From: Methylocystis silviterrae
GTDB lineage: Bacteria > Pseudomonadota > Alphaproteobacteria > Rhizobiales > Beijerinckiaceae
NCBI RefSeq assembly: GCF_013350005.1
Contig: NZ_JABVWW010000009.1
Location: forward strand, 1 to 64,000
DNA: 64,000 nucleotides
Reading direction: 5' to 3'
Below, piece by piece: positions 1 to 64,000 of this stretch (within the stretch, counting starts at the first letter, position 1; the number at the start of each line of letters is the position of its first letter). The translations under genes and the position numbers were made by a program. Under the pieces are notes generated by a model, which saw only the letters and a program-made list of their open reading frames with translations, did no database searches and had not been told where the DNA came from.

Positions 1-4
1 TCAT
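1..4 (-). CDS. Start of a gene that runs off the left edge (partial)
   Basis: Reading the minus strand, an ATG lies at positions 4-2. AGGAAG sits at 15-10, five bases upstream, which is a good ribosome-binding site. It follows the stop codon of the AAA+ ATPase by 76 bases, so the nitroreductase/ATPase operon probably has a third gene outside the window. Nothing can be said about its product. A short inverted repeat (GCTTCC/GGAAGC) surrounds the ribosome-binding site. Confidence 0.45.
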
Positions 5-80
5 TGGCGCTTCCTTTCGGAAGCTGTGAATCACGACATCGCGCCCAAGCCAACAACTTTATGGGTCCGAGCCCTAAGCT

Positions 81-1778
81 CTACGCCGCATGCGCCGTGT
101 CGAGGCCGCGGAAGATGGCGCAGCGGCGGAAGACGGCGAGGCTCGGCGGCACATTCTTCTGGTGGCAGAACTTCGCCGTGAGCTTCGCCAACCCCTTTAT
201 ATCGCGGCCCGTGGCGGCGGGGAAAATCTCGACGAGTTCGTCGATGAGCGCGTCATCGACTTTGAGCGCGAATTGCTCGGTCATCACGCGCCAGATCCGG
301 CGTTTCGCGTCAGCGTCTGGCGGGTTGTATTTGATCAGCGCGATGCAGCGCGAGACGATCGCCTCGTCGATGTCGTCGACGCGGTTCGTCGTCAGGAAGA
401 GCAGACCATTGAAATATTCGAGCACGCGCAGGAAAACGCCGACGACGGCGTTCATCGCGATGTTGTCGTCGCGGCGCTTGATGTAGACGTCGGCCTCGTC
501 GATCAGCATCACCGCTCCCCAGCGCTGGGCCCGGGTTAAAATCTCCTTCAGCGCCGTCTCCATTGTGCCGACGTTGAGGCCTAACTGCCCGGAATGCACG
601 CGGTACAAGGGACGCTGGATGATTTCCGAATAGACTTCCGCCGTCAGCGTTTTGCCAACGCCGGGCGGGCCGGCGCAAAGCACCGTGGTGCCGCCGGATT
701 TGCCTTGGACAATGTCATCCATCAGCACGTCCATTTCGGCGGTCAGAATGTCGATGAGATCCGTCTGCTCCTCCGGCAGCACCAGCTTGCTCTTCAACTC
801 GGGCTGATAGCGATAGAGTCGCATTTCATCGACATGCACCCAGACGTGATGATGCAGATCAAGATGGAACATTAGAATATAGGGATGCACGGGAACTTGC
901 GTGAAGAGTCCCGGTGGAATCTGTTCGCGCAGCTCGGCGATTTCGTCCTCGCCGGAGAAATTGTTGCTCTTGCCCGCCTTGCGCAGAAAATGCCCGAGCA
1001 CGTCGCCCGGCGCCTCCAGCGTCAGATTGCGCGCCGAAAGCACCGCCTCGTCGTTGACGAGTCGCGCCTCGCCGCCGCTCGTCGAGAGCACGATGACGTC
1101 CTTGCGCGTCCAGTCCGTGTCGCGATGCGTCGAGTTGGGGTCTTCGGCGTGAAAGCCGGAGCCCTTGCCCGAAAATTGCGCGCCGTAGCGGCCGCGCCAA
1201 TCGAAATAGGTCTCGCTGGCCGCGTCGAAGGCCTCGATCAAAGCCGGCGTCTCGCGCAAGAAGCCCTTGGCGGCGAGGATTTCGCTGATCGTTCGGCCGA
1301 CGACGTCAGGCGCCATGATGCGCATGAGATTGGTTTGCAGCGTGCCCTTGGCGTTGGCCTTCAGTTCCACCAGGATCTTGCCGGCCTCGTCGTTGGAGGC
1401 CGGCACATAGTCGAAACGCGTCACGACATAGGGGAGCGCTTTTGCGGCGACGCTGGCCGTGAACAGCCAGCCGCGCAACCCGTCGGTCGTCAGATATTTG
1501 ACCAGCGCCGGCAACACGTCTTCGAGATCGCCGGCTTCGAAGCGCTTGCCCTGCGACTCGAGCGCCGAGCGCAGCGTCGCGAGCTGCGCGGCTCTGGCGC
1601 GCAATTCGGGACCCGATTGCTGATAGAGCTCCTCGAGGAAATCGAATTCGGCGCCGGAGAGATGCGCAAGATCGAGTTCGACTCTGTCGCCGAAGCGCAG
1701 TTGCGACGAGAGTCCCGAATGGGCGGGAAAGCGCGCAATCAGCGCTTCGACATGCGGCCTTTCGATTTGGATGTTCAT
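81..1778 (-). CDS. AAA+ ATPase with a large uncharacterised N-terminal region
   Basis: This is a 565-residue cytoplasmic ATPase. The C-terminal third is a clear AAA+ module: Walker A GPPGVGKT at residues 370-377, Walker B VMLIDEAD around 423-430, then a sensor-1-like LTTNR and a VSRC arginine-finger region. The first 350 or so residues match no domain I recognise and contain a His-rich stretch near residue 305. AAA+ proteins of this shape usually remodel a protein partner. The start codon overlaps the stop of the upstream nitroreductase (ATGA at 1778-1775), so the two are translationally coupled and probably act together, perhaps with the ATPase remodelling or activating the flavoenzyme. That last point is inference. 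The ATPase assignment is secure; the pathway is unknown. Confidence 0.85.
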   Translation of the reverse strand: MNIQIERPHVEALIARFPAHSGLSSQLRFGDRVELDLAHLSGAEFDFLEELYQQSGPELRARAAQLATLRSALESQGKRFEAGDLEDVLPALVKYLTTDGLRGWLFTASVAAKALPYVVTRFDYVPASNDEAGKILVELKANAKGTLQTNLMRIMAPDVVGRTISEILAAKGFLRETPALIEAFDAASETYFDWRGRYGAQFSGKGSGFHAEDPNSTHRDTDWTRKDVIVLSTSGGEARLVNDEAVLSARNLTLEAPGDVLGHFLRKAGKSNNFSGEDEIAELREQIPPGLFTQVPVHPYILMFHLDLHHHVWVHVDEMRLYRYQPELKSKLVLPEEQTDLIDILTAEMDVLMDDIVQGKSGGTTVLCAGPPGVGKTLTAEVYSEIIQRPLYRVHSGQLGLNVGTMETALKEILTRAQRWGAVMLIDEADVYIKRRDDNIAMNAVVGVFLRVLEYFNGLLFLTTNRVDDIDEAIVSRCIALIKYNPPDADAKRRIWRVMTEQFALKVDDALIDELVEIFPAATGRDIKGLAKLTAKFCHQKNVPPSLAVFRRCAIFRGLDTAHAA

Positions 1779-3430
1779 GTTCGCTCGCGCATCTCTTCAG
1801 GGTAGGCGGGGAGCGTCAGCATGCGCGGGTCTTCCAGCGCGGCGCCGACGGTGAAGTGGTAGACGTCCTGAAAGGCGTATTGCTCTGGCGACAGACCGAG
1901 CATCGCGTGGATCTCGTCGTCGAAGAAGCAACCAATCCCTGTGCCGGAGAGGCCAATGGCGCTGGACCAGAGATAGAGCGCCTGGCCGATCGCGCCGGCC
2001 TCCCAGTGCAGCCGGCGATAGCCGAAGCCGCCGTCCTCTTGAAGCGTGCGGTCGAAATCGGCGATCATCGCGACGGCGAAACAGCCCTTGCCGGCGATCG
2101 CCTGGCGGCAGGCGTTCATGCTCGCCTCGCGTTCGACGGAGCCTTGCCGCAGGCGAAAGAGTTTAAGCGGTCCGATCTCGATCGGCGTCCAAAGCAACGC
2201 CAGCGCCGACATCTCGCGCAGCCGCGCCGTGGTTTCGGCGTCGCGCTGCAGCAGATAGAGACCCGGCTCCACGCCATCGACGCGATGCACGAAAAGCAGC
2301 AGATTTAGCCGTGGCGGCCAGGGGAAGGGCGCCAGGCAGGGCTCGGCGCCGGGAAGCGTCGACGTCAGCATGGCGCAAAACGCCTCCTGCGAGAGGCGGG
2401 CGACGCCGTCCATGCGCTGCGCGCTGCGCCGCCGCCGCACCACGCGCCCGATGTCGGGCAGCGGAAAGGGGAAGGCGGGTTTCGGCGCAACGCGTGACAA
2501 AGGCTCCAATGTCGGCGTGCGGGGCTTGACGCAGAACCGCGCCGCCCGGTCGACAAGCGGCCAGCCGTCGTGGTCGTCGCTCAAGCGATTTGCGGCGCCC
2601 GACCACGTTCGCGGCGCGCGCGCAAGGCTGGAGACGTCAATGGCGGGGGGCGCGTTCCCATCCGAGGCGATCCACAAGAGCGCATCGGGATGTTCTTCCT
2701 CGCGCCGATGTGAAGCGTCGGGCCGATCGAGGCCGAGCAGCGCCGCGACGTCGGCGTCGCTGGGTTCGCACAAGAGATGCGCGCGCCAGCCCAGCGCGGC
2801 GGCGGCCTGCGCGGCGGCGCCGATCGCATGGCCGACGTCGAGTTGGCAATAGCGAAACGCCCGCTCGCCATATTTCCAGCTCTCGCGCCAGGGGACGGAA
2901 CTCAATCCGAGCAGAAAGCCGCCCTCAGGCAGAACGACCGGCGTTTCAAAAATAGCGCGAAGCTCCAGCGCATGATCTTCCTGCGCATAGTGATAAAGCG
3001 CGGCGGTCTCGCCGAGCCCCTCGGCGGCGTTGGCGAGGAGATAGGTTTCGGTCGGATGCAGATTGCCGGAAGAGGGATTGTTGCGCAGCGCCCACGTCGA
3101 GCCTTCGTAACTTTTCCAGGCGCTGATCCCGAAGCCGAGCTCCAGGAACAGGCCGAGCGCCATGCGGTCGAGCGGCGCGGAGCGCAGCGCAGGGCCGGGG
3201 AAAGGCGCGGTCTCTTCGCGATCGCGTAGCGGCAGTTCGACGCGCGGCGCGCCCTCGAAGCGCCGGAAGGGCGAGGGCTGCGAGGTCCAATCGAGAAAGG
3301 CTGGCCCAAGCGCATAGCGCGTCGGCGCATGTTTCGTGCGCTGGTGATAGCCGCGGATGTCGCTCGGCAGTGCGTCGGCGTCTCGCATTCGGTCGTTCAA
3401 AGTCTGGAGTTCGATCTCGGCTTCAGCCAT
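1775..3430 (-). CDS. Tandem SagB-type nitroreductase-family oxidoreductase
   Basis: About 551 residues holding two nitroreductase (FMN-dependent) folds in tandem. The first, about residues 80-290, carries the SagB hallmark RNNPSSGNLHPTE. The second, about 310-540, ends in the GLSGTGIGCFFDDE and FHFTVG-like segments typical of the C-terminal half of the fold. SagB/ThcOx enzymes oxidise azolines to azoles in RiPP pathways, but no YcaO cyclodehydratase or precursor peptide is seen here, so the substrate is unknown. The ATG at 3430 is chosen over the longer frame (to 3571) because GAGGAGG lies six bases upstream and the homology starts after it. The stop overlaps the start of the AAA+ ATPase. FMN binding and the double domain are supported; the function is not. 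Confidence 0.82.
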   Translation of the reverse strand: MAEAEIELQTLNDRMRDADALPSDIRGYHQRTKHAPTRYALGPAFLDWTSQPSPFRRFEGAPRVELPLRDREETAPFPGPALRSAPLDRMALGLFLELGFGISAWKSYEGSTWALRNNPSSGNLHPTETYLLANAAEGLGETAALYHYAQEDHALELRAIFETPVVLPEGGFLLGLSSVPWRESWKYGERAFRYCQLDVGHAIGAAAQAAAALGWRAHLLCEPSDADVAALLGLDRPDASHRREEEHPDALLWIASDGNAPPAIDVSSLARAPRTWSGAANRLSDDHDGWPLVDRAARFCVKPRTPTLEPLSRVAPKPAFPFPLPDIGRVVRRRRSAQRMDGVARLSQEAFCAMLTSTLPGAEPCLAPFPWPPRLNLLLFVHRVDGVEPGLYLLQRDAETTARLREMSALALLWTPIEIGPLKLFRLRQGSVEREASMNACRQAIAGKGCFAVAMIADFDRTLQEDGGFGYRRLHWEAGAIGQALYLWSSAIGLSGTGIGCFFDDEIHAMLGLSPEQYAFQDVYHFTVGAALEDPRMLTLPAYPEEMRERT

Positions 3431-3706
3431 ACGGCCTCCTCTTCGACCTCTTAATTCAAGAAGCGCGCCCAGTTTGGCTGGCTCACGATCACAAACAAGA
3501 TCAATGACTTTCGCCGACCTGCGGAGGAGCGCGCGGAGATGGCGACGAAGAATGTCGCACAAGACCGCCACAGCGGAGACGCAACCCTGGGCTTTTGGCC
3601 GATAGGTGACATTGTCGGTTCACCGCGGCTCTCGCCTGCGGCGACCCCAAGGGTATGCTTCTTGCTACTTTCTGCGCTCTGTTCCGCATCTTGATCGGAC
3701 GACGCG

Positions 3707-4669
3707 ATGGACGATACTCTGCGTGAAGTCACTGTGGCCAAGAAGACGGACGAGGCCCACAATATGGCCTCGTTCGAACTGGTCGATCCCACCGGCGCTG
3801 AACTGCCGACCTTCTCGCCTGGCGCGCATGTCGACGTCACGCTTCCCGGCGGTTTGGTGCGGCAATATTCCTTGTGCAACAGCGCCACGGAACGCCATCG
3901 CTACGTCATTGGCGTGTGGAACGACGCCAACAGCCGCGGCGGCTCCAAGGCGCTGCATACGCAAGTGAATGTCGGCGACAAATTGCAGGTGGGCTTGCCG
4001 AGAAACCGGTTTCGCGTGCCGCGGCAAACGAAGCGCGCGATCCTGATGGCGCGAGGCATCGGCGTGACGCCGATCCTGAGCATCGCGGACCATCTCAAGC
4101 GCCAGGACATTCCCTTCGACTTGCACTACGTCTACGCAATGATGTCGCCGGGTTCATTCAGCGAGATGATCGCGACATCGAATTTCGCGGAGAATACGAA
4201 ATATTATTATGAGGCGAGCGAACTCAATCAGCTGCTCAATCCGGTGACCCTTCTGCAGGATCAACCGGAAGAGACGCAGCTCTTCATCTGTGGCGTGGAT
4301 TGGTGGCAGGATCCGATCATTCACCTCGCCGAGCAGAAAGGTTGGGCGAAGGAGCGAATCCACGTCGAAAGATTCACCGCGAAAGTGCCGCCAGCCGTGC
4401 TCGACAAGGTCTTCGAAGTCAAGATCGCCAGCACGGGAGCCGTTTATAAAGTCCCCGGCGACAAGACCGTCACGGCTTTCCTCGAGGAGCAGGGCGTAAA
4501 GATTCCGACGTCCTGCGAACAGGGCATGTGCGGAACCTGCAAGATCCAGGTCATTGAAGGCGAGGCGGACCATCGCGACAAGCGTCTCTCCGATCAGGAA
4601 AAGGCCGAAGGCTTTTTCCTGGCCTGCGTCTCGCGCGCCAAGAGCGACCTGCTGGTGCTGAATCTGTAA
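3707..4669 (+). CDS. VanB-like flavin/2Fe-2S oxidoreductase (phthalate dioxygenase reductase family)
   Basis: A 320-residue soluble electron-transfer protein. Order: flavin-binding barrel (about 1-100, with RQYSLCNS for flavin contact), NAD(P)H-binding domain (about 105-220, with ARGIGVTPILS), then a plant-type 2Fe-2S ferredoxin at the C-terminus with Cys270, Cys275, Cys278 and Cys307. This order is that of phthalate dioxygenase reductase and of VanB, which pass electrons from NAD(P)H to a Rieske oxygenase. Length matches the family. No Rieske oxygenase or other partner is adjacent: the divergent neighbour is the nitroreductase operon and the next plus-strand gene is a small hypothetical. It may serve a partner elsewhere. 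The family call is firm; the partner is unknown. Confidence 0.88.
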   Translation: MDDTLREVTVAKKTDEAHNMASFELVDPTGAELPTFSPGAHVDVTLPGGLVRQYSLCNSATERHRYVIGVWNDANSRGGSKALHTQVNVGDKLQVGLPRNRFRVPRQTKRAILMARGIGVTPILSIADHLKRQDIPFDLHYVYAMMSPGSFSEMIATSNFAENTKYYYEASELNQLLNPVTLLQDQPEETQLFICGVDWWQDPIIHLAEQKGWAKERIHVERFTAKVPPAVLDKVFEVKIASTGAVYKVPGDKTVTAFLEEQGVKIPTSCEQGMCGTCKIQVIEGEADHRDKRLSDQEKAEGFFLACVSRAKSDLLVLNL

Positions 4670-4920
4670 ACGCTGCGCGCGGCTGTCGTCGCGGCGCGGA
4701 CGCAGACAGTCGCGCACCATTGATCGTTCCGCTTGGCCGGCACGCTTCCCGGCGCCGGACTGCGGGGCGTTCTGTCGATCGTTTAGGGCCGCTCAGCGAC
4801 AGCCCGAAGGCGAATTGCGGCCCTGTCATCAGCGCGTGAGCAAACTGCTTTACGGTCAGAGTAAGTTGAAGGACTTCCCCGAGCTCGGCGGCAAGGCCGC
4901 GCCCTGACCATCGGATTTTC
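4670..4920. other. Non-coding stretch after the VanB-like gene
   Basis: No gene is supported here. Two frames near 4790-4915 remain open with gene-like composition, ending in a plus-strand TGA just before the terminator at 4921. I could not match either strand to a family. It may be the tail of a decayed gene. Confidence 0.3.
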
Positions 4921-4955
4921 GCCCGGCCGACGGTCAGGTCGGCCGGGCGCTTTTT
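4921..4955 (+). terminator. Rho-independent terminator
   Basis: A perfect 11-bp stem (GCCCGGCCGAC paired with GTCGGCCGGGC) encloses a six-base loop at 4932-4937 and is followed by GC and five T residues at 4951-4955. The T-run lies only on the plus-strand side, so it ends plus-strand transcription, presumably from the VanB-like gene 250 bases upstream or from a small lost gene between. Confidence 0.85.
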
Positions 4956-5051
4956 AGCCATTTTTGACAAGGATGGTCGCGCACGTCTCAATGCAGGCAG
5001 TTTGGAGCTTTGCTTTCGTTTCGCTGGGCGCAAAGCAGGGAGGATGACGCC

Positions 5052-5384
5052 GTGTGCACAGTGGAAAGCGCGCTTCAAGATGATTGCGTCAGCGTCGTTC
5101 AAAGGCAAGACGACGAAGGCGCTTATATGATTCGGATCGGAACGCTCGAGACCGTCGTCACCATTCGATTACGCCGGACATGGGGATCGCGGACAGCGTT
5201 TCGCCTGAGCCACGCGATTAAAACGCCGCGCCAGCCGAGCCCCTTTTGGAGCTGCGCGTCGGAGGCGGATTCGCCAGGCGACGCTTTACGGAAAGCGATC
5301 AGCGGCTTCACGATGCATTATAGGAAGGCGGTCGGCGAGGGTTATGCGCCAGCCGAAGACTGGCTCGTTCCGGCCGGAAGCTAG
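5052..5384 (+). CDS. Small hypothetical protein
   Basis: A reading frame of about 110 residues with no family I recognise. I prefer the GTG at 5052, preceded by AGGGAGG at a normal distance, over the ATG at 5010. The C-terminal third (SPGDALRKAISGF, then HYRKAVGEGY and EDWLVP) looks like genuine protein sequence with an amphipathic helix. No signal peptide, membrane segment or Cys cluster is seen. It lies between a strong terminator and a dispersed repeat, alone on its strand. Whether it is expressed is uncertain. Confidence 0.45.
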   Translation: MCTVESALQDDCVSVVQRQDDEGAYMIRIGTLETVVTIRLRRTWGSRTAFRLSHAIKTPRQPSPFWSCASEADSPGDALRKAISGFTMHYRKAVGEGYAPAEDWLVPAGS

Positions 5385-5390
5385 GCGCGC

Positions 5391-5429
5391 CGGCATTGCG
5401 AGGAGCGCAAGCGACGAAGCAATCCAGGG
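5391..5429. repeat. Dispersed intergenic repeat (CATTGCGAGGAGC type)
   Basis: The segment reads CATTGCGAGGAGCGCAAGCG followed by ACGAAGCAATCC. This resembles a short, partly palindromic intergenic element that I recall as common in alphaproteobacterial genomes (consensus near CATTGCGAGCG...GAAGCAATCC). Only one copy was seen in this window. It marks the downstream edge of the decayed respiratory operon. Confidence 0.55.
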
Positions 5430-5504
5430 AAGAGCGGCTCATGCGCGCTCCCGCCTCGCGCGAAATCTCGGCGGCTTTCGCTTTGCCGAGTTGGTTGATG
5501 GCCG

Positions 5505-5757
5505 AATTTTCCGTCGGGGGAGGAGATGACGTCATCCATTCGAGCCCCGTCGCGCCCCAGGGATTCGCCGACGCGCGTTCGCCATAAAGCAGCGACCGGG
5601 TGAGATAGCCCAGCGGCAGCAGATAGCCTATCGCGAGCACCATCGCGCCGGCGGAAGACAGCAGGTTTAGCGGTTCGAAGTGTGGCGGGTAGGCGAAATA
5701 ACGTCTCGGCATGCCGAGATAGCCCAGCACGAACTGGGGAAAAAAGGTGAAGCGGCA
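5505..5757 (-). pseudogene. C-terminal fragment of haem-copper oxidase subunit I
   Basis: One minus-strand frame encodes about 83 residues matching the end of cytochrome c oxidase subunit I: the TFFPQFVLGYLGMPRRY segment after helix XI, a final hydrophobic helix, and the tail ANPWGATGLEW...SPPPTEN that is typical of caa3/ctaD-type subunits. Everything before this, including all haem and copper ligands, is missing. The fragment joins directly, out of frame, to the truncated actF, so a deletion removed the end of actF, any subunit II gene and most of subunit I. The tail then drifts into the dispersed repeat. It cannot be functional. Confidence 0.82.
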
Positions 5758-6615
5758 AATCCCACGGCCTTTGGCGAATGTTGCGCTCTGGCCGAAAGCA
5801 GTGTGAAGAACGGCGCAACGAAATGCGTAAGCACGATAAGCCCGGCGATGACGTTCCAGCCCTGACGCCAGCGCGGGAGATACCAAGCGACCTCATGCGG
5901 CAGGTCGGACTGCCAGACGATGATGAGTTGCATGAGCGCCAGATAGCTCCACAGAATGACGAGGGCGAGAAGCAGGCGCGCAAGCTGGCGCAAGGCCTCG
6001 GGGTCTGGCGAGGACGAACATATGAGGGCGAGCGTCGCGGCGGAGAGAGCGAGCGCGCCAATCTCGCTGATGAAGCCGAGACCGAATAGGCTCGAGGCGA
6101 AAGTCGGATCAAGCGACATGACGGCGTCAATGACGGCGAAGCTCGTCGTCAGCGCGAGAAGAATGAGCCCTGCTGGCGCGAGCCACGCGAGCTCATTGGC
6201 GTCCGCGTCCGCGCGCGTGATGAGCACGGCGAGAATGAGCCAGATCCAGCAGATAGATCACGCCGCGAAGCACAAAGGCGGGACCGTTCAGATAGAGCGC
6301 GTTGTCGAACTGCGCCGCGCCGCTTTGAAGCCACGGATAGACGCGGTTGGCTGTCAGCGCGTAAGGAACGACGAACAGCGGAGCGAGAAACACGCTGCGC
6401 ACGCCGGCGGCGAGGACGCCGTGAACGGCCTTTCCCCAGCGACCGCCTGTCAGCGCGTGGATCAGCGTCAGCGCCATGGCGCCGAGCGGCCAGGCGATCC
6501 ATACGCTGAGCGCCGTCAGCCAAGCGAATCCAAAACTCCCGGGCGCCAACGCCCATCCGAGAAAGGCTCCGGCATAGCCCACGGCGCACGCCAGGATAAG
6601 GATGATTTGGCTCAT
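5755..6615 (-). pseudogene. actF: Broken actF (alternative complex III membrane subunit)
   Basis: Starts with ATG at 6615, overlapping the end of the actE remnant by ATGA. Two minus-strand frames together give about 285 residues of a polytopic ActF-like membrane protein. The first frame covers helices from MSQIILILACAVGYAG to a point near 6230. There one extra base (in the CTGCTGGATCTGG region) shifts the frame, and the second frame continues with WLAPAGLILLALTTS, SLDPTFASSLFG and HEVAWYLPRW. Intact ActF proteins are around 400 residues, and here the last quarter is lost at the join with the oxidase fragment near 5756. ActF normally anchors alternative complex III (quinol:electron-acceptor oxidoreductase) in the membrane. 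The frameshift and truncation mean no working product. Confidence 0.85.
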
Positions 6616-6830
6616 GGCGCGGTCTCCGCTTTTGCGGCTGCGAGATCGGTCGCCGACGCATTCTGGCTTTTTTGCAAGGCGCGAATATAGGCGGCGATCG
6701 CCCACCGATCGGTGGGCGGCACGCGCCCCGCATAGGCGTACATGGCGCCGTGGCCTTGAGCGATCACATCGACGAAATGGCGCGTCGGCGCTTGGAGCAG
6801 TCGTTCGCTGTCGAAGGTGGGCGGCGCTGC
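6612..6830 (-). pseudogene. actE: C-terminal remnant of actE (monohaem cytochrome c subunit)
   Basis: About 70 residues remain, with the signature GHGAMYAYAGRVPPTDRWAI and YIRALQKSQNA of the C-terminal part of ActE cytochromes, including the Met that would ligate haem. The CxxCH haem-binding motif and the N-terminal half are gone. The frame ends at 6612 with an ATGA overlap into actF, showing the original gene junction is preserved. Upstream it runs into the truncated actC near 6830, so a single deletion probably removed the end of actC, all of actD and the start of actE. Confidence 0.8.
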
Positions 6831-7464
6831 GCTTACGCGGCGCGTCGGCCTTGTTGCGCATCGTCGCAAGGTCGGGAACGAGGCCGAAATACCAGAAGAG
6901 AATCGAGGAGACGACGTAGGTGAGGATCGCCACAAAATCCCAAAGCAGAGGGCTTCGGAACTGCGGCCGGACGGTCATCACGTTCGGATAGGGAAACAGC
7001 CAGTAGAACAGCCAAGGCCGGCCGAGGTGCAAAATCGGATAGATGGCCGCGCAGGCGGCGGCGAAGATGGTGATGGTCTCGGCGATCCTGTTGAGCGCGT
7101 TGCGCCACTCGACCTCGGCCAGATAGAAGAGCGCCGAGATGAAGGTTCCGCCCGAAGCGATGGCGATCCACCACACGTAATTGATGATTACGAAACCCCA
7201 GACCACCGGCCAGTCGATGCCCCAGATGCCGACGCCTGCATAAAACAACCAGCCGATGGCGATGACGAGGATAACGACCAAGAGCAGCGCCGCGGCCAGA
7301 CTGAGCTTCCACCATAGCGGCCATTTTTCCCGCAGCGGCGGCGCGCATATTGTCGTCGTCATCGTCGATATGGTCTGCTCCGGCGCGACGATCGGATCGT
7401 TCGCTCGCAACCGTCTGTCGTCCGCGAAGACTCCAAGCGTCGACCGGGCCTGGAACAACGTCAT
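6830..7464 (-). pseudogene. actC: Truncated actC (NrfD-like quinol-binding membrane subunit)
   Basis: Begins with ATG at 7464, overlapping the actB stop by ATGA. About 210 residues match the N-terminal half of ActC, an NrfD/PsrC-fold membrane protein: a charged N-terminus, helices such as WKLSLAAALLLVVILVIA, then the conserved VWWIAIASGGTFISA, EVEWRNALNR and HLGRPWLFYW blocks that form the quinol site. After LVPDLATMRNKADAP similarity stops, where about 450 residues are expected, and the sequence passes into actE in another frame. Without the second half the four-helix NrfD core is incomplete. Confidence 0.85.
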
Positions 7465-8595
7465 TTCTGCGTCTCTTTAGGTTTATCGATATTGAAAATA
7501 TGCGCTTCATAGGTGACGCGCGGCTTCGTATTCTGTTCCGCCAGCAGCGCGTAAGACAGTGGTCCGGCGCGACGCGCGGCGACCTCGCTCCCCTTTGCGT
7601 TGCAGGCAGAACGTGCACTTCTCCATGACGCCGCGGGCGCGCACGGTGACCTCGGGATTTCGTGATTGGATTGCGCGGCGCTCTTCACCCGCGAAGTCGA
7701 TATAATTGAAGCGACGAACCTTGTAGGGGCAATTGTTCGAGCAGAAGCGCGTGCCGATGCAACGATTGTAGACCATCACATTGAGCCCTTCGGCGTCATG
7801 CATCGTCGCGCCGACCGGGCAGACCGGCTCGCATGGCGCTTCCTCGCAATGCATGCAGAGAACGGGCTGGAAGTTGAATTTCGCGGACTCCGGCGGGCCG
7901 TCGTAATAGCGGTCGATGCGCAGCCAGTACATCTCGCGCTCGCGCAGCATCTCGGTCTTGCCGACGACGGGAATATTGTTTTCCGCCTGGCAGGCGACCA
8001 CACAGGCGTTGCAGCCGATGCAGGCGTTGAGGTCGATGCTCATGCCCCAGGCGGCTGGGCCTTGAGGCTTCCATTCATAAAAGGACGGCTTAGACACATC
8101 GCTTCGTCGAACGAATTCAGGATCTGCGAGGAACTGCGACAGCGCGCCGTTTCGCGCATAGCCCCCCCTTCGTCGAACATCGTAGCGTGGTGCTGCGTGC
8201 TTGCGAGTTCTTCTGTGGCGTCGGTTTTTTGTATGTCCAGCGCGCCACACGAGCGCCCCGTAAGATTGAAGAAATCGACGCCGACATTCTGCCCCGCCGG
8301 GCCCGCGTGGCGTCTGCCGAATCCGAGAAGCGCGACCACGCATTCATCCGACTGGCCCGGGGCGATGGCGATCGGCGTTGTCATGTGCACGCCGTCGACC
8401 GTGATCTTGACGACGTCGCCATTCGCCAGCGACAGCTCACGGGCGCGCCGGGGCGATATCAAGAGCGGATTGCCCCAGCTTATTTTGCTTAGCGGCCGCG
8501 GCAATTCCTGGAGCCATGGATTGTCGGCATAGCGGCCGTCGAGAGTCTTGCGCAAGCTCCTCGAGGCTACGCCATTGCGCATTCACCTGTGACAT
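7461..8595 (-). pseudogene. actB: Gutted actB (molybdopterin-like/iron-sulfur subunit)
   Basis: ActB is normally a protein of about 1000 residues: a molybdopterin-oxidoreductase-like half without cofactor plus a four-cluster ferredoxin half. Here the ATG at 8595 (MSQVNAQWRSLEELAQ) opens the normal N-terminus, but after about 18 residues the sequence jumps, in another frame, to NPWLQELPRPLSKISWGNP and the C-terminal beta-rich domain. It then shifts frame again into the iron-sulfur domain: [45 protein letters not shown] and CTFC. The last cluster block is deleted and a third frame supplies the C-terminus ([15 protein letters not shown]). Several hundred residues are missing. The stop overlaps the actC start. 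Clearly non-functional. Confidence 0.87.
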
Positions 8596-9235
8596 ATCGA
8601 ACAGTCCGTCAGGCTTCTCTGCGGCACGCCGTATTGGGCGAGCAGGACCTCAGGCGCAGGCGTCGTCGCGTCGCGCGTCCAGCTGGTGTCGTAGATTTTG
8701 TCTTTTGGCCTGAGGCGCGGACCAGGATCGCGGTGACAGTCGAGGCAAAACTGCATCGTCAAGGATTTGGCCTTGTAGGTTAGCGCCATATTGGCCATGT
8801 CGCCGTGACAGATCGAACAGCCGACGCCTTTGGCGATATGAATGCTGTGATCGAAGTAGACGAAATCCGGAACATCGGTCACACGGCGCCAGACCAGCGG
8901 CCGGTCGTCCCTCAGACTGTTGCGTACCGGCTCAAGCAAGGCGGCGCTGGTCCAGATCTGCGAATGGCAGTCATGCAGGTATAAGTGGGCGGCATGCCTG
9001 CATTGGCGGAAACTTCGACGGCGTTATGACAATACCGGCAGTCGATCCCCAATCCGCTGACGTGATGTTGATGGCTGAAGGGGACCGGCTGCGCGGGAGC
9101 TCAATTCACGCGTCGCGCAGAATCGCTGTGCGGCCAAAGCCAAACCACGAGCGAAAACGCCACAACAGCGAGCGCCAACAGAAGAAGCGCCAGCGAAGCC
9201 CAGAAATTCACGGCGGGTCGAAAGACTGAGCCCAT
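8583..9235 (-). pseudogene. actA: actA with one stop and one frameshift (multihaem cytochrome c subunit)
   Basis: Nearly full length (about 217 codons). From ATG at 9235 there is an N-terminal membrane anchor (NFWASLALLLLALAVVAFSL) and WLWPHS, then an in-frame TGA after SARRVN. Translation past it continues with QPVPFSHQHHVSGLGIDCRYCHN. One missing base near the CM..CHSQIW motif shifts the frame. The rest (LEPVRNS, DFVYFDHSIHIAKGVGCSICHG, MQFCLDCHR, CSICHR) is open to 8583. Five CxxCH sites would be present if repaired, as in the pentahaem ActA subunit that passes electrons from alternative complex III. Only two point lesions disable it, unlike its downstream neighbours. Confidence 0.85.
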
Positions 9236-9482
9236 GAATCGCCCCAAGAATCGCTCCGCTTCCGCCAGGCGCGCCCTTCGGCGGCGCGGCTAGATCCAAG
9301 CCTACAGGTGGTTCAGCACGCGCCTGCGGCAAGCGCCGGGGCTCAAGGGGCGTCGATAGAGCAGCTGGCCGCATTCCAGAAGGGATGTCGCTTCAAGTCA
9401 TCGACGCAGCCCGAGTCATTCGTGCGACAGCCTCGTCGAGTATGAGCGCGGCAGATCTGCGTGCTTCGGGCGGTTTAGCGGT

Positions 9483-10751
9483 TCACAGGCCGGTCTGAAG
9501 TTGGGTGCGTCGCGCGAAAATGTAGCTGGCGATGAGGCCGAGCATCGCGAATAGGGTGACGACCGAGAACAGGTAATTGTGCCCGGCGGTCCCCGGCCAC
9601 TGGTCGAGCAGATAGCCCATGAGCGGCCCCATAAATATATCCGGCGCGTAGCCGATCACCGATACCAAGCCAACTGCGCTCCCTGTGAACTCCATAGGAA
9701 TTTTGCCATCTTGCATGATTGCGAAATACAGGCCACGCAGCGCGAAGACGCCGATGCTGGTGAAGATTATCGTTAAAACAAACGTCCATACCATGCCCGC
9801 GCCAATAGCGCCGGAGGCCAGCACGGAGCTCCCGGCTGCGAGAAGCACGAAACAGCCGACGATCATGAGGGGCGCGCCAAGCCGCTCAGCCAGGTAGCCG
9901 GCGCCAATGGCCGCAAATGGTCGTATCCAGAGCGATGCGACGCCGGCCCGTGCCGCCTCTACCTGATTCAGGCCAATGACCTGATTCGCGTACAGCGAAA
10001 AGTCGTCGATCGCCTTGAAGCCCACATACGCGCACAGGATCACCGCAGCCTGCAGCCAGACTGACGGCATGGCGAACACGCGGGCGATGTTGCTTATCGA
10101 CGCCGCTCGCTGCGCCGGCGTTTTGCGCTCCGGCACCGCCAGCCAGATGAGCAAGGCGGCTCCGCAGGTCATCGCGGACAACAGCAGTATGATCCATCGC
10201 AATGATTCCGTGCGCTGCGCGAGACTGGCCGTCTCGCTGTCTTCTGGCAACAGCGCGGCGAATAGAACCACCATGATCGACGCCATGACGGCTGACAGCG
10301 CGCCTCTGCCGCCCTCGAGCAATCCGAACGCGCGGCCTTGGGAAAAGTTGAGTCCCCACTCACGCGTGGCGCGAATCAACGGCGCCCAGAACAGCGCGAT
10401 CGTGGTGATTCCCCAGTACCCATATAAGATCGCCAGCGTCGACGGGGATGGAATTGCCACCATCACAAGGCCGCCGACGGCGGTGGACGTCAACGCGGCA
10501 GTCAACATTTTGCGTGCGGGGTATCTGTCGGCGAGCGGCCCGCCGAACAAATACGCGGCCATTGCAACCACCCCATAAACCGCATAGGCGGCGCCGAGTT
10601 CGAGATTGGTGACGCCGAACACATCGAGGAGCGTCGGCCGGAATACGCGAGCCAAGACGAAAGGCAGCAAAAAGACGGATTCCCCGGCGACGATCAGCGC
10701 CGCGATCGCCAGTCCTCGCCGTGGCCCCTGATGGGTGGGTTTTTGCGTCAT
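9483..10751 (-). CDS. Major facilitator superfamily transporter
   Basis: A 422-residue inner-membrane transporter from the ATG at 10751. A longer frame to 11084 adds about 110 polar residues that look non-coding. AAGGAA precedes the ATG closely. About twelve hydrophobic helices are visible, with the family loop GGPLADRYPARK between helices 2 and 3, a long central loop with acidic and basic residues, and a second half starting near VWLQAAVILCAYVGF. The motif GYAPDIFMGPLMGYLLDQWPG lies near the end. The substrate cannot be told. The gene sits between the decayed respiratory operon and a long gene-poor stretch, with no partner in an operon. Confidence 0.85.
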   Translation of the reverse strand: MTQKPTHQGPRRGLAIAALIVAGESVFLLPFVLARVFRPTLLDVFGVTNLELGAAYAVYGVVAMAAYLFGGPLADRYPARKMLTAALTSTAVGGLVMVAIPSPSTLAILYGYWGITTIALFWAPLIRATREWGLNFSQGRAFGLLEGGRGALSAVMASIMVVLFAALLPEDSETASLAQRTESLRWIILLLSAMTCGAALLIWLAVPERKTPAQRAASISNIARVFAMPSVWLQAAVILCAYVGFKAIDDFSLYANQVIGLNQVEAARAGVASLWIRPFAAIGAGYLAERLGAPLMIVGCFVLLAAGSSVLASGAIGAGMVWTFVLTIIFTSIGVFALRGLYFAIMQDGKIPMEFTGSAVGLVSVIGYAPDIFMGPLMGYLLDQWPGTAGHNYLFSVVTLFAMLGLIASYIFARRTQLQTGL

Positions 10752-11630
10752 CTTTCCTTGGTTGCGTGTGTGTGGCTCCGGCCGTTTCGCGGCGGCGCGC
10801 GGGTGTATCAAGGGCAGGCTCTGCGTATGAGTTGAACCGGCACCCCTCGATAATTCGGCTTTTCGTCCGACCATAGGGTTCTCATCTCCGCGCTGGGATG
10901 TAATTAAGTCGGTGTCTTGGGCTGGAGCCGGCGCACATCGAGTTTCTTTATAGCAGGCGCTCTGCTGCGAGCGTCCGGTGTGTGAGGGCGGTCGGTCGAT
11001 CCATCCATCCAGCGAAGAAGGAGATGGGAATACGTTCTCTTCCAATGGCGCTTGCGACAGCCGGCCTCTTTGGTTTGTTGCCAAGCGCGTTGCCTGCGAA
11101 CGGTCCAGCCATTCGCGATGCGGCGGCAGCCACGTCTTTTGTCCAGGAGGCGAGGCGCCGCGTGTGACGACGATGCTGGCGCGGCCCTTACGGCGGCCGT
11201 CGATGCCGTGTGTGGCGACGGTGCTGGCGAGGATGATTCGTTGACGCGCGATCTAGCGGTGCCGCTTCGCTTCGAGGCTGGGCGCTCGCGCCTTTTAGAT
11301 GGATGAGGCGGCCTTAAGGGACTCGGCCCGTCGGTGTTGCTTGCAAGGCGCTTATCGTAAACTGCCGTGCGATGGTTGCACGACGCGCATCTGTGCGCCG
11401 CGTAACGCTGGCTTCGCGTGGATTAGATGTTCACGGTCGTAGCTTCATGCCCGCGACCGTATTCTCCAGAAGTTGATGGAAGGGGACGCCGAAATATGTC
11501 TTGAGGCGCTGCAGTGCGTCACTGCAGCAAGCTCATGGCAAATTGCGGGACGCGCGTCTGACTCTGAAAATCCCTTGCGGTCCGAGCTAGGCGCGCGTCA
11601 CGCGCGAGGTGGCGTCGGCGTTACGATTCG
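10752..11630. other. Gene-poor stretch with one doubtful small secreted-protein frame
   Basis: No gene is supported. The best candidate is a plus-strand frame at 11024-11167 (47 residues) starting MGIRSLPMALATAGLFGLLP, which resembles a signal peptide. AAGGAG abuts its ATG with no spacer, and the sequence after the putative cleavage site is only about 20 residues. It could be the head of a decayed secreted protein. The rest contains short frames only. Confidence 0.3.
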
Positions 11631-11924
11631 TCATGCGCCTCCTGATATGACGTCATCCTCGGTGCGCGTGTTGCGCGTCGCATGCCCGCCTTTTTTGCCA
11701 GCTTGTGACGCGAGCTGTCGATCGACGGAAAAACTGCGCTTTGACGCGCTGACTGCGAGTCCGCCTTTGCGTCCCGCCGTCGACGCAAGGTCGGGGTTTT
11801 TGGCGAAACTGCGTTGTTCGCCCGGCACGCTCTTGCCGCCCTTGCGCGCAATTTCACGTTGCCGCTCCGGCGTCATCGACGCGAAACCCCTCCGGGACTT
11901 GGTGGTCGCCGAAACCGTATCCAT
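11631..11924 (-). CDS. KGG-repeat general stress protein
   Basis: A 97-residue basic protein. Three copies of the stress-induced KGG motif are visible: REIARKGGKSV, TAGRKGGLAV and QAGKKGGHAT, spaced roughly 25 residues apart with FA/FS and NPDLAS/DRQLAS between them. This is the ConC/YciG-like family (KGG repeat) linked to desiccation, salt and stationary-phase stress. The molecular role is unknown. The ATG at 11924 is chosen because GGAG lies eight bases upstream; a longer frame adds an Arg-rich leader without a ribosome-binding site. It stands alone between two gene-poor stretches. Confidence 0.8.
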   Translation of the reverse strand: MDTVSATTKSRRGFASMTPERQREIARKGGKSVPGEQRSFAKNPDLASTAGRKGGLAVSASKRSFSVDRQLASQAGKKGGHATRNTRTEDDVISGGA

Positions 11925-13055
11925 CCGTCGCGCTCCAATTCTGCGTCGAAGACTCCTCCGCAACAACCGAAGCGGCAGAGGCCGCTCAGCAAACCAGGCA
12001 AACGACGCCGGCGCTGTTTACCTTTCGAAAAGGCGGCTGAGCGATGTCCATTTTCGCTAAGACTAAGCGGCTGCCAAGCTGGTAATCTTACGTAGAAATG
12101 GCATTTTTCGAGCCATCAGAGTCTGTCAGTGTTCCTGGGCCTTTCGCGAGGTCTTGGGGGCGGGCTCATGAGTTGAGAACGGCTTTGACGGTGAGGCTTC
12201 GTTAACGGCTCGCTCTGGTCGGTCTGATACTGCGTAACGGAGTCTTTCCCGTCCCAGACCAATCTGTTCTCTTGCTTCGGTCGACGTGCGCCGTGTCTAT
12301 TCTTGAATACAACAAAATGGTTGATGCAATATTCCACTTACGTAAGTCTACCAATTTTGCCTCGCGCGCGAGCGTGCTCTTATGCGATCTCTCCAAGTAA
12401 ATGCCGCCGCAAGAGCGGCAACAGCGCCTTGAGTAGAGCACGAGAACACGACGGGAGCGTCCAATGTTGTCGGCGTCGAGGTATAGAAAGCAGTCGGGCC
12501 TTACGTCACGCGAAGTGGTTGCGATGCTTTCACTCAAGTAAAAACAGTTGTTTGCGAGCTACCAGCTGAACCTGCAAAAGGGCGAGGGGTTCGTATTTGA
12601 ATTGATGGTGTCGGATATTCAGGGACTTGTGGATCTCGGCGCACAGGCGCTTGCGACAGACGTGCTCGTTGTCCTCTATATTTTCACGCGGGACCGTCCG
12701 CAATTCAACGCCTATGTGCGGCGTACCCCCGCGTTTAAAGGCTTGTACGGGAATCGATCGGCGCGGCGGACGCTCGACTCGCTTGTTGCGGCGAGCGGGG
12801 CGAGGCAAACTCAGTCTGCAATCCGCGCTGAGCGGGACAAACAATCACTGGCGTGAGTTCTGCCGCCGCCACCTTGGCTGGTCTTGCTGCTCAGTCCGGA
12901 ACAGCGCGATCTCACTGGAGGGGCGGACGCGCCGCAAAAGCAATGACGACGGGGTCTGTGCGTTGCCACACTTACGGCGTCATAGATCGTAGGCTTTAGG
13001 AGTTCGCACTTGCCGAACATGCGGCGTATGGCGGCGAGTGCGACGGAATTTATGA
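11925..13055. other. Gene-poor, lower-GC stretch
   Basis: About 1.1 kb without a gene I can support. Frames overlap on both strands at 12530-12856 (about 100 residues each), but neither has a clear ribosome-binding site or recognisable motif. The composition between 12270 and 12700 is poorer in GC than its surroundings, which suggests old foreign or decayed DNA. The promoter of the downstream kinase/regulator pair should lie just before 13056. Confidence 0.35.
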
Positions 13056-13826
13056 TTGAATCAGGCCAATAGGATCGCTTCGGTGGATGATGCTGGTCCC
13101 AATGTATTTGGCGTTAGTCGTAAAGAGCTCGAACGCCTGAGAGCCATTAGCAGATTGGCTGCGACTTTCGCCCACAATATCAATCAACCGCTGACTGCGG
13201 CGAGCGCCTATCTCAGGGCGGCGCAGCGCCTCGCAGGAGGGCTTCCGAAGGAGTCGGTCACGCCGATCGTTGGAGCGCTCGACAAGGCTGTCATGCAGAT
13301 CATGCGCGCCGGGCAGGTCGTCCGCAGTCTGAGCGAGCTTGTTGCGCAGGGCGAGCCAGACAAGACGCTCTTTAGCGTTAATTCGCTGATCGAGGAGACG
13401 CTTTCACTCGTCGCTGCGGAGGCCGCCGAGGCCGGGGTCTCGATCAGCAAGCGGCTGACCAAAGACGACGATTTCATCGTCGCCGACCGTGTCCAGATCA
13501 GACATGTTCTGGCGAATCTTATACGAAACGCCATTGAAGCGATGCAGGATTTGCCGCGACGCGAGCTGTTGGTTTCCACAGCGACGCAAGCTGCAAAGGC
13601 CATACGCGTTGAAGTTCAAGACACCGGCTGCGAACCAGCCGGAAAGGAAAAAGCCGATCTGCTGGATCTTTTTGCGATGCGGAAAGATGGAATGGGCATT
13701 GGGCTGTCGATTTCCCGCGCAATCGTCGAAGCGCACGATGGCCGACTATGGGCTAAGGTCAACCCCGAAGGCGGCGCTATATTCTCCTGTGATCTTCCAT
13801 TGCGAGGACGAGATTTCAGCGGATGA
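13056..13826 (+). CDS. FixL-like sensor histidine kinase lacking a PAS domain
   Basis: About 256 residues from a TTG at 13056; a GTG at 13083 is an alternative start. It contains only a transmitter: dimerisation/phosphoacceptor segment with His40 in FAHNINQPLTA, an N-box (VLANLIRNAIEAM) and a G-box (MGIGLSISRAIVEAHDG). FixL and relatives usually have HELNQPL; here the residues after His are Asn-Ile-Asn. The first G-box is also degenerate (DTGCEP rather than DTGPG). No PAS, membrane or haem-binding region precedes it, so signal input must come from a partner. Its stop overlaps the start of the FixJ-like regulator, so the two form a pair. Confidence 0.8.
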   Translation: MNQANRIASVDDAGPNVFGVSRKELERLRAISRLAATFAHNINQPLTAASAYLRAAQRLAGGLPKESVTPIVGALDKAVMQIMRAGQVVRSLSELVAQGEPDKTLFSVNSLIEETLSLVAAEAAEAGVSISKRLTKDDDFIVADRVQIRHVLANLIRNAIEAMQDLPRRELLVSTATQAAKAIRVEVQDTGCEPAGKEKADLLDLFAMRKDGMGIGLSISRAIVEAHDGRLWAKVNPEGGAIFSCDLPLRGRDFSG

Positions 13827-14443
13827 ACTCTGGAACGGTTTTTGTCGTGGACGACGATGCGGCGGTGCGCGACGCGCTTCAGCTTCTACTCGAATCCGAA
13901 GGGTTCGCCGTATCGAGTTTTCCGTCGGCTCCAGCTATGCTTTCGTCCATCGGGCCGGAAAGCGCTGGGTGCGTCATCGCTGATGTTCGCATGCCGGAAG
14001 TGAGCGGACTCGACCTGATCCTCGAGATGAAGAACCGAAATCTTCATCTGCCGATCATTATCATCACGGGCCATGGCGACGTGCCTCTCGCCGTCGAGGC
14101 CATGAAGCGCGGCGCTGTCGATTTTCTCGAGAAGCCGTTCGATGACGATGCGCTCTTTGCAGCCGTCAGGGGTGCGCTATCGAAGCACGAAGCTGTGCAG
14201 TCGCGCTATGCGGAAGAGCGGCAGATCTCTGAAAGATTTATGTCGTTGACCAAGCGGGAGCGCGAAATTCTCGAAAGGCTCGCGCAAGGCCGCTCGAACA
14301 AGGTCATTGCTCATGATCTCGGCATCAGTGTGCGCACGGTGGAAGCGCATCGCGCCAATGTCATGGCGAAAATGCGCGTCAAGAACCTCGCGGAGCTGGT
14401 CCGAATGTTTCTTAACGGTCGGAATATCAGCTTTGGCGCGTGA
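13823..14443 (+). CDS. FixJ-family response regulator
   Basis: A 206-residue two-domain regulator. The N-terminal receiver domain (about 1-120) has the acidic pair DDD near residue 10, the phospho-acceptor Asp54 in IADVRMP, the switch Thr in ITGHGD and Lys in EKPFDD. The C-terminal LuxR/FixJ helix-turn-helix (about 140-200) shows LTKREREILERLAQGRSNKVIA and GISVRTVEAHR. It is translated from an ATG that overlaps the kinase stop by four bases, so both come from one transcript. It should bind DNA as a dimer after phosphorylation by the upstream kinase. The regulon is unknown. Confidence 0.88.
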   Translation: MNSGTVFVVDDDAAVRDALQLLLESEGFAVSSFPSAPAMLSSIGPESAGCVIADVRMPEVSGLDLILEMKNRNLHLPIIIITGHGDVPLAVEAMKRGAVDFLEKPFDDDALFAAVRGALSKHEAVQSRYAEERQISERFMSLTKREREILERLAQGRSNKVIAHDLGISVRTVEAHRANVMAKMRVKNLAELVRMFLNGRNISFGA

Positions 14444-14579
14444 CGTCGCCAAGCGTCATTCGCGAACATCCGCGTCATCGACCTTCGCAGGCAATTTGGA
14501 TGCGCCGAGGGAGCCTTGCCAAAATGCGTGCGCTAAGTATTCAAGGGAAACCGCCGAGCGCAAGAGGAGCGAATTGGTC

Positions 14580-15023
14580 ATGCGAGCGCCAATCTCCCCG
14601 GCAGACGCTGTCCAATTGAACGAGTTCTCCGTTTCGACGCCCTCGGCGCGGCGTGTTCTCGTCATCGACGACGATAGGGACGTCGCCGACAGCCTGGCGA
14701 TGCTGCTGGACGTCCTGGGATGCGACGTGAGAACGGCCTATAGCGGCGCGGTGGGCGTCTCGCTCGTGTCAGATTTCAAGCCGAGGATTGTGTTCCTAGA
14801 CATCGGCATGCCCGAGATGAACGGCTACGAAACCGCGCGGCGTATTCGCAACGAGCCAGCCGGTCGGCAGGCGCAGCTGATTGCGGTCACCGGCTGGGGG
14901 CAGGATTTGGACAAGAAGCGCACCAGCGAAGCGGGATTCGACCGCCATCTGGTCAAGCCGGCCGATATCGACATTTTGGAAGAAATCCTTGCCGCCTGCG
15001 GCGAGGAATCACAGCAAATTTAG
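14580..15023 (+). CDS. Single-domain CheY-like receiver protein
   Basis: 147 residues: a polar 20-residue leader and one receiver domain. Visible are IDDDRD near residue 29, the phospho-acceptor Asp74 in VFLDIGMPEMNGYE, AVTGWGQ carrying the conserved Thr, and the Lys in LVKPADID. No output domain follows. Stand-alone receivers of this type (hybrid-kinase REC-like, with GWGQ) often act as phosphate shuttles. It lies between the FixLJ-like pair and the multi-PAS kinase at 15495, which itself lacks a receiver, so it may take phosphate from either. The ATG at 14580 follows AAGAGGAG. Confidence 0.8.
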   Translation: MRAPISPADAVQLNEFSVSTPSARRVLVIDDDRDVADSLAMLLDVLGCDVRTAYSGAVGVSLVSDFKPRIVFLDIGMPEMNGYETARRIRNEPAGRQAQLIAVTGWGQDLDKKRTSEAGFDRHLVKPADIDILEEILAACGEESQQI

Positions 15024-15494
15024 GCGACAATCGGCGCACGCGTCTTGAATGCCGTCTCTTAGCGAGCCTTTCGTCTGGACTCCCCCGGTCACGCCGCTTG
15101 GCCCTTTATATGCCGCTCTGACGCCATTGCGGGAGGCCACTGCCGCCCATCAGGCCGGCTCATGCGACGCGCAGCCGCAGCTGGAGCGCGCCGCTAGCGC
15201 CGCGCCTCAGCTGGATTTTCCAGGGACGCCGGCGTTAGTAGGAGTGCCGCGGCGGGGACACTCCCGACGTAATTCTTGGCGGGAACGTCGTGAGGACTGA
15301 GCGCCCCAGGCGCGGCCGCGCAAGTAATGGGCCGAGGTCTTGCGCGCAAGCAGGGCGCGCTTACGCTTGCGTTTAAGCTTCGCATGACGGCGATTTCCAA
15401 CAGAAGCGTCAGGATTGCGCCGGCGGACGCAGGACCAACAGCGCGGGAGTGTTTCTGTTCGGTGTCTTACCCAATTCTGTCCGTTGGATAGCAA
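15024..15494. other. Intergenic stretch upstream of the multi-PAS kinase
   Basis: No supported gene. An 83-codon plus-strand frame (15049-15300) is Pro/Ala-rich, has no ribosome-binding site and matches nothing I know. Minus-strand frames here are Arg-rich and look like GC-driven chance frames. The promoter of the downstream kinase is expected in the last 100 bases. Confidence 0.35.
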
Positions 15495-18400
15495 ATGACC
15501 TTTTCGAATATGGACGCGTTCTGGGTTGTAAATTGGACAACGGATGTCGCTGGACAATGCGATTATATCGATCGGCAATGGCCAAGAATCACAGGCCAAA
15601 CAGCCGAAGCCGCAATGGGCGGAGGGTGGCTCAACGCCATCCACCGGGACGATCTGGAGCAGGTGAAGGTCGAGCTAGGTCTAGCGAGTGGATCAGAGCG
15701 CCCGTTTCAGATCATGGCAAGGCTGAGACGCCAGGACGGTCAGTTTCGCTGGGCGTTGGCGGTTGGCGCGCCGCGCTATGATGCGCAAGACGTATTCATT
15801 GGCTACAGCGGCTCCATCATCGATTTCCATGATCGGATAGATATAACCGAGCGCAAAGAGCGCTTGGACGCGTTGCGGGCAAGCGAAGAGCGCTATCGTC
15901 CGCTTTTTGAGACGAGTCGCGACGGCATCGTCACCGTCGATATGAGCGGCCATATTCTCGAAGCCAACCCTGCTTACCAGAAGATGCTCGGCTACACGCT
16001 CGAAGAGCTGAAGCGACTGACTTATCAAGAACTGACCCCAGAAGTCTGGCATGACATGGAAGCGGCGGTCGTGCGGGAGCACATTCTTCCGCGCGGCGAA
16101 TCCGCCGAATATGAGAAGGAATATATCCGCAAGGATGGAACCGTATTTCCGATAAGTCTGCGAACGTGGACCGTTGTCGACGAAAGAGGCCATATTGTCG
16201 GCATGCGCGCCTTCGTGCGCGACATCACCGAACGCAAGCAGGCGGAAGCGGCGCTGCGCGACAGTGAGGAACGCTTCCGCGTATCCTTCGCCAACGCCTC
16301 GATCGGCTTTGCGATGAACGGGCCGGACGATACGCACCTGGACGCCAACAGCGCTTATTGTGCGATCACCGGCTACACGCGCGAGGAACTTCTTGCCCTC
16401 AAGGGGTCGGAGCTGATCCATCCTGATGATTGGCCCGCCAACAGGGCCCTATCCGAACGGATGCTCGCCGGCGAGATCCCGGGCTTCGTTGTCGAAAACC
16501 GCTACATTCGGAAGAACGGCGAAAGCATTTGGGTCCGCAAGAGCGTCTCGCTCATTCGCCGCGCCGATGGCGCACCACGGTGGATCATCACGCTCGTCGA
16601 GGACGTCACCGAGCGCAGGCTAGCCGAAGAGGCGTTGCAGCAAAGCCGCAACGATCTCGACCGCGCCCAGGAGGTCGGAAAGATCGGCTGGTGGCGGCTC
16701 GATGTGCGCCGGAATGTTTTGACCTGGTCGGACGAGAACCATCGGATCTTCGGCGTGCCGAGGGGGACGCCGCTGACCTACGATAGTTTTCTTTCCATCG
16801 TGCACCCGGACGACCGGGCCGATGTTGACGCAAAATGGCAGGCCGGTCTGCGCGGCGAACCCTACGACATCGAGCACCGCATAGTGTCGGGGGACGAGGT
16901 CAAATGGGTGCGTGAGAAAGCCTATCTGGAATTTGACGCGGCGGGCGCGCTTCTAGGCGGCTTCGGCATTACACAGGACATCACCGAGCGAAAGCAGGCG
17001 GAGGAGGCGCTCCGCGAGAGCGAGGCTCGGCTGCGGTTGGCGACCGAGGCTGCGAAGATCGGCGCGTTCGACTGGCGCATTCCGACGGACGTGAACATCT
17101 GGACGCCGGAATTAGAGGCGATGTATGGGCTGGGGCCGGGCGAGTTCGGCCGAAGGCGGTCGGCATGGGAGCAGTTGGTGCACCCAGACGATCGCGCGGG
17201 CGCGGTCGCCAAGGTTAACGAAACGCTGGCGTCGGGCGAGCCCGTCGAGCATGAGTGGCGGGTCGTATGGCCCGACGGCAGCGTGCACTGGATTGCCGGG
17301 TGGTTTCAGGGTTTCAAGGACGCAGCCGGCAAGCCAGTGCGCCTCACCGGCGTGAATATCGACGTTTCCGAGCGCAAGCGGGTCGAGAAGGCGCTGCGCG
17401 ACAGCGAGTTGCGCTATCGCTCTTTCGTGGAAGCGGCGAGCGCGATCACATGGAGCTGTCCGCCATCCGGACTGCATGAACAGCCGCAACAGGAATGGAT
17501 GGCCTTCACGGGTCAGACCGCCGAGGAAATGCTGGGCGACGGCTGGACCAAGGTCGTTCACCCTGATGACCTCGAGGCAGTGGCGGCGCAGTGGCGAGCA
17601 GCCGTCGCGCGCGGCGAGCCGTTTTGGAGCGAGCACCGCATCCGCCGACATAATGGCGAGTGGCGCTGGATGCGCGTTCAGGCGGCGCCCATTCGCGACG
17701 CAACCGGCGAGATCGTCGAGTGGTTCGGCAGCAATGCCGATATCGACGATCTCAAGCAGGCCGAACTGGCGCTCCGGGAAAGCCAGCAGCAGCTCGCGCT
17801 GGCGCTGGAAGCCGGCCAGCTGGGGTTCTGGGACTGGCACGTGCCCAGCGGCCGGGTCCAGTTTGGCGGTCATTGGGCATCGATGCTCGGCTATGATCTT
17901 AGCGAGATTGAACCTGATGTCCGAGCCTGGGAGAGGCTGATTCATCCTGACGAGAGGGAGGAGGTCGCCGCCAGACTGACTGACCATCTGGAGGGTCGCT
18001 CTGATTTCTACGAATGCGAGCACCGCCTGCATCACAAGGATGGGTCTTGGCGCTGGATTCTGGACCGCGGACGGGTCGTGGAGCGGGACGCAGCTGGCCT
18101 GCCGCTAAGGGCCATCGGCACTCATGCCGACGTGACGGCGCGTCATGAGGCCGAAGCCGCGCTGCAAGACGCCGACCGCCGCAAGGACGAGTTCCTCGCC
18201 ACTCTGGCGCATGAATTACGTAACCCGCTCACTCCGATCCGGAACGCCGTGCATGTCTTGAAAAAGAAATATGGTCCCCAATTTCCCGACACTCCGCTGC
18301 TCGCTATGGTTCAGCGACAGGTCGATCACCTTGTTCGCCTCGTCGACGACCTTCTTGAAGTGTCACGGATCAGCCGAGGCAAAGTCGACTTGCGCAAGGA

Positions 18401-18881
18401 AAACGTTGCTGTGTCGGATTTCTTGCGGCACGCCTTGGAATCCTGTCAGCCGCTCATCGAAAGCAAGAGCCACCGCGTAACCGTGAAGGTCGCGGATGAG
18501 CCGCTACGGGTTTTCGGCGACTCTGTCCGTCTGGCGCAGATTGCGGCCAATATCATCAACAACGCGGCGAAATACACGCCGCCGGGCGGTCGCATCGAAA
18601 TCGACGCCGCGCGCGGGGGCGATGAAGTCGTTCTGCGGGTTCGCGACAATGGCGTCGGCATCAGCGCCGACATGATGCCGCGCGTCTTCGATCTCTTCGC
18701 GCAGACGGACGATCAGATTCGGCTTTCCGAAGGAGGGCTCGGCATCGGCCTCGCGCTTGTCCGCAGCCTCGTGGAAATCCACGGCGGCCGGGTGGAGGCG
18801 CGCAGCGAGGGCGTCGGCCGGGGCAGCGAATTCATCGTCAGTCTGCCGCTCGCGGACTGCGGCCACCTCGGCCTTCGCTGA
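15495..18881 (+). CDS. Multi-PAS sensor histidine kinase
   Basis: A 1128-residue kinase. I count seven PAS/PAC units of about 125 residues each between residues 1 and 890, most ending in the PAC signature D(I/V)(T/S)ERK (for example RDITERKQAE, EDVTERRLAE, QDITERKQAE, NIDVSERKRVE). A HisKA domain follows with His906 in LAHELRNPLTPIRNAV, then an HATPase domain with NIINNAAKYTPPGG, RDNGVGIS and GGLGIGLALVRSLVEIHGG. There is no transmembrane segment, so it should sense internal signals (redox, ligands or light) through its PAS domains. No receiver is fused; the CheY-like protein upstream is a candidate acceptor. Several PAS units resemble each other, suggesting internal duplication. The kinase call is firm, the signals unknown. 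Confidence 0.88.
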   Translation: MTFSNMDAFWVVNWTTDVAGQCDYIDRQWPRITGQTAEAAMGGGWLNAIHRDDLEQVKVELGLASGSERPFQIMARLRRQDGQFRWALAVGAPRYDAQDVFIGYSGSIIDFHDRIDITERKERLDALRASEERYRPLFETSRDGIVTVDMSGHILEANPAYQKMLGYTLEELKRLTYQELTPEVWHDMEAAVVREHILPRGESAEYEKEYIRKDGTVFPISLRTWTVVDERGHIVGMRAFVRDITERKQAEAALRDSEERFRVSFANASIGFAMNGPDDTHLDANSAYCAITGYTREELLALKGSELIHPDDWPANRALSERMLAGEIPGFVVENRYIRKNGESIWVRKSVSLIRRADGAPRWIITLVEDVTERRLAEEALQQSRNDLDRAQEVGKIGWWRLDVRRNVLTWSDENHRIFGVPRGTPLTYDSFLSIVHPDDRADVDAKWQAGLRGEPYDIEHRIVSGDEVKWVREKAYLEFDAAGALLGGFGITQDITERKQAEEALRESEARLRLATEAAKIGAFDWRIPTDVNIWTPELEAMYGLGPGEFGRRRSAWEQLVHPDDRAGAVAKVNETLASGEPVEHEWRVVWPDGSVHWIAGWFQGFKDAAGKPVRLTGVNIDVSERKRVEKALRDSELRYRSFVEAASAITWSCPPSGLHEQPQQEWMAFTGQTAEEMLGDGWTKVVHPDDLEAVAAQWRAAVARGEPFWSEHRIRRHNGEWRWMRVQAAPIRDATGEIVEWFGSNADIDDLKQAELALRESQQQLALALEAGQLGFWDWHVPSGRVQFGGHWASMLGYDLSEIEPDVRAWERLIHPDEREEVAARLTDHLEGRSDFYECEHRLHHKDGSWRWILDRGRVVERDAAGLPLRAIGTHADVTARHEAEAALQDADRRKDEFLATLAHELRNPLTPIRNAVHVLKKKYGPQFPDTPLLAMVQRQVDHLVRLVDDLLEVSRISRGKVDLRKENVAVSDFLRHALESCQPLIESKSHRVTVKVADEPLRVFGDSVRLAQIAANIINNAAKYTPPGGRIEIDAARGGDEVVLRVRDNGVGISADMMPRVFDLFAQTDDQIRLSEGGLGIGLALVRSLVEIHGGRVEARSEGVGRGSEFIVSLPLADCGHLGLR

Positions 18882-19011
18882 ACTGCTCCGCCCCGAGGCA
18901 TGTGCGGCGCGTCGACAAGAGATGCCATCCGGACATAGAGAGGACGGCGAGCATACGAACGGCGTCGCCCTCGCCCGAAGGCCGCCGTCCCGTATGTCTT
19001 GCAGATCAATC

Positions 19012-19356
19012 CTATTCTGCGGCAGTCGGCGGCGCATAGTTTGGATTGGATTCGGTGAGAACCGCGTCGAAGCCTTCGAACTCGGGACCGCCCAGATAGA
19101 GATCGCGGTTCTGACCAGCGTTTTTGTGAGCCTCGCGGAAATGTTCGGAATGCGTCCAATCGATGAAGTGCTGCCGAGTTTCCCACAGCGCATGCGACGC
19201 ATAGAGAATATGGTCCTCCCGCTCTGGCCCTTTGAGCAGATGGAAGACGATGAAGCCGGGCCTTTCCTGAAGCCGCGACTGACGCGAGCGCCAGACGTCC
19301 TCGAACGCCTGTTCCTTTCCCTTGACGATTTTGAAGCGGTTCATTGCGACAAACAT
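19012..19356 (-). CDS. IsdG/HmoB-type haem-degrading monooxygenase
   Basis: 114 residues with the antibiotic-biosynthesis-monooxygenase fold. The IsdG catalytic triad can be placed: Asn6 in AMNRFKI, Trp67 in FIDWTHS and His77 in FREAHKN. Spacing and surroundings match those of staphylococcal IsdG (Asn7, Trp67, His77). Such enzymes open haem to release iron in the cytoplasm. The C-terminal extension (about 25 residues after the His, FEGFDAVLTE) is as in HmoB-like proteins. It lies 0.35 kb from the metal P-type ATPase and about 3 kb from the siderophore locus, consistent with iron acquisition, but no haem uptake genes are adjacent. Confidence 0.8.
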   Translation of the reverse strand: MFVAMNRFKIVKGKEQAFEDVWRSRQSRLQERPGFIVFHLLKGPEREDHILYASHALWETRQHFIDWTHSEHFREAHKNAGQNRDLYLGGPEFEGFDAVLTESNPNYAPPTAAE

Positions 19357-19703
19357 GACTCGGCTCCTGTCAGTGGTCTCGGCGGGTCCCGCCAGCGATC
19401 TTAGCTAATCGTCCTTAAGGCGAAAGGCAAAGAACATGGTTGAAGCGCTGCAGCCGCCTAGCCGCAGCGACGGCTTGGACTCGAGGGACGCCCGATGCGA
19501 GAACAAAGTTCTGTGAAAGGAGGCCGGCGACAGGCTCTGTTGCGCGGTAGCGACTCCGCTATGACCACAACGCATTGTGGACCGGGGCGCGCCAAACTAA
19601 GTTAGGAGCGAAATCTAGCGGCTGCGTGAAGGCAGAGTCCGGAGATCGCCGCCTCGCAAGCATTTCCGAGATACGCTATTGAGGAAAGGCCTCCTCGCTG
19701 ACC
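19357..19703. other. Divergent intergenic region
   Basis: 347 bases between the haem monooxygenase and the metal ATPase, which point away from each other, so promoters for both should lie here. No gene or clear operator is visible. Confidence 0.4.
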
Positions 19704-21827
19704 ATGGCGCACGTAGAAATTGTCCATGAGTTAGACAAGCGTCTCCGGTTGCGGCTTTTGTCGGACGTGGACGATTTTGCGCAGACGGAAGTTGCGCTGC
19801 GACAGCTTCCCGGCGTCGCCTCTGTGCGCGCCAATCGCGCCTGCGCATCTTTGACGCTGGCGTACGACGGACAGCCCGAGGTCCGTGACTCCATTCTCGA
19901 AACCGCACGTCGAACGCCATCAATGGCCGCGGATGGCTGGCGACCTCCGCCAGCCGCTAACGCCAAGCGCGTGACTCTCGCGGCCGGCGCGATCGCCGCC
20001 GCGCTCCTCCTTCCCGCGCCGTTCGCCGCAGCGATCACTTGGCTCAACATCGCGGGCGTCCTCGCGCGCGGCGTCCTTGCGGCGTCGCGCGGCACGCTGA
20101 AGACCGACGTTCTTGATGCGCTCGCCATCGGCGTGCCGGCGGCGCGCCATGAATATGTCACCGCCAGCGTGACCCGTTTCCTTCTCGCGCTGGCGGAGCA
20201 TATCGAGGCCACCACCGTCCAGCAGTCAGACGAATTGCTGCGTTCGCTTCTGCGACAGGCGCCTGGCGACGTCTGGGTGGAATGCCATGACGGCGAACTC
20301 GCGCGCATGCCTTTCATGCAGCTTAAAGGCGGCGAGCGCGTCGTCATCGGCGCGGGCGAGACCATTCCGGTCGACGGCCAAGTGGTGGCCGGCGACGCCT
20401 ATGTCGATCAGTCCTTAGTGACCGGCGAAAGCCTTCCCATGCCGCGCGCGGTCGGAGATCAGGCGCTCGCAGGCAGCGTTGTCACCGACGGACGGCTCGT
20501 GGTCCAGGCTGCGCGCGTGGGCGAGGACACAACGACGGGACGCATTTCGCGCTACATTCAGGACGCTCTTGACCGCCCGGCCGACATCCAGACTATGTCC
20601 AGTGTCTTTGCGGATCGGCGCGTCGGCATTACGCTGGCCACAGCTGCGGTGGTGTTCGCGCTCACGCGCGACTGGCGCCGGATCGAATCCGTCTTCATGG
20701 TCGACTATTCCTGCGCCGTGAAGCTCGGCACGCCGATCGCGATCAAGTCGGCGATGTATCGAGCCGCGCGCGAAGGCTGTCTGGTCAAGAGCGGAACGGC
20801 GATCGAAACGCTTGCCGGGGTCGACACGATCGTTTTCGATAAGACCGGCACTCTGACCCACAACACGCTCGAGGTCACGGACATTTGTCCGCTGGACCCC
20901 GGGATCGACGAAGAACGGGCGGCGGCCATGGTCGCGTCGCTCGGCGAGCACACGAGCCATCCCATCGCGCGCGCCGTTGTCGGGCTCGCGCGGCAGCGCC
21001 GGCTCGCCCATATCCCGCATGAGGCCGTCAATTTCATTGTCGGCCACGGCGTGGAAGCGAATGTCGATGGACGTCGCATTCGGTTTGGCAGCCGGCATTA
21101 TCTCGAAGACGACGAGCACATTTCATTCGCGGACGCCCGCAAGACCGTGCGAGCGCTTCAAGAGCAAGGCAAATCGCTTCTCTATGTCGCCGCCGATGAG
21201 CGCCCGATTGCGGTCTTTGCATTGCGTGATCGATGGCGACCGGAGAGCGCGCGCACGCTTGCGCAGTTGCGCGCGTTAGGAGTCAAGCGCCTCGTGATGA
21301 TCACGGGCGATCGCCAGGCGCCGGCGCTGGCTTTCGCAGAGACGCTTGGCATAGATGCTGTGCATTATGAACAGCAGCCGGAGGACAAGGCCAACATCAT
21401 AGGGGCGCTCAAGCAGGAGGGCCGCCGCGTCGCTTATATCGGCGATGGCGTGAACGACGGTCCCGCATTGATGACGGCGGATGTCGGCATCTCAATGCCG
21501 CGCGCCGCCGACATTGCCCGAGCCACCGCCGACATTGTGTTGCTGGACGACAGACTGGATTCCTTCGCCACGATACTCGCGGTCGCTCAAGAAGCGATGC
21601 GCTTGATCCACTCGAACTTCCGATTTGCGGTTGGCGTGAATTCGGCGATTCTGGCCGCGGCGGCGTTCGGGCGTCTTTCTCCTCTCGCCGCCGCCACGCT
21701 GCACAATGGGACGACGATCGCCGTCCTGCTGCGCGCCCTGCTGAGCGGACGAGCGCACAGTTCCGTCACGGAGAAATTCCCACGCGATTCAGTCGCACTC
21801 GAGCACAGCCGGGCGCAAGAACAATAG
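19704..21827 (+). CDS. P1B-type metal-transporting ATPase with atypical metal site
   Basis: 707 residues. The N-terminal 70 residues fold like a metal-binding HMA domain but lack the CxxC pair. An actuator domain carries TGES, the P-domain has the phosphorylated Asp379 in DKTGTLT, the N-domain has SHPIARAVV, and GDGVNDGPAL closes the hinge. The membrane metal-site motif is YSCAVKLGTP: Ser-Cys instead of the Cys-Pro-Cys of copper or zinc pumps. This resembles the CtpC-like group linked with manganese or iron export, so I expect efflux of a divalent or iron-type metal. The substrate is inference. The first membrane helices are weak, with a hydrophobic stretch at about 90-115. Confidence 0.82.
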   Translation: MAHVEIVHELDKRLRLRLLSDVDDFAQTEVALRQLPGVASVRANRACASLTLAYDGQPEVRDSILETARRTPSMAADGWRPPPAANAKRVTLAAGAIAAALLLPAPFAAAITWLNIAGVLARGVLAASRGTLKTDVLDALAIGVPAARHEYVTASVTRFLLALAEHIEATTVQQSDELLRSLLRQAPGDVWVECHDGELARMPFMQLKGGERVVIGAGETIPVDGQVVAGDAYVDQSLVTGESLPMPRAVGDQALAGSVVTDGRLVVQAARVGEDTTTGRISRYIQDALDRPADIQTMSSVFADRRVGITLATAAVVFALTRDWRRIESVFMVDYSCAVKLGTPIAIKSAMYRAAREGCLVKSGTAIETLAGVDTIVFDKTGTLTHNTLEVTDICPLDPGIDEERAAAMVASLGEHTSHPIARAVVGLARQRRLAHIPHEAVNFIVGHGVEANVDGRRIRFGSRHYLEDDEHISFADARKTVRALQEQGKSLLYVAADERPIAVFALRDRWRPESARTLAQLRALGVKRLVMITGDRQAPALAFAETLGIDAVHYEQQPEDKANIIGALKQEGRRVAYIGDGVNDGPALMTADVGISMPRAADIARATADIVLLDDRLDSFATILAVAQEAMRLIHSNFRFAVGVNSAILAAAAFGRLSPLAAATLHNGTTIAVLLRALLSGRAHSSVTEKFPRDSVALEHSRAQEQ

Positions 21828-21859
21828 CAGAGCTCCTTCAGCTCGGCGGCGTAAGCGCC

Positions 21860-21940
21860 CGCCGGGTGAAGCGTTGCGCCCAACCACGAGATCCTGAAGC
21901 TTGGTGTGGCTGGCGAGATCTGACGCAACAAGACCACCGC
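21860..21940 (-). pseudogene. Remnant of an entA-like 2,3-dihydro-DHB dehydrogenase C-terminus
   Basis: A minus-strand frame reads LVASDLASHTKLQDLVV. The intact entA at 40892-41638 has FLASDLASHITLQDLVV at the same place near its C-terminus, 13 of 16 core residues being identical, and the DNA is also clearly alike across GATCTCGCCAGCCA and GCTTCAGGA. After LQDLVV the similarity fades (GRNASPGG versus DGGATLAA) and no upstream SDR sequence is seen. It is therefore a short fossil of a second entA copy lying just before the siderophore locus, on the opposite strand. Confidence 0.7.
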
Positions 21941-22019
21941 CCTTGCGCTCTCTTCGAACGGTCCGCCGCGTGATCGAATTCTGTTGGCTTCGGCGCCGCA
22001 CGGTGACTGCGTGCGAGTC

Positions 22020-22216
22020 GCTTTGTTTACAACTTAAGCAATAAAGTACTAGCTACTTTGGAATGAGAATAAATACAAGTAATATATGGTACATATGTCA
22101 CATTGCGCTTAAAATACTTCCGAAATGACGGCTACATAATTGATGAAAAAAAATATTCGAGCTATGTGCAGCATACAAAGCGTGGCGTCGCACTGCACAA
22201 TAGTAGAGGCGGAAGA
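22020..22216 (+). promoter_or_regulatory. AT-rich promoter/leader of the siderophore receptor operon
   Basis: This stretch is far richer in A and T than the rest of the window. It holds two symmetric elements: AAAGTA-CTAGC-TACTTT at 22043-22059 and ACATATGT at 22091-22098. Between them lies GGAATGAGAATAAATAC, loosely similar to the A/T-rich repeats bound by Fur-like regulators. An iron-responsive operator (Fur, Irr or RirA) is expected for such an operon, but none can be named with confidence from the sequence alone. Confidence 0.45.
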
Positions 22217-24649
22217 ATGACCAAGAAACATTCCAGATTTGCCTGCCTGGACATCTCGGTAATCGGGAAAAAATCCCTGCTTGTATGTAGTCTCGGCGCG
22301 CCGGTCGTGATCGCGCTCGAAGTCGCGTCGGCCCTGGCGCAGAACGCCTCTCAAACATTGCCTCCGGTGACCGTGGATGCGCCGCGCGAAAAGCCGCAAA
22401 CAAAACCGCGGCAACAAACGCAACGCCCAGTCGCATCGAGCGCGCGGGCGAGCAGCGTTCATCCGAGCGGCCCGAGACCGCACGTGGCTTCGACGCCGCA
22501 CGGCGCGACTTCCGCCGCTCCGCAGGTCGGTCCTGCGCTGCTCTCCGGCGCAAGCGGCGTTGCGCCGTCTCCGCCAACGGGCGAAATCGGCAATCTTCCG
22601 CCCGCGTATGCCGGAGGCGAGGTCGCTCGCGGCGCCCGCCTCGGCATGCTCGGCAATCGCGATTTCATGGATACGCCGTTCAATGTGACGAGCTACACGT
22701 CGGCGCTGATCGAAAACCAGCAAGCGCGCACCTTGCAGCAGGTCTTGGAGAACGATCCGTCGGTCCGCATGACCACGTCGGCCGGGCACATTCGCGAGAA
22801 TTTCAGAATTCGCGGCTTCCCCGTGCTGGGCAGCGAACTCGCGCTCAACGGCATGTATGGTCTCGCGCCCGACGGCCATGTGCCGACCGAATTCCTGGAG
22901 CGCGTCGAAGTGCTCAAGGGACCCGGTGCGCTGCTCAACGGCATGGCGCCTTTCGGCGCGGTCGGCGGCTCGATTAATCTCGTCACCAAACATGCCGGCG
23001 ACGCGCCGATCACCAGCGTCAGCACGGATTACACATCCAGTTCTCAGTTCGGCACGCATATCGATGTCGGGCGACGCGGCGGCGATCACAATCAATTCGG
23101 CGTTCGCTACAACGGCGTTTACCGAAGCGGAGGCACTGCGCTCGACGAGCAGTGGAAGGTGCGGGGCCTGAACGCGCTGGCGCTCGATTTCCGGGAGGAG
23201 CGCATCAGGCTGTCGATTGACGCTTATCACAGTCAGGAAATCTTCAAGAACGGCAGCGCGCTCATGGCGAGCTTCTCCGGCATTGGCGTGGCCGCGGCGC
23301 CAAGCGCAACCAAGAATCTGTTTGTCGGCTCCAACGCGCGGTTCGAGAACAAGGCGATTGAAGCGCGCGCCGAGCTGGACATCGCCGAGAATGTCACGGT
23401 TTTTGGCGGAATCGGCTTTTTGGACAGCCGGAACTTCGGCTTCACCAACGGAACTCAGGCGACAGGCGTAAACCTGCTCGGCAACTACTCCGGAGCCCGA
23501 ATCGTCAATCTGCGCGGCTATACCAATTCGCTGTCGACGCAGGGCGGCATTCGCGGCCAGTTGGACACGGGACCGCTGCGCCATCAATTCGTGCTGAGCG
23601 CCTCGGCGCTAAAATTCAGCCAAAGCTCCGAATTCGGATTTATCTCGCCTTACAGCTCCAACATTTACGTGCCCGTCGTGCCGCCTCAGGCGCCTCCTCC
23701 GCCGGTCGTTCCGAATACGCCGTTCCGTCTCGGACAAGCCTATTTCGCGACCGATCCGAGAAAGACCGGAGAAACCTATCTGGCGAGCCTCGCCTTCGCC
23801 GACACGATTTCGGCTTTCGACGAACGCATCCAGCTCATCGGCGGTCTGCGCAGCCAGCGGGTGATGACCAAGACGTTCCAGGCCAATACGGGCATCGAGA
23901 CGAACGCCTATGACAGCCATCGTCTCTCGCCGGCCTTTGCCCTGATCGTCAAGCCATTCGACAAGCGCCTCTCGCTTTACGCCAATTATATCGAAGGGCT
24001 CACGCAAGGTTTGCGCGTCACCAACCCACTGTCGACCAATTACAACGAGTCGTTTGCACCCTTCGTCTCCAAGCAGATCGAGACCGGCGCGAAGCTCGAT
24101 TTGGGCATTCTCGCCAATACGCTGAGCTTTTACGAAATCACCCAACCGACGCTTGCGACCGTGACCACGGGAGGCCGCGTATCTTACAAACCCGTCCAGC
24201 AGCGCAACCAGGGCATCGAGTGGAACGTCTTCGGCGAGCCGATCCCGGGCGTCCGTGTGCTCGGCGGCGTCTCTTATATGATCGGCGTCATCACGCAGAG
24301 CGCGGACGGAAAGACCACCGGTAAAAACGCCTTCGGCATACCAAGATGGCAGGCGAACTTCTACGGCGAATGGGACCTTCCCTATCTGGTCGGGGTGACC
24401 GTGGAAGGCCGCGTCATCTATACGAGCGCCCTCTATGTCGACTCGTTGAACTACTACCGAATTCCTGAATGGGCGCGCTTCGACGCAGGCGCTCGCTACA
24501 CCACGAAGATCTACGGCACAGACATGACGCTGCGGGCGAATGTGAACAATCTGTTCAACCACAGCTACTGGTCTGGAGCGTTTAACGACGGTTTCGCCAC
24601 GCTCGATGCGCCGCGCACCGTCCTGCTGTCGGCAACCTTCAACTTCTAA
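22217..24649 (+). CDS. TonB-dependent ferric-siderophore receptor
   Basis: 810 residues from the ATG at 22217, with GGAAGA just upstream; the frame stays open to 22103 but that part is AT-rich leader. A signal peptide ends near ALEVASALAQ. A Pro/Gln-rich spacer follows, then the plug domain (about 150-300: DTPFNVTSYTSALIENQQARTL, RGFPV, ERVEVLKGPGALLNG, GGSINLVTK) and a 22-strand barrel ending in the outer-membrane signature LSATFNF. No N-terminal signalling domain precedes the plug, so it is not a FecA-type transducer. It heads the plus-strand siderophore locus and presumably imports the siderophore made by the NRPS downstream. Ligand assignment rests on context. Confidence 0.9.
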   Translation: MTKKHSRFACLDISVIGKKSLLVCSLGAPVVIALEVASALAQNASQTLPPVTVDAPREKPQTKPRQQTQRPVASSARASSVHPSGPRPHVASTPHGATSAAPQVGPALLSGASGVAPSPPTGEIGNLPPAYAGGEVARGARLGMLGNRDFMDTPFNVTSYTSALIENQQARTLQQVLENDPSVRMTTSAGHIRENFRIRGFPVLGSELALNGMYGLAPDGHVPTEFLERVEVLKGPGALLNGMAPFGAVGGSINLVTKHAGDAPITSVSTDYTSSSQFGTHIDVGRRGGDHNQFGVRYNGVYRSGGTALDEQWKVRGLNALALDFREERIRLSIDAYHSQEIFKNGSALMASFSGIGVAAAPSATKNLFVGSNARFENKAIEARAELDIAENVTVFGGIGFLDSRNFGFTNGTQATGVNLLGNYSGARIVNLRGYTNSLSTQGGIRGQLDTGPLRHQFVLSASALKFSQSSEFGFISPYSSNIYVPVVPPQAPPPPVVPNTPFRLGQAYFATDPRKTGETYLASLAFADTISAFDERIQLIGGLRSQRVMTKTFQANTGIETNAYDSHRLSPAFALIVKPFDKRLSLYANYIEGLTQGLRVTNPLSTNYNESFAPFVSKQIETGAKLDLGILANTLSFYEITQPTLATVTTGGRVSYKPVQQRNQGIEWNVFGEPIPGVRVLGGVSYMIGVITQSADGKTTGKNAFGIPRWQANFYGEWDLPYLVGVTVEGRVIYTSALYVDSLNYYRIPEWARFDAGARYTTKIYGTDMTLRANVNNLFNHSYWSGAFNDGFATLDAPRTVLLSATFNF

Positions 24650-24664
24650 GGATAGGAGCGGACG

Positions 24665-24952
24665 TTGAACCTCTCGCCCGCAGCTATTCAATTCGCCGCC
24701 TGCGTGGCCATCGCGATGGGCGCCGCCAGCCTCTATCTCGGCGCGCAGAACCAGCGCTGGCTGTCGCGGCCGCTGCCTGGGTTGTGGAGCGGCGTCGCTG
24801 GCGCGGCGCTGCTGCTTCTTGGCGTCTTTCTGTGGAGTCAGACGGTTCAGCTTTCAACTGCGATTTTCGGGACGCTCGCCCTGGTCATGCTTCTGTTCAT
24901 CGCTTTCCCGTGTCTGGGGGCGCTGCGAACCTTCGTCAGGAACGCGCCATGA
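24665..24952 (+). CDS. Small three-helix membrane protein of iron-uptake operons (DUF3325-like)
   Basis: 95 residues from a TTG at 24665, preceded by AGGAGCGG. Three hydrophobic helices are visible (near 6-24, 40-58 and 63-82), joined by short basic loops. Small membrane proteins of this kind (DUF3325-type, by position and appearance) commonly follow TonB receptors and precede PepSY membrane proteins in proteobacterial iron-uptake operons. The stop codon overlaps the next start (ATGA at 24949-24952). The biochemical role is unknown; it may help assemble or stabilise the PepSY protein. Family naming is tentative, the reading frame secure. Confidence 0.7.
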   Translation: MNLSPAAIQFAACVAIAMGAASLYLGAQNQRWLSRPLPGLWSGVAGAALLLLGVFLWSQTVQLSTAIFGTLALVMLLFIAFPCLGALRTFVRNAP

Positions 24953-25233
24953 GTCAGATCCGACGCGATTGGGTCAGCAAAACCTCGGCCGGCGCCATTC
25001 TGGGCTTCAGCCTTGCGATCGCGCTTGCGGGCCTCTTTGCGTGGCTCAGTCCCGGCGGACTGGCGACTCCAAATAAATTTCAGCTCGTGATGTGGCTGAT
25101 CGCGCCGATCTGGCTGACGACGCTGAGCATGTGTTTCTTCTTTTCGAGCGGCATGCGCGCCTGGCTCTGGCTGGGCGGCGTAAATCTACTGGCATACGCC
25201 GGCCTATTCGCCTGCCGCCTTCTCCTTCTCTAA
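24949..25233 (+). CDS. Small membrane protein of iron-uptake operons (DUF3649-like)
   Basis: 94 residues, three predicted helices (about 13-33, 45-63 and 71-92), a short basic N-terminus (SQIRRDWVSKTSAG) and a Cys in the second helix (LSMCFFFSSG). Position and size match the DUF3649 iron-uptake proteins that sit between DUF3325 and PepSY genes. It is coupled to the preceding gene by an ATGA overlap and followed after 15 bases by the PepSY gene. Its role is likely shared with those neighbours in handling ferric siderophore at the inner membrane, but no activity can be read from the sequence. Confidence 0.68.
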   Translation: MSQIRRDWVSKTSAGAILGFSLAIALAGLFAWLSPGGLATPNKFQLVMWLIAPIWLTTLSMCFFFSSGMRAWLWLGGVNLLAYAGLFACRLLLL

Positions 25234-25248
25234 CCGGGACAACGCACG

Positions 25249-26850
25249 ATGCGCAGCGACGTTGTTCGACTCTATAAGGTTGTTCATACGTGGACAGGCA
25301 TCACCGCCGGGATGTTTCTGTTCATCGCCTTCTACGCCGGCTCCATCACGGTGTTTGCCGAGCCGCTCGCGCGCTGGGTTTCATCCCCCGCTCCGGTCCG
25401 CCTCACCGCCCTTGCCCGATCGGATGAATTGATCGCGCACACGCTTGCCGCACGGCCTGACGCAGCCAAGGAATTCACGCTCCATTTGGGCGAAACCGAA
25501 GATCTTTGGGCGCGCCTCACATGGCGGAAAGGCAAGGACGACAGGACGCCCTGGTCGGCGGAGCTCTCTCCCGAAGGCGACTTGCGCCTGGCGCAGTCAT
25601 ATCGCTCGAGTCTTGCCGACTTCGTCGACAACATTCACCGAACCGCGGGCATTCCAGGCGCCAATGACATCGGCGAGACCATCATGGGCGTCGTGAGCGC
25701 CGTTTATGCCGTCGCGCTTGTGTCGGGCCTGATCATCGTTCTGCCTTCGCTCGTTAAGGATCTATTCGCCCTGCGGATAACCCCCAATCTCAAGCGCATG
25801 TGGCTCGACGCGCATAATGTCGTGGGCGTCGTCAGCCTGCCGTTCCACATCGTCATCGCGCTGAGCGCGGTCGTTTTCTGCCTGCACGAGCCCTTGTACG
25901 ACGCGCTCGACTACGTCGTCTATGACGGCCGTCTGAAGTCGATCATGGCCGCGAGCAACCCCTTCAACTCTATCAAGAAGGACGAGCGACCCGCGCCAAT
26001 GCTGCCCGTCAACACGCTCCTTGAGCGGGTGAAGGCGGCGTCGCCGAGTTTCGTCCCCACCGAGATGCGTTACCGAAGCGCTGGGCTTCGTGGCGCCTCG
26101 GTTCAGGTTTGGGGCTATGACACTCGCTATATGACGAGAGGAAAGGGGTTTGCGGTCATCAGTCCGGTCACCGGCGAGATTGCCAACACGGACTATCTGC
26201 CCGGCAGAGAGGGGACTTGGACGGGCGTCGTGGCGACGTTCTTCGCCCTGCATTTCGCCACCTTCGGCGGCGATGTCGTGCGTGTCTGCTATTTTCTGCT
26301 CGGCATCGCGGGCGCCTTCCTCTTCTACTCGGGCAATTTGCTTTGGATTGAGTCTCGCCGGCGAACTGAACGGCGAAACGGCGGGCCCGTAAATCAGAAG
26401 ACATCGACGCGGCTGATGTCCGCCGCCACGGTCGGCGTTTGTTTCGGCGCGATCTGCGCGATCTCCATCACGATCGTGGCGGCGAAATGGTTGAACGGCC
26501 GCGTCGCGAACATCGATGTGTGGCACAATGGCGTTTATTACGCCGTCTTCCTTGCGAGCGTCCTTTGGTCGTTTCTCAGGGGAGCGGCCGCGGCTGGCGT
26601 TGAGCTTCTCTGGCTTGCCGCGATAGCCGCCGCAGCAATTCCTTTCACCTCACTGTTCAGTTGGGCATCGCCTGCGCTCGGCATGCAAGGCTCGGCGAGC
26701 ATGGCCGCGCTCGGCGTCGACCTCGTCGCGCTTTCCGCCGCCCTATGCTTCGTCTGGATGGCGCGCTCCGCAGCTCATCGCGTGCAATATGGGCCTGCAG
26801 ACAGTGTTTGGGCCGCGTCTCACCGGCAATTGCAGGAGGCGGCGCGATGA
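25249..26850 (+). CDS. PepSY-associated transmembrane protein (putative ferric-siderophore reductase)
   Basis: 533 residues with the PepSY_TM layout: an N-terminal helix (VVHTWTGITAGMFLFIAFYAG), a periplasmic region, paired helices carrying conserved His residues (MWLDAHNVVGVVSLPFHIVIAL; later FFALHFATFGGD), then three or more extra helices at the C-terminus (about 400-520). The His in HTWTG, DAHN, PFH and LHF are spaced as in di-haem membrane reductases such as FsrB and FoxB. These proteins are thought to reduce ferric siderophore in the periplasm or at the inner membrane. The stop overlaps the Fes start. No binding-protein-dependent importer is present in the locus, which makes a reductive route more likely here. 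Confidence 0.78.
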   Translation: MRSDVVRLYKVVHTWTGITAGMFLFIAFYAGSITVFAEPLARWVSSPAPVRLTALARSDELIAHTLAARPDAAKEFTLHLGETEDLWARLTWRKGKDDRTPWSAELSPEGDLRLAQSYRSSLADFVDNIHRTAGIPGANDIGETIMGVVSAVYAVALVSGLIIVLPSLVKDLFALRITPNLKRMWLDAHNVVGVVSLPFHIVIALSAVVFCLHEPLYDALDYVVYDGRLKSIMAASNPFNSIKKDERPAPMLPVNTLLERVKAASPSFVPTEMRYRSAGLRGASVQVWGYDTRYMTRGKGFAVISPVTGEIANTDYLPGREGTWTGVVATFFALHFATFGGDVVRVCYFLLGIAGAFLFYSGNLLWIESRRRTERRNGGPVNQKTSTRLMSAATVGVCFGAICAISITIVAAKWLNGRVANIDVWHNGVYYAVFLASVLWSFLRGAAAAGVELLWLAAIAAAAIPFTSLFSWASPALGMQGSASMAALGVDLVALSAALCFVWMARSAAHRVQYGPADSVWAASHRQLQEAAR

Positions 26851-28211
26851 CGACGCCTTGCCAGCAATTGTTGAAAGGCCGTTTCGGCCGAGACGTGGGT
26901 TCCGATCGCTGGTGGCGTCGGGTCGCCATCGAAGGCTGTCCAATTGTCCAGGCGATAGGCGGGGACCGGGCGCGCGTCTTGTTCTTGTGGCGTGATCCTG
27001 AAGGCGATGCGACGACCTCTAGGACTCGACGCGTCTATATCGATATCTGCTCAGTCACCGATCATCATAGCAATGAACCCGCCTCTTTGGAGCGGATCGC
27101 CGGAACGGATGTCTGGCATTGGTCCTTCGAGGTAGAGGCTGAATGGCGCGGAAGCTATTGCTTCATTCCTCTCGACGACAACCATCTCCATGGCGCCCGC
27201 GGCCCTGACACCGAAATTGCGCCGAAGGATTGGTGGCGCGCAGCGCTGAAGTTCGCGCAGACCGATTCGTTGAACCCCAACCTTTGCCATGTCGGCCTGC
27301 GCGGACAGCCGTTATCCGGAGCACATCTTCCACAGGCGCCGTTGCAAACGGCATGGCGAGACGTCGACCGCAACAGCCGACCCGCGGCCGATCAGAGCCG
27401 CCTGCATCGAATGGAATGGAACAGCGCTCGGCTGCGCAACAGCCGCCGTGTTTGGATTTATCGCACGGGCGCGACGCCTAAAGAAAGCAAGCTTCCTCTC
27501 GTCGTGCTCCTGGACGGCCAATATTGGGCCGAAGCCATGCCGGTCTTCGCAGCCCTGGACCATGCCACGCACGCCGACTTGCTCCCGCCCAGCCTCTATG
27601 TGCTCATCGATTCGCTCAACGCAGACATGCGAAGTCGCGAACTCGCGTGTGACGAGGCCTTTCTGGAGGCGGTTCAGCGGGAGCTTTTGCCAATCGTGGC
27701 AGGTCTCGCGCCGTATGGCCACGATCCGAGCAAGACTGTCATCGCTGGACAGAGCTTTGGCGGACTTGCGGCGCTTTTCGCCGGCCTTCGCTCGCCAGAG
27801 TGTTTTGGTTGCGTGCTCAGCCAATCTGGCTCGTTTTGGTGGCCGGGAGGTTATGCGCGGGAGGATCTGCGGCCGCACGTTCCTGATACTCTCGGCGATG
27901 CGCGAGACGTCGTCGCCGATTTGATCGAGAGCAGCAAAAGCGGCGCTTCCCGTCTTCGCGTCTTCCTTGAGGCTGGAAGCTTCGAGAAAATCATTCGCGT
28001 CGCCAGCGACCGCGTTCATCGGACTCTCATCGACGCAGGGCACGACGCCCACTATCGCGTCTATTCGGGCGGGCACGATCCGCTTTGCTGGCGTGGCGGA
28101 TTGCTCGACGGACTGTCCTTTCTGCTCGCCGACCATCGTGCCGCGCCAGCTGGCGCTCCGGCGTCTCGCTCGGACGCCTCAAGATTAGCAATTACAAACG
28201 CGACGGAGTGA
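26847..28211 (+). CDS. fes: Enterochelin esterase-like hydrolase (Fes family)
   Basis: 454 residues from the ATG at 26847 (GCAGGAGG upstream, ATGA overlap with the PepSY gene). The N-terminal 180 residues form the Fes beta-sandwich region, and the rest is an alpha/beta hydrolase with the nucleophile Ser303 in AGQSFGGLAAL and the catalytic His in SGGHDPLCWR. Fes cuts the serine-ester backbone of enterobactin-type siderophores in the cytoplasm to release iron. Its presence implies that the product of the downstream NRPS is an oligoester of serine, in agreement with the serine code of its second adenylation domain. There is no signal peptide, so it acts after import. Confidence 0.88.
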   Translation: MTTPCQQLLKGRFGRDVGSDRWWRRVAIEGCPIVQAIGGDRARVLFLWRDPEGDATTSRTRRVYIDICSVTDHHSNEPASLERIAGTDVWHWSFEVEAEWRGSYCFIPLDDNHLHGARGPDTEIAPKDWWRAALKFAQTDSLNPNLCHVGLRGQPLSGAHLPQAPLQTAWRDVDRNSRPAADQSRLHRMEWNSARLRNSRRVWIYRTGATPKESKLPLVVLLDGQYWAEAMPVFAALDHATHADLLPPSLYVLIDSLNADMRSRELACDEAFLEAVQRELLPIVAGLAPYGHDPSKTVIAGQSFGGLAALFAGLRSPECFGCVLSQSGSFWWPGGYAREDLRPHVPDTLGDARDVVADLIESSKSGASRLRVFLEAGSFEKIIRVASDRVHRTLIDAGHDAHYRVYSGGHDPLCWRGGLLDGLSFLLADHRAAPAGAPASRSDASRLAITNATE

Positions 28212-28215
28212 ATGT

Positions 28216-28440
28216 GTGAATGACGCGCAGCCAAACCCATTCGACGACGAAAGCCTTACGTTCCTCGTTCTGGTCAATTCCCAGGGCCAGCACAGTCTGT
28301 GGCCGACATTCGCCCCACAGCCCGCGGGCTGGCGACGGCTCTTCGGTCCCAGCGATCGGAACGACTGCGTAAATTTCGTCGATGAATATTGGACCGACAT
28401 GCGCCCGCAGTCGCTTCGTGACGCTTCTCGTCCGCGCTAA
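28216..28440 (+). CDS. MbtH-like NRPS chaperone
   Basis: 74 residues from a GTG at 28216. All hallmarks are present: NPFDDE near the N-terminus, FLVLVNSQGQHSLWP, PAGWRRLFGP, CVNFVDEYWTDMRP and SL. MbtH-family proteins bind NRPS adenylation domains and are needed for their solubility or activity. It lies 44 bases before the NRPS gene and should bind one or both of its adenylation domains. Confidence 0.93.
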   Translation: MNDAQPNPFDDESLTFLVLVNSQGQHSLWPTFAPQPAGWRRLFGPSDRNDCVNFVDEYWTDMRPQSLRDASRPR

Positions 28441-28484
28441 CCGAATGACTTCCTAGTCAGCCTTTCTTTCGAGGGGAACGACAA

Positions 28485-31400
28485 GTGCTTCTTGCTCCGC
28501 CTTTGCGACCTTCCTCGCCGATCGCGCTTGAGCTGCCGCTCATTGCCGCGCAGCCGGGCATCTGGATGGGGGACCAAGTTTCCCCGACGCGAAACGCCTT
28601 CATCGTCGCGCAATACGTAGAGTTGAAGGGCGCCGTGGATGTCGAATCTTTCCGCCTGGCCATTCGCATCGGACTTTCCGAGGCTGATACAGTTCATGCC
28701 CGGTTTATCGAGGCAGAGGGCCGGCTCTCGCAAATCATTCCTCAACGCAGAAACGCTGCGGAGTCGCCCGATCTGGATGTCGTTGACGTCAGCGAAGAAC
28801 CTGATCCGGAGGCTGCAGCGCTTGCCTTCATGCGCGCCGATCTGGCGGCGGATCTGCCATTGAATGGCGACGCGTTGCTTTACCGGCACGTTCTGATTCG
28901 CCTCGGTGAAACATCGATTGGCGAGCGCTGGTTTTGGTACCAGCGATACCACCATATGATGGTCGACGGTTTCAGCTTTACGGCCATCGCGCGGCGAATC
29001 GCTGAGATCTATACAACGCTAAGGCGCCGAAAGCCGTTAGGGGATTCGCCTTTCACTTCCTTCTCTGAGGTGGTCGAAGAATACCAATCGTACGAGGGCT
29101 CGAAGGCGCAGGAAGCAGACCGACGTTTTTGGCTGGACCACGCCCAAAATCTGCCGACCCCGATCGCATTGTCGCAGCCGAGCGCGAGGACCCCGCAGGC
29201 CGGGGCTGTGTCCTTGCCGCTGCGGCGAAGAATATCTCTTCCGCCAGACGTTATGACGGTGTTCGAGACGCAAGGCGCCGCGGTTCGCGTCTCCGGCGTC
29301 GAAGTGGCGATGGCGGCCGTCTTTGCGTATCTGCATCGGATGAGCGGCGCGACGCGATTGACGGTCGGCATGCCCTTCATGCGACGCATGGGATCCATTG
29401 CGCTCTTCGCCGCAGGTCCTGTCGTCAACGTCCTGCCTGTGCAGCTGAGCATCGAGCCCTCGATGTTACTGTCGGAGGCGGCGACAGCGCTTGCCTTGGA
29501 ACTGAGGGCGGTGCGGCGGCGCCAACGATACGAAGCCGAACAGCTGCGGCGAGATCTTGGGTTGGTCGGTTCGGATCGATCTCTCTACGGGCCGATGCTC
29601 AATCTCAAGATGTTCGATTATCGGCTTGATTTCGATGGCGTCGTGGGCGTAACGCATCAGTTGGCGTCAGGCCCCGTCGAAGACGTGGAAATCGATCTTT
29701 ATGTCGACGACGGCAGACTGACGATCGATCTCGTCGCGAATTGCGATCGCTACGACAAGCAAGATCTGGAACTGCACGCGAAGAGGCTCGCCTGTCTCGT
29801 GGAGCGCCTCGCGGAAGATCCCGAGCTTGCGATCGGGGCGGCGCCGCTCTTGACCGAAGGCGAGCGCGCGTTGATCGCGGCGGCGAACGACACCGCAAAA
29901 GATGTTCCACGGCTAACATTATGCGACATGCTCGCCGCCCAGGCGGCAAAGACGCCAGACGCTATAGCGCTCGTTGATGCAGACCATACGTTCACTTATC
30001 AAGAGGTTCGGCGGCAGGTCTCTCGACGTGCGCAAATGCTTGCAGACGCGGGGGTGGTCGCCGAGGACCATGTCGCCGTGGCGCTTCCCCGTTCCGTTCA
30101 TTTGAGCCTTGCGATCATGGCGGTGCTTGAAGCGGGCGCCGCATACCTACCTCTCGACATCAATTATCCAGACGAGCGACTGGCCTTTATGGTCGAGGAC
30201 GCAGCGCCGCGCTTGATCATCACCTGTGAGAATCTGCGAAGCCGCTTCGAAAAGATGGGGCGGGTTCTGATTTTCGATGAACTCACGCCCGACATCGAAG
30301 AACATTCGTTCGCGCCCAACACGGCGCTCACAACCGGCCACCCGGCCTATATCATCTACACGTCAGGCAGCACCGGGAAGCCGAAGGGCGTCGTTGTCTC
30401 TCACGGCGCGATCGTCAATCTCCTGTACTGGCTTCAAGACGAATACTCGCTGACCGCCGATGACGTTATGTTGCAGAAGACGCCCTGCAGCTTCGATGTC
30501 TCGGTCGGCGAGTTCTTCGGGCCGCTGACGTGCGGCGCGCGTCTCGTGATGGCGCCGGAAGAAGTCGATCGTGATCCGGAAGCGCTGCTTCAGGTCATCC
30601 GCGACTATCGAATCACGACCATGAATTTCGTCCCGTCGCTGCTTGCCGCCTTTGTCGCCGGCGTTCGGGCGACGGCGAACGCCGCGCGTGACGCTATGAG
30701 CCTGCGTGCGGTGTTTTGCATTGGCGAGGCCCTGTCGAAGGAACTCGCTGAAGCTTTCGAGAACCTGATTCACGCGCCCCTACATAATGTTTATGGACCG
30801 ACCGAAGCGACGGTCGAGGTGTCCTATCAACCTGCATTCGGTCAGGCGCTCGCGTCGGCGCGGGGACCGGGCGTGCCGATCGGGCGCCCGTTGTGGAACA
30901 CAGGCTTGCGCATATTGGACGCGCGCTTGCGTCATGCGCCGATCGGCGTCGCCGGCGATCTCTATCTGACGGGCGCGCAACTCGCGCAAGGCTATTGGCG
31001 CCGCGCTTCGCTGACCGCCAGCCGATTCGTCGCCGACCCGGAGGCCAACGGCGAACGCATGTATCGCACCGGCGACATCGCGCGCTGGCTGCCTGACGGA
31101 TCCGTCGATTATCTTGGTCGTAGCGACGATCAGCTGAAAATTCGCGGCCAGCGAATCGAGCTCGGCGAAATCGAAAGCGCTTTGCGGGACCGCCCTAGCG
31201 TCGGGCAGGCGGCCGTCGTCGCGCGAATTCTTGGCGGCGGAGAGGCGGCGGCGCTCGCGTCCGATGCGCGCCAGTTGATCGGCTATGTCACGCCCGCAAT
31301 GCCCGGCGACGCGCTCGACGGCGAAGCGCTTCGCGCGGGGCTGGGGAAGCGCCTTCCGGCCTATATGACGCCGGTTGCGATCATGGTTTTGGAAGAATTT

Positions 31401-34400
31401 CCGCTGAGCGCCAACGGCAAACTCGATCGGAAGGCTTTGCCCGATCCGTCCGAGGCGGCTCAATCAAAAAGTCGTCAGCCGCTTCCCGGACGCGAAACGA
31501 TGCTGGCCGAACTTATCGCGGGCATCTTGCGCGTGGACCACGTCGGCGCCGATGATGATTTTTTTCTTCTGGGCGGCGACAGCATTTCCGCGATAGGCCT
31601 TTGCGCGGCGCTGCGTCGGCGCGGCGCTCTGTTGCGCCCGCGAGACATCTTCGAATGCCGAAGCGTCGCCCGCATGGCTCAGGCGCTCGAGTCGCAGGCG
31701 CCCACGCCGTCCGTAGCAACTCTTGAGTCCAACGAAATCAGCGAGGCGGAGCTAGATGCGTTGCGGGAGCGTTACGGTCCAATCGCCGCCGTATTGCCTG
31801 CATTGCCGTTGCAAGAAGGACTGCTGTTCCATGCCCGGCTCGGCGATCAAGCCAGCCGCTACAACGCAATCTCGCGCTTTGACATCGCAGGTCCGCTTGA
31901 CGTCGAAAGACTTAAGGATGCGCTGGAGACGCTGCTCCGCCGCCACCCTCAGCTGGCCGCCATCTTCGACGTTCAAGGCGGCGCGGCGCTGCAAATCCTT
32001 CCGCTGCTCGATGAGGGTTCCAGTCTACGTCACTGGCCATGGAAGCGTTGCAGTCTAGACGCATGCGATGAAGAGCAGCAGTTCGCCGAACTCGATCGTA
32101 TCGAGCGGGAAGAGCTGGATCGAGAGTTTCTTGGCGCCGAGGCGCAGGAGCGGATGATGGCGCAGGCGACGCTCGTGCGCCTTGCCGCCGACAGGCATGT
32201 TCTGCTCATCTGCTCGCATCATTTGATCGGCGACGGCTGGTCTTCAACGATTATGCTGCGAGAGCTGCTCGGCGCATATGCGGGTGATGCGCTGCCGCCG
32301 CTCACGCCCGATTATCCGACAGTGGTTCGTCGGCTAGCGAGCCGCGACCCGGCCCCGGCGCGTCTCGCGTGGCGAGAAGCGCTGCAGGGTGTTGCGCCGA
32401 CATTGCTGTTTGAAGACACGAAGCGCTTCGGCGCCATTCATGAGCTGCTGCTTAAATTTCGGCCCGGGTTCCTGGAAGAGCTGGAGGCGCTGCGCCGCAG
32501 CCGCGGGCTGACGCTCAACACGTTGATGCAAGGCGTGTGGGGCGCATTCCTTGCAACAATGACGGGTCGCAACGATGTCGTCTTCGGATCGCCAATGTCG
32601 GGCCGTTCCGAGGCGATCGAAGGCGTCGAAGCGCACATCGGACTTTTCACCAACACGCTGCCGGTCCGCTTGCGGCTGCGGCCGGACCAGCCGCTGCTCG
32701 AGCAGCTTGCCAATATCCAGCAGCGCCAAATTCGCTTGCTGGAGCATGACGGCGTTGGCCTTGGCGAAATCCAGCGGCTGTGCGGCGTTTCCAACTTGTT
32801 CGACACATTGCTCGTAGTTGAGAATTATCCGGAAGACGCGAAGCTGTTCGCTGCGGACTTCGGCGGTCTGCGATGCGTCAGCGCCCGCAACCGCGGCTAT
32901 ACGCATTATCCTTTGACGCTGATGGTTCTGCCGGGCCGCGAATTGGAGCTGCGGCTCGAATATCGCGAAGGCGTCAAGGAACCGGAGCGCATTGCCCGCC
33001 GTGTGACGAGACTGCTGGAACAGATCGTCGACCGACCCGACGTGCCGCTCTCCGCGATGGACTTTTTGCTGCCCGAGGAGCGAGATCTGCTCGTGCGCGT
33101 CAACACGACGAAGGTGGAGAACCATCCGAGCACCCTGTGCGAGCTGCTGGCGGATCAGGCGCAATGCACGCCGGACGCTATAGCGCTGGTCGACGGCGAT
33201 TATGCGCTGTCCTACCGAGAGGTTCGGTGGCAAGTGACAGCGCTCGCGCGCAACTTCGCGGCTGCCGGCGTCACGACCGGCGACATCGTTGCGATTGCGC
33301 TGCCGCGTTCGGTTCGACTCGTCATCGCGCTGATGGCCGCGCAAGAAGCGGGCGCCGCCTATTTGCCACTCGACACCAGCTATCCGGAAGAGCGTCTTGC
33401 GTACATGGTGCAAGACGCTCGACCTCGCCTCATTGTCACGACGCGTGATCTGCAGGAGCGCTTCGAGCAATTGGGCGCATCGCTCGTCTATGATGAGCTA
33501 TCGGATGGACCGAACGAAGACAGCTTGAAGAGCGTCATCCGCCCAAGCCCCGAAGATGCGGCCTATGTGATCTACACCTCCGGCTCGACAGGCCGCCCTA
33601 AGGGCGTGACGGTCTCTCACAAGGCGATCGTCAATCGTTTGCGCTGGATGCAGCATGAGTACCGACTGAGCGCTGACGACGTCATTTTGCAGAAGACCCC
33701 AAGCAGCTTCGATGTTTCGGTATGGGAGTTCTTTTGGCCGCTGATTACAGGCGCGCGTCTCGTCGTCGCGCCGCCCGAAGCGCATCGCGACTCACGCGAG
33801 CTGCTGCGGCTCATTCAGGACCACCGGGTTAGCGTGATCCATTTCGTTCCATCAATGCTCGCGACCTTCGTCGCGACGGCTAAATCTCAGTCCGGCCATG
33901 CGGCGGACTCCAGCAGTTTGCGTCTCGTCTTCTGCAGCGGCGAAGCGCTGTCAAAAGAATTGGCCCGGTCCTATGAGACGCTGTTCGGCGCGCCGTTGCA
34001 TAACCTCTACGGACCGACAGAGGCGGCTGTCGACGTCACCTTTCAACAGGCCTGCGGAGTCGGCGTAGACGACGCTGCTGAGGCGGCCAGCGTTCCCATC
34101 GGCAGGCCAGTGTGGAACACAGGCCTGCGGGTTCTCGACGGGTGGCTGCGGCCGACGCCGGTCGGAGTCGCTGGCGAACTTTATCTTTCGGGCGTGCAAC
34201 TTGCCGATGGTTACCTCGGCCGCCCGTCGCTCACGGCCGGTCGGTTCGTCGCCGATCCTTTTGCGGACGGCGAGAAAATGTATCGCACAGGCGATATCGT
34301 CCGCTGGCTCGCGAACGGAACCGTCGAATATCTTGGTCGAGGCGACGACCAGATCAAGATCCGCGGTCAGCGGATCGAACTCGGCGAAATCGAAAGCGTG

Positions 34401-35684
34401 CTGCTGGAGCAGCCCGGCGTGGCGCAGGCCGCAGTCATAGCAAGAGCGACGGGCGAACGAGTCGGCGGCGGCGCCGATGAGCGTCAGTTGATCGGCTATG
34501 TCATTCCATCAAGCGATACGGAGCTTGATGGCGAGGCGTTGCGCAGCGCGCTTTTGCGTCGTCTCCCAGGCCATATGACTCCAACGGCTGTCGTCTGCCT
34601 GAAGGAATTTCCACTGAACGCCAGCGGCAAATTGGACAGGAAGGCGCTGCCAGCGCCTGGAAACGCGCTTCATCGCCAAGGCCGCAAGCCGCTTCCGGGA
34701 ATTGAAACGACTCTTTCAGAAATATTCGCGCGTGTTCTTGGAATCGACGAGGTCAACGCCGACGATGACTTCTTCGCGCTCGGCGGACATTCCTTGCTCG
34801 CCATGCAACTCGCCGCGGAGTTGGAGACGGTGTTCAAAACGCCTGTCTCCGTCGGCGAAGTCATCGTCAGTTCGAGCGTCGAGCGGCTTGCACGCACGCT
34901 CTTCGACGAACAGGCGGGCGAAGAGCGCAAGGCCGGCTTCGGCGAAGTGCTGCACCTGCGATCGGGCGCGGAAGCGCCGCTGTTCTGCATTCATCCCGCG
35001 TCTGGCTTTTCGTGGCAGTTCAGCGTCCTCACCCGCTATCTCCAAAGCGACTGCCCGGTGATCGGACTCCAGTCGCCGCGCCCCAATGGCGTTATCGCGA
35101 TCTGTGATTCAATGGATGAGGTTTGCAGGAGACATCTGGAGACGATCCGAAAAATTCAGCCTTGCGGGCCTTATCGGCTGCTCGGCTATTCGCTGGGCGG
35201 CGTGGTGGCGCAGGCGATCGCCGCGCGCCTGGTTGAAGAAGGCGACGTGGTCGACTTTCTCGGATTGCTCGACACCTATCCGCCAGAAATTCAAGACTGG
35301 AGCAGGCCGCCAACGGAAGACGAAGAGAGAGAGATAGAGAAGGAGCGCGCGCTGTTCATGAACGCCTCCAAGGATGCCCTCGACTCGGCCTTGGCGAAGG
35401 AGAAGGCCGAGATGTTCGGCAATATCATGCGGAATTACGAAGATTCAGTTCGTCTTCTCTCCACCGCGAAGACAGCGCGCTATCCCGGTGCGGCAACGCT
35501 ATTCGTAGCGACGCGGACCTTGCCGCCGGGAATGGACGTCCAGGAGACCTGGCGTCCCTATGTGGGCCAGCTCAACGTCGTCGACCTGGACTGCGCCCAC
35601 ACGGACATTGTCTCTCCGCACTCCTTGCAGGCTTTGGGGCCAATCCTCAATGGCTTGCTGCGCGACAGAGAGGCGAGGAGCTAG
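28485..35684 (+). CDS. Dimodular siderophore NRPS (C-A-T-C-A-T-TE), EntF-like
   Basis: 2399 residues from a GTG at 28485 (GAGGGG upstream). Order: C1 (about 15-440, HHMMVDG at 156), A1 (470-980, TSGSTGKPKG at 626), T1 (Ser1033 in LGGDSIS), C2 (1065-1510, HHLIGDG at 1245), A2 (1530-2040, TSGSTGRPKG at 1698), T2 (Ser2103 in LGGHSLL), thioesterase (2140-2399, Ser2236 in GYSLGG, likely His in CAHTD). C1 resembles EntF's C domain and should accept DHB from the EntB carrier. By alignment with EntF, A2 reads D-V-W-H-F-S-L-V-D-K, identical to EntF and thus serine. A1 reads D-V-G-N-F-I-V-V-E-K, which I cannot assign; its acidic Glu hints at a cationic amino acid. There is no epimerase domain. The TE probably oligomerises and cyclises (DHB-X-Ser) units. 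Confidence 0.93.
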   Translation: MLLAPPLRPSSPIALELPLIAAQPGIWMGDQVSPTRNAFIVAQYVELKGAVDVESFRLAIRIGLSEADTVHARFIEAEGRLSQIIPQRRNAAESPDLDVVDVSEEPDPEAAALAFMRADLAADLPLNGDALLYRHVLIRLGETSIGERWFWYQRYHHMMVDGFSFTAIARRIAEIYTTLRRRKPLGDSPFTSFSEVVEEYQSYEGSKAQEADRRFWLDHAQNLPTPIALSQPSARTPQAGAVSLPLRRRISLPPDVMTVFETQGAAVRVSGVEVAMAAVFAYLHRMSGATRLTVGMPFMRRMGSIALFAAGPVVNVLPVQLSIEPSMLLSEAATALALELRAVRRRQRYEAEQLRRDLGLVGSDRSLYGPMLNLKMFDYRLDFDGVVGVTHQLASGPVEDVEIDLYVDDGRLTIDLVANCDRYDKQDLELHAKRLACLVERLAEDPELAIGAAPLLTEGERALIAAANDTAKDVPRLTLCDMLAAQAAKTPDAIALVDADHTFTYQEVRRQVSRRAQMLADAGVVAEDHVAVALPRSVHLSLAIMAVLEAGAAYLPLDINYPDERLAFMVEDAAPRLIITCENLRSRFEKMGRVLIFDELTPDIEEHSFAPNTALTTGHPAYIIYTSGSTGKPKGVVVSHGAIVNLLYWLQDEYSLTADDVMLQKTPCSFDVSVGEFFGPLTCGARLVMAPEEVDRDPEALLQVIRDYRITTMNFVPSLLAAFVAGVRATANAARDAMSLRAVFCIGEALSKELAEAFENLIHAPLHNVYGPTEATVEVSYQPAFGQALASARGPGVPIGRPLWNTGLRILDARLRHAPIGVAGDLYLTGAQLAQGYWRRASLTASRFVADPEANGERMYRTGDIARWLPDGSVDYLGRSDDQLKIRGQRIELGEIESALRDRPSVGQAAVVARILGGGEAAALASDARQLIGYVTPAMPGDALDGEALRAGLGKRLPAYMTPVAIMVLEEFPLSANGKLDRKALPDPSEAAQSKSRQPLPGRETMLAELIAGILRVDHVGADDDFFLLGGDSISAIGLCAALRRRGALLRPRDIFECRSVARMAQALESQAPTPSVATLESNEISEAELDALRERYGPIAAVLPALPLQEGLLFHARLGDQASRYNAISRFDIAGPLDVERLKDALETLLRRHPQLAAIFDVQGGAALQILPLLDEGSSLRHWPWKRCSLDACDEEQQFAELDRIEREELDREFLGAEAQERMMAQATLVRLAADRHVLLICSHHLIGDGWSSTIMLRELLGAYAGDALPPLTPDYPTVVRRLASRDPAPARLAWREALQGVAPTLLFEDTKRFGAIHELLLKFRPGFLEELEALRRSRGLTLNTLMQGVWGAFLATMTGRNDVVFGSPMSGRSEAIEGVEAHIGLFTNTLPVRLRLRPDQPLLEQLANIQQRQIRLLEHDGVGLGEIQRLCGVSNLFDTLLVVENYPEDAKLFAADFGGLRCVSARNRGYTHYPLTLMVLPGRELELRLEYREGVKEPERIARRVTRLLEQIVDRPDVPLSAMDFLLPEERDLLVRVNTTKVENHPSTLCELLADQAQCTPDAIALVDGDYALSYREVRWQVTALARNFAAAGVTTGDIVAIALPRSVRLVIALMAAQEAGAAYLPLDTSYPEERLAYMVQDARPRLIVTTRDLQERFEQLGASLVYDELSDGPNEDSLKSVIRPSPEDAAYVIYTSGSTGRPKGVTVSHKAIVNRLRWMQHEYRLSADDVILQKTPSSFDVSVWEFFWPLITGARLVVAPPEAHRDSRELLRLIQDHRVSVIHFVPSMLATFVATAKSQSGHAADSSSLRLVFCSGEALSKELARSYETLFGAPLHNLYGPTEAAVDVTFQQACGVGVDDAAEAASVPIGRPVWNTGLRVLDGWLRPTPVGVAGELYLSGVQLADGYLGRPSLTAGRFVADPFADGEKMYRTGDIVRWLANGTVEYLGRGDDQIKIRGQRIELGEIESVLLEQPGVAQAAVIARATGERVGGGADERQLIGYVIPSSDTELDGEALRSALLRRLPGHMTPTAVVCLKEFPLNASGKLDRKALPAPGNALHRQGRKPLPGIETTLSEIFARVLGIDEVNADDDFFALGGHSLLAMQLAAELETVFKTPVSVGEVIVSSSVERLARTLFDEQAGEERKAGFGEVLHLRSGAEAPLFCIHPASGFSWQFSVLTRYLQSDCPVIGLQSPRPNGVIAICDSMDEVCRRHLETIRKIQPCGPYRLLGYSLGGVVAQAIAARLVEEGDVVDFLGLLDTYPPEIQDWSRPPTEDEEREIEKERALFMNASKDALDSALAKEKAEMFGNIMRNYEDSVRLLSTAKTARYPGAATLFVATRTLPPGMDVQETWRPYVGQLNVVDLDCAHTDIVSPHSLQALGPILNGLLRDREARS

Positions 35685-35686
35685 AG

Positions 35687-37102
35687 ATGGACACTCAGCC
35701 CTCCCCAGAAGCGTCGGAAGAGACGCGCAACGAAGGCCATGCCGTGTCGTCGGGTTCATCTCGTGATCCGGCGGGCGCCGTCGCCAAGAACATCGCCAAG
35801 AAGAAATCTACTCTGCTGTTGGACCTTAGCCTGCTGCGCGACAATGCAGCGTTTCGTACCGTCGTCATCGCTCGAACCCTGTCGGTGTTTTCGCTGGGCA
35901 TGCTGACAGTGGCGGTCCCAGTTCAAATCCAGGAATTGACCGGCTCGCCCATGCAAGTCGGAATTTCCATGGCGCTTGGCGGCGGCGGCGCCTTCGCCGG
36001 GCTGTTGGGGGGCGGCGTGCTTGCGGACCGGTGGGATAGGCGCAAGCTCATCCTCTTTGCGCGATCTGTTTGCGGCCTTGGCTTCGCGGCGCTCGCCGTC
36101 AATGGCTTCAGCTCGTCGCCCTCAGTGCTGGCGATCTATGCGCTGGCGCTGTGGGACGGATTTTTCAGCGCGCTCGGCGTTACTGCGCTGCTCGCCGCAA
36201 CGCCTTTTCTCGTCGGCCGCGAAAATCTTGGCGCTGCCGGCCAGTTCAACATGCTGACGGTTCGCATGGGTGGAATCCTCTCTCCGGCAATCGGCGGGAT
36301 GGTGATCGCGTCTTTCGGCGTGGGGTGGAATTACCTTGCAGCCGCGATCGGCGCGCTGCTGACCGTCGCTCAGCTCATGCGGCTTCCGCCGATGCCTCCC
36401 GCCAGACGCGAACCGCAGCACCCGCTGCGGGCGCTTGGGGCGGGCATAGGCTATCTTTTCGTTAACAGGCTTGTCGGCGCCGTGGTGGCGGTGGGGGCGC
36501 TTGTTAGTCTCGGCGGCGGCGTTCGCATTCTCATGCCGGCGCTTGCCGAGGACGTGTACCGCGTCGGGCCGTCGGCGGTGGGGATGATGTATGCCGCTGC
36601 GCCGCTGGGTGCGACGGTGGCGGCCTTAACGGGCGGTTGGCTCGGCGGCTTTGCTCGTTCCGGAGCGCTGCTGCTTGCGAGCGGCGCGGCAGCTTTCGTC
36701 GCGCTCGGTTCGCTCGGATTTATCAGCGATCCTGTCGTCGCTTTTGTGGCTCTCGCGAGCTTTGGCTATTTGAGCTCGATCGCCTCGCTGCTGCAGTTCA
36801 CTCTCGTCCAACGCCACACGCCGGAACATTTGTTGGGCCGGGTCAATGGTCTATGGGCCGCCCAGGCGGTCACCGGCGACGCTTTTGGCGCGCTCGCGCT
36901 TGGCGGCGTCAGTCGCGTTTTTCCGCTGACGTCAGCCATTCTCATTTTCAGCCTTGTCGCGCTTCTTTCAAGCGGGGCGATGGCGATGGGATTTCGTTCG
37001 CTTCGTTTCGCCTCGTCAAAGAAAAGCGAGGATTCGCCTTCGACCGCCGCCGACAAGAGCGAATGGCCGCAGCCTCAACTCTTGAAGAGCAAGAAGGCTT
37101 GA
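35687..37102 (+). CDS. EntS-like MFS siderophore exporter
   Basis: 471 residues; GAGGAG lies six bases before the ATG and the gene starts two bases after the NRPS stop. A polar N-terminal 55 residues precede about twelve helices. EntS-like features are VVIARTLSVFSLGMLTVAVPVQ, the loop LADRWDRRK, and QFTLVQRHTPEHLLGRVNGLW in the second half. A charged tail follows the last helix. EntS-type transporters secrete enterobactin across the inner membrane. Its place directly after the NRPS and before DHB synthesis genes makes it the likely exporter of the product. The Lys-rich extensions at both ends are longer than in E. coli EntS. Confidence 0.87.
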   Translation: MDTQPSPEASEETRNEGHAVSSGSSRDPAGAVAKNIAKKKSTLLLDLSLLRDNAAFRTVVIARTLSVFSLGMLTVAVPVQIQELTGSPMQVGISMALGGGGAFAGLLGGGVLADRWDRRKLILFARSVCGLGFAALAVNGFSSSPSVLAIYALALWDGFFSALGVTALLAATPFLVGRENLGAAGQFNMLTVRMGGILSPAIGGMVIASFGVGWNYLAAAIGALLTVAQLMRLPPMPPARREPQHPLRALGAGIGYLFVNRLVGAVVAVGALVSLGGGVRILMPALAEDVYRVGPSAVGMMYAAAPLGATVAALTGGWLGGFARSGALLLASGAAAFVALGSLGFISDPVVAFVALASFGYLSSIASLLQFTLVQRHTPEHLLGRVNGLWAAQAVTGDAFGALALGGVSRVFPLTSAILIFSLVALLSSGAMAMGFRSLRFASSKKSEDSPSTAADKSEWPQPQLLKSKKA

Positions 37103-37163
37103 TCCGGAGGCCGCGCATGGAACGCCTTTGATGATGAAATTCTATAGCAAAAGAGGTGCGACA

Positions 37164-38354
37164 ATGAATGCAGTTAGTCTTCCTCCATCACATTCAAGCG
37201 TTGAAGCGAACCCCACCTTCTTGTTCTCCTCGCCGCACCGCAGCATCAATGCGTTCGGCGTCGCCGAGAAAATTTGTCTTTCGGCGTGCGGCGCGGCGCA
37301 TTCGGATAGTTTCCTGCAGACGGCCGTGCAGGGCGCAATCAATCGGGCGCGGCAGGCCGGACAGGCGAATCCCATCGTCGCGGGCGCCATTCCCTTCGAC
37401 ATTCGGCAGCCCTGCTCATTGTTCGTGCCAATGAGCTATACGGCTTTCGCGAGAGAGACGCTGATAGTCGAAGAGCGACGCTCGGAGCACGCGCCCACAG
37501 TGCTCGGCATGCGCAGCCTCCCCGACAAGGACGCCTTTAAAGACGCCGTCACGCGCGCGATCACAAGCTTTCGCGCCGGGAAAATGTCGAAAGCGGTTCT
37601 ATCCCGCATCCTCGAAATCGAACTCGCGCAACCGGTCGACGTCGCAGCGATCTTGAACGCCTTGGTGAAGCAAAATCCCAGCGGCTATCATTTCAAGGCG
37701 CCTTTGGGCGATGGCGCGATATTGCTTGGCGCAAGTCCAGAGCTCCTGATCCGAAAGGACGGAGCCGCCATTCGCTCTAATCCCCTGGCCGGTTCGGCCA
37801 AACGCAGATCGGACCCGGAAGAGGATCAGCTGGCGAGCCGCACGCTGTTGCAGTCGAACAAGGATAATTTCGAGCACAGGCTCGTCGTGGATGAAATACA
37901 GGAAGCGCTGGAGCCCGTATGCAAAGCTCTAACGACGCCCACTGAGCCAGCGCTCATGAACACGTCGACGATGTGGCATCTCTCGACATTGATCACCGGC
38001 GAGCTGGCGAACCACCACACGTCGGCGCTTCAACTTGCCTGCCGGCTGCATCCAACGCCAGCGGTCTGCGGTTATCCAACCGCTGAGTCGCGGTCGCTGA
38101 TTAGCGCTCTGGAGCCATTCGACCGCGGGGTGTTCAGCGGCGCCGTCGGATGGTGCGATTCAGCGGGCGATGGCGAATGGGCGGTGGCGATAAGGTGCGG
38201 AACGGTTCACGACAAAGCCATTCGACTCTTTGCCGGCGCCGGCATCGTCGAAGCTTCCGATCCGGAATCAGAATGGGCGGAAACTGAAGCCAAGCTTGGC
38301 ACGATGCTGCGCGCCTTCGGAATAGAAACCGAGGAGCGCCCCGCATGCCGATAG
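37164..38354 (+). CDS. entC: Isochorismate synthase
   Basis: 396 residues from the ATG at 37164 (AGAGGTG upstream; an ATG at 37128 gives 12 extra residues). It converts chorismate to isochorismate with Mg2+, the first step to DHB. Visible family blocks: KAVLSRILEIEL, GASPELLIRK, NPLAGSAKRRSDPEEDQ, VVDEIQEALEPVC, LHPTPAVCGYP and FSGAVGWCDSAGDGEWAVAIR with the metal-binding acidic residues. Length is that of EntC. Its end overlaps the start of entE by ten bases, so translation is coupled. Confidence 0.92.
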   Translation: MNAVSLPPSHSSVEANPTFLFSSPHRSINAFGVAEKICLSACGAAHSDSFLQTAVQGAINRARQAGQANPIVAGAIPFDIRQPCSLFVPMSYTAFARETLIVEERRSEHAPTVLGMRSLPDKDAFKDAVTRAITSFRAGKMSKAVLSRILEIELAQPVDVAAILNALVKQNPSGYHFKAPLGDGAILLGASPELLIRKDGAAIRSNPLAGSAKRRSDPEEDQLASRTLLQSNKDNFEHRLVVDEIQEALEPVCKALTTPTEPALMNTSTMWHLSTLITGELANHHTSALQLACRLHPTPAVCGYPTAESRSLISALEPFDRGVFSGAVGWCDSAGDGEWAVAIRCGTVHDKAIRLFAGAGIVEASDPESEWAETEAKLGTMLRAFGIETEERPACR

Positions 38355-39967
38355 AGTTCACGCCCTGGCCCAAAGCTTTTGCCCGCAGATATCACGACAA
38401 AGGCTATTGGCGCGGCGAGCCGCTGACAGAGATTTTGCAATACGTTTGTCGTCGTCGTCCCGACGGCGTCGCGCTGATTTGCGGTGACCGACATCTCACT
38501 TACGCTCAGCTCGACGCCAAATCGTCGCGACTGGCGTCGAGCCTTGCACGCCGCGGAATCGCGCAAGGCGATACGGCGCTGGTTCAACTCCCGAACATCG
38601 CCGAGTTTTACATCGTCTTTTTTGCGCTGCTGGAAATGGGAGTGGCGCCGGTCAACGCGCTGTTCAGCCACGACAGGCAGGAGATGACCGCCTATGCGCA
38701 GCAGCTTCGGCCCAAACTTCTCATCGCGTCCGCCGAACATCGTCTCTTCGCGGATGGCGTCTATGTCACCGACTTGCGGAGCTTCGCGCCGACATTGAGC
38801 GTCATCGCCATCCACGGACGAACTGAATATGCTGAAAATCTTGAGTCGCTGTGGGAATGTGACTCAGACGGCGCGGAGGACGAACCGCGCCCTTCCGCGG
38901 CTGATCAGGTGGCGTTCTTCCAGTTGTCGGGCGGCAGCACCGGCGTTCCCAAGCTCATTCCGCGCACCCATGACGATTACTACTACAGCGTGCGGCGAAG
39001 CGCGGAAATCTGCCGCCTCACATCCGAGAGCCGCTATCTGTGCGCGCTTCCAGCCCCCCATAATTTTCCACTGAGTTCGCCCGGCGCGCTCGGCGTCTTT
39101 CACGCCGGTGGAACGGTGGTGATGGCGCGAAATCCGAGCGCGGATCTCTGCTTCGATCTCATTCGTCGTCACAAGGTGAACTTCACGGCCATCGTGCCGA
39201 CGGTTGCTTCGTTATGGCTTGACGCCGCCGCCAACGACTCTCGCGAAGCGCCGAATCTCACAGTGATGCAGGTCGGCGGCGCGCGACTCAGCGAGACGGT
39301 CGCCCGCCAAATTGTCACGACCTTCGGTTGTCGGCTGCAGCAGGTTTTTGGCATGGCGGAAGGCTTGGTGAACTACACGGGTCTTGACGACGATCCCGAG
39401 CGCATTTTTACGACTCAAGGGCGGCCAATGAGTCCCGATGATGAGCTGAAAGTCGTCGATGCAGATGGCGAAGAGGTCGCCGCAGGCGAAGTCGGAGAGC
39501 TGCTGGCTCGTGGTCCATACACGATCCGGGGCTATTATCGCTCGCCAGAACATAACGCTCGCGCCTTCGATGAAGACGGATTCTATCACACGGGCGATCT
39601 CGTCGAGATGACGGCGGACGGATATGTGAAAGTCGTAGGTCGCAAGAAGGATCAGATCAACCGCGGCGGCGAGAAGATTCCTGCCGAAGAGATCGAAAAT
39701 TTGCTGCTGCAGCACCGGGCGGTCGTGCACGCGGCGCTCATTTCCATGCCCGATTCCCTGATGGGAGAGAGAAGCTGCGCTTATATTGTCGCGAACGATG
39801 CCGCGTTAAGGCCGATCGCTTTGCGAAAGCATCTGCGCAGCCAGGGAATTGCGGAATTCAAGCTCCCCGATCGTTTTGAATTCATCGATCAGATGCCGCT
39901 TACCGCCTTCGGTAAGGTCGACAAGCAAACGCTGCGCGATGACATCCAGGCAAAGCTCAACGTCTAA
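38345..39967 (+). CDS. entE: 2,3-dihydroxybenzoate-AMP ligase
   Basis: 540 residues, the stand-alone aryl-adenylating enzyme of catecholate siderophore pathways. It activates DHB with ATP and loads it onto the aryl carrier domain of EntB. Seen: the P-loop-like QLSGGSTGVPKLIPRTH, the pocket segment around LPAPHNFPLSSPGALG, FGMAEGLVNYT, YRSPEHNARAFDEDGFYHTGD and the catalytic Lys in TAFGKVDKQ. The HNFPLS context is as in DHB/salicylate activators. It overlaps entC and is followed after 19 bases by entB. Confidence 0.93.
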   Translation: MPIEFTPWPKAFARRYHDKGYWRGEPLTEILQYVCRRRPDGVALICGDRHLTYAQLDAKSSRLASSLARRGIAQGDTALVQLPNIAEFYIVFFALLEMGVAPVNALFSHDRQEMTAYAQQLRPKLLIASAEHRLFADGVYVTDLRSFAPTLSVIAIHGRTEYAENLESLWECDSDGAEDEPRPSAADQVAFFQLSGGSTGVPKLIPRTHDDYYYSVRRSAEICRLTSESRYLCALPAPHNFPLSSPGALGVFHAGGTVVMARNPSADLCFDLIRRHKVNFTAIVPTVASLWLDAAANDSREAPNLTVMQVGGARLSETVARQIVTTFGCRLQQVFGMAEGLVNYTGLDDDPERIFTTQGRPMSPDDELKVVDADGEEVAAGEVGELLARGPYTIRGYYRSPEHNARAFDEDGFYHTGDLVEMTADGYVKVVGRKKDQINRGGEKIPAEEIENLLLQHRAVVHAALISMPDSLMGERSCAYIVANDAALRPIALRKHLRSQGIAEFKLPDRFEFIDQMPLTAFGKVDKQTLRDDIQAKLNV

Positions 39968-39986
39968 AAGCAAACAGGAATTGACC

Positions 39987-40874
39987 ATGGCCATACAATC
40001 CCTTGCATCCTACGCAATGCCGGGCCCGGATTCCTTCCGATTAAACAAAGTCAGTTGGAGTTTTGCGCCCGAGCGCGCAGCGCTGCTGATCCACGACATG
40101 CAAGACTATTTCGTCGGCTTCTACGGCGAGGAAAGTCCGCTCGTCGATCAGCTCATCTCAAATATTCGAAGGCTGCGCGCCTTTTTCAGGGCCCACGGCG
40201 CCCCGGTGATCTATACGGCCCAGCCCATTGAACAGAGCGACGAAGATCGCGGCTTGCTGAATGATATGTGGGGATCTGGTCTGAACGCGCAACCGCACCG
40301 ACGCAAAATTGTTGAGCCTCTATTGCCGGACGCTGGGGATACAGTGCTGACGAAGTGGCGTTATAGCGCGTTCAAGCGCTCGCGATTGGCCGAGATGATG
40401 AAGGACATGGGCAGAGATCAACTGACGATCTGCGGCGTCTATGGCCACATCGGTTGTCTGACGACGGCGCTCGACGCGTTCATGCATGACATCAAGCCTT
40501 TCATGATCGCCGACGCCATCGGCGATTTTTCGCTCGAGGATCATCTCATGACTCTGAACTATGTCGCCGGACGCTGCGGCATGGTGGTCGGCGTTGACGA
40601 CATGATCGCCACCCGAAACGCACATTCTGCTCCGCTGACCAGAGAAGACCTCAAGAAACAGCTCTTGCCGGCGCTCGATGTCGAGGAATCAGAATTCGAC
40701 CCCAACGAAAACCTTATCGATTACGGCCTCGACTCGGTGCGAGTCATGATGCTGGTCACCAAATGGCGCAAGCTCGGCATAGATGTGGGTTTTGACGAGC
40801 TGGCGAAAAAGCCGACCTTGAATGGCTGGTGGGAGATCATCGATCGCCGGCTCGCCGCGGTCGTCTCCGCGTGA
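39987..40874 (+). CDS. entB: Isochorismatase with aryl carrier domain
   Basis: 295 residues (ATG at 39987, CAGGAA upstream). Residues 1-205 are isochorismatase: LLIHDMQDYFVGFY, WRYSAFKRSRLAEMMKD and ICGVYGHIGCLTTALDAFM; it splits isochorismate to 2,3-dihydro-DHB and pyruvate. Residues 215-290 are an aryl carrier protein, with phosphopantetheine Ser250 in YGLDSVRVMML. EntE loads DHB here, and the first C domain of the NRPS takes it. The phosphopantetheinyl transferase needed to activate Ser250 and the NRPS carriers is not in the window. Confidence 0.93.
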   Translation: MAIQSLASYAMPGPDSFRLNKVSWSFAPERAALLIHDMQDYFVGFYGEESPLVDQLISNIRRLRAFFRAHGAPVIYTAQPIEQSDEDRGLLNDMWGSGLNAQPHRRKIVEPLLPDAGDTVLTKWRYSAFKRSRLAEMMKDMGRDQLTICGVYGHIGCLTTALDAFMHDIKPFMIADAIGDFSLEDHLMTLNYVAGRCGMVVGVDDMIATRNAHSAPLTREDLKKQLLPALDVEESEFDPNENLIDYGLDSVRVMMLVTKWRKLGIDVGFDELAKKPTLNGWWEIIDRRLAAVVSA

Positions 40875-40891
40875 CATCTCGGCGGCTGCGC

Positions 40892-41638
40892 ATGGATTTT
40901 TCAGGAAAGCGGATCTTGGTCACGGGCGCCGGCCAGGGAATTGGCTATGCGACAGCCGCCCAATTTGCAGCGCTCGGCGGCGACGTTGTCGGGCTGGACA
41001 AGACATTTGCGGCCTCGAGCTATCCTTTCGCGACCGTGCGCCTCGACGTCAGCGAGCGCGATCAGGTGCAAGAGACCTGCCGAGCCTTGCTGAAAGAGCG
41101 TCCGAGATTGGATGTGCTGGTCAGCGCCGCGGGCGTGCTGCGTCTCGGTCTGACGGAAGAGTTGAGCCTTGATGATTGGGCCGCGTGTATGAACGTCAAT
41201 GCGTCGGGCCCTTTCCACCTGTTTCAGCAGACCATCCCGCAGTTCAAACGGCAGCGCTCGGGCGCGATCGTCAGCGTCGGCTCCAACGCCGCGCATACGC
41301 CGCGCATGCTGATGAGCGCCTATTGCGCCTCGAAGGCGGCGCTGACCAGTCTGACCCACTGCGTGGGCTTGGAGCTCGCGCCTTATGGCGTGAGGTGCAA
41401 TCTCGTCTCCCCAGGCTCCACGGACACCGCCATGCAGCGGTCCATGTGGCGTTCGGCAGACGCAGAGAAGCAAGTGATCGCCGGAGACCTTGGGGCCTTC
41501 AAATTGGGAATTCCGCTGGGAAAAATCGCTGCCCCAGAGGAGATCGCAAGCGCCGTCGTGTTTCTTGCGTCGGATCTCGCCAGCCATATCACGCTTCAGG
41601 ACCTTGTCGTGGACGGCGGCGCGACGCTTGCAGCTTAA
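40892..41638 (+). CDS. entA: 2,3-dihydro-2,3-dihydroxybenzoate dehydrogenase
   Basis: 248-residue short-chain dehydrogenase. ATG at 40892, 18 bases after entB; the frame is open further upstream but overlaps entB. The NAD site TGAGQGIG is near residue 10, the catalytic Ser lies in VSVGSNA, Tyr and Lys in YCASKAA, and the EntA-type end is ASDLASHITLQDLVVDGGATL. It oxidises 2,3-dihydro-DHB to DHB with NAD+, completing the precursor. It is the last gene of the locus. A fragment of a second copy lies at 21860-21940. Confidence 0.93.
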   Translation: MDFSGKRILVTGAGQGIGYATAAQFAALGGDVVGLDKTFAASSYPFATVRLDVSERDQVQETCRALLKERPRLDVLVSAAGVLRLGLTEELSLDDWAACMNVNASGPFHLFQQTIPQFKRQRSGAIVSVGSNAAHTPRMLMSAYCASKAALTSLTHCVGLELAPYGVRCNLVSPGSTDTAMQRSMWRSADAEKQVIAGDLGAFKLGIPLGKIAAPEEIASAVVFLASDLASHITLQDLVVDGGATLAA

Positions 41639-41818
41639 CGGCTGATCGGCGCGGGCCGCTGGCCTTCCGACATGCCTGCCGGGCGTCCGGGCCGTCTCCA
41701 TGCCGTCCCAGCTCTCTCCGGACCAGTTCGAGCCCGAATTCCGGCTGAGAGCGCACGAAACGCGTGGCGCAATTGCGAATTAGGAGATAGCGTGTCGCCG
41801 ATAACTACAGGAGAAGTT

Positions 41819-42037
41819 ATGGCACACTTTCGGATTTTGGTGACTGCGGCTACACTAGGTCTTGGTTTTGCTTTCGCGCCCACAGCATCGAACGCCATGC
41901 CGGCGGCCTCGGTGAATAATGCGGTTCAGGCTCCAATCGAGAAAGTTTATGGGGGATGTGGCGTTTACGGACACCGTGGCCCATATGGCGGTTGCCGGGC
42001 TGGCGGGCAGGCTAGTGGAAGGCGCTATCGCCGATAA
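41819..42037 (+). CDS. Small secreted Gly/Cys-containing protein
   Basis: 72 residues with AGGAGAAG five bases before the ATG. A signal peptide (HFRILVTAATLGLGFAF, cleavage near SNA-MP) is followed by about 45 residues with a Gly/Arg-rich tail: VYGGCGVYGHRGPYGGCR. Proteins ending in this GCG...HRGP.GGCR pattern are frequent in Hyphomicrobiales; their function is unknown. It stands alone after entA with its own ribosome-binding site. Confidence 0.72.
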   Translation: MAHFRILVTAATLGLGFAFAPTASNAMPAASVNNAVQAPIEKVYGGCGVYGHRGPYGGCRAGGQASGRRYRR

Positions 42038-42067
42038 GTGAATCTCTCTTCTTTAGCCAATGCAAAG

Positions 42068-42095
42068 CACCCCGAGGACTTAGCTCCTCCGGGTG
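42068..42095 (+). terminator. Hairpin after the small secreted protein, weak terminator
   Basis: CACCCCGAGGA pairs with TCCTCCGGGTG across a six-base loop, with one mismatch. No T-run follows on the plus strand, so termination is plausible but unproven. Confidence 0.35.
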
Positions 42096-42341
42096 ACAGG
42101 CTTGAGACCTGGTTGGCGGTATTCAGACGGGCTCTCAAGAGTGAATTCTAAAGGAGGGCACGGGCTGCTGCGCCCTTAGCTCTTTGAGTTTTTAGGAGTG
42201 GGCCTTGGGGCGCGACGGTCAGAAACCCTCGTCGCCCAGAGTTTGAAGCCGCAGAATTTGCGGCGCAAGTAGAACGGCGCCTATCGACGCGGAAGCAATG
42301 TCCGCGTATCGAGGGGGGTGCGACCGCTTCGAGGAATTTCC

Positions 42342-42800
42342 GTGACATCAGATATAGACCAGCCGAATACGACCGAGCTCGCCGCCGAAATCGTGGCGGC
42401 CTTCGTCTCTCGCAATTCGCTTCCCGTATCGGAGCTTCCCGCTCTGATTTTGTCCGTGGATGCGACGTTGCGCCGCCTCGCGACGGGCGTTCCGGCGACG
42501 CCGGCTTTGCCAGCCGAGCAACCCACGCCCGCCGTCTCCATCCGCAAGTCGGTTACGGCGGACCATCTGATCTGTCTGGATGACGGCAAGCGGTTCAAAT
42601 CGCTCAAGCGGCATCTCGCGACGCTGGGGATGACGCCGGAGGAGTATCGCGCCAAGTGGGGCTTGCCCGCCGACTATCCCATGGTCGCGGCGAACTATGC
42701 GGCGCGGCGCTCTGACTTGGCGAAGAGCATGGGGCTTGGTCAATCGCGCGACAAGGCTGCCCCGGCGAAGCGCGGGCGCAAGCCGAAGGCGAGCGCTTGA
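42342..42800 (+). CDS. MucR/Ros-family transcriptional regulator
   Basis: 152 residues from a GTG at 42342 with GAGGAA eight bases upstream. The Ros/MucR core is clear: [39 protein letters not shown], then [22 protein letters not shown]. In Ros proteins a Cys2His2 zinc site is formed near this block; here Cys (LICLDDGK), His in RHL and related residues are partly retained, as in many MucR variants. The tail is Lys/Arg-rich. Such proteins silence or tune many genes in rhizobia, including exopolysaccharide and motility genes. It is a single gene, and its targets are unknown. Confidence 0.87.
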
Positions 42801-42877
42801 GTTAGTGGAGCGGGTGGTGATCTGAGACGCATTCCCCGTCCTAAACGCTCCTAATCGACCTTATGTCCCGTTGTCTC

Positions 42878-43093
42878 CTATGAAACCGCTTCTTCCGTGC
42901 AGCGGCATTCAGCGCATGGGTCTTTGCACCATGCGTCGCGAATCAGCCTTTTGGCTGCTTTGATCGCGAGGGCAGGGTCACTTCGATGTAAATCGAGTTT
43001 GATATGGACCCGTAGGAAATCGGCCCAGCGAAATTCGGCGAAAGGCGCATGATCCTTCGGGCATCCGCAGTCCCGGCGCAGGCGGGCGATCAT
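42878..43093 (-). CDS. Possible small Cys-rich protein
   Basis: A 71-codon minus-strand frame with five Cys: CGCPKD near the N-terminus and WCKDPCAECRCTEE near the end. The spacing could bind a metal or form disulfides. No strong ribosome-binding site precedes the ATG at 43093 and no family is recognised. It overlaps nothing else convincing in the 350-base gap between the MucR-like gene and the chimera. Confidence 0.35.
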   Translation of the reverse strand: MIARLRRDCGCPKDHAPFAEFRWADFLRVHIKLDLHRSDPALAIKAAKRLIRDAWCKDPCAECRCTEEAVS

Positions 43094-43147
43094 CCGCCGT
43101 CGGCGTTCCGCTGGCTTCAGCGTAACTTTCTTGGGGGACGCTTTGCT

Positions 43148-43720
43148 ATGACGGGGCTTCTGACGCCCGTTTTTGAGCTTGTCTCATGGACCTTCACATT
43201 GCTGTTCTGGTTGGGAGGATCGCGCTATTTGAGCATCCGAAATCGGGATGTGAGAATCTCGGATATTGCGTTAGGCCAGCCGGCATGGCCTCGTCGTCTG
43301 ACTCAGATTGATCGCGCCTATCACAACCAGTTTGAGCTTCCCCTCCTATTTTATGCGCTCGTGTGCCTCGTCATCGTAACCGGCGCGCAACCCGCGGGCT
43401 TCTTGACGCCGCTGCGGCGTCCAGGAGGGGCAATCGACACAGGCCGGAAGCCGCCAAGGCGGGACGATCTTGTGCCGGTCGATGGCGAACTCGGCAGCGC
43501 CGGAGGCGAGGCGCCGGGGAAGGGCGGGCGGAACCTAGATCACTTCTGTTTCCGTGTTGAACCCTTTGATGAGCCTGGCATCCGCAGACATCTTGACGCC
43601 AACGGCATCGAAGCCGGCCCGACCCGCTTCCGTTACGGCGCCGAAGGCGACGGACCCTCTATCTATGTCACGGACCCCGAGCGAAATGTTGTCGAACTCA
43701 AGGGTCCCCAAGGACGCTAA
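43148..43720 (+). pseudogene. Chimera of a truncated MAPEG protein and a glyoxalase-fold (VOC) tail
   Basis: The frame opens with about 80 residues of a MAPEG-family membrane protein (signature RAYHNQFELPLLFYALVCL, preceded by two hydrophobic stretches). It then passes through a Gly/Pro/Arg-rich join into the C-terminal half of a vicinal-oxygen-chelate enzyme (NLDHFCFRVEPFDEPGI, PSIYVTDPERNVVELKGP, with its Glu metal ligand). Neither half is complete: MAPEG lacks its last helices and the VOC domain lacks the first beta-alpha unit. A deletion that fused two neighbours in frame explains it best. The combined frame is open, so a protein might still be made, but function is doubtful. Confidence 0.7.
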
Positions 43721-43723
43721 CTG

Positions 43724-43990
43724 TTCGGGGACACATCGACGAGCACGGGGCGGCTTATGATTGCTGTGCTTGGCGGGCCGGCGGAGGTCGAGCGTGATTT
43801 AATCCGCACGCGTACCGGCGAAGGACGTGCCCGCGCTAAATTGCGCGGTCAGCATATGGGGCGACCGTCGAAAATGACGGCGGCGCTGAAGCAGAAAGCG
43901 CGGCGCCGAGGGAAAGATCGCGAATCCGTCGCCGATCTTGCGCGCTCCTATGGCGAAAGCCCCACTGCGATCTACCGAACAACGGCCTAA
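43724..43990 (+). pseudogene. C-terminal fragment of a serine recombinase (resolvase/invertase)
   Basis: The frame begins without a start in GDTSTSTGRLMIAVLGG and continues ERDLIRTRTGEGRARAKLRG, MGRPSKM and a Hin-like helix-turn-helix (SVADLARSYGESPTAIYR). This is the E-helix and DNA-binding domain of a small serine recombinase. The catalytic N-terminal 90-100 residues, including the nucleophilic Ser, are missing. It begins right after the stop of the MAPEG/VOC chimera, so it is probably the scar of a transposon or resolvase insertion that produced the fusion. Translation could start at the internal ATG at 43757. Confidence 0.75.
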
Positions 43991-44093
43991 GGCGAGGTGG
44001 CTCGACGGAAATCGGATAGCGCGACAGTCATCTGGCGTATGAGTTTGGGCTTCGAATTATTTTAGGAAAGGCGAATGGAACAGCGTAAGCGGT

Positions 44094-45032
44094 TCACCCG
44101 CCGTCGACAAAAGATCGAGCTGTCACCGCCGCTCCTACCTCGAGCGGTGTCGGGTCCGACCAAAAGCGCAACGAAAACTTTTGCGCATCGACACGGTAGG
44201 GGCGATCCCAAAGAAACCGCATCTCAGTCATTTCCCGCAATAGAGGGAAGCCCAGCCCAAGGACCGGAAGGGATGCGAGCGGCAAGGCAAAAATACGTGG
44301 TGCACGCTCGAGCGCCTGGGCGCCAAGAGTTAGAATTTCACGCGGCGTGCGCGTGGGCGCGCAGGGGAGGTGCCAAGCGTGGCCGTAAGCGTCGTCCGGC
44401 GCGTCGAGCAGTGTGACGACCCCACGCGCGACGTCGGGAACATAAGCAAAATCATGCTGCGCATCTGGCGGCGACAGCAACAAGGCGCGCTTGCTTTTGG
44501 CGATTGCGCCGAAGGCGTTCGCGCCCAAATGAGATAAGGTGACGCCGGGTCCATAAAAATCTGAGGTGCGTAGAGCCGTCGCCCGGATTCGTCCAGCTTC
44601 CGCCGCCGCCATCCAGATACGGGTCGCCTCGACGCGAACGGCCGGCTTCACGCCAAAAGGAACAAGGGGCATGTCCTCCCGCAAGGGCGCGTTTTGCGGA
44701 CCATACATGTAAAGATTATCGACAAACACCATGCGGGCGCGCGTCGCCTCGCAGGCGCTAACAAAATTCATCATTGCGCGTGGCCAGGCGACGCGCCAGA
44801 CGTCGCCTGCATAGGGAAATCCGACCGCTACCACGATTTGCTGCGCACACTCAGTTGTCCGACGGACAGCCTCAGCGTCCAGGACGTCGCAAGCGATGAA
44901 ACGCGCGCCTTGAGGTAAATCCTTTGGCGTGTGGCGTTGCGCGACGCGAACGGAGACGCCTTGCGCGAGAAGCCGCCGCGTCGTCTCCCGTCCGACCGGG
45001 CCGAAGCCGAAGACCGTAACATCAGTGCTCAT
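44094..45032 (-). CDS. NAD(P)-dependent epimerase/dehydratase-like SDR
   Basis: 312 residues of the extended/atypical SDR type. The Rossmann motif is FGFGPVGRETTRRLL near residue 8. A central VFVDNLYMYGPQ carries a Tyr, but the usual Tyr-x3-Lys pair is not evident (RTSDFYGPG follows), as in atypical SDRs. DFAYVPDVARGVVTLLD is the typical late block. The substrate is unknown. It is transcribed away from a LysR regulator with about 130 bases between, the classic arrangement in which the regulator controls its divergent neighbour. Confidence 0.8.
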   Translation of the reverse strand: MSTDVTVFGFGPVGRETTRRLLAQGVSVRVAQRHTPKDLPQGARFIACDVLDAEAVRRTTECAQQIVVAVGFPYAGDVWRVAWPRAMMNFVSACEATRARMVFVDNLYMYGPQNAPLREDMPLVPFGVKPAVRVEATRIWMAAAEAGRIRATALRTSDFYGPGVTLSHLGANAFGAIAKSKRALLLSPPDAQHDFAYVPDVARGVVTLLDAPDDAYGHAWHLPCAPTRTPREILTLGAQALERAPRIFALPLASLPVLGLGFPLLREMTEMRFLWDRPYRVDAQKFSLRFWSDPTPLEVGAAVTARSFVDGG

Positions 45033-45162
45033 CTGCCTCTGCTTCGAATCTCGTTAAATTTGTGAGCGGCCTCTCCAACCCTCATGCGGGCGAGGCCGCC
45101 TTGTGCGCATGAGCATATCGCGGCGCTTTGTATATAGAAAATGCATTGTTATGATATCGACT

Positions 45163-46119
45163 ATGCATGAAACACATTTATCTGGCGTTGATCTCAATCT
45201 CTTGCCGCCGCTCAACGCCTTGCTGCGGCGGCGCAATGTCACGCGCGCCGCCGAAGACGTCGGGCTGAGCCAGCCGGCTATGAGTCGCGCGCTCGCGCGG
45301 TTGCGGGACCTGCTTGGCGACCCACTCCTCGTTCGCACGCGCGAAGGCTTCGTGTTGACTCCGAAGGCGCAAACGCTGGCGCCGCAGGTCGTCGCTGCGC
45401 TCGATGGTCTAAAGCCGGTATTTGCGCCGACGCCATTCGACCCCGCGAAAGAACGCCGAGTCTTGCGCGTCGCGGCGGCCGACGTTCAGTCGATTTTGCT
45501 CGGACCGCCAATCATGAGCCGTCTGTCGCGTGAGGCGCCGCTGGTCGATCTTCGCTTCGAACCTTATGGCGGCGACGTTCTTAGTCGATTGGAGAGCGGC
45601 GCGCTCGACCTCGCCTTCGCGTTGACGACCACGCCTCTCCCGCCAGGGGTCGTGAGCCAGACGGTCGCCTGCGACGAGCTTGCGCTCATTCTGCGCCGAG
45701 GCCATCGGGCGGCAAAGCGCCGGTGGAAACTCGAGGATTACAGTCGTTTCGATCATGTCGGCGTCGCGCTGCTCGGCGATGGCGCGTCCGAGATCGACGC
45801 CATGCTCGCGGCGTCAGGCGTGTCCCGCCGCATGGCCTTCATCGCCCCCCATTTTACGACCGCGCTCGCCTGCGTCGCGGCGACGGATATGGTGACGACT
45901 CTCTCGGCCACATTTGCGCGCCGCTTCGCGGATCACTTCGGACTTATTTTGCTGAAGCCTCCTTTCCAGAATATCTCACTGCCGATGACCCTTGTTTCCT
46001 CCCAGCTTCGGGCCATGGACCCTTTGGTAAAATGGTTCTGCGCGCTCGTGCGAGACGAGGCGAAGAAAGTTTATGAAGGAGAACTCCCCTCTCGAAAGCG
46101 GCAGAGAACGCTCCGTTAA
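45163..46119 (+). CDS. LysR-family transcriptional regulator
   Basis: About 318 residues from the ATG at 45163; in-frame ATGs at 45103 and 45151 are also possible and none has a good ribosome-binding site. The winged helix-turn-helix is clear (DLNLLPPLNALLRRRNVTRAAEDVGLSQPAMSRALARLRDLLGDPLLVRTREGF, read as segments). The effector domain follows from about residue 90. It resembles NodD/SyrM-like LysRs of the PBP2 group. Divergent from the SDR gene at 44094, which it probably regulates. Confidence 0.87.
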   Translation: MHETHLSGVDLNLLPPLNALLRRRNVTRAAEDVGLSQPAMSRALARLRDLLGDPLLVRTREGFVLTPKAQTLAPQVVAALDGLKPVFAPTPFDPAKERRVLRVAAADVQSILLGPPIMSRLSREAPLVDLRFEPYGGDVLSRLESGALDLAFALTTTPLPPGVVSQTVACDELALILRRGHRAAKRRWKLEDYSRFDHVGVALLGDGASEIDAMLAASGVSRRMAFIAPHFTTALACVAATDMVTTLSATFARRFADHFGLILLKPPFQNISLPMTLVSSQLRAMDPLVKWFCALVRDEAKKVYEGELPSRKRQRTLR

Positions 46120-46408
46120 ACCGCCGGACCAGCTTCGATTCGGTCACGCCAAGTCAACGCCAAGACTGTCACGCCGTTGGCGGACGTCGTCTCCGGTCGC
46201 GTCCAGATCGCGGCACGGGGAGACGATTTCGCTGCGGAGTTCATCTGCGGCGCATTCGCAATGCGCGCGCCGCCGCTCAATCGGCGCTTCCGGCGGCGAG
46301 TGCCTCAAGGAATTTCATGCCGCTCGTCGCGATATCGCGCCGAACACGTCATCATGTCATGGCGCGACAGCGGAGCCCAAGCGCCTGCCTTTCCATTTGA
46401 CGGGCGAT

Positions 46409-46966
46409 TCACTTGAACGGGCTCTCGACGCCTGGCGGCAATGCGACGTGGAAACCCTGGTTGATCGCCGAAAACATCTGATAAAAACCGGACAGGACGA
46501 CGAGTTCGATAAACCCTTCGACGCCAAACACCTTGATGGCTTCGTCCTGAACGTTCTGCGGAATATTTCGCCAGGACAATGTCGACGCCAACACCGCGGC
46601 GACAAGATCATAGGGCGACGAAGCGACGGAGCTTAAGTCTTCGCCTTTCTCCAGGGCGCTGATCAGCGAGGATGGAACGCCTGCCGCTTCGGCGTGCTGA
46701 ACATGATCAGCCCATTCGAAGGCGGCGCCGGTCCGGCGTGCGACGAACAGCACAACGAACTGATAGATCTCGCGGGGCAGATGGCCCTGGAACTTTAAAT
46801 AATAGCCGAGGTCCTCGATCTTTTCGCAAAGCTGCGGATGGTTCATCAGGGCGGCGTAAGGACCGCCGAAGCCTGCGCCTTGCGCCTTCCGCCGTTCGAC
46901 CATGCGGTCATAGCGGGCACGATCCGCCGGCGACAGCGTTGAAGGATCAAAAGGCAACTGAGCCAT
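46409..46966 (-). CDS. Carboxymuconolactone decarboxylase-fold protein
   Basis: 185 residues of the AhpD/CMD helical fold: GPYAALMNHPQLCEKIEDLGYYLKF in two segments, EIYQFVVLFVARRTGAAFEWADHV and VLASTLSWRNIPQNV. The Cys-x-x-Cys of peroxidase-type AhpD is absent; a His follows EWAD as in decarboxylase-like members that take (Y/E)EW..H. The substrate is unknown. AAGGGGAAG precedes the ATG, 15 bases after the stop of the ThDP enzyme, so the two form an operon and may act on the same compound. Confidence 0.8.
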   Translation of the reverse strand: MAQLPFDPSTLSPADRARYDRMVERRKAQGAGFGGPYAALMNHPQLCEKIEDLGYYLKFQGHLPREIYQFVVLFVARRTGAAFEWADHVQHAEAAGVPSSLISALEKGEDLSSVASSPYDLVAAVLASTLSWRNIPQNVQDEAIKVFGVEGFIELVVLSGFYQMFSAINQGFHVALPPGVESPFK

Positions 46967-46981
46967 CGGCGCTTCCCCTTG

Positions 46982-48706
46982 TCACTCGTGGTAGGAATAG
47001 GCGGCAATGGCCTCGGCCCAGTCCTTCACCGGGGTCGTGAAGGCCTTGTCGGCTTTGACGTCGATGAGGCATGGGCCTTCTCCCTGCAACGCTCTCTCGA
47101 ATGCGCCGGCAAGATCGTCCGGAGAGCGCACGGTTTCGGCGCGAGAGCCCAAGGCCCGCGCAAAACCTGCCCAGTCGTGATCCGGCAATCGCGTCATTTC
47201 GTCGGGCGTTGGACCGAGTCCATGCGCGCGCAACCAGACATTGCCGAGCGCGGCATTGTTGATGACGACGTAGATCACCGGCAGCTGGTAGCGCGCCGCG
47301 GTGGCGATTTCCATGCCGCCCATGCGCATGCATCCATCGCCCGTGACGACCGCCACGCGGCGGCGCGGCTGTGCGCATTGCACGCCGATCGCAGCGCCGA
47401 TCGCCCAGCCCATCGGCCCGAGATTTGTGGCGGATACATAGGTTTTGGGTTCGTAAGCTTCCCAGTAATGACCGGCGAAGGCTCGATGGGCGCCGGAATC
47501 CACCACCAGAATGCCGTCGCGCGGGAACGCCTTTCTCAGCTCGCTGACGACGCGCGCCGGATGAATCGGAACCGCGTCGCTCTCGCAGTTTTCCGGGTCC
47601 TGCAGGCGCGGCTGGGAGCGGATCTGCGACATCCAAGCCGCGCGCGCGGAGAGCGTCGGCTCGAGAGCCGCGCGCAATCTGTCGCTCTGGTCGAGCAGAT
47701 AGCGAAGATAGGCGCCGCAGCTGCCAACGATCCCGCCGTCCTGGACATGCGTCCCGATCGCGGAGGGCAGCAAGTTCACGCAGATCGTCCTATTGGGTTT
47801 GACTTGGAGCGCCCAATGCATCGTGTCGCGCTCGTTCAGTCCCGACCCCAAGATGATCAGGAGATCGAGCGAGGGGTCCATCAATGCCGCGCGGGAATGG
47901 TGCGTCCCCGCATAGCCGAAAACGCCGAGCGAAAGCGGATGGTCCTCTGGGAAGACGCCCTTTCCGCGCAGTGTCGTCGCGACGGGAATACGCCAAGTCT
48001 CGGCGAATTCCTTCAACGCATTGGCGGCTTTCGAGTGCTCGACGCCAGCGCCGGCCAGTATGGCGATCTTGACGGGCGGCTTGCCGCCGGCGCCGCCATA
48101 AAAATGCTGCAGCGACGACTCGGCGGCCGCCATCGAGAGCGCGTTGTAATTGATCAAGGCCGGATCAATCGGCGTATGGCTGACGGAAAGCTCTGCGGCC
48201 AGGCAGTCGCCTGGCAAGGAGAGATGTACGGGCGCAGCGGGACGGGTACGAAGCTGTAGCAGGGCGTGCTCAAGCAGATGCGGCATATTCTTCGGATTGT
48301 CGATCGAAGAGGAATAGCGGGTCAGCGGCTTCATGATCGCGACGTCGTCGAGCGTCTGGGGGCTTGCGTCCTGAAATACGCCCAAGCCCTCGAGGACGGT
48401 CGCCACTTCGCCGCTCATCAGAAGTAGCGGCGAGCCGTCGGACTGCGCGGTTGCCACCGCGGTGACCGTATTGGTGAGGCCGGGGCCGCCGATGCAAAGC
48501 GCGGCGCCAAAATTTCCGCTCGCCCGCGCGTAGCCGTCCGCCATATAGGCGGCGCCGCCTTCTTGCGCGGCGACGATCGGCGTCAGCGCTTCCTGTCGTC
48601 CGAAAGCAGGCAGAAAAGGATCGACGAGGCCGCCGGGCACCATGAACACATGGTCGAGTCCTTCGCGCGCCAGCGCTTCGAGGATAAAATCGACCCCTAG
48701 GTGCAT
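46982..48706 (-). CDS. Thiamine-diphosphate enzyme, acetolactate-synthase-like
   Basis: 574 residues with the three ThDP-enzyme domains. The catalytic Glu lies in AAQEGGAAYMADGYAR near residue 50, the central domain has FGYAGTHHSRAAL, and the ThDP/Mg2+ motif is VTGDGCMRMGG followed by VVINN about 25 residues on. No regulatory small subunit gene is adjacent, and it pairs with a CMD-fold protein rather than IlvH/IlvC. It is thus probably a catabolic ALS-like lyase or decarboxylase (glyoxylate carboligase, oxalyl-CoA or benzoylformate types are possible) rather than the biosynthetic enzyme. The exact reaction cannot be read. Confidence 0.82.
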   Translation of the reverse strand: MHLGVDFILEALAREGLDHVFMVPGGLVDPFLPAFGRQEALTPIVAAQEGGAAYMADGYARASGNFGAALCIGGPGLTNTVTAVATAQSDGSPLLLMSGEVATVLEGLGVFQDASPQTLDDVAIMKPLTRYSSSIDNPKNMPHLLEHALLQLRTRPAAPVHLSLPGDCLAAELSVSHTPIDPALINYNALSMAAAESSLQHFYGGAGGKPPVKIAILAGAGVEHSKAANALKEFAETWRIPVATTLRGKGVFPEDHPLSLGVFGYAGTHHSRAALMDPSLDLLIILGSGLNERDTMHWALQVKPNRTICVNLLPSAIGTHVQDGGIVGSCGAYLRYLLDQSDRLRAALEPTLSARAAWMSQIRSQPRLQDPENCESDAVPIHPARVVSELRKAFPRDGILVVDSGAHRAFAGHYWEAYEPKTYVSATNLGPMGWAIGAAIGVQCAQPRRRVAVVTGDGCMRMGGMEIATAARYQLPVIYVVINNAALGNVWLRAHGLGPTPDEMTRLPDHDWAGFARALGSRAETVRSPDDLAGAFERALQGEGPCLIDVKADKAFTTPVKDWAEAIAAYSYHE

Positions 48707-48966
48707 TCCCAGCTCCCATTCACGATTGACGCGCCAGGCGCGTATCGAAAAAGCGCAATTGCCAGCACTTCATATAGTCGAGCGCAAGCTAGAGGATCAA
48801 TGGACGATTTTGACCGCCACAGGCGCAGCGGAAGCAAGCGGCGTCTCGCGGCGCATCGCGAACTCGGCCGTCGTCGCCTGAGTGAATCCGTGCGACCAAG
48901 TTCCTATTTATGCTGTCGGCGCTACTCCAAGGGCCGCGCCGACGCGCTTTTCATATCTTCGGCTAG

Positions 48967-49995
48967 ATGACCAAGGATCTGATCGTTCCCGCCGCGGAGG
49001 GCCTCTACTGCCCTCCTGGAAAATTCCACATCGACCCCTGGCGCCCGGCGGCTCTGGCGGTGATTACGCACGGCCATTCTGATCACGCGCGATGGGGCAG
49101 CGGCGCCTATCTCTGTCACGAGGATTGCGCGCCGATCCTGCGCAGACGACTCGGCGACGTTCGCATCGAGACGCTGCGTTATGGCGAGAGCCGAAACATC
49201 GGCGAGGTGCGGCTCTCGCTGCATCCCGCCGGCCATGTCATCGGCTCGGCGCAGGTGCGCATCGAGCGCGGGGGCGAGGTCTGGGTCGCCTCCGGCGACT
49301 ACAAGCTCGAAGCGGACGGCGTCAGTGCGCCTTTTGAGCCCGTCCAGTGCGATGTCTTCATCACCGAATCGACCTTCGGTCTGCCGATCTATCGCTGGCG
49401 CCCGCAAGCCGAAGTGATGGGCGACATCAATTCATGGTGGGCGGAAAATGCGCGCGCGGGACGCGCCAGCGTCATGCAAGCCTACGGGCTCGGCAAAGCG
49501 CAGCGCCTGCTCAGACATCTTGACGCCAATATCGGCCCGATCGTCTGCCACGGCGCGATCGAACCGCTCAATCAGATTCATCGCGATCTCGGCATCTCGC
49601 TGCCGCCGACGCTCAACGTCGGCGCGCTCGACAAGGCGGGGCTTTCGCGCTGCTTTGCGCTGGCGCCGTCCCACGCCGTGCAAAGCGGGTGGATTCGACG
49701 CTTTGGCGATCATTCAGACGCCTTCGCCAGCGGATGGATGCGGCTGCGCGGCAATCGGCGACGCCGCGGCGTCGATCAAGGCTTCGCGCTTTCCGATCAT
49801 GCCGACTGGCCGGGTCTGTTGCAGGCGATCGCCGGAACCGGCGCAGAGCGTATCCTTGTCACGCATGGAAGCGGGGAGGCGCTTTCGCGCTATCTGCGCG
49901 AAAAAGGATATGACGCGCGGCCGATGGCGACCGAATATGGCGACGAAGAGGGCGAGGCGGAGCCGAACGCCGAGGCCGACACAGACGGCGCATGA
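48967..49995 (+). CDS. Ligase-associated DNA exonuclease (metallo-beta-lactamase fold)
   Basis: 342 residues. The metal-binding motif HGHSDH is at residues 35-40, with later ligands in HPAGHVIGSA, SGDYK and FALSDHADW, and the CPSF/SNM1-type ending. Proteins of this exact shape sit beside a DNA ligase and a DEXH helicase in many bacteria and are named ligase-associated exonuclease; they are thought to process DNA ends for repair. The stop overlaps the ligase start (ATGA at 49992-49995). An acidic tail (EEGEAEPNAEAD) precedes the stop. Confidence 0.88.
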   Translation: MTKDLIVPAAEGLYCPPGKFHIDPWRPAALAVITHGHSDHARWGSGAYLCHEDCAPILRRRLGDVRIETLRYGESRNIGEVRLSLHPAGHVIGSAQVRIERGGEVWVASGDYKLEADGVSAPFEPVQCDVFITESTFGLPIYRWRPQAEVMGDINSWWAENARAGRASVMQAYGLGKAQRLLRHLDANIGPIVCHGAIEPLNQIHRDLGISLPPTLNVGALDKAGLSRCFALAPSHAVQSGWIRRFGDHSDAFASGWMRLRGNRRRRGVDQGFALSDHADWPGLLQAIAGTGAERILVTHGSGEALSRYLREKGYDARPMATEYGDEEGEAEPNAEADTDGA

Positions 49996-51722
49996 AGACC
50001 TTCGCCACGCTCTACCGGCGCATCGACGCCGCGACGTCGACGCAGCACAAGAGACAGGCGCTGATCGACTATCTGCGCCTTGCGGTCGGCGATCCGGAGC
50101 AATATGCCAGCGCCGCCTGGACGGTCTATTTTCTCGCCGGCGGCAAGCCGCGCCAGATGATCTCGACCAAGCTCCTGCGCCAGTTCGCCTTGGAGGCGAC
50201 CGAGCTGCCCGAGTGGCTCCTTGACGAGTGCTATCACAGCGTCGGCGACCTTGCAGAGACTCTGGCGCTTCTGCTGCCGCCGCCGACCCGCGTGGAAGAC
50301 GCGCCGCTCGATCTTTGGATGAACGAACGGCTACTGCCCTTGCGCGAGCGCGATGACGCAGCGCGGCTCGCGGCGCTACGCGACTGGCTCGACGCCATGC
50401 CGTCCGACGACCGCTTGCCATTCTTCAAGCTCGTCACCGGCGAATTGCGCATCGGCGTCTCGAAGCTGCAAATGACCCAAGCGATCGCCCAGGCGACGGA
50501 GCTTGACGCCAAGCTCGTCGCGCAGCGGATGATGGGCTACACGCAGGCAAACCGCACGCCTCAGGCGCAAGATTTTATCGCGCTCGTCGCGCCGGCCGAA
50601 GCGGGCGAAGACGGGCGGCCTCTGCGCGGCCAGCCTTATCCGTTCTTTCTCGCGCACCCGCTTCAGACGCCGCTTTCGGCTTTTCCAGAACTGCTCGGCC
50701 CAGTCGACGACTGGCTCGTTGAATGGAAATTCGATGGTATACGCGCGCAGTTCATCCATCGCGCCGGAGAGTGGTGGCTGTGGTCGCGCGGCGAGGAGCT
50801 TGTCAGCGACAGTTTTCCGGAGCTTGCCGCGCTCGTCGATTTTCTCCCCGACGATATTGTCCTCGACGGCGAGCTTATCGTCGTCGCGCCCCGTTCGGAC
50901 GCGCGTTCCGCTGTGGACGATCTTAGCGACCTGCGCTCCTTTTCCGAACTGCAGCAGCGTCTCGGACGCAAGCTTCTCACGCCCAAAATGCTGCGCGACA
51001 GGCCGGTGGCGCTGATCGCTTATGATCTGCTCGAGAAAGACGGCCACGATCTGCGCGAAAAGCCGCAGCGGGAGCGACGTGCGCTTCTCGAAGAGGTCGT
51101 GTCGCGCGCGCATTCCTGCGCGATGCAGGTCGGCGCCGATTTACCCCTGCGGCTCAGCCCGGCGCTGACGCAACCCGATTGGGAGTCCTTTGCAAGACAG
51201 CGCGAAGAGGCGCGGGCGCGCGGCGCTGAAGGCATGATGCTGAAGGCGATGAACGCGCCTTATGGCGTCGGACGCCAGAAGAGCGGCGCCGATCTCTGGT
51301 GGAAATGGAAACTCGATCCGATGAGCGTCGACGCCGTGCTGATCTACGCTGCGCGGGGCCATGGGCGCCGTTCGGGCGTTTACAGCGACTACACATTCGG
51401 GGTGTGGAGCGGCCCGCCGGAGCAGACGGACCGCACGCTGCTGCCCTTCGCCAAGGCCTATTCCGGGCTTTCGGACGAGGAGATGCGCAAGGTCGACGCG
51501 ATGATCAGAAGGACGACGATCGAGAATTTCGGGCCGGTGCGCAGCGTGCGCCCGACGATGGTTTTCGAACTCGGCTTCGAGGGAATCGGCGCCAGCAACC
51601 GCCACAAAAGCGGCATCGCGGTTCGCTTTCCCCGCATGTTGCGCTGGCGACAGGATAAGCCCGTGGAGGACGCCGACACGATCGAGGCGCTACACGCGCT
51701 ATTGCCCGGCGGCGGCGCATGA
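49992..51722 (+). CDS. ATP-dependent DNA ligase, exonuclease-associated type
   Basis: 576 residues. An N-terminal alpha-helical DNA-binding domain (1-190) is followed by the adenylation domain with Lys246 in EWKFDGIRAQ, LDGELIV, AYDLLEKDG and EGMMLK, then an OB-fold (WKWKLDPMSVDAVLIYAARGHG). It seals nicks using ATP; this group lacks the polymerase and nuclease domains of LigD. It is coupled to the exonuclease. The third usual partner, a ligase-associated DEXH helicase, should follow directly but only a stub remains. Confidence 0.9.
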   Translation: MKTFATLYRRIDAATSTQHKRQALIDYLRLAVGDPEQYASAAWTVYFLAGGKPRQMISTKLLRQFALEATELPEWLLDECYHSVGDLAETLALLLPPPTRVEDAPLDLWMNERLLPLRERDDAARLAALRDWLDAMPSDDRLPFFKLVTGELRIGVSKLQMTQAIAQATELDAKLVAQRMMGYTQANRTPQAQDFIALVAPAEAGEDGRPLRGQPYPFFLAHPLQTPLSAFPELLGPVDDWLVEWKFDGIRAQFIHRAGEWWLWSRGEELVSDSFPELAALVDFLPDDIVLDGELIVVAPRSDARSAVDDLSDLRSFSELQQRLGRKLLTPKMLRDRPVALIAYDLLEKDGHDLREKPQRERRALLEEVVSRAHSCAMQVGADLPLRLSPALTQPDWESFARQREEARARGAEGMMLKAMNAPYGVGRQKSGADLWWKWKLDPMSVDAVLIYAARGHGRRSGVYSDYTFGVWSGPPEQTDRTLLPFAKAYSGLSDEEMRKVDAMIRRTTIENFGPVRSVRPTMVFELGFEGIGASNRHKSGIAVRFPRMLRWRQDKPVEDADTIEALHALLPGGGA

Positions 51723-51748
51723 TCGGACGACGCGCCAAATAGTCCGCC

Positions 51749-51883
51749 GTGAAGACCTTACTCACGGAGCGCGGCTGGGAGCCGTTTCGCTTCCAGCGGG
51801 ACGTTTGGCGCGAAATGGCGAAGGGACGCTCAAATTGGGATCTGCCTGACGCCCGGGTTCCGCTACGGGTGGAACCCAGCTAA
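51749..51883 (+). pseudogene. N-terminal stub of the ligase-associated DEXH helicase
   Basis: From a GTG at 51749 the frame reads VKTLLTERGWEPFRFQRDVW, REMAKGRS and then stops after 44 codons. The first 28 residues match the conserved start of Lhr-like ligase-associated helicases (xxRGWxPFxFQxxVWxxxxxGxSG), just before where the Walker A motif should come. The remaining 800 or so residues are absent and the sequence runs into eutC on the other strand. Position directly after the ligase gene supports the identification. The original start codon may have been further upstream. Confidence 0.65.
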
Positions 51884-52665
51884 CTCTTGGCGTCGATCGC
51901 GCGCAGTTCTCCCGATGGAAGCGTATCGGCTTCGTCTTTGAGGTCGACGCCGGTCAGCTGGCGTCGGCGCGCCTCATGGCAAAGATAAACCAGCTTGCGC
52001 GCGGCGTCGGCATAGGGAAGGCCCTGCGGGCGGATATTCGAGAGGCAGTTACGCTCGGCGTCGGTGCGGCCGACGCGCGGCGCAAATGTGAGATAGACGC
52101 CCATGCTGTCGGGCGAGGAAAGGCCCGGTCGTTCGCCGATGAAAACCGCCACAAGCCTTGCCCCAAGCGTTTCGCCAATATCGTCGCCGAGGGCCACGCG
52201 CCCCTGTTCGGCGAGAACGATCGGCGCGATTTTCCACGATGTTCGATCGAGAGATTGCAGCGCTCTTTCGAGCACTGGAATTGCATGCCGGGCGATTGCG
52301 CGGGCGGATAGTCCTTCGGCGATGACAAATGAAAGGTCGTAATCGCCCGCGAGGGCTTTGAGATGCTGGCGGGAATCGTCGTCGAGTTTTCGGCCAAGGT
52401 CGGGACGCAGCAGAAAGCTTCGCCGATCGCGGGCGGCACTCTTCACGCGGACGGCCGTCAGCCCGCGCGAGGTCAACTCGTCGAAGAGCCGGTCGGCGTC
52501 GAGTCGCTCTTCCACCGCATCCCGCGCTTCGGCATGCGCCAGCTGGAAATCGAGAGTAGCGCGCGTCGTCAGCGCTGCTCCGGCGCGTGGCAGGAAAATT
52601 CTTGCCGGCGTCGCCGAACGCAGCATCGACATCTTATCAAGAGGCGTCGGGCGATCGTCGGCCAT
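51880..52665 (-). CDS. eutC: Ethanolamine ammonia-lyase small subunit
   Basis: About 261 residues from the ATG at 52665, which directly follows the eutB stop (TGA at 52670-52668). Family blocks: TPARIFLPRAGAALTT, FQLAHAEARDAVE, DLSFVIAEGLSARAI, VFIGERPGLSSPDSMGVYLTF and ERNCLSNIRPQGLPY. EutC binds adenosylcobalamin together with EutB and the pair converts ethanolamine to acetaldehyde and ammonia. Its stop overlaps the stub of the DNA-repair helicase on the other strand. No EutA reactivase, permease or microcompartment genes are seen nearby. Confidence 0.92.
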   Translation of the reverse strand: MADDRPTPLDKMSMLRSATPARIFLPRAGAALTTRATLDFQLAHAEARDAVEERLDADRLFDELTSRGLTAVRVKSAARDRRSFLLRPDLGRKLDDDSRQHLKALAGDYDLSFVIAEGLSARAIARHAIPVLERALQSLDRTSWKIAPIVLAEQGRVALGDDIGETLGARLVAVFIGERPGLSSPDSMGVYLTFAPRVGRTDAERNCLSNIRPQGLPYADAARKLVYLCHEARRRQLTGVDLKDEADTLPSGELRAIDAKS

Positions 52666-52667
52666 CC

Positions 52668-54047
52668 TCAGGCTCTTTCGAGAAGCGGCGCAAAGGATGC
52701 AGGCAGCGCCGGCGCCTGCAATTCGCCACGCGCGTCCGTCAAACCGACATCCGCGAGCCATTGCGCAAACTCCGGAGCGGGCGCCAGATTCAGCATACGC
52801 CGAACGGCAAGCACGTCATGATAGGAGGTGCTTTGATAATTCAGCATCACGTCGTCCGCGCCAGGGACACCCATGACGTAATTAACGCCGGCGACCGCGA
52901 GCAGCGTCAGTAGATCATCCATATCGTTCTGGTCGGCTTCGGCATGGTTCGTGTAACATACGTCGCAGCCCATCGGCAGTCCGAGCAGCTTGCCGCAGAA
53001 ATGGTCTTCGAGCGCCGCCCGCGTGATCTGCTTGCCGTCGAAGAGATATTCGGGGCCGATAAACCCGACGACCGTATTGATCAGCAGAGGATCGAACATC
53101 CGCGCGACGCCATAGGCGCGGGCTTCCAGCGTCTGCTGATCGCAATTCCAGTGGGCATTGGCCGAAAGCGCGCTGCCCTGGCCGGTTTCGAAATACATGA
53201 CATTGTCGCCGATCGTTCCGCGCCTGAGCGCAAGCGCGGCCTCGTGGGACTCGCGCAATAGGGCGAGGTCGATCCCGAAGCTTGAATTGGCGGCCTGCGT
53301 GCCCCCGATCGACTGAAACACCAGATCGACGGGCGCATGTCGCTCCATCAGCTGCAGCGTCGTCGTGACATGCGCGAGCACGCAGGATTGCGTCGGAATG
53401 TTCAGCGTCTCGCGCAGTTCATCGAGAAGGCTTAGGAGTTCGTAGCACTGTTCCGGACTGTCGGACGCCGGATTGACGCCGATGACCGCATCGCCATTGC
53501 CCAGCAGAAGTCCGTCGATGGCGCTTGCGAGGACGCCGCGAGCATCATCGGTCGGATGGTTGGGCTGAATGCGTGATGACAGCCGTCCGCGCAGGCCGAG
53601 CGTGTTACGAAATTTCGTGACGACGCGCCGCTTGGCGGCGATCAGGATCAGGTCCTGGTTGCGGCAGATCTTCGAGACCGCTGCGGCCATTTCGGGGGTG
53701 ATCCCAAAGGTCAAGGCGGCAAGCGCGTCCTCATCGACGGCGTCGGAGAGAAGCCAGTCGCGAAATTCTCCGACGGTCAGCGAGGCGATCGGCGCAAAGG
53801 CGTTTCGGTCGTGGCCGTCGAGGATCAGTCGCGTGACCTCGTCCTCTTCGTAGGGAACGAGCGCTTCGTTCAAAAACACGCTCAAGGGCAGATCGGCGAG
53901 GGCCATCTGCGCAGCGACGCGTTCCGCGGCGCTCATTGCCGCAATTCCGGCGAGGCAGTCGCCGGAACGCAATGGGGTCGCCTTCGCCATCAGCGTTTTA
54001 AGGTCTGGGAACCTGTAGCTCGTTCCACGTATCGTCGTCGCATACAT
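52668..54047 (-). CDS. eutB: Ethanolamine ammonia-lyase large subunit
   Basis: 459 residues, the TIM-barrel catalytic subunit. Seen: LNEALVPYEEDEVTRLI, FRNTLGLRGRLSSRIQPNHP, NPASDSPEQC, FQSIGGTQAANSSFGI, YFETGQGSALSANAH, GPEYLFDGKQ and MGCDVCYTNHAEADQND. Length agrees with E. coli EutB. GAGG precedes the ATG at 54047. It forms an operon with eutC and is divergent from the kinase-like gene at 54211, leaving about 160 bases for two promoters. It probably supplies acetaldehyde and ammonia from ethanolamine as carbon and nitrogen source. Confidence 0.94.
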   Translation of the reverse strand: MYATTIRGTSYRFPDLKTLMAKATPLRSGDCLAGIAAMSAAERVAAQMALADLPLSVFLNEALVPYEEDEVTRLILDGHDRNAFAPIASLTVGEFRDWLLSDAVDEDALAALTFGITPEMAAAVSKICRNQDLILIAAKRRVVTKFRNTLGLRGRLSSRIQPNHPTDDARGVLASAIDGLLLGNGDAVIGVNPASDSPEQCYELLSLLDELRETLNIPTQSCVLAHVTTTLQLMERHAPVDLVFQSIGGTQAANSSFGIDLALLRESHEAALALRRGTIGDNVMYFETGQGSALSANAHWNCDQQTLEARAYGVARMFDPLLINTVVGFIGPEYLFDGKQITRAALEDHFCGKLLGLPMGCDVCYTNHAEADQNDMDDLLTLLAVAGVNYVMGVPGADDVMLNYQSTSYHDVLAVRRMLNLAPAPEFAQWLADVGLTDARGELQAPALPASFAPLLERA

Positions 54048-54210
54048 GGCCAGACCTCGAAAGACCTTCTCACAGGCTATGGCGCCCCAGCGGACATGTC
54101 ACTGCCCGCTCTTAGGGTTTTCCCCAAGGCCCCGCGTAGCCCATGGCCTTTGCGCGCCAGCCGCATATATTAGCTCAGTCAGAGTTTGTTTTATTGCCCC
54201 GCCGGAGCCG

Positions 54211-55101
54211 ATGTCAGCCCATACCGCAGATCCCGAAGCCCTGATACGCGCGCTACCGCTCTGGCGCGGCCCGGTCGAGATCGCGCCGTTGCTCGGCGGC
54301 ATCACCAACAAAAATTATATCGTCAAGGATGGCGATCGATCCGTCGTCGTTCGCCTTGGCGGCGACATTCCGGTTCATGGCGTCATGCGCTTTAACGAGT
54401 TGGCGGCGAGCAGGGCCGCGGGCGCCTCCGGCATATCGCCGAAAGTTCTGTATGCCGCGCCGATGGCGATGGCGCTCGAATATATCTCGGGCCGCACCTA
54501 TGAGCCGGAAGACATGCGGGCGAACCGCAGACGCTGCGTCGATCTCATCAAGCGCGTTCATCGTGAGGTTGCGCTGCATTTGCGCGGGCCGACCCTGGCG
54601 TTCAACGTCTTCCATATCATTCGCGACTACGCCCATACGCTCGCCGAGGACAAAAGCCGGATGTCGGCGAAATTGCCGCGCTTGCTTGCCGCGAGCGAGA
54701 TTTTGGAAAAGGCGACGGGCGCGATCGACCTTGTCTTCGGCCATAATGATCTCCTTGCCGCGAATTTCATCGACGACGGGCGTCGGCTTTGGCTCGTCGA
54801 CTGGGACTATGCCGGATGGAATACGCCGCTGTTCGATCTTGGCGGACTCTCGTCGAATAATGGCTTTGACGCCACGGACGACGACGCGATGCTCGAGGAA
54901 TATTTCGAGGCGGCGCCGACCGATGCATTGCGGCGCCGCTTCAAGGCGATGCTTTGCGCCTCGCTGTTGCGCGAAGCGTTGTGGAGCCTTGTCTCGGAGA
55001 GTCGGTCCACGATTGATTTCGATTACGTCGCTTACTCAGAACAAAATCTGACGCGCTTCGATGACGCCTGGGCGGCGTTCCAGCAGATGGAAAGAGCATG
55101 A
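54211..55101 (+). CDS. Choline/ethanolamine-kinase-like phosphotransferase (APH fold)
   Basis: 296 residues from the ATG at 54211 (CGGAG upstream). The fold is that of aminoglycoside/choline kinases: a degenerate nucleotide loop (LLGGITNKNYIVK), ALEYISGRTY at the hinge, the catalytic loop FGHNDLLAANFI and the metal-binding LVDWDYAGWN. The pattern fits choline/ethanolamine kinase rather than antibiotic resistance. It lies between eutB and the amine dehydrogenase gene, whose start it overlaps (ATGA at 55098-55101), so an amino-alcohol substrate is likely. The true substrate is untested. Confidence 0.85.
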   Translation: MSAHTADPEALIRALPLWRGPVEIAPLLGGITNKNYIVKDGDRSVVVRLGGDIPVHGVMRFNELAASRAAGASGISPKVLYAAPMAMALEYISGRTYEPEDMRANRRRCVDLIKRVHREVALHLRGPTLAFNVFHIIRDYAHTLAEDKSRMSAKLPRLLAASEILEKATGAIDLVFGHNDLLAANFIDDGRRLWLVDWDYAGWNTPLFDLGGLSSNNGFDATDDDAMLEEYFEAAPTDALRRRFKAMLCASLLREALWSLVSESRSTIDFDYVAYSEQNLTRFDDAWAAFQQMERA

Positions 55102-57545
55102 CGGATCTCCCGCGAAGCGCCCAGATCGTCGTCGTCGGCGGCGGCATCGTTGGCTGCTCCGTCGCTTACCACCTCGCCAAGCGCGGCGTGGAGACGCTGC
55201 TGCTTGAACGCCATCAACTGTCCTCGGGTTCGACCTGGCATGCGGCGGGACTGATCGGTCAGTTGCGGACCAACGCCAATATCACCAAGCTCCTCGGTTA
55301 TTCGGTGGAGCTCTACGATCGGCTCGAAGCAGAGACAGGCTATGCGACGGGCTGGCGACGCAATGGCGGTCTTCGTCTCGCCTGCAACGCCGACCGATGG
55401 ATCGAAGTCAAGCGGCAGGCGACGTCCGCGAGGAGCTTCGGTCTGGAGATGCAGCTCCTGAGCGCCAAGGAGGCGCAGGCGCTCTGGCCGCTGATGAATG
55501 TCGATGACGTCATCGGCGCGGCTTTCCTGCCGACGGACGGACAAGCGAATCCTTCTGACATCACCCAGGCGCTGGCTAAGGGAGCGCGGCTTGCGGGCGC
55601 AAAGCTTGTCGAGGGCGTCGCCGTCACGGACTTCATCATCGAGAACGATTGCGTGCGCGGCGTCGTCACGAATCGCGGCGCCATCGCCTGCGAGAAGCTC
55701 GTGCTCTGCGCCGGCCTCTGGACCCAGCCGCTCGCGGCGCGCGCCGGCGTCACCGTTCCGCTCTCGGCGGTGCAACACCAATATCTCGTGACCGAAAAGA
55801 TCAACGGCGTAACGAGCGATCTGCCGACTCTGCGCGATCCGGATCGGCTCACCTATTACAAGGAGGAGGTCGGCGGCCTCGTTATGGGCGGCTATGAGCC
55901 AAATCCCGTGCCTTGGTCATCCGGCACCGTGCCCGAGGATTTCGCCTTTCGGCTTCTCCAAGACGATTGGGATCATTTCGAGCCGATCATGGATCTCGCG
56001 CTCGGCCGCGTGCCGGCGCTCGCCGAGGCCGGCGTCAAGCAGATGATCAACGGCCTCGAAAGCTTCACGCCCGACGGCAATTGGATGATCGGCGAAGCGC
56101 CGGAGGTGCGCAATTTCTTCGTCGGCGCCGGCTTCAACGCCTTCGGCATCGCGTCGGCGGGCGGCGCCGGCATGGCGCTGGCGGAATGGGCGGCGGACGG
56201 CGAACAGCCGTTCGATCTTTGGCCGGTCGACATCCGTCGCTTCGGCGCGCCACACAGGGATCCGTCCTGGGTGCGCGTGCGGACGCTCGAAGCCTATGCG
56301 CGTCACTACAGCATCGCCTGGCCCTTCGAAGAATTTACGTCGGGCCGGCCGCTGCGGCGCTCGCCGCTCTACGACCGCCTCAAGGCGAAGGGCGCGTGCT
56401 TCGGCGAAAAAATGGGTTTCGAACGGCCCAATTGGTTCGCGGATGTGAGCGTGGGCGAAGCGCCGCGCGATCGCTATTCATTCGGCAGGCCGGGCTGGTT
56501 CGATGCGGTCGGACGAGAGCATCGCGCATGCCGGGAGGCGGCGGCGCTTTTCGATCAGACAAGCTTCGCCAAGGCGCTCATTGTCGGCAAAGACGCCGAA
56601 GCGGCGCTGTCCTGGATCGCCGCCAACACTGTCGCCAAGCCGCCGGGCGCGGTCACCTATACGCAGTTGTTGAACCGCAAGGGCGGGATTGAATGCGACC
56701 TGACGATCACGCGATTGTCGATGGACCGCTTCTATGTCGTGACGGGGACGGCCTTCGGCACGCACGACTTCGACTGGATCAGGCGATCGATTCCCGAGGG
56801 CATGGACGCGCAAGTGATCGACGTCACCTCGGCGAATTCGGTGCTCGCATTGATGGGTCCGCGCGCGAGAGAGATTCTGCAATCGTGCTGCGACTATGAT
56901 CTTTCGAATGTCGCCTTTCCTTTCATGAGCGCCCGTGAAATTCGCTTGGCGGGCGCGCCGGTGCTGGCGATCCGCGTCACTTATGTGGGCGAACTCGGCT
57001 GGGAGCTTCACATCCCTGTCGATTTCGCTGTCTCGGTCTATGACGCGCTCATCGAGGCGGGCGCGCCGTTTTGCCTTGTCGACGCGGGCTATCGAGCGAT
57101 CGAATCTCTGCGTCTGGAGAAGGGCTACCGCGCGTGGGGCTCGGATATCGGTCCGGATCACACGCCGCCGATGGCGGGTCTCGGCTGGGCCGTCAAGATG
57201 AAGTTCGGCGCGCCTTTTCAGGGAAGAGACGCGCTCATTGAAGTCGGCGCGAATCCGTTGCCGCGTCTTCTCGCCGGATTCGTCGTCGACGATCCTGAGA
57301 TCGCGCTGCTCGGGCGTGAAACGATCTATCGCAACGGCCTGCGCGTCGGTTGGCTGTCGAGCGGCGGCTACGGCTATTCGATCGGCAAGGCGATCGGCTA
57401 CGGCTATGTTCGAAATTCCGAGGGGGTCGATCCGGCTTTTGTGCTCTCTGGCGAATATCAACTCGAAATCGCCGGCGAGCGCCGGCCGGCGACCGTCTCT
57501 CTTTCGCCGTTCTATGATCCGAAAGGCGAACGCCTACGCGCTTAG
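55098..57545 (+). CDS. FAD/GcvT-type amine dehydrogenase (dimethylglycine/sarcosine dehydrogenase-like)
   Basis: 815 residues. An N-terminal DAO flavoprotein domain (1-390) has the dinucleotide motif VVGGGIVGCSVAYHLAKRG and GSTWHAAGL, whose His is the site of covalent FAD in dimethylglycine dehydrogenases. A linker domain and GcvT-like folate-binding domains (about 430-810) follow, with LMGPRAREIL, ELGWELHIP and the C-terminal barrel. Such enzymes demethylate N-methyl amines and pass the carbon to tetrahydrofolate. Coupled to the kinase-like gene. The exact amine is not known; dimethylglycine or sarcosine are the best guesses. Confidence 0.87.
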   Translation: MTDLPRSAQIVVVGGGIVGCSVAYHLAKRGVETLLLERHQLSSGSTWHAAGLIGQLRTNANITKLLGYSVELYDRLEAETGYATGWRRNGGLRLACNADRWIEVKRQATSARSFGLEMQLLSAKEAQALWPLMNVDDVIGAAFLPTDGQANPSDITQALAKGARLAGAKLVEGVAVTDFIIENDCVRGVVTNRGAIACEKLVLCAGLWTQPLAARAGVTVPLSAVQHQYLVTEKINGVTSDLPTLRDPDRLTYYKEEVGGLVMGGYEPNPVPWSSGTVPEDFAFRLLQDDWDHFEPIMDLALGRVPALAEAGVKQMINGLESFTPDGNWMIGEAPEVRNFFVGAGFNAFGIASAGGAGMALAEWAADGEQPFDLWPVDIRRFGAPHRDPSWVRVRTLEAYARHYSIAWPFEEFTSGRPLRRSPLYDRLKAKGACFGEKMGFERPNWFADVSVGEAPRDRYSFGRPGWFDAVGREHRACREAAALFDQTSFAKALIVGKDAEAALSWIAANTVAKPPGAVTYTQLLNRKGGIECDLTITRLSMDRFYVVTGTAFGTHDFDWIRRSIPEGMDAQVIDVTSANSVLALMGPRAREILQSCCDYDLSNVAFPFMSAREIRLAGAPVLAIRVTYVGELGWELHIPVDFAVSVYDALIEAGAPFCLVDAGYRAIESLRLEKGYRAWGSDIGPDHTPPMAGLGWAVKMKFGAPFQGRDALIEVGANPLPRLLAGFVVDDPEIALLGRETIYRNGLRVGWLSSGGYGYSIGKAIGYGYVRNSEGVDPAFVLSGEYQLEIAGERRPATVSLSPFYDPKGERLRA

Positions 57546-57554
57546 CCGCTTCGC

Positions 57555-58796
57555 CTACGCTTCAAGTGAATGGCCGACGTCGGCGGCGCCATGGAGAGTG
57601 CGCGGCGCGTGAAATTTCGAGATCGCTTCCTCGACGGCGTCGAGCGCGAGATCGAGATCCTCTTGAGAAATGACGAAGGGCGGCGCCAAGCGCACGACCG
57701 TGTGATGCGTCGCGGTTGTCAGCACGCCTTTGGCGAGCAGGCCCTCGCAGATTTCCCGCGCGCTCGCGTAGCGCGGATCGATCTCGACGCCTGCCCAGAG
57801 GCCGCGCCCGCGAACTTCGCTGATCGCTGGGGCGCGCATCGCGTGCAGCCGTTGCAGCATTCTCGCGCCAAGCGCTTGGCTGCGTTCGACCAGCCGTTCG
57901 TCGCGAATGACATGCAGCGCCTCTAAACCAACGGCGGCGGCGAGAGCGTTGCCGCCGAAAGTCGATCCGTGCGAGCCGGGCGTGAAGACATCCATCACCT
58001 CGCGTTTCGCTACAAAAGCGGAGACGGGCAGAACGCCGCCGCCGAGCGCCTTTCCCAGCATCACGCCGTCGGGAAGGACATTCTCATGCTCAAAGGCGAA
58101 CCAGGCGCCGCTGCGCCCCAAACCCGATTGAATTTCGTCCAGCAGCAGCAAAACGCCGCGTTCGTCGCACAGTCGGCGCAACCCCGTGAGCCAGCCGTCC
58201 GGCGGCACGATGATCCCCGCCTCGCCTTGGATAGGCTCGACGAGAATGGCGGCGGTCTGCGGGGTGATGGCGGCTTCGAAGGCGGAGAGATCGCCAAACG
58301 GCGCGGCGCGAAAGCCTGGCATGAACGGACCAAACCCGTCTCGATACTCGCGTTCCGAGGAGAAGCTGATGATCGTGGTGGTGCGGCCATGGAAGTTGCC
58401 TGCGGCGACGATAATCTCGGGATTGGCAACGCCCTTCACGCGATTGGCCCAGCGGCGCGCCGCTTTAATCGCCGTCTCAACCGCCTCCGCGCCGGTGTTC
58501 ATCGGCAGAGCGACGTCGAGTCCTGTCAGGGTGCAGAGCTCCTCGAGAAAGGGCGCGAGCCGGTCATTGTAAAAGGCGCGGGACGGCACCGCGAGCCGTT
58601 GCGCCTGCTCAGCGAGCTTTGCAAGGATTCGGGGATGCGCGTGACCGAGGCTGACAGCAGAATAGGCGCTCATCATGTCGATGTAGCGCCGGCCTTCCAC
58701 ATCCCACAGATACGCGCCCTGTCCCCGCGTGAGTACGACGGGCAGCGGGTCGTAGTTTCTGGCGACGTGGGGGTTCCTGAACTCCGAGTTGTCCAT
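57555..58796 (-). CDS. Class III aminotransferase, ornithine/acetylornithine type
   Basis: 413 residues from the ATG at 58796. PLP-enzyme features: MNTGAEAVETAIKAARRW, FHGRTTTIISFS, LLDEIQSGLGRSG and the Schiff-base Lys in LGKALGGG; also SHGSTFGGNALA. Closest in look to ornithine-oxo-acid transaminase (RocD). Its 3' end faces the amine dehydrogenase and it is divergent from the aldehyde dehydrogenase at 58927. Given that neighbour and the DUF1338 gene, it might instead transaminate lysine or another diamine to a semialdehyde. RocD is the conservative reading. Confidence 0.85.
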   Translation of the reverse strand: MDNSEFRNPHVARNYDPLPVVLTRGQGAYLWDVEGRRYIDMMSAYSAVSLGHAHPRILAKLAEQAQRLAVPSRAFYNDRLAPFLEELCTLTGLDVALPMNTGAEAVETAIKAARRWANRVKGVANPEIIVAAGNFHGRTTTIISFSSEREYRDGFGPFMPGFRAAPFGDLSAFEAAITPQTAAILVEPIQGEAGIIVPPDGWLTGLRRLCDERGVLLLLDEIQSGLGRSGAWFAFEHENVLPDGVMLGKALGGGVLPVSAFVAKREVMDVFTPGSHGSTFGGNALAAAVGLEALHVIRDERLVERSQALGARMLQRLHAMRAPAISEVRGRGLWAGVEIDPRYASAREICEGLLAKGVLTTATHHTVVRLAPPFVISQEDLDLALDAVEEAISKFHAPRTLHGAADVGHSLEA

Positions 58797-58926
58797 ATCC
58801 GAGAGCTTTTGGCGCGCATTCGCTTTGGATAAATGCGTGCGAATGTTCAATGTGCTGACTACATTACATGGGCACATGCAGGGCGCGGCGCCAGCCGCGC
58901 AGCCGCCGCGGACATCGGGAGGTGAA

Positions 58927-60465
58927 ATGGAGGCGCGCGCTTTGGATCCAGGCGTCGCCGCGGAAGCCGCGGCCCTCCTGCGCAAGATGGGGGTCAATTC
59001 AGAGTCCTTCGAGCGAGGCTCGGTGACAGCCCGTTCGCCGATTACTGGCGAGATCATTGCACGCGTCGAGAGCGCGGATTCGGCGGCCGTGCATGGCGCC
59101 ATTGCTAGAGCGGCGCATGCCTTTCGCATCTGGCGCAACGTCCCGGCGCCCCGCCGAGGCGAGTTCGTGCGCTTGCTCGGTGAAGAGCTGAGAGCGGTCA
59201 AGACCGAGCTGGGGCGTCTTGTCACGATCGAGGCCGGCAAAATCACGACGGAGGGTCTCGGCGAAGTTCAGGAGATGATCGACATCTGCGACTTTGCCGT
59301 GGGCCTCTCGCGTCAGCTCCACGGCTTGACCATCGCCACCGAGCGCCGCGGCCATCGGATGATGGAAACCTGGCGCCCGCTCGGCGTCGTCGGAATCATC
59401 ACCAGTTTCAACTTTCCGGTCGCCGTCTGGGCCTGGAACGCGGCGCTCGCGCTGGTCTGCGGAAATACGCTGGTCTGGAAGCCCTCTGAAAAGACTCCGC
59501 TTGTGGCGCTGGCGACCCAAGCGCTATTCGAGCGCGCCGCGGCGCGTTTCGGCGATGCGCCGGACGGGCTTTCAACCGTGCTTGTCGGCGGGCGCGACGT
59601 CGGTGAAACGCTTGTCGAAGACGCGCGGGTTCAACTCGTTTCCGCGACGGGTTCGACGGCGATGGGGCGCGCCATCGCGCCGCGCCTCGCGGGTCGTTTC
59701 GCGAAGTCTATTCTGGAACTCGGCGGCAACAACGCCGCCGTCGTTTGCGCCTCTGCGCCGCTTGATTTGGCCGTTCGCGCAATTGCGTTCGCGGCCATGG
59801 GCACGGCGGGCCAGCGATGCACGACGCTGCGGCGGCTGATCGTTCATGAAGACGTTTATGACGAACTTCTCGGTCGCTTGCGGCGCGCCTACACATCAGT
59901 CTCGGTCGGCGATCCCCGAGACGGCGCCGCGCTTGTCGGCCCGCTCATCGATCAGAACGCCTATGCGGCGATGCGCGCCGCGCTCGAAGATGCGCGCGCG
60001 GCAGGTGGCGTCATCCTCGGCGGAGAGCGCGTGCTGACGGAGACATTCCCCGACGCGTTCTACGTCCGCCCGGCGCTCGTCGAAATGCCGGGGCAGACGG
60101 AGGTCGTTCGGCGGGAGACATTCGCGCCCATCCTTTATGTGATGAGGTTCCGCAGCCTCGACGAAGCGATAGCACTCAATAACGATGTCGCACATGGTCT
60201 TGCGTCATCGATCTTTACCGCGCGCCTGGACGAAGCCGAGCGCTTCATGGCCGCCGACGGATCGGACTGCGGCATCGTCAATGTGAACATCGGACCTTCC
60301 GGCGCCGAAATCGGCGGAGCCTTCGGCGGCGAGAAGGACACGGGCGGCGGCCGCGAAGCGGGCTCTGACTGTTGGAAATTCTATATGCGCCGGGCCACCA
60401 ACACGATTAACTATTCAGGCGAACTGCCGCTGGCGCAGGGCGTCAAATTTGATCTTAGCGCATGA
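58927..60465 (+). CDS. ALDH7-type aldehyde dehydrogenase (aminoadipate-semialdehyde dehydrogenase-like)
   Basis: 512 residues; the ATG at 58927 has GGGAGGTG at ideal distance. ALDH signatures: GIITSFNFPVAVWAWN, KPSEKTPL, LELGGNNAAVV (general base Glu), catalytic Cys298 in GTAGQRCTTLRR and SGAEIGGAFGGEKDTGGGREAGSDCWKFYMRR at the end, read in segments. The NFPV and GGEK..GGGRE..SD blocks are those of antiquitin (ALDH7/AmaB), which oxidises 2-aminoadipate-6-semialdehyde in lysine breakdown. The following DUF1338 gene acts later in the same pathway in pseudomonads, which supports the call. Confidence 0.88.
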   Translation: MEARALDPGVAAEAAALLRKMGVNSESFERGSVTARSPITGEIIARVESADSAAVHGAIARAAHAFRIWRNVPAPRRGEFVRLLGEELRAVKTELGRLVTIEAGKITTEGLGEVQEMIDICDFAVGLSRQLHGLTIATERRGHRMMETWRPLGVVGIITSFNFPVAVWAWNAALALVCGNTLVWKPSEKTPLVALATQALFERAAARFGDAPDGLSTVLVGGRDVGETLVEDARVQLVSATGSTAMGRAIAPRLAGRFAKSILELGGNNAAVVCASAPLDLAVRAIAFAAMGTAGQRCTTLRRLIVHEDVYDELLGRLRRAYTSVSVGDPRDGAALVGPLIDQNAYAAMRAALEDARAAGGVILGGERVLTETFPDAFYVRPALVEMPGQTEVVRRETFAPILYVMRFRSLDEAIALNNDVAHGLASSIFTARLDEAERFMAADGSDCGIVNVNIGPSGAEIGGAFGGEKDTGGGREAGSDCWKFYMRRATNTINYSGELPLAQGVKFDLSA

Positions 60466-60529
60466 CGCTACGCTCATGATTTCCGCCGCTTGTGGATTAC
60501 ATACCCGAGGGTAGCGAAGGTCACAAAAG

Positions 60530-61975
60530 ATGAATGACGCTTCCGCTGATTCGATTCGGACAATGTTCGCATCGGCGATCTCGGACATGTATCAGGCCGA
60601 AGCGCCGCAGTATCGCACGATGCAGGCGCTCGTCGCCGACGTAAACCGGCAGACGCTCGCCGACGAGCCGCAACTCAAGCGGCGCCTGGCGGAAAACAAT
60701 GAGCTTGAGCGACTCGACGTTGAGCGCCATGGCGCGATTCGCGTCGGAACCGCCGAGGAACTGTCGATGCTGCGCCGGCTCTTTGCGATCATGGGAATGG
60801 CTCCCGTCGGCTATTACGATCTGTCGATCGCCGGAATTCCAGTGCATTCGACGGCATTCCGTCCGATCGGCGAGAACGCATTGCGCGCTAATCCCTTTCG
60901 CATCTTCACTTCCCTTCTCAGGCTGGATCTCATCGCCGACGCGCAGGCGCGTGAGATCGCCGCCAAGGTTCTGGCGCAGCGCGACATTTTTACGCCGCGC
61001 TGCCGAGCGCTGATCGATCTCTTCGAAAGACGTGGGTTTGACGACGGAGAGGTGCGAGAATTTGTCCGGGAGGCGGCGAAGATTTTTCGCTGGAACCGGC
61101 AGGCGACGGTCTCATCGGCGGTCTATCGGACGCTCCATGCGACGCATCCGCTGCTCGCCGACGTCGTCTGTTTCAAAGGACCGCACATCAATCATCTTAC
61201 CGTGCACGCGCTCGATATCGATGCCGCGCACAGCGCCATGGCGGCGCGCGGGATGACTCCGAAAGCGATTGTCGAGGGGCCCCCGCGTCGCCGCTGCCCG
61301 ATCCTGTTGCGCCAGACGAGCTTCAAGGCGCGCCCCGAGCCCGTCGAATTCATCGAGGAAGACGGCCGGCGCGTGACGGGCGCCCATGCCGCGCGCTTCG
61401 GCGAGATCGAGCAGAGAGGCGCGGCGCTGACCGCCAAGGGGCGCGCGCTCTACGACAGGCTTCTCGCTGAAGCTCAGGCTGCGGTTCCGCTCGCGACAGA
61501 CGGCGCCAATGCGCGCGTCTTTAACGAGGAGCTGGCGCGGCGCTTCGCGGCGTTTCCCGATGATTACGAAGCGCTGCGAAGGGAGAAGCTCGCCTTCTTC
61601 CGCTATTCGGCCGTTCCGCGCGCGCGTGCGGGGCAGTCTTCGTCTCCCGTTTCATTGGATGATCTCCTGCGCTCCGGCGTTCTGCGCGCCGAACCGATCA
61701 CTTACGAGGATTTCCTGCCGGTGAGCGCCGCTGGCATTTTTCGCTCGAATCTTGGTGAGCGGGGTGAAGAGGAATTGACCGAGCGCGCGGACCGACGCGC
61801 CTTCGAGGCCGCGATCGGTGCGCCGGTTTTGGATGAACTCGCGCTCTATGAGGAAGCGGAGACGCGCTCCTTAGGGGACAGCCTGCAGGCGCTTGGCGTC
61901 GATCGCGCCGGTTCTGTGCAATTGGCAAAAACGGGCGCCGCGCATATTGGCGCGGCGGAAAGCAGCCATAACTGA
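60530..61975 (+). CDS. DUF1338 family, 2-oxoadipate dioxygenase/decarboxylase (HglS/YdcJ-like)
   Basis: 481 residues of the DUF1338 family. Likely metal ligands: His106 in GIPVHSTAFRP and His222 in PHINHLTVHALD; a later Glu (in EPVEFIEED) would complete the site. HglS of Pseudomonas is an Fe(II) enzyme turning 2-oxoadipate into D-2-hydroxyglutarate in D-lysine catabolism. It starts 64 bases after the aldehyde dehydrogenase gene and precedes the threonine-dehydrogenase-like gene by about 50, so all are probably one transcript. Other typical partners (2-hydroxyglutarate dehydrogenase, lysine 6-aminotransferase) are not seen in the window. Confidence 0.87.
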   Translation: MNDASADSIRTMFASAISDMYQAEAPQYRTMQALVADVNRQTLADEPQLKRRLAENNELERLDVERHGAIRVGTAEELSMLRRLFAIMGMAPVGYYDLSIAGIPVHSTAFRPIGENALRANPFRIFTSLLRLDLIADAQAREIAAKVLAQRDIFTPRCRALIDLFERRGFDDGEVREFVREAAKIFRWNRQATVSSAVYRTLHATHPLLADVVCFKGPHINHLTVHALDIDAAHSAMAARGMTPKAIVEGPPRRRCPILLRQTSFKARPEPVEFIEEDGRRVTGAHAARFGEIEQRGAALTAKGRALYDRLLAEAQAAVPLATDGANARVFNEELARRFAAFPDDYEALRREKLAFFRYSAVPRARAGQSSSPVSLDDLLRSGVLRAEPITYEDFLPVSAAGIFRSNLGERGEEELTERADRRAFEAAIGAPVLDELALYEEAETRSLGDSLQALGVDRAGSVQLAKTGAAHIGAAESSHN

Positions 61976-62026
61976 GGAGTAGGGCGCTCGACGCATGGGC
62001 GGAGGCGCCGCGGTATTGGAAGGCGC

Positions 62027-63019
62027 ATGCGACGCATCCTGGTTACGGGCGCCCTCGGCCAGATCGGCGCCGAACTGACGCCGGCCCTGCGAAAGCGATA
62101 TGGCGCGGCGCGCGTCATCGCTTCAGACCTCGCAGAGGCGCGGCCATCTGACGATCCTTATGAACGCCTCGACTGCACGCAGGCGGAAGCGGTCGCCGAT
62201 CTGATGCGCCGGCGTGACATCGACGTCGTCTACCACCTCGCAGCGCTGCTCTCGGCTGTCGCCGAGGACAGGCCGCAAGACGCCTGGAGCGTCAATATGA
62301 GCGGGCTCTACAATGTGCTGGAGGCGGCCCGCCGCTTCGGTTGCCAGGTGTTTTTCCCAAGCTCGATTGCGGCGTTCGGCCCGTCGACGCCACGCCGTCG
62401 CACGCCGCAGATCACGATCCAGCGGCCAACGACCATCTACGGCGTCACCAAAGTCGCGGGCGAATTGCTCTGCGACTATTACGCGACGCGCTTTGGCGTC
62501 GATGCGCGCGGATTGCGCCTGCCGGGTCTCGTTTCTTCCGCGGCGCCGCCGGGCGGCGGCACGACCGACTACGCCGTCGAAATGTTTCGCGCCGCTGCTC
62601 GGCGCAAGCGCTATTCCTGCTTCCTTGCTGCAGAGACCCGTCTCGACATGATGTATATGCCGGACGCGACGCGCGCGATCATGGACCTCATGGAGGCTGA
62701 TCCCGAGCGCCTGAGGTTTCGCAACGCGTATAACGTCACCGGCATGAGCGTTACGCCGGGCGAGATCGCCGCGGAAATTCGCAAACACGCGCCCTCCTTC
62801 GCCGTGGACTACCGCATCGACCCGTTACGCCAAGCGATCGCCGACTCCTGGCCGCAGTCGCTTGACGCCAACGCGGCGCGCGAAGATTGGGGGTTTGCGC
62901 CGCGCTTCGATCTCGCCGCCATGACGCGGGAAATGCTCGCGCGTCTTGGCGCGGCGACAGATCCATTTGACGATCCGAATTCTGACGAGGTCCCCAATGC
63001 CAATGCAGGGTTTGGCTAA
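62027..63019 (+). CDS. L-threonine 3-dehydrogenase-like NAD-dependent epimerase-fold enzyme
   Basis: 330 residues, extended SDR. NAD motif VTGALGQIGAELTPAL, the catalytic Tyr and Lys in TTIYGVTKVAGELLCDYY, then LRLPGLVSS and the late LDMMYMPDATRAIMDLM block. This is the SDR-type threonine 3-dehydrogenase, which oxidises threonine to 2-amino-3-ketobutyrate. The next gene encodes the ligase that cleaves this product with CoA, and the two overlap by 23 bases, which strongly supports the role. Confidence 0.87.
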   Translation: MRRILVTGALGQIGAELTPALRKRYGAARVIASDLAEARPSDDPYERLDCTQAEAVADLMRRRDIDVVYHLAALLSAVAEDRPQDAWSVNMSGLYNVLEAARRFGCQVFFPSSIAAFGPSTPRRRTPQITIQRPTTIYGVTKVAGELLCDYYATRFGVDARGLRLPGLVSSAAPPGGGTTDYAVEMFRAAARRKRYSCFLAAETRLDMMYMPDATRAIMDLMEADPERLRFRNAYNVTGMSVTPGEIAAEIRKHAPSFAVDYRIDPLRQAIADSWPQSLDANAAREDWGFAPRFDLAAMTREMLARLGAATDPFDDPNSDEVPNANAGFG

Positions 63020-64000
63020 GGCGCTCGCCGCGCAGCTCGGCGAACTTTCGCAGGCAGGGCTGCTCAAGGGCGCGGAAAGCGTGCTCTGTGGCGTCATTGC
63101 ACCGCGTGACGGCCACGGTCCGCGCCTTCTCATCGAAGGCGAAGGCGACAAGCCGTTCCTGCGCATGAACGCCAACAATTATCTTGGCATGTCGCTGCGC
63201 GAAGAGGTGATTGACGCCGAAGATGCGGCGGCGACGAACTATGGCGCCGGGCCCGGCGCGGTGCGCTTTATCAGCGGCACCTGGTCGCCTCATGTCGCCT
63301 TGGAGCGTCGGCTCGCCGCCTTTCATTCGCGGCCGTCGGCGATCATCTTTTCGTCGGCCTATGCGGCGATCATGGGCCTCATTCCGCAGATCGTCAGCAA
63401 GAAGACCGCAGTCATCAGCGACGAACTCAACCACAATTGCATCATCAACGCGATCTCACTTGCGGCGCCTGCGGAGAAGCGGATCTACAAACATCTCGAT
63501 ATGGGCGAACTCGAGCGATGTCTCGACGAGACCGCGAGGTCATGCACCCGCGCCATCATCGTGACCGACGGCGTGTTCAGCATGCGCGGCGATCACGCGC
63601 CGCTCGACCGCATCATGACGCTGGCGCGCAGCCGCGATAACGCCTTCGTGGAGGGCGCGATCGTCGTCGTCGACGATTCACATGGCGTTGGCGCGCTCGG
63701 CGCAACTGGGCGCGGCGCGGAGGAATATACGCGGTCAGCTCCGGTCGACATTCTCGTGGCGACGCTCGGCAAGGCCTTCGGCGTCAATGGCGGCTATGTC
63801 GTCGGCGATGAAATTCTCATCCGCTACCTGCGCGAGCGCTCGCCCTTCTACGTTTACTCCAATCCCATCACGCCGGCGGAAGCCGCCGCCGCGCATAAGG
63901 CCATCGACATCCTGGACAGTCCGGACGGCCTGTCGTTGCTGGAGCATCTGCGCGCCATGACCGCACGCTTCAAGGCGGGGCTCGTCAGGCTTGGCTTCGA
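62997..64000 (+). CDS. kbl: 2-amino-3-ketobutyrate CoA ligase (glycine C-acetyltransferase), cut by the window end
   Basis: About 334 residues are present; the family has around 400, so the C-terminus lies beyond the window. ATG at 62997 with ACGAGG upstream, inside the end of the previous gene. PLP alpha-oxoamine synthase features: NANNYLGMS, GPGAVRFISGT, DELNHNCIINAI, VVDDSHGVGALG and Lys259 in TLGKAFGVNGGY. It splits 2-amino-3-ketobutyrate into glycine and acetyl-CoA, completing threonine breakdown with the dehydrogenase before it. The glycine could also feed the folate-linked chemistry of the GcvT-type enzyme upstream. Confidence 0.9.
   Translation, partial: MPMQGLAKALAAQLGELSQAGLLKGAESVLCGVIAPRDGHGPRLLIEGEGDKPFLRMNANNYLGMSLREEVIDAEDAAATNYGAGPGAVRFISGTWSPHVALERRLAAFHSRPSAIIFSSAYAAIMGLIPQIVSKKTAVISDELNHNCIINAISLAAPAEKRIYKHLDMGELERCLDETARSCTRAIIVTDGVFSMRGDHAPLDRIMTLARSRDNAFVEGAIVVVDDSHGVGALGATGRGAEEYTRSAPVDILVATLGKAFGVNGGYVVGDEILIRYLRERSPFYVYSNPITPAEAAAAHKAIDILDSPDGLSLLEHLRAMTARFKAGLVRLGF

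Follow-up and report, generated by a model that had tools for sequence, protein, structure and literature searches.

A catecholate siderophore locus of Methylocystis silviterrae, very probably for a compound already in print, with a serine-type first adenylation domain in its synthetase

Genes at the locus and their conservation

The window, the whole stretch of 64,000 nucleotides from Methylocystis silviterrae that was analysed, carries a set of iron-siderophore genes between positions 22217 and 41638. According to NCBIfam and Pfam profile searches, all of these genes are on the plus strand, in an order that runs from a receptor gene to entC-E-B-A. Gene starts are predicted and represent the most plausible ATG or GTG. 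The features are as follows.

22000..22216, plus strand: AT-rich conserved leader 5′ of the receptor gene, presumed iron-regulated promoter (block ctttggaatgagaataaata)
22217..24649, plus strand: TonB-dependent siderophore receptor, 810 aa (NCBIfam TIGR01783, 309.3 bits, cut-off 223.5; Pfam Plug and beta-barrel)
24949..25233, plus strand: 94-aa membrane protein between receptor and PepSY protein, conserved in related loci
25249..26850, plus strand: PepSY_TM inner-membrane protein, candidate periplasmic ferri-siderophore reductase (PF03929, 173.5 bits)
26847..28211, plus strand: Fes, ferric enterochelin esterase (NF007758, 506 bits, cut-off 222)
28216..28440, plus strand: MbtH-like protein (PF03621, 82.7 bits)
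28485..35684, plus strand: dimodular NRPS, C-A(X)-T-C-A(Ser)-T-TE, 2399 aa (Pfam, A domain codes, intact motifs)
35687..37102, plus strand: EntS-type MFS exporter (NF007792, 519.8 bits, cut-off 324)
37134..38354 (or from 37164), plus strand: EntC, isochorismate synthase (TIGR00543, 310 bits, cut-off 225)
38345..39967, plus strand: EntE, 2,3-dihydroxybenzoate-AMP ligase (NF008192, 864.7 bits, cut-off 783; TIGR02275, 835.2 bits, cut-off 723.55)
39987..40874, plus strand: EntB, isochorismatase and aryl carrier protein (PF00857, 128.1 bits; PF00550, 32.9 bits)
40892..41638, plus strand: EntA, 2,3-dihydro-2,3-dihydroxybenzoate dehydrogenase (NF006074, 397.6 bits, cut-off 312)

Every gene named in the first-pass annotation was found, in the order and on the strand it had given; what its list lacked is the ORF for the 94-aa membrane protein. 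The PepSY and Fes genes overlap by 4 bases. EntC passes the cut-off of the isochorismate synthase subfamily and fails those of the EntC and DhbC equivalogs. The pathway to 2,3-dihydroxybenzoate (DHB) is complete beside the NRPS gene (EntC, EntB, and EntA), and EntE is included.

Gene order is the same in all five of the loci L003-L007. It is also the same in L067 and in L009, which ends before the receptor gene, at identities of 71-91%. With the order conserved in all seven loci, the arrangement is not due to chance. In the leader, block ctttggaatgagaataaata is identical in the five sequences that were aligned (the window, L005, L006, L007, and L067); this is five of seven, as L003 and L004, where the start motif was not found, were left out. 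A promoter scan gave 4 promoter-like sites where 4.3 are expected, and no sigma-70-like site 5′ of the receptor gene.

The dimodular synthetase and its first adenylation domain

Pfam finds two Condensation, two AMP-binding, and two PP-binding stretches and one Thioesterase stretch in the NRPS. An epimerization (E) domain is expected to appear as an additional Condensation match, and as there are just two such matches the synthetase has no E domain. The characteristic motifs are intact: HHxxxDG at residues 156 and 1245, GGDS/GGHS at 1030 and 2100, and GYSLGG of the TE domain at 2234. The code of the second A domain, DVWHFSLVDK, is an exact serine code (reference code from the turnerbactin paper, PMC3795760). 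The TE domain and the serine module are EntF-like (PDB 5ja1, separate matches of 476 and 804 bits). Starter C, serine A, T, and TE domains are shared with EntF of the enterobactin system, but EntF has only one module. The exact serine code and the absent E domain bear out the earlier reading of a dimodular DHB-X-Ser catecholate synthetase.

Trees of A and C domains were computed for 25 synthetases, the window copy and 24 others chosen for comparison. In the C domain tree, all second C domains are in one clade (support 1.0), while the first C domain of the window is found opposite, with the first C domains of the EntF type. By this placement, the first C domain is of the EntF starter type and the second of the type typical for the dimodular family. 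The spacer amino acid X is probably L-configured, the main ground being the absent E domain; the type of the second C domain is weak evidence. That domain clusters with the second C domains of FreF and Brenneria, but the support is only 0.795, and five synthetases of similar length (from Azospirillum, Rhizobium, Ancylobacter, Psychromonas, and Shewanella) are outside this group; among these five, E-domain absence was checked in Azospirillum only.

The first-pass annotation had named trivanchrobactin and cyclic trichrysobactin as relatives by architecture. They share the (DHB-X-Ser)3 logic, but cyclic trichrysobactin has D-Lys and trivanchrobactin D-Arg, and the E domain stated for CbsF in PMC8480324 has no counterpart here. 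Among characterised architectures the nearest is that of FreF of frederiksenibactin, which the same source describes as an E-less synthetase. The synthetase of that strain, Yersinia frederiksenii ATCC 33641 (L066), is 50% identical overall to that of the window, shares the architecture C-A-T-C-A-T-TE without an E domain (Pfam) and the serine code, and has MbtH, Fes, an EntS-like MFS protein, EntC, EntE, and EntB nearby. Its first A domain, however, is of another lineage, with 37% identity and the code DSEDMGFIDK (L-Lys) instead of DVGNFIVVEK. Turnerbactin of Teredinibacter turnerae is, by its published description, also made by an E-less dimodular synthetase, with an identical serine code but a different X code, DSDDGGLVDK (L-Orn) (PMC3795760). 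The first A code of the Azospirillum doebereinerae synthetase (L012), DSLDLGLVDK, differs from that of the window as well.

The code DVGNFIVVEK was found in all eight related loci and in four of four copies examined from a second genus of the same family (g42); codes were read in eight named loci and in these four g42 copies, which covers part of the 13 carrier genomes in the genus. The domain is 51-62% identical to eight serine domains and 36-41% identical to six other first A domains (L001, a fragment of the window, and L079 were left out of this comparison), and the tree places it with the serine-type domains on a branch with support 100/100. By tree and identity, it does not belong to the cationic (Lys/Arg/Orn) lineage. 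On these comparisons we firmly assign the first A domain to the serine type. The failure to join the cationic lineage touches the subgroup with cationic spacers and not the architecture. Asp235 and Lys517 are retained. For the other first A domains, alignments disagree at position 239 (W versus E/D/L); the codes with E/D/L were used, as this reading is supported by the raw motif FDSSWEPLF.

No match to DVGNFIVVEK or to parts of it was obtained in a text search of the literature. A glutamate at position 331 would be compatible with a polar or basic X.

An origin of the first A domain as a copy of the second one from the same synthetase is favoured by the tree (joint clade with support 0.995; 95/99) but is not firm. 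Forcing all 20 first A domains together costs 3.27 log-likelihood units (p-AU 0.358), and the A domain tree came with a warning of long branches meeting between its two halves. As we read it, the unrooted tree could let the first A domain of the methanotrophs sit at the base of the serine group. A bolder history, which we consider somewhat less likely than not, is that in methanotrophs a serine-type A domain replaced the cationic first A domain of a dimodular triscatechol scaffold, with five of the ten code positions retooled, and that it loads a spacer other than those of the Lys/Arg/Orn series. Nature would then have exchanged an A domain while its neighbours, the first C domain and the T1-C2 pair, stayed fixed.

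Import and iron release

The receptor scores 73.6 bits with the FhuA model and 23.6 bits with the FepA model of NCBIfam, both under the cut-offs, and thus seems closer to the models for the hydroxamate receptors FhuA/FoxA than to FepA. The 94-aa membrane protein matches no Pfam family. It is 87-96% identical in seven of seven loci of the Methylocystis group and 60-61% identical in four of four g42 loci, and a 50% identical homologue adjoins a PepSY gene in a Shewanella locus (L078). A sequence search of the PDB with the PepSY protein gave no match at E 0.1. The first 60 residues of Fes show no signal-like hydrophobic segment in the hydropathy analysis. Fes is missing beside all four g42 loci compared, and only weak matches (28-34% identity) occur elsewhere in four of the five g42 genomes.

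A TonB-dependent receptor, a PepSY protein, and a small membrane protein without ABC transporter genes in one operon fit import of the hiuABC type. In Caulobacter crescentus, hiuABC is described as one operon for a FhuA-related receptor, a PepSY protein, and a small membrane protein, without ABC genes, that serves hydroxamate xenosiderophores (PMC13001220). The likeness is one of gene content and description; the locus analysed here, in contrast, holds catecholate biosynthesis genes, and the 94-aa protein is a positional analogue of HiuC, which has 61 residues. In the turnerbactin cluster, too, a PepSY protein is encoded along with a TonB receptor and two small hypothetical proteins (PMC3795760, Table 3). 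The import genes are thus similar to hiuABC and to a portion of the turnerbactin cluster. A search of the host genome for a FecCD permease found none. This is not a general rule for carriers of the locus: within the genus, FecCD occurs in 0 of 13 carriers and 7 of 26 non-carriers (Fisher p 0.073, not significant), and all five locus-bearing g42 genomes have FecCD.

Product of the locus and its distribution

The proposed pathway would start with the conversion of chorismate to 2,3-DHB by EntC, EntB, and EntA. EntE would charge the carrier domain of EntB with DHB, the first C domain would couple it to X held on T1, and the second would hand DHB-X to serine on T2. The EntF-type TE domain would gather three units and free the trimer, with the EntS homologue as its probable exporter. 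The ferric siderophore would re-enter through the receptor encoded at the start of the operon. Its iron may then be released by reduction at the PepSY protein (perhaps assisted by the small membrane protein), by Fes-catalysed hydrolysis, or by both. For the cyclic trimer, the calculated [M+H]+ is 1054.4364 with Lys as X, 1012.3894 with Orn, 1138.4548 with Arg, 931.2476 with Ser, and 841.2159 with Gly.

Full-length orthologues of the NRPS with 84-93% identity occur in Methylocystis and Methylocystaceae records, in agreement with Methylocystis as the host. Two genes of the pMMO/AMO family are found in the host genome, as for a methane-oxidizing alphaproteobacterium. In a search of the complete genome, Condensation domains were found nowhere but in this locus, which has two, and the one EntE above the cut-off is here as well; it is the sole DHB-NRPS locus found there that is able to give a triscatecholate. 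Methylocystabactin is described as a new triscatecholate siderophore of many methane-oxidizing alphaproteobacteria, found by DHB labelling (PMC13251462, which cites PNAS 2025, 122:e2507323122 for the original report). In the literature searched, the name occurs in this one paper. By its description, the class of compound and the type of host are the same. Since the genome search gave no other DHB-NRPS locus, we consider it very probable that the locus serves the synthesis, export, and re-uptake of a (DHB-X-Ser)n catecholate, with the trimer as the likeliest form, and that this compound is methylocystabactin; the identity, the trimerisation, and the reductive release of iron are what we infer.

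The first-pass annotation knew of no such compound from an alphaproteobacterium of this kind, a statement that is out of date. An older precedent is spirilobactin (1987) of Azospirillum brasilense, an alphaproteobacterial catecholate with DHB and serine which also has ornithine, all three equimolar, and is given with an unsolved structure in PMC3795760. The first-pass annotation had also said that a described cluster of the same architecture and codes in a close relative would contradict it. By the description of the compound, methylocystabactin probably supplies this.

Of 39 genomes of the genus, 13 have an orthologue of the NRPS (84-100% identity), and none was found in the other 26 (in nine of the 39, completeness is under 90% or contamination over 5%). 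In g42, five of ten genomes have a homologue with 65-67% identity, two of them incomplete (in the TE domain in G157, in module 1 in G078). This distribution agrees with the "many" methanotrophs of PMC13251462.

That the product is a different (DHB-X-Ser)3 compound, for example one with another X, is improbable. The first A code is indeed unlike the Lys-type codes of the named relatives, but there is a single DHB-NRPS locus in the genome as searched, and the code is identical in 8/8 related loci and 4/4 copies from the second genus. One conserved compound in these methanotrophs is the simplest reading of this identity. There is a slight chance that the cluster is silent, or that its main use is for another metal or for defence against oxidative stress: in Methylosinus trichosporium OB3b, two siderophore clusters, one of them likened to crochelin, respond to copper and carbon source (PMC12811070), but their correspondence to this locus is not established, and the receptor, Fes, and PepSY genes in an operon-like array with biosynthesis genes point to iron. 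Very unlikely indeed is a skipped or inactive module 1 with enterobactin or a simple DHB-Ser compound as product; the serine-type lineage of the first A domain makes a monomodular-like origin conceivable, but module 1 has kept its C, A, and T motifs, Asp235 and Lys517 included, and all 12 homologues examined besides the window have the same altered pocket, a sign of selection for one particular substrate.

In summary, the locus is real and mostly ordinary, and its product, very probably methylocystabactin, is already in print. What is added here is a first A domain that is of the serine type in a scaffold otherwise like the frederiksenibactin synthetase. A published siderophore of methanotrophs is thereby probably tied to a conserved locus, and the ancestry of the first A domain differs from that of the studied synthetases with Lys-type spacers. 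The locus may be a useful natural example of an A domain changing between fixed neighbours, and it is a warning against deducing a cationic X from a DHB-X-Ser architecture.

Gene array and host

The siderophore locus is real, intact and conserved, and its architecture is of a known kind. The gene array proposed for 22217-41638 in the first-pass annotation was borne out, with every gene on the plus strand. Fes, EntS, EntE and EntA pass the cut-offs of their curated models, EntC is identified by such a model at the subfamily level, and Pfam assigns the receptor, PepSY_TM, MbtH and the isochorismatase with its carrier domain. The synthetase contains two C, two A and two T domains and one TE (Pfam); its best-scoring PDB relative is EntF (5ja1). 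All listed genes are present, but one ORF had been overlooked:

24949-25233, plus strand, small membrane protein of 94 residues, kept in all seven Methylocystis-group loci and all four loci compared from a second genus of the family (g42)

The tight spacing described earlier holds from this ORF onward, where neighbouring genes overlap slightly or lie 2-44 bases apart, but not after the receptor gene, which is followed by a gap of 299 bases. A P-type metal ATPase gene (19704-21827) lies ahead of the operon and adjoins it in five of seven Methylocystis-group loci (one, L009, ends before that region). Genes for EutB and EutC, the ethanolamine ammonia-lyase (51880-54047), adjoin a choline/ethanolamine kinase-like gene (54046-55101).

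The host is a Methylocystis. Full-length orthologues of the NRPS with 84-93% identity occur in Methylocystis rosea SV97 (an alphaproteobacterium, Methylocystaceae in the NCBI scheme), M. suflitae NLS-7 and Methylocystis sp. H62 and L43, as well as in MAGs of Methylocystis, Methylocystaceae and an unclassified alphaproteobacterium. At E 1e-150, NRPS matches were found in 18 of the 39 genomes of the genus; 13 of these have an orthologue (84-100% identity, in one case spread across two contigs) and five have other synthetases (33-40%). A homologue with 65-67% identity is found in five of ten g42 genomes, where the operon order (L146-L149) is receptor, small protein, PepSY, MbtH and NRPS, without a fes gene between PepSY and MbtH. 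Two of the g42 copies look decayed: in G157 the TE is incomplete or truncated, and in G078 only residues 1584-2395 (approximately) were found, downstream of MbtH, the remaining operon genes being present except fes.

Product

Both Condensation domains found in the genome reside in one protein, the NRPS of this locus, and there is a single EntE above cut-off, which makes this locus the expected source of a DHB-based NRPS triscatecholate. The genome has two pMMO/AMO-family genes, while none occur in 14 control genomes. We infer that the product is very probably methylocystabactin, an already published triscatecholate stated for many methane-oxidizing alphaproteobacteria (in a part of PMC13251462). 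In the literature searched, the name was found only in that source. The initial view that no such compound is known from this type of alphaproteobacterium thus very probably no longer holds, and an older alphaproteobacterial precedent is spirilobactin from Azospirillum brasilense, which an excerpt of PMC3795760 describes as containing DHB, Orn and Ser, its structure being unsolved.

The spacer amino acid X between DHB and Ser is probably L-configured, as the synthetase has no E domain. The second C domain (C2) groups with C2 of FreF, the frederiksenibactin synthetase, and of Brenneria at a support of 0.795, with other similar synthetases falling outside, and for this reason its placement adds little. 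The turnerbactin synthetase TnbF is a case showing that the C2 type can mislead (PMC3795760).

Import genes

The receptor scores higher with the FhuA and ferrioxamine receptor models than with FepA, all under their cut-offs. Like Caulobacter hiuABC, the locus has a receptor, a PepSY protein and a small membrane protein and is without ABC genes; for hiuABC, a section of PMC13001220 likens the PepSY protein to the reductase FoxB and proposes Feo as the Fe(II) carrier. The pairing of this set with a triscatecholate is not new, since a TonB receptor and a PepSY protein, along with two small hypothetical proteins, are also recorded for the turnerbactin cluster (PMC3795760, in part). FeoB is present in the genome (C64:82814-82972). 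A FecCD-type siderophore permease gave no match there, while the control search matched in 13 of 14 genomes; Fes (26847-28211), encoded in this genome without a FecCD match, has no evident export signal and is presumably cytosolic. Across the genus the link between the locus and FecCD absence is not significant, and FecCD is present in all five g42 genomes carrying the locus, which argues against a general rule.

Codes and ancestry of the A domains

The code of the second A domain (A2), DVWHFSLVDK, is identical to the Ser code given for EntF and TnbF (PMC3795760, in part). The code of the first (A1), DVGNFIVVEK, is shared by all eight related loci holding A1 (L003-L009, L067) and by all four g42 copies examined, and differs from DSEDMGFIDK in the FreF locus, whose product contains L-Lys (a portion of PMC8480324). 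Dimodular synthetases from Azospirillum doebereinerae (L012), two Ancylobacter and Rhizobium sp. FKL33 (L010, L077, L014) have the common A1 code DSLDLGLVDK and are a separate alphaproteobacterial group. An E domain is absent from L012, and its products might be spirilobactin-like. The dimodular synthetases of Psychromonas and Shewanella (L032, L078) have the unusual A1 codes DTDADCIVYK and DTDATCIVYK, unlike the Lys-type and methanotroph codes.

A1 is 60.8% identical to the Ser domain of its own synthetase; seven further Ser domains match it at 51-62%, but six first A domains of other synthetases reach only 36-41%. In an IQ-TREE analysis of 45 A domains a branch with 100/100 support places it with the Ser domains, and it adjoins its own A2 at 95/99; FastTree concurs (1.0 and 0.995). 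The pairing of A1 with its own A2 is favoured but unproven, as an alternative has a p-AU of 0.358 and the IQ-TREE analysis carries a long-branch warning. The neighbours of A1 did not share its origin, because T1 is 58% identical to T1 of FreF and 39% to its own T2, and C2 clusters with all other C2 domains (support 1.0). In 80-residue windows, identity to FreF is 21-41% at starts 401-761, compared to 28-62% before and 37-75% after. The simplest account would be that a Ser-type A domain was placed within a dimodular scaffold and that its pocket changed afterwards. The specialist interest of the locus lies in this Ser-type ancestry of A1 together with its unmatched code.
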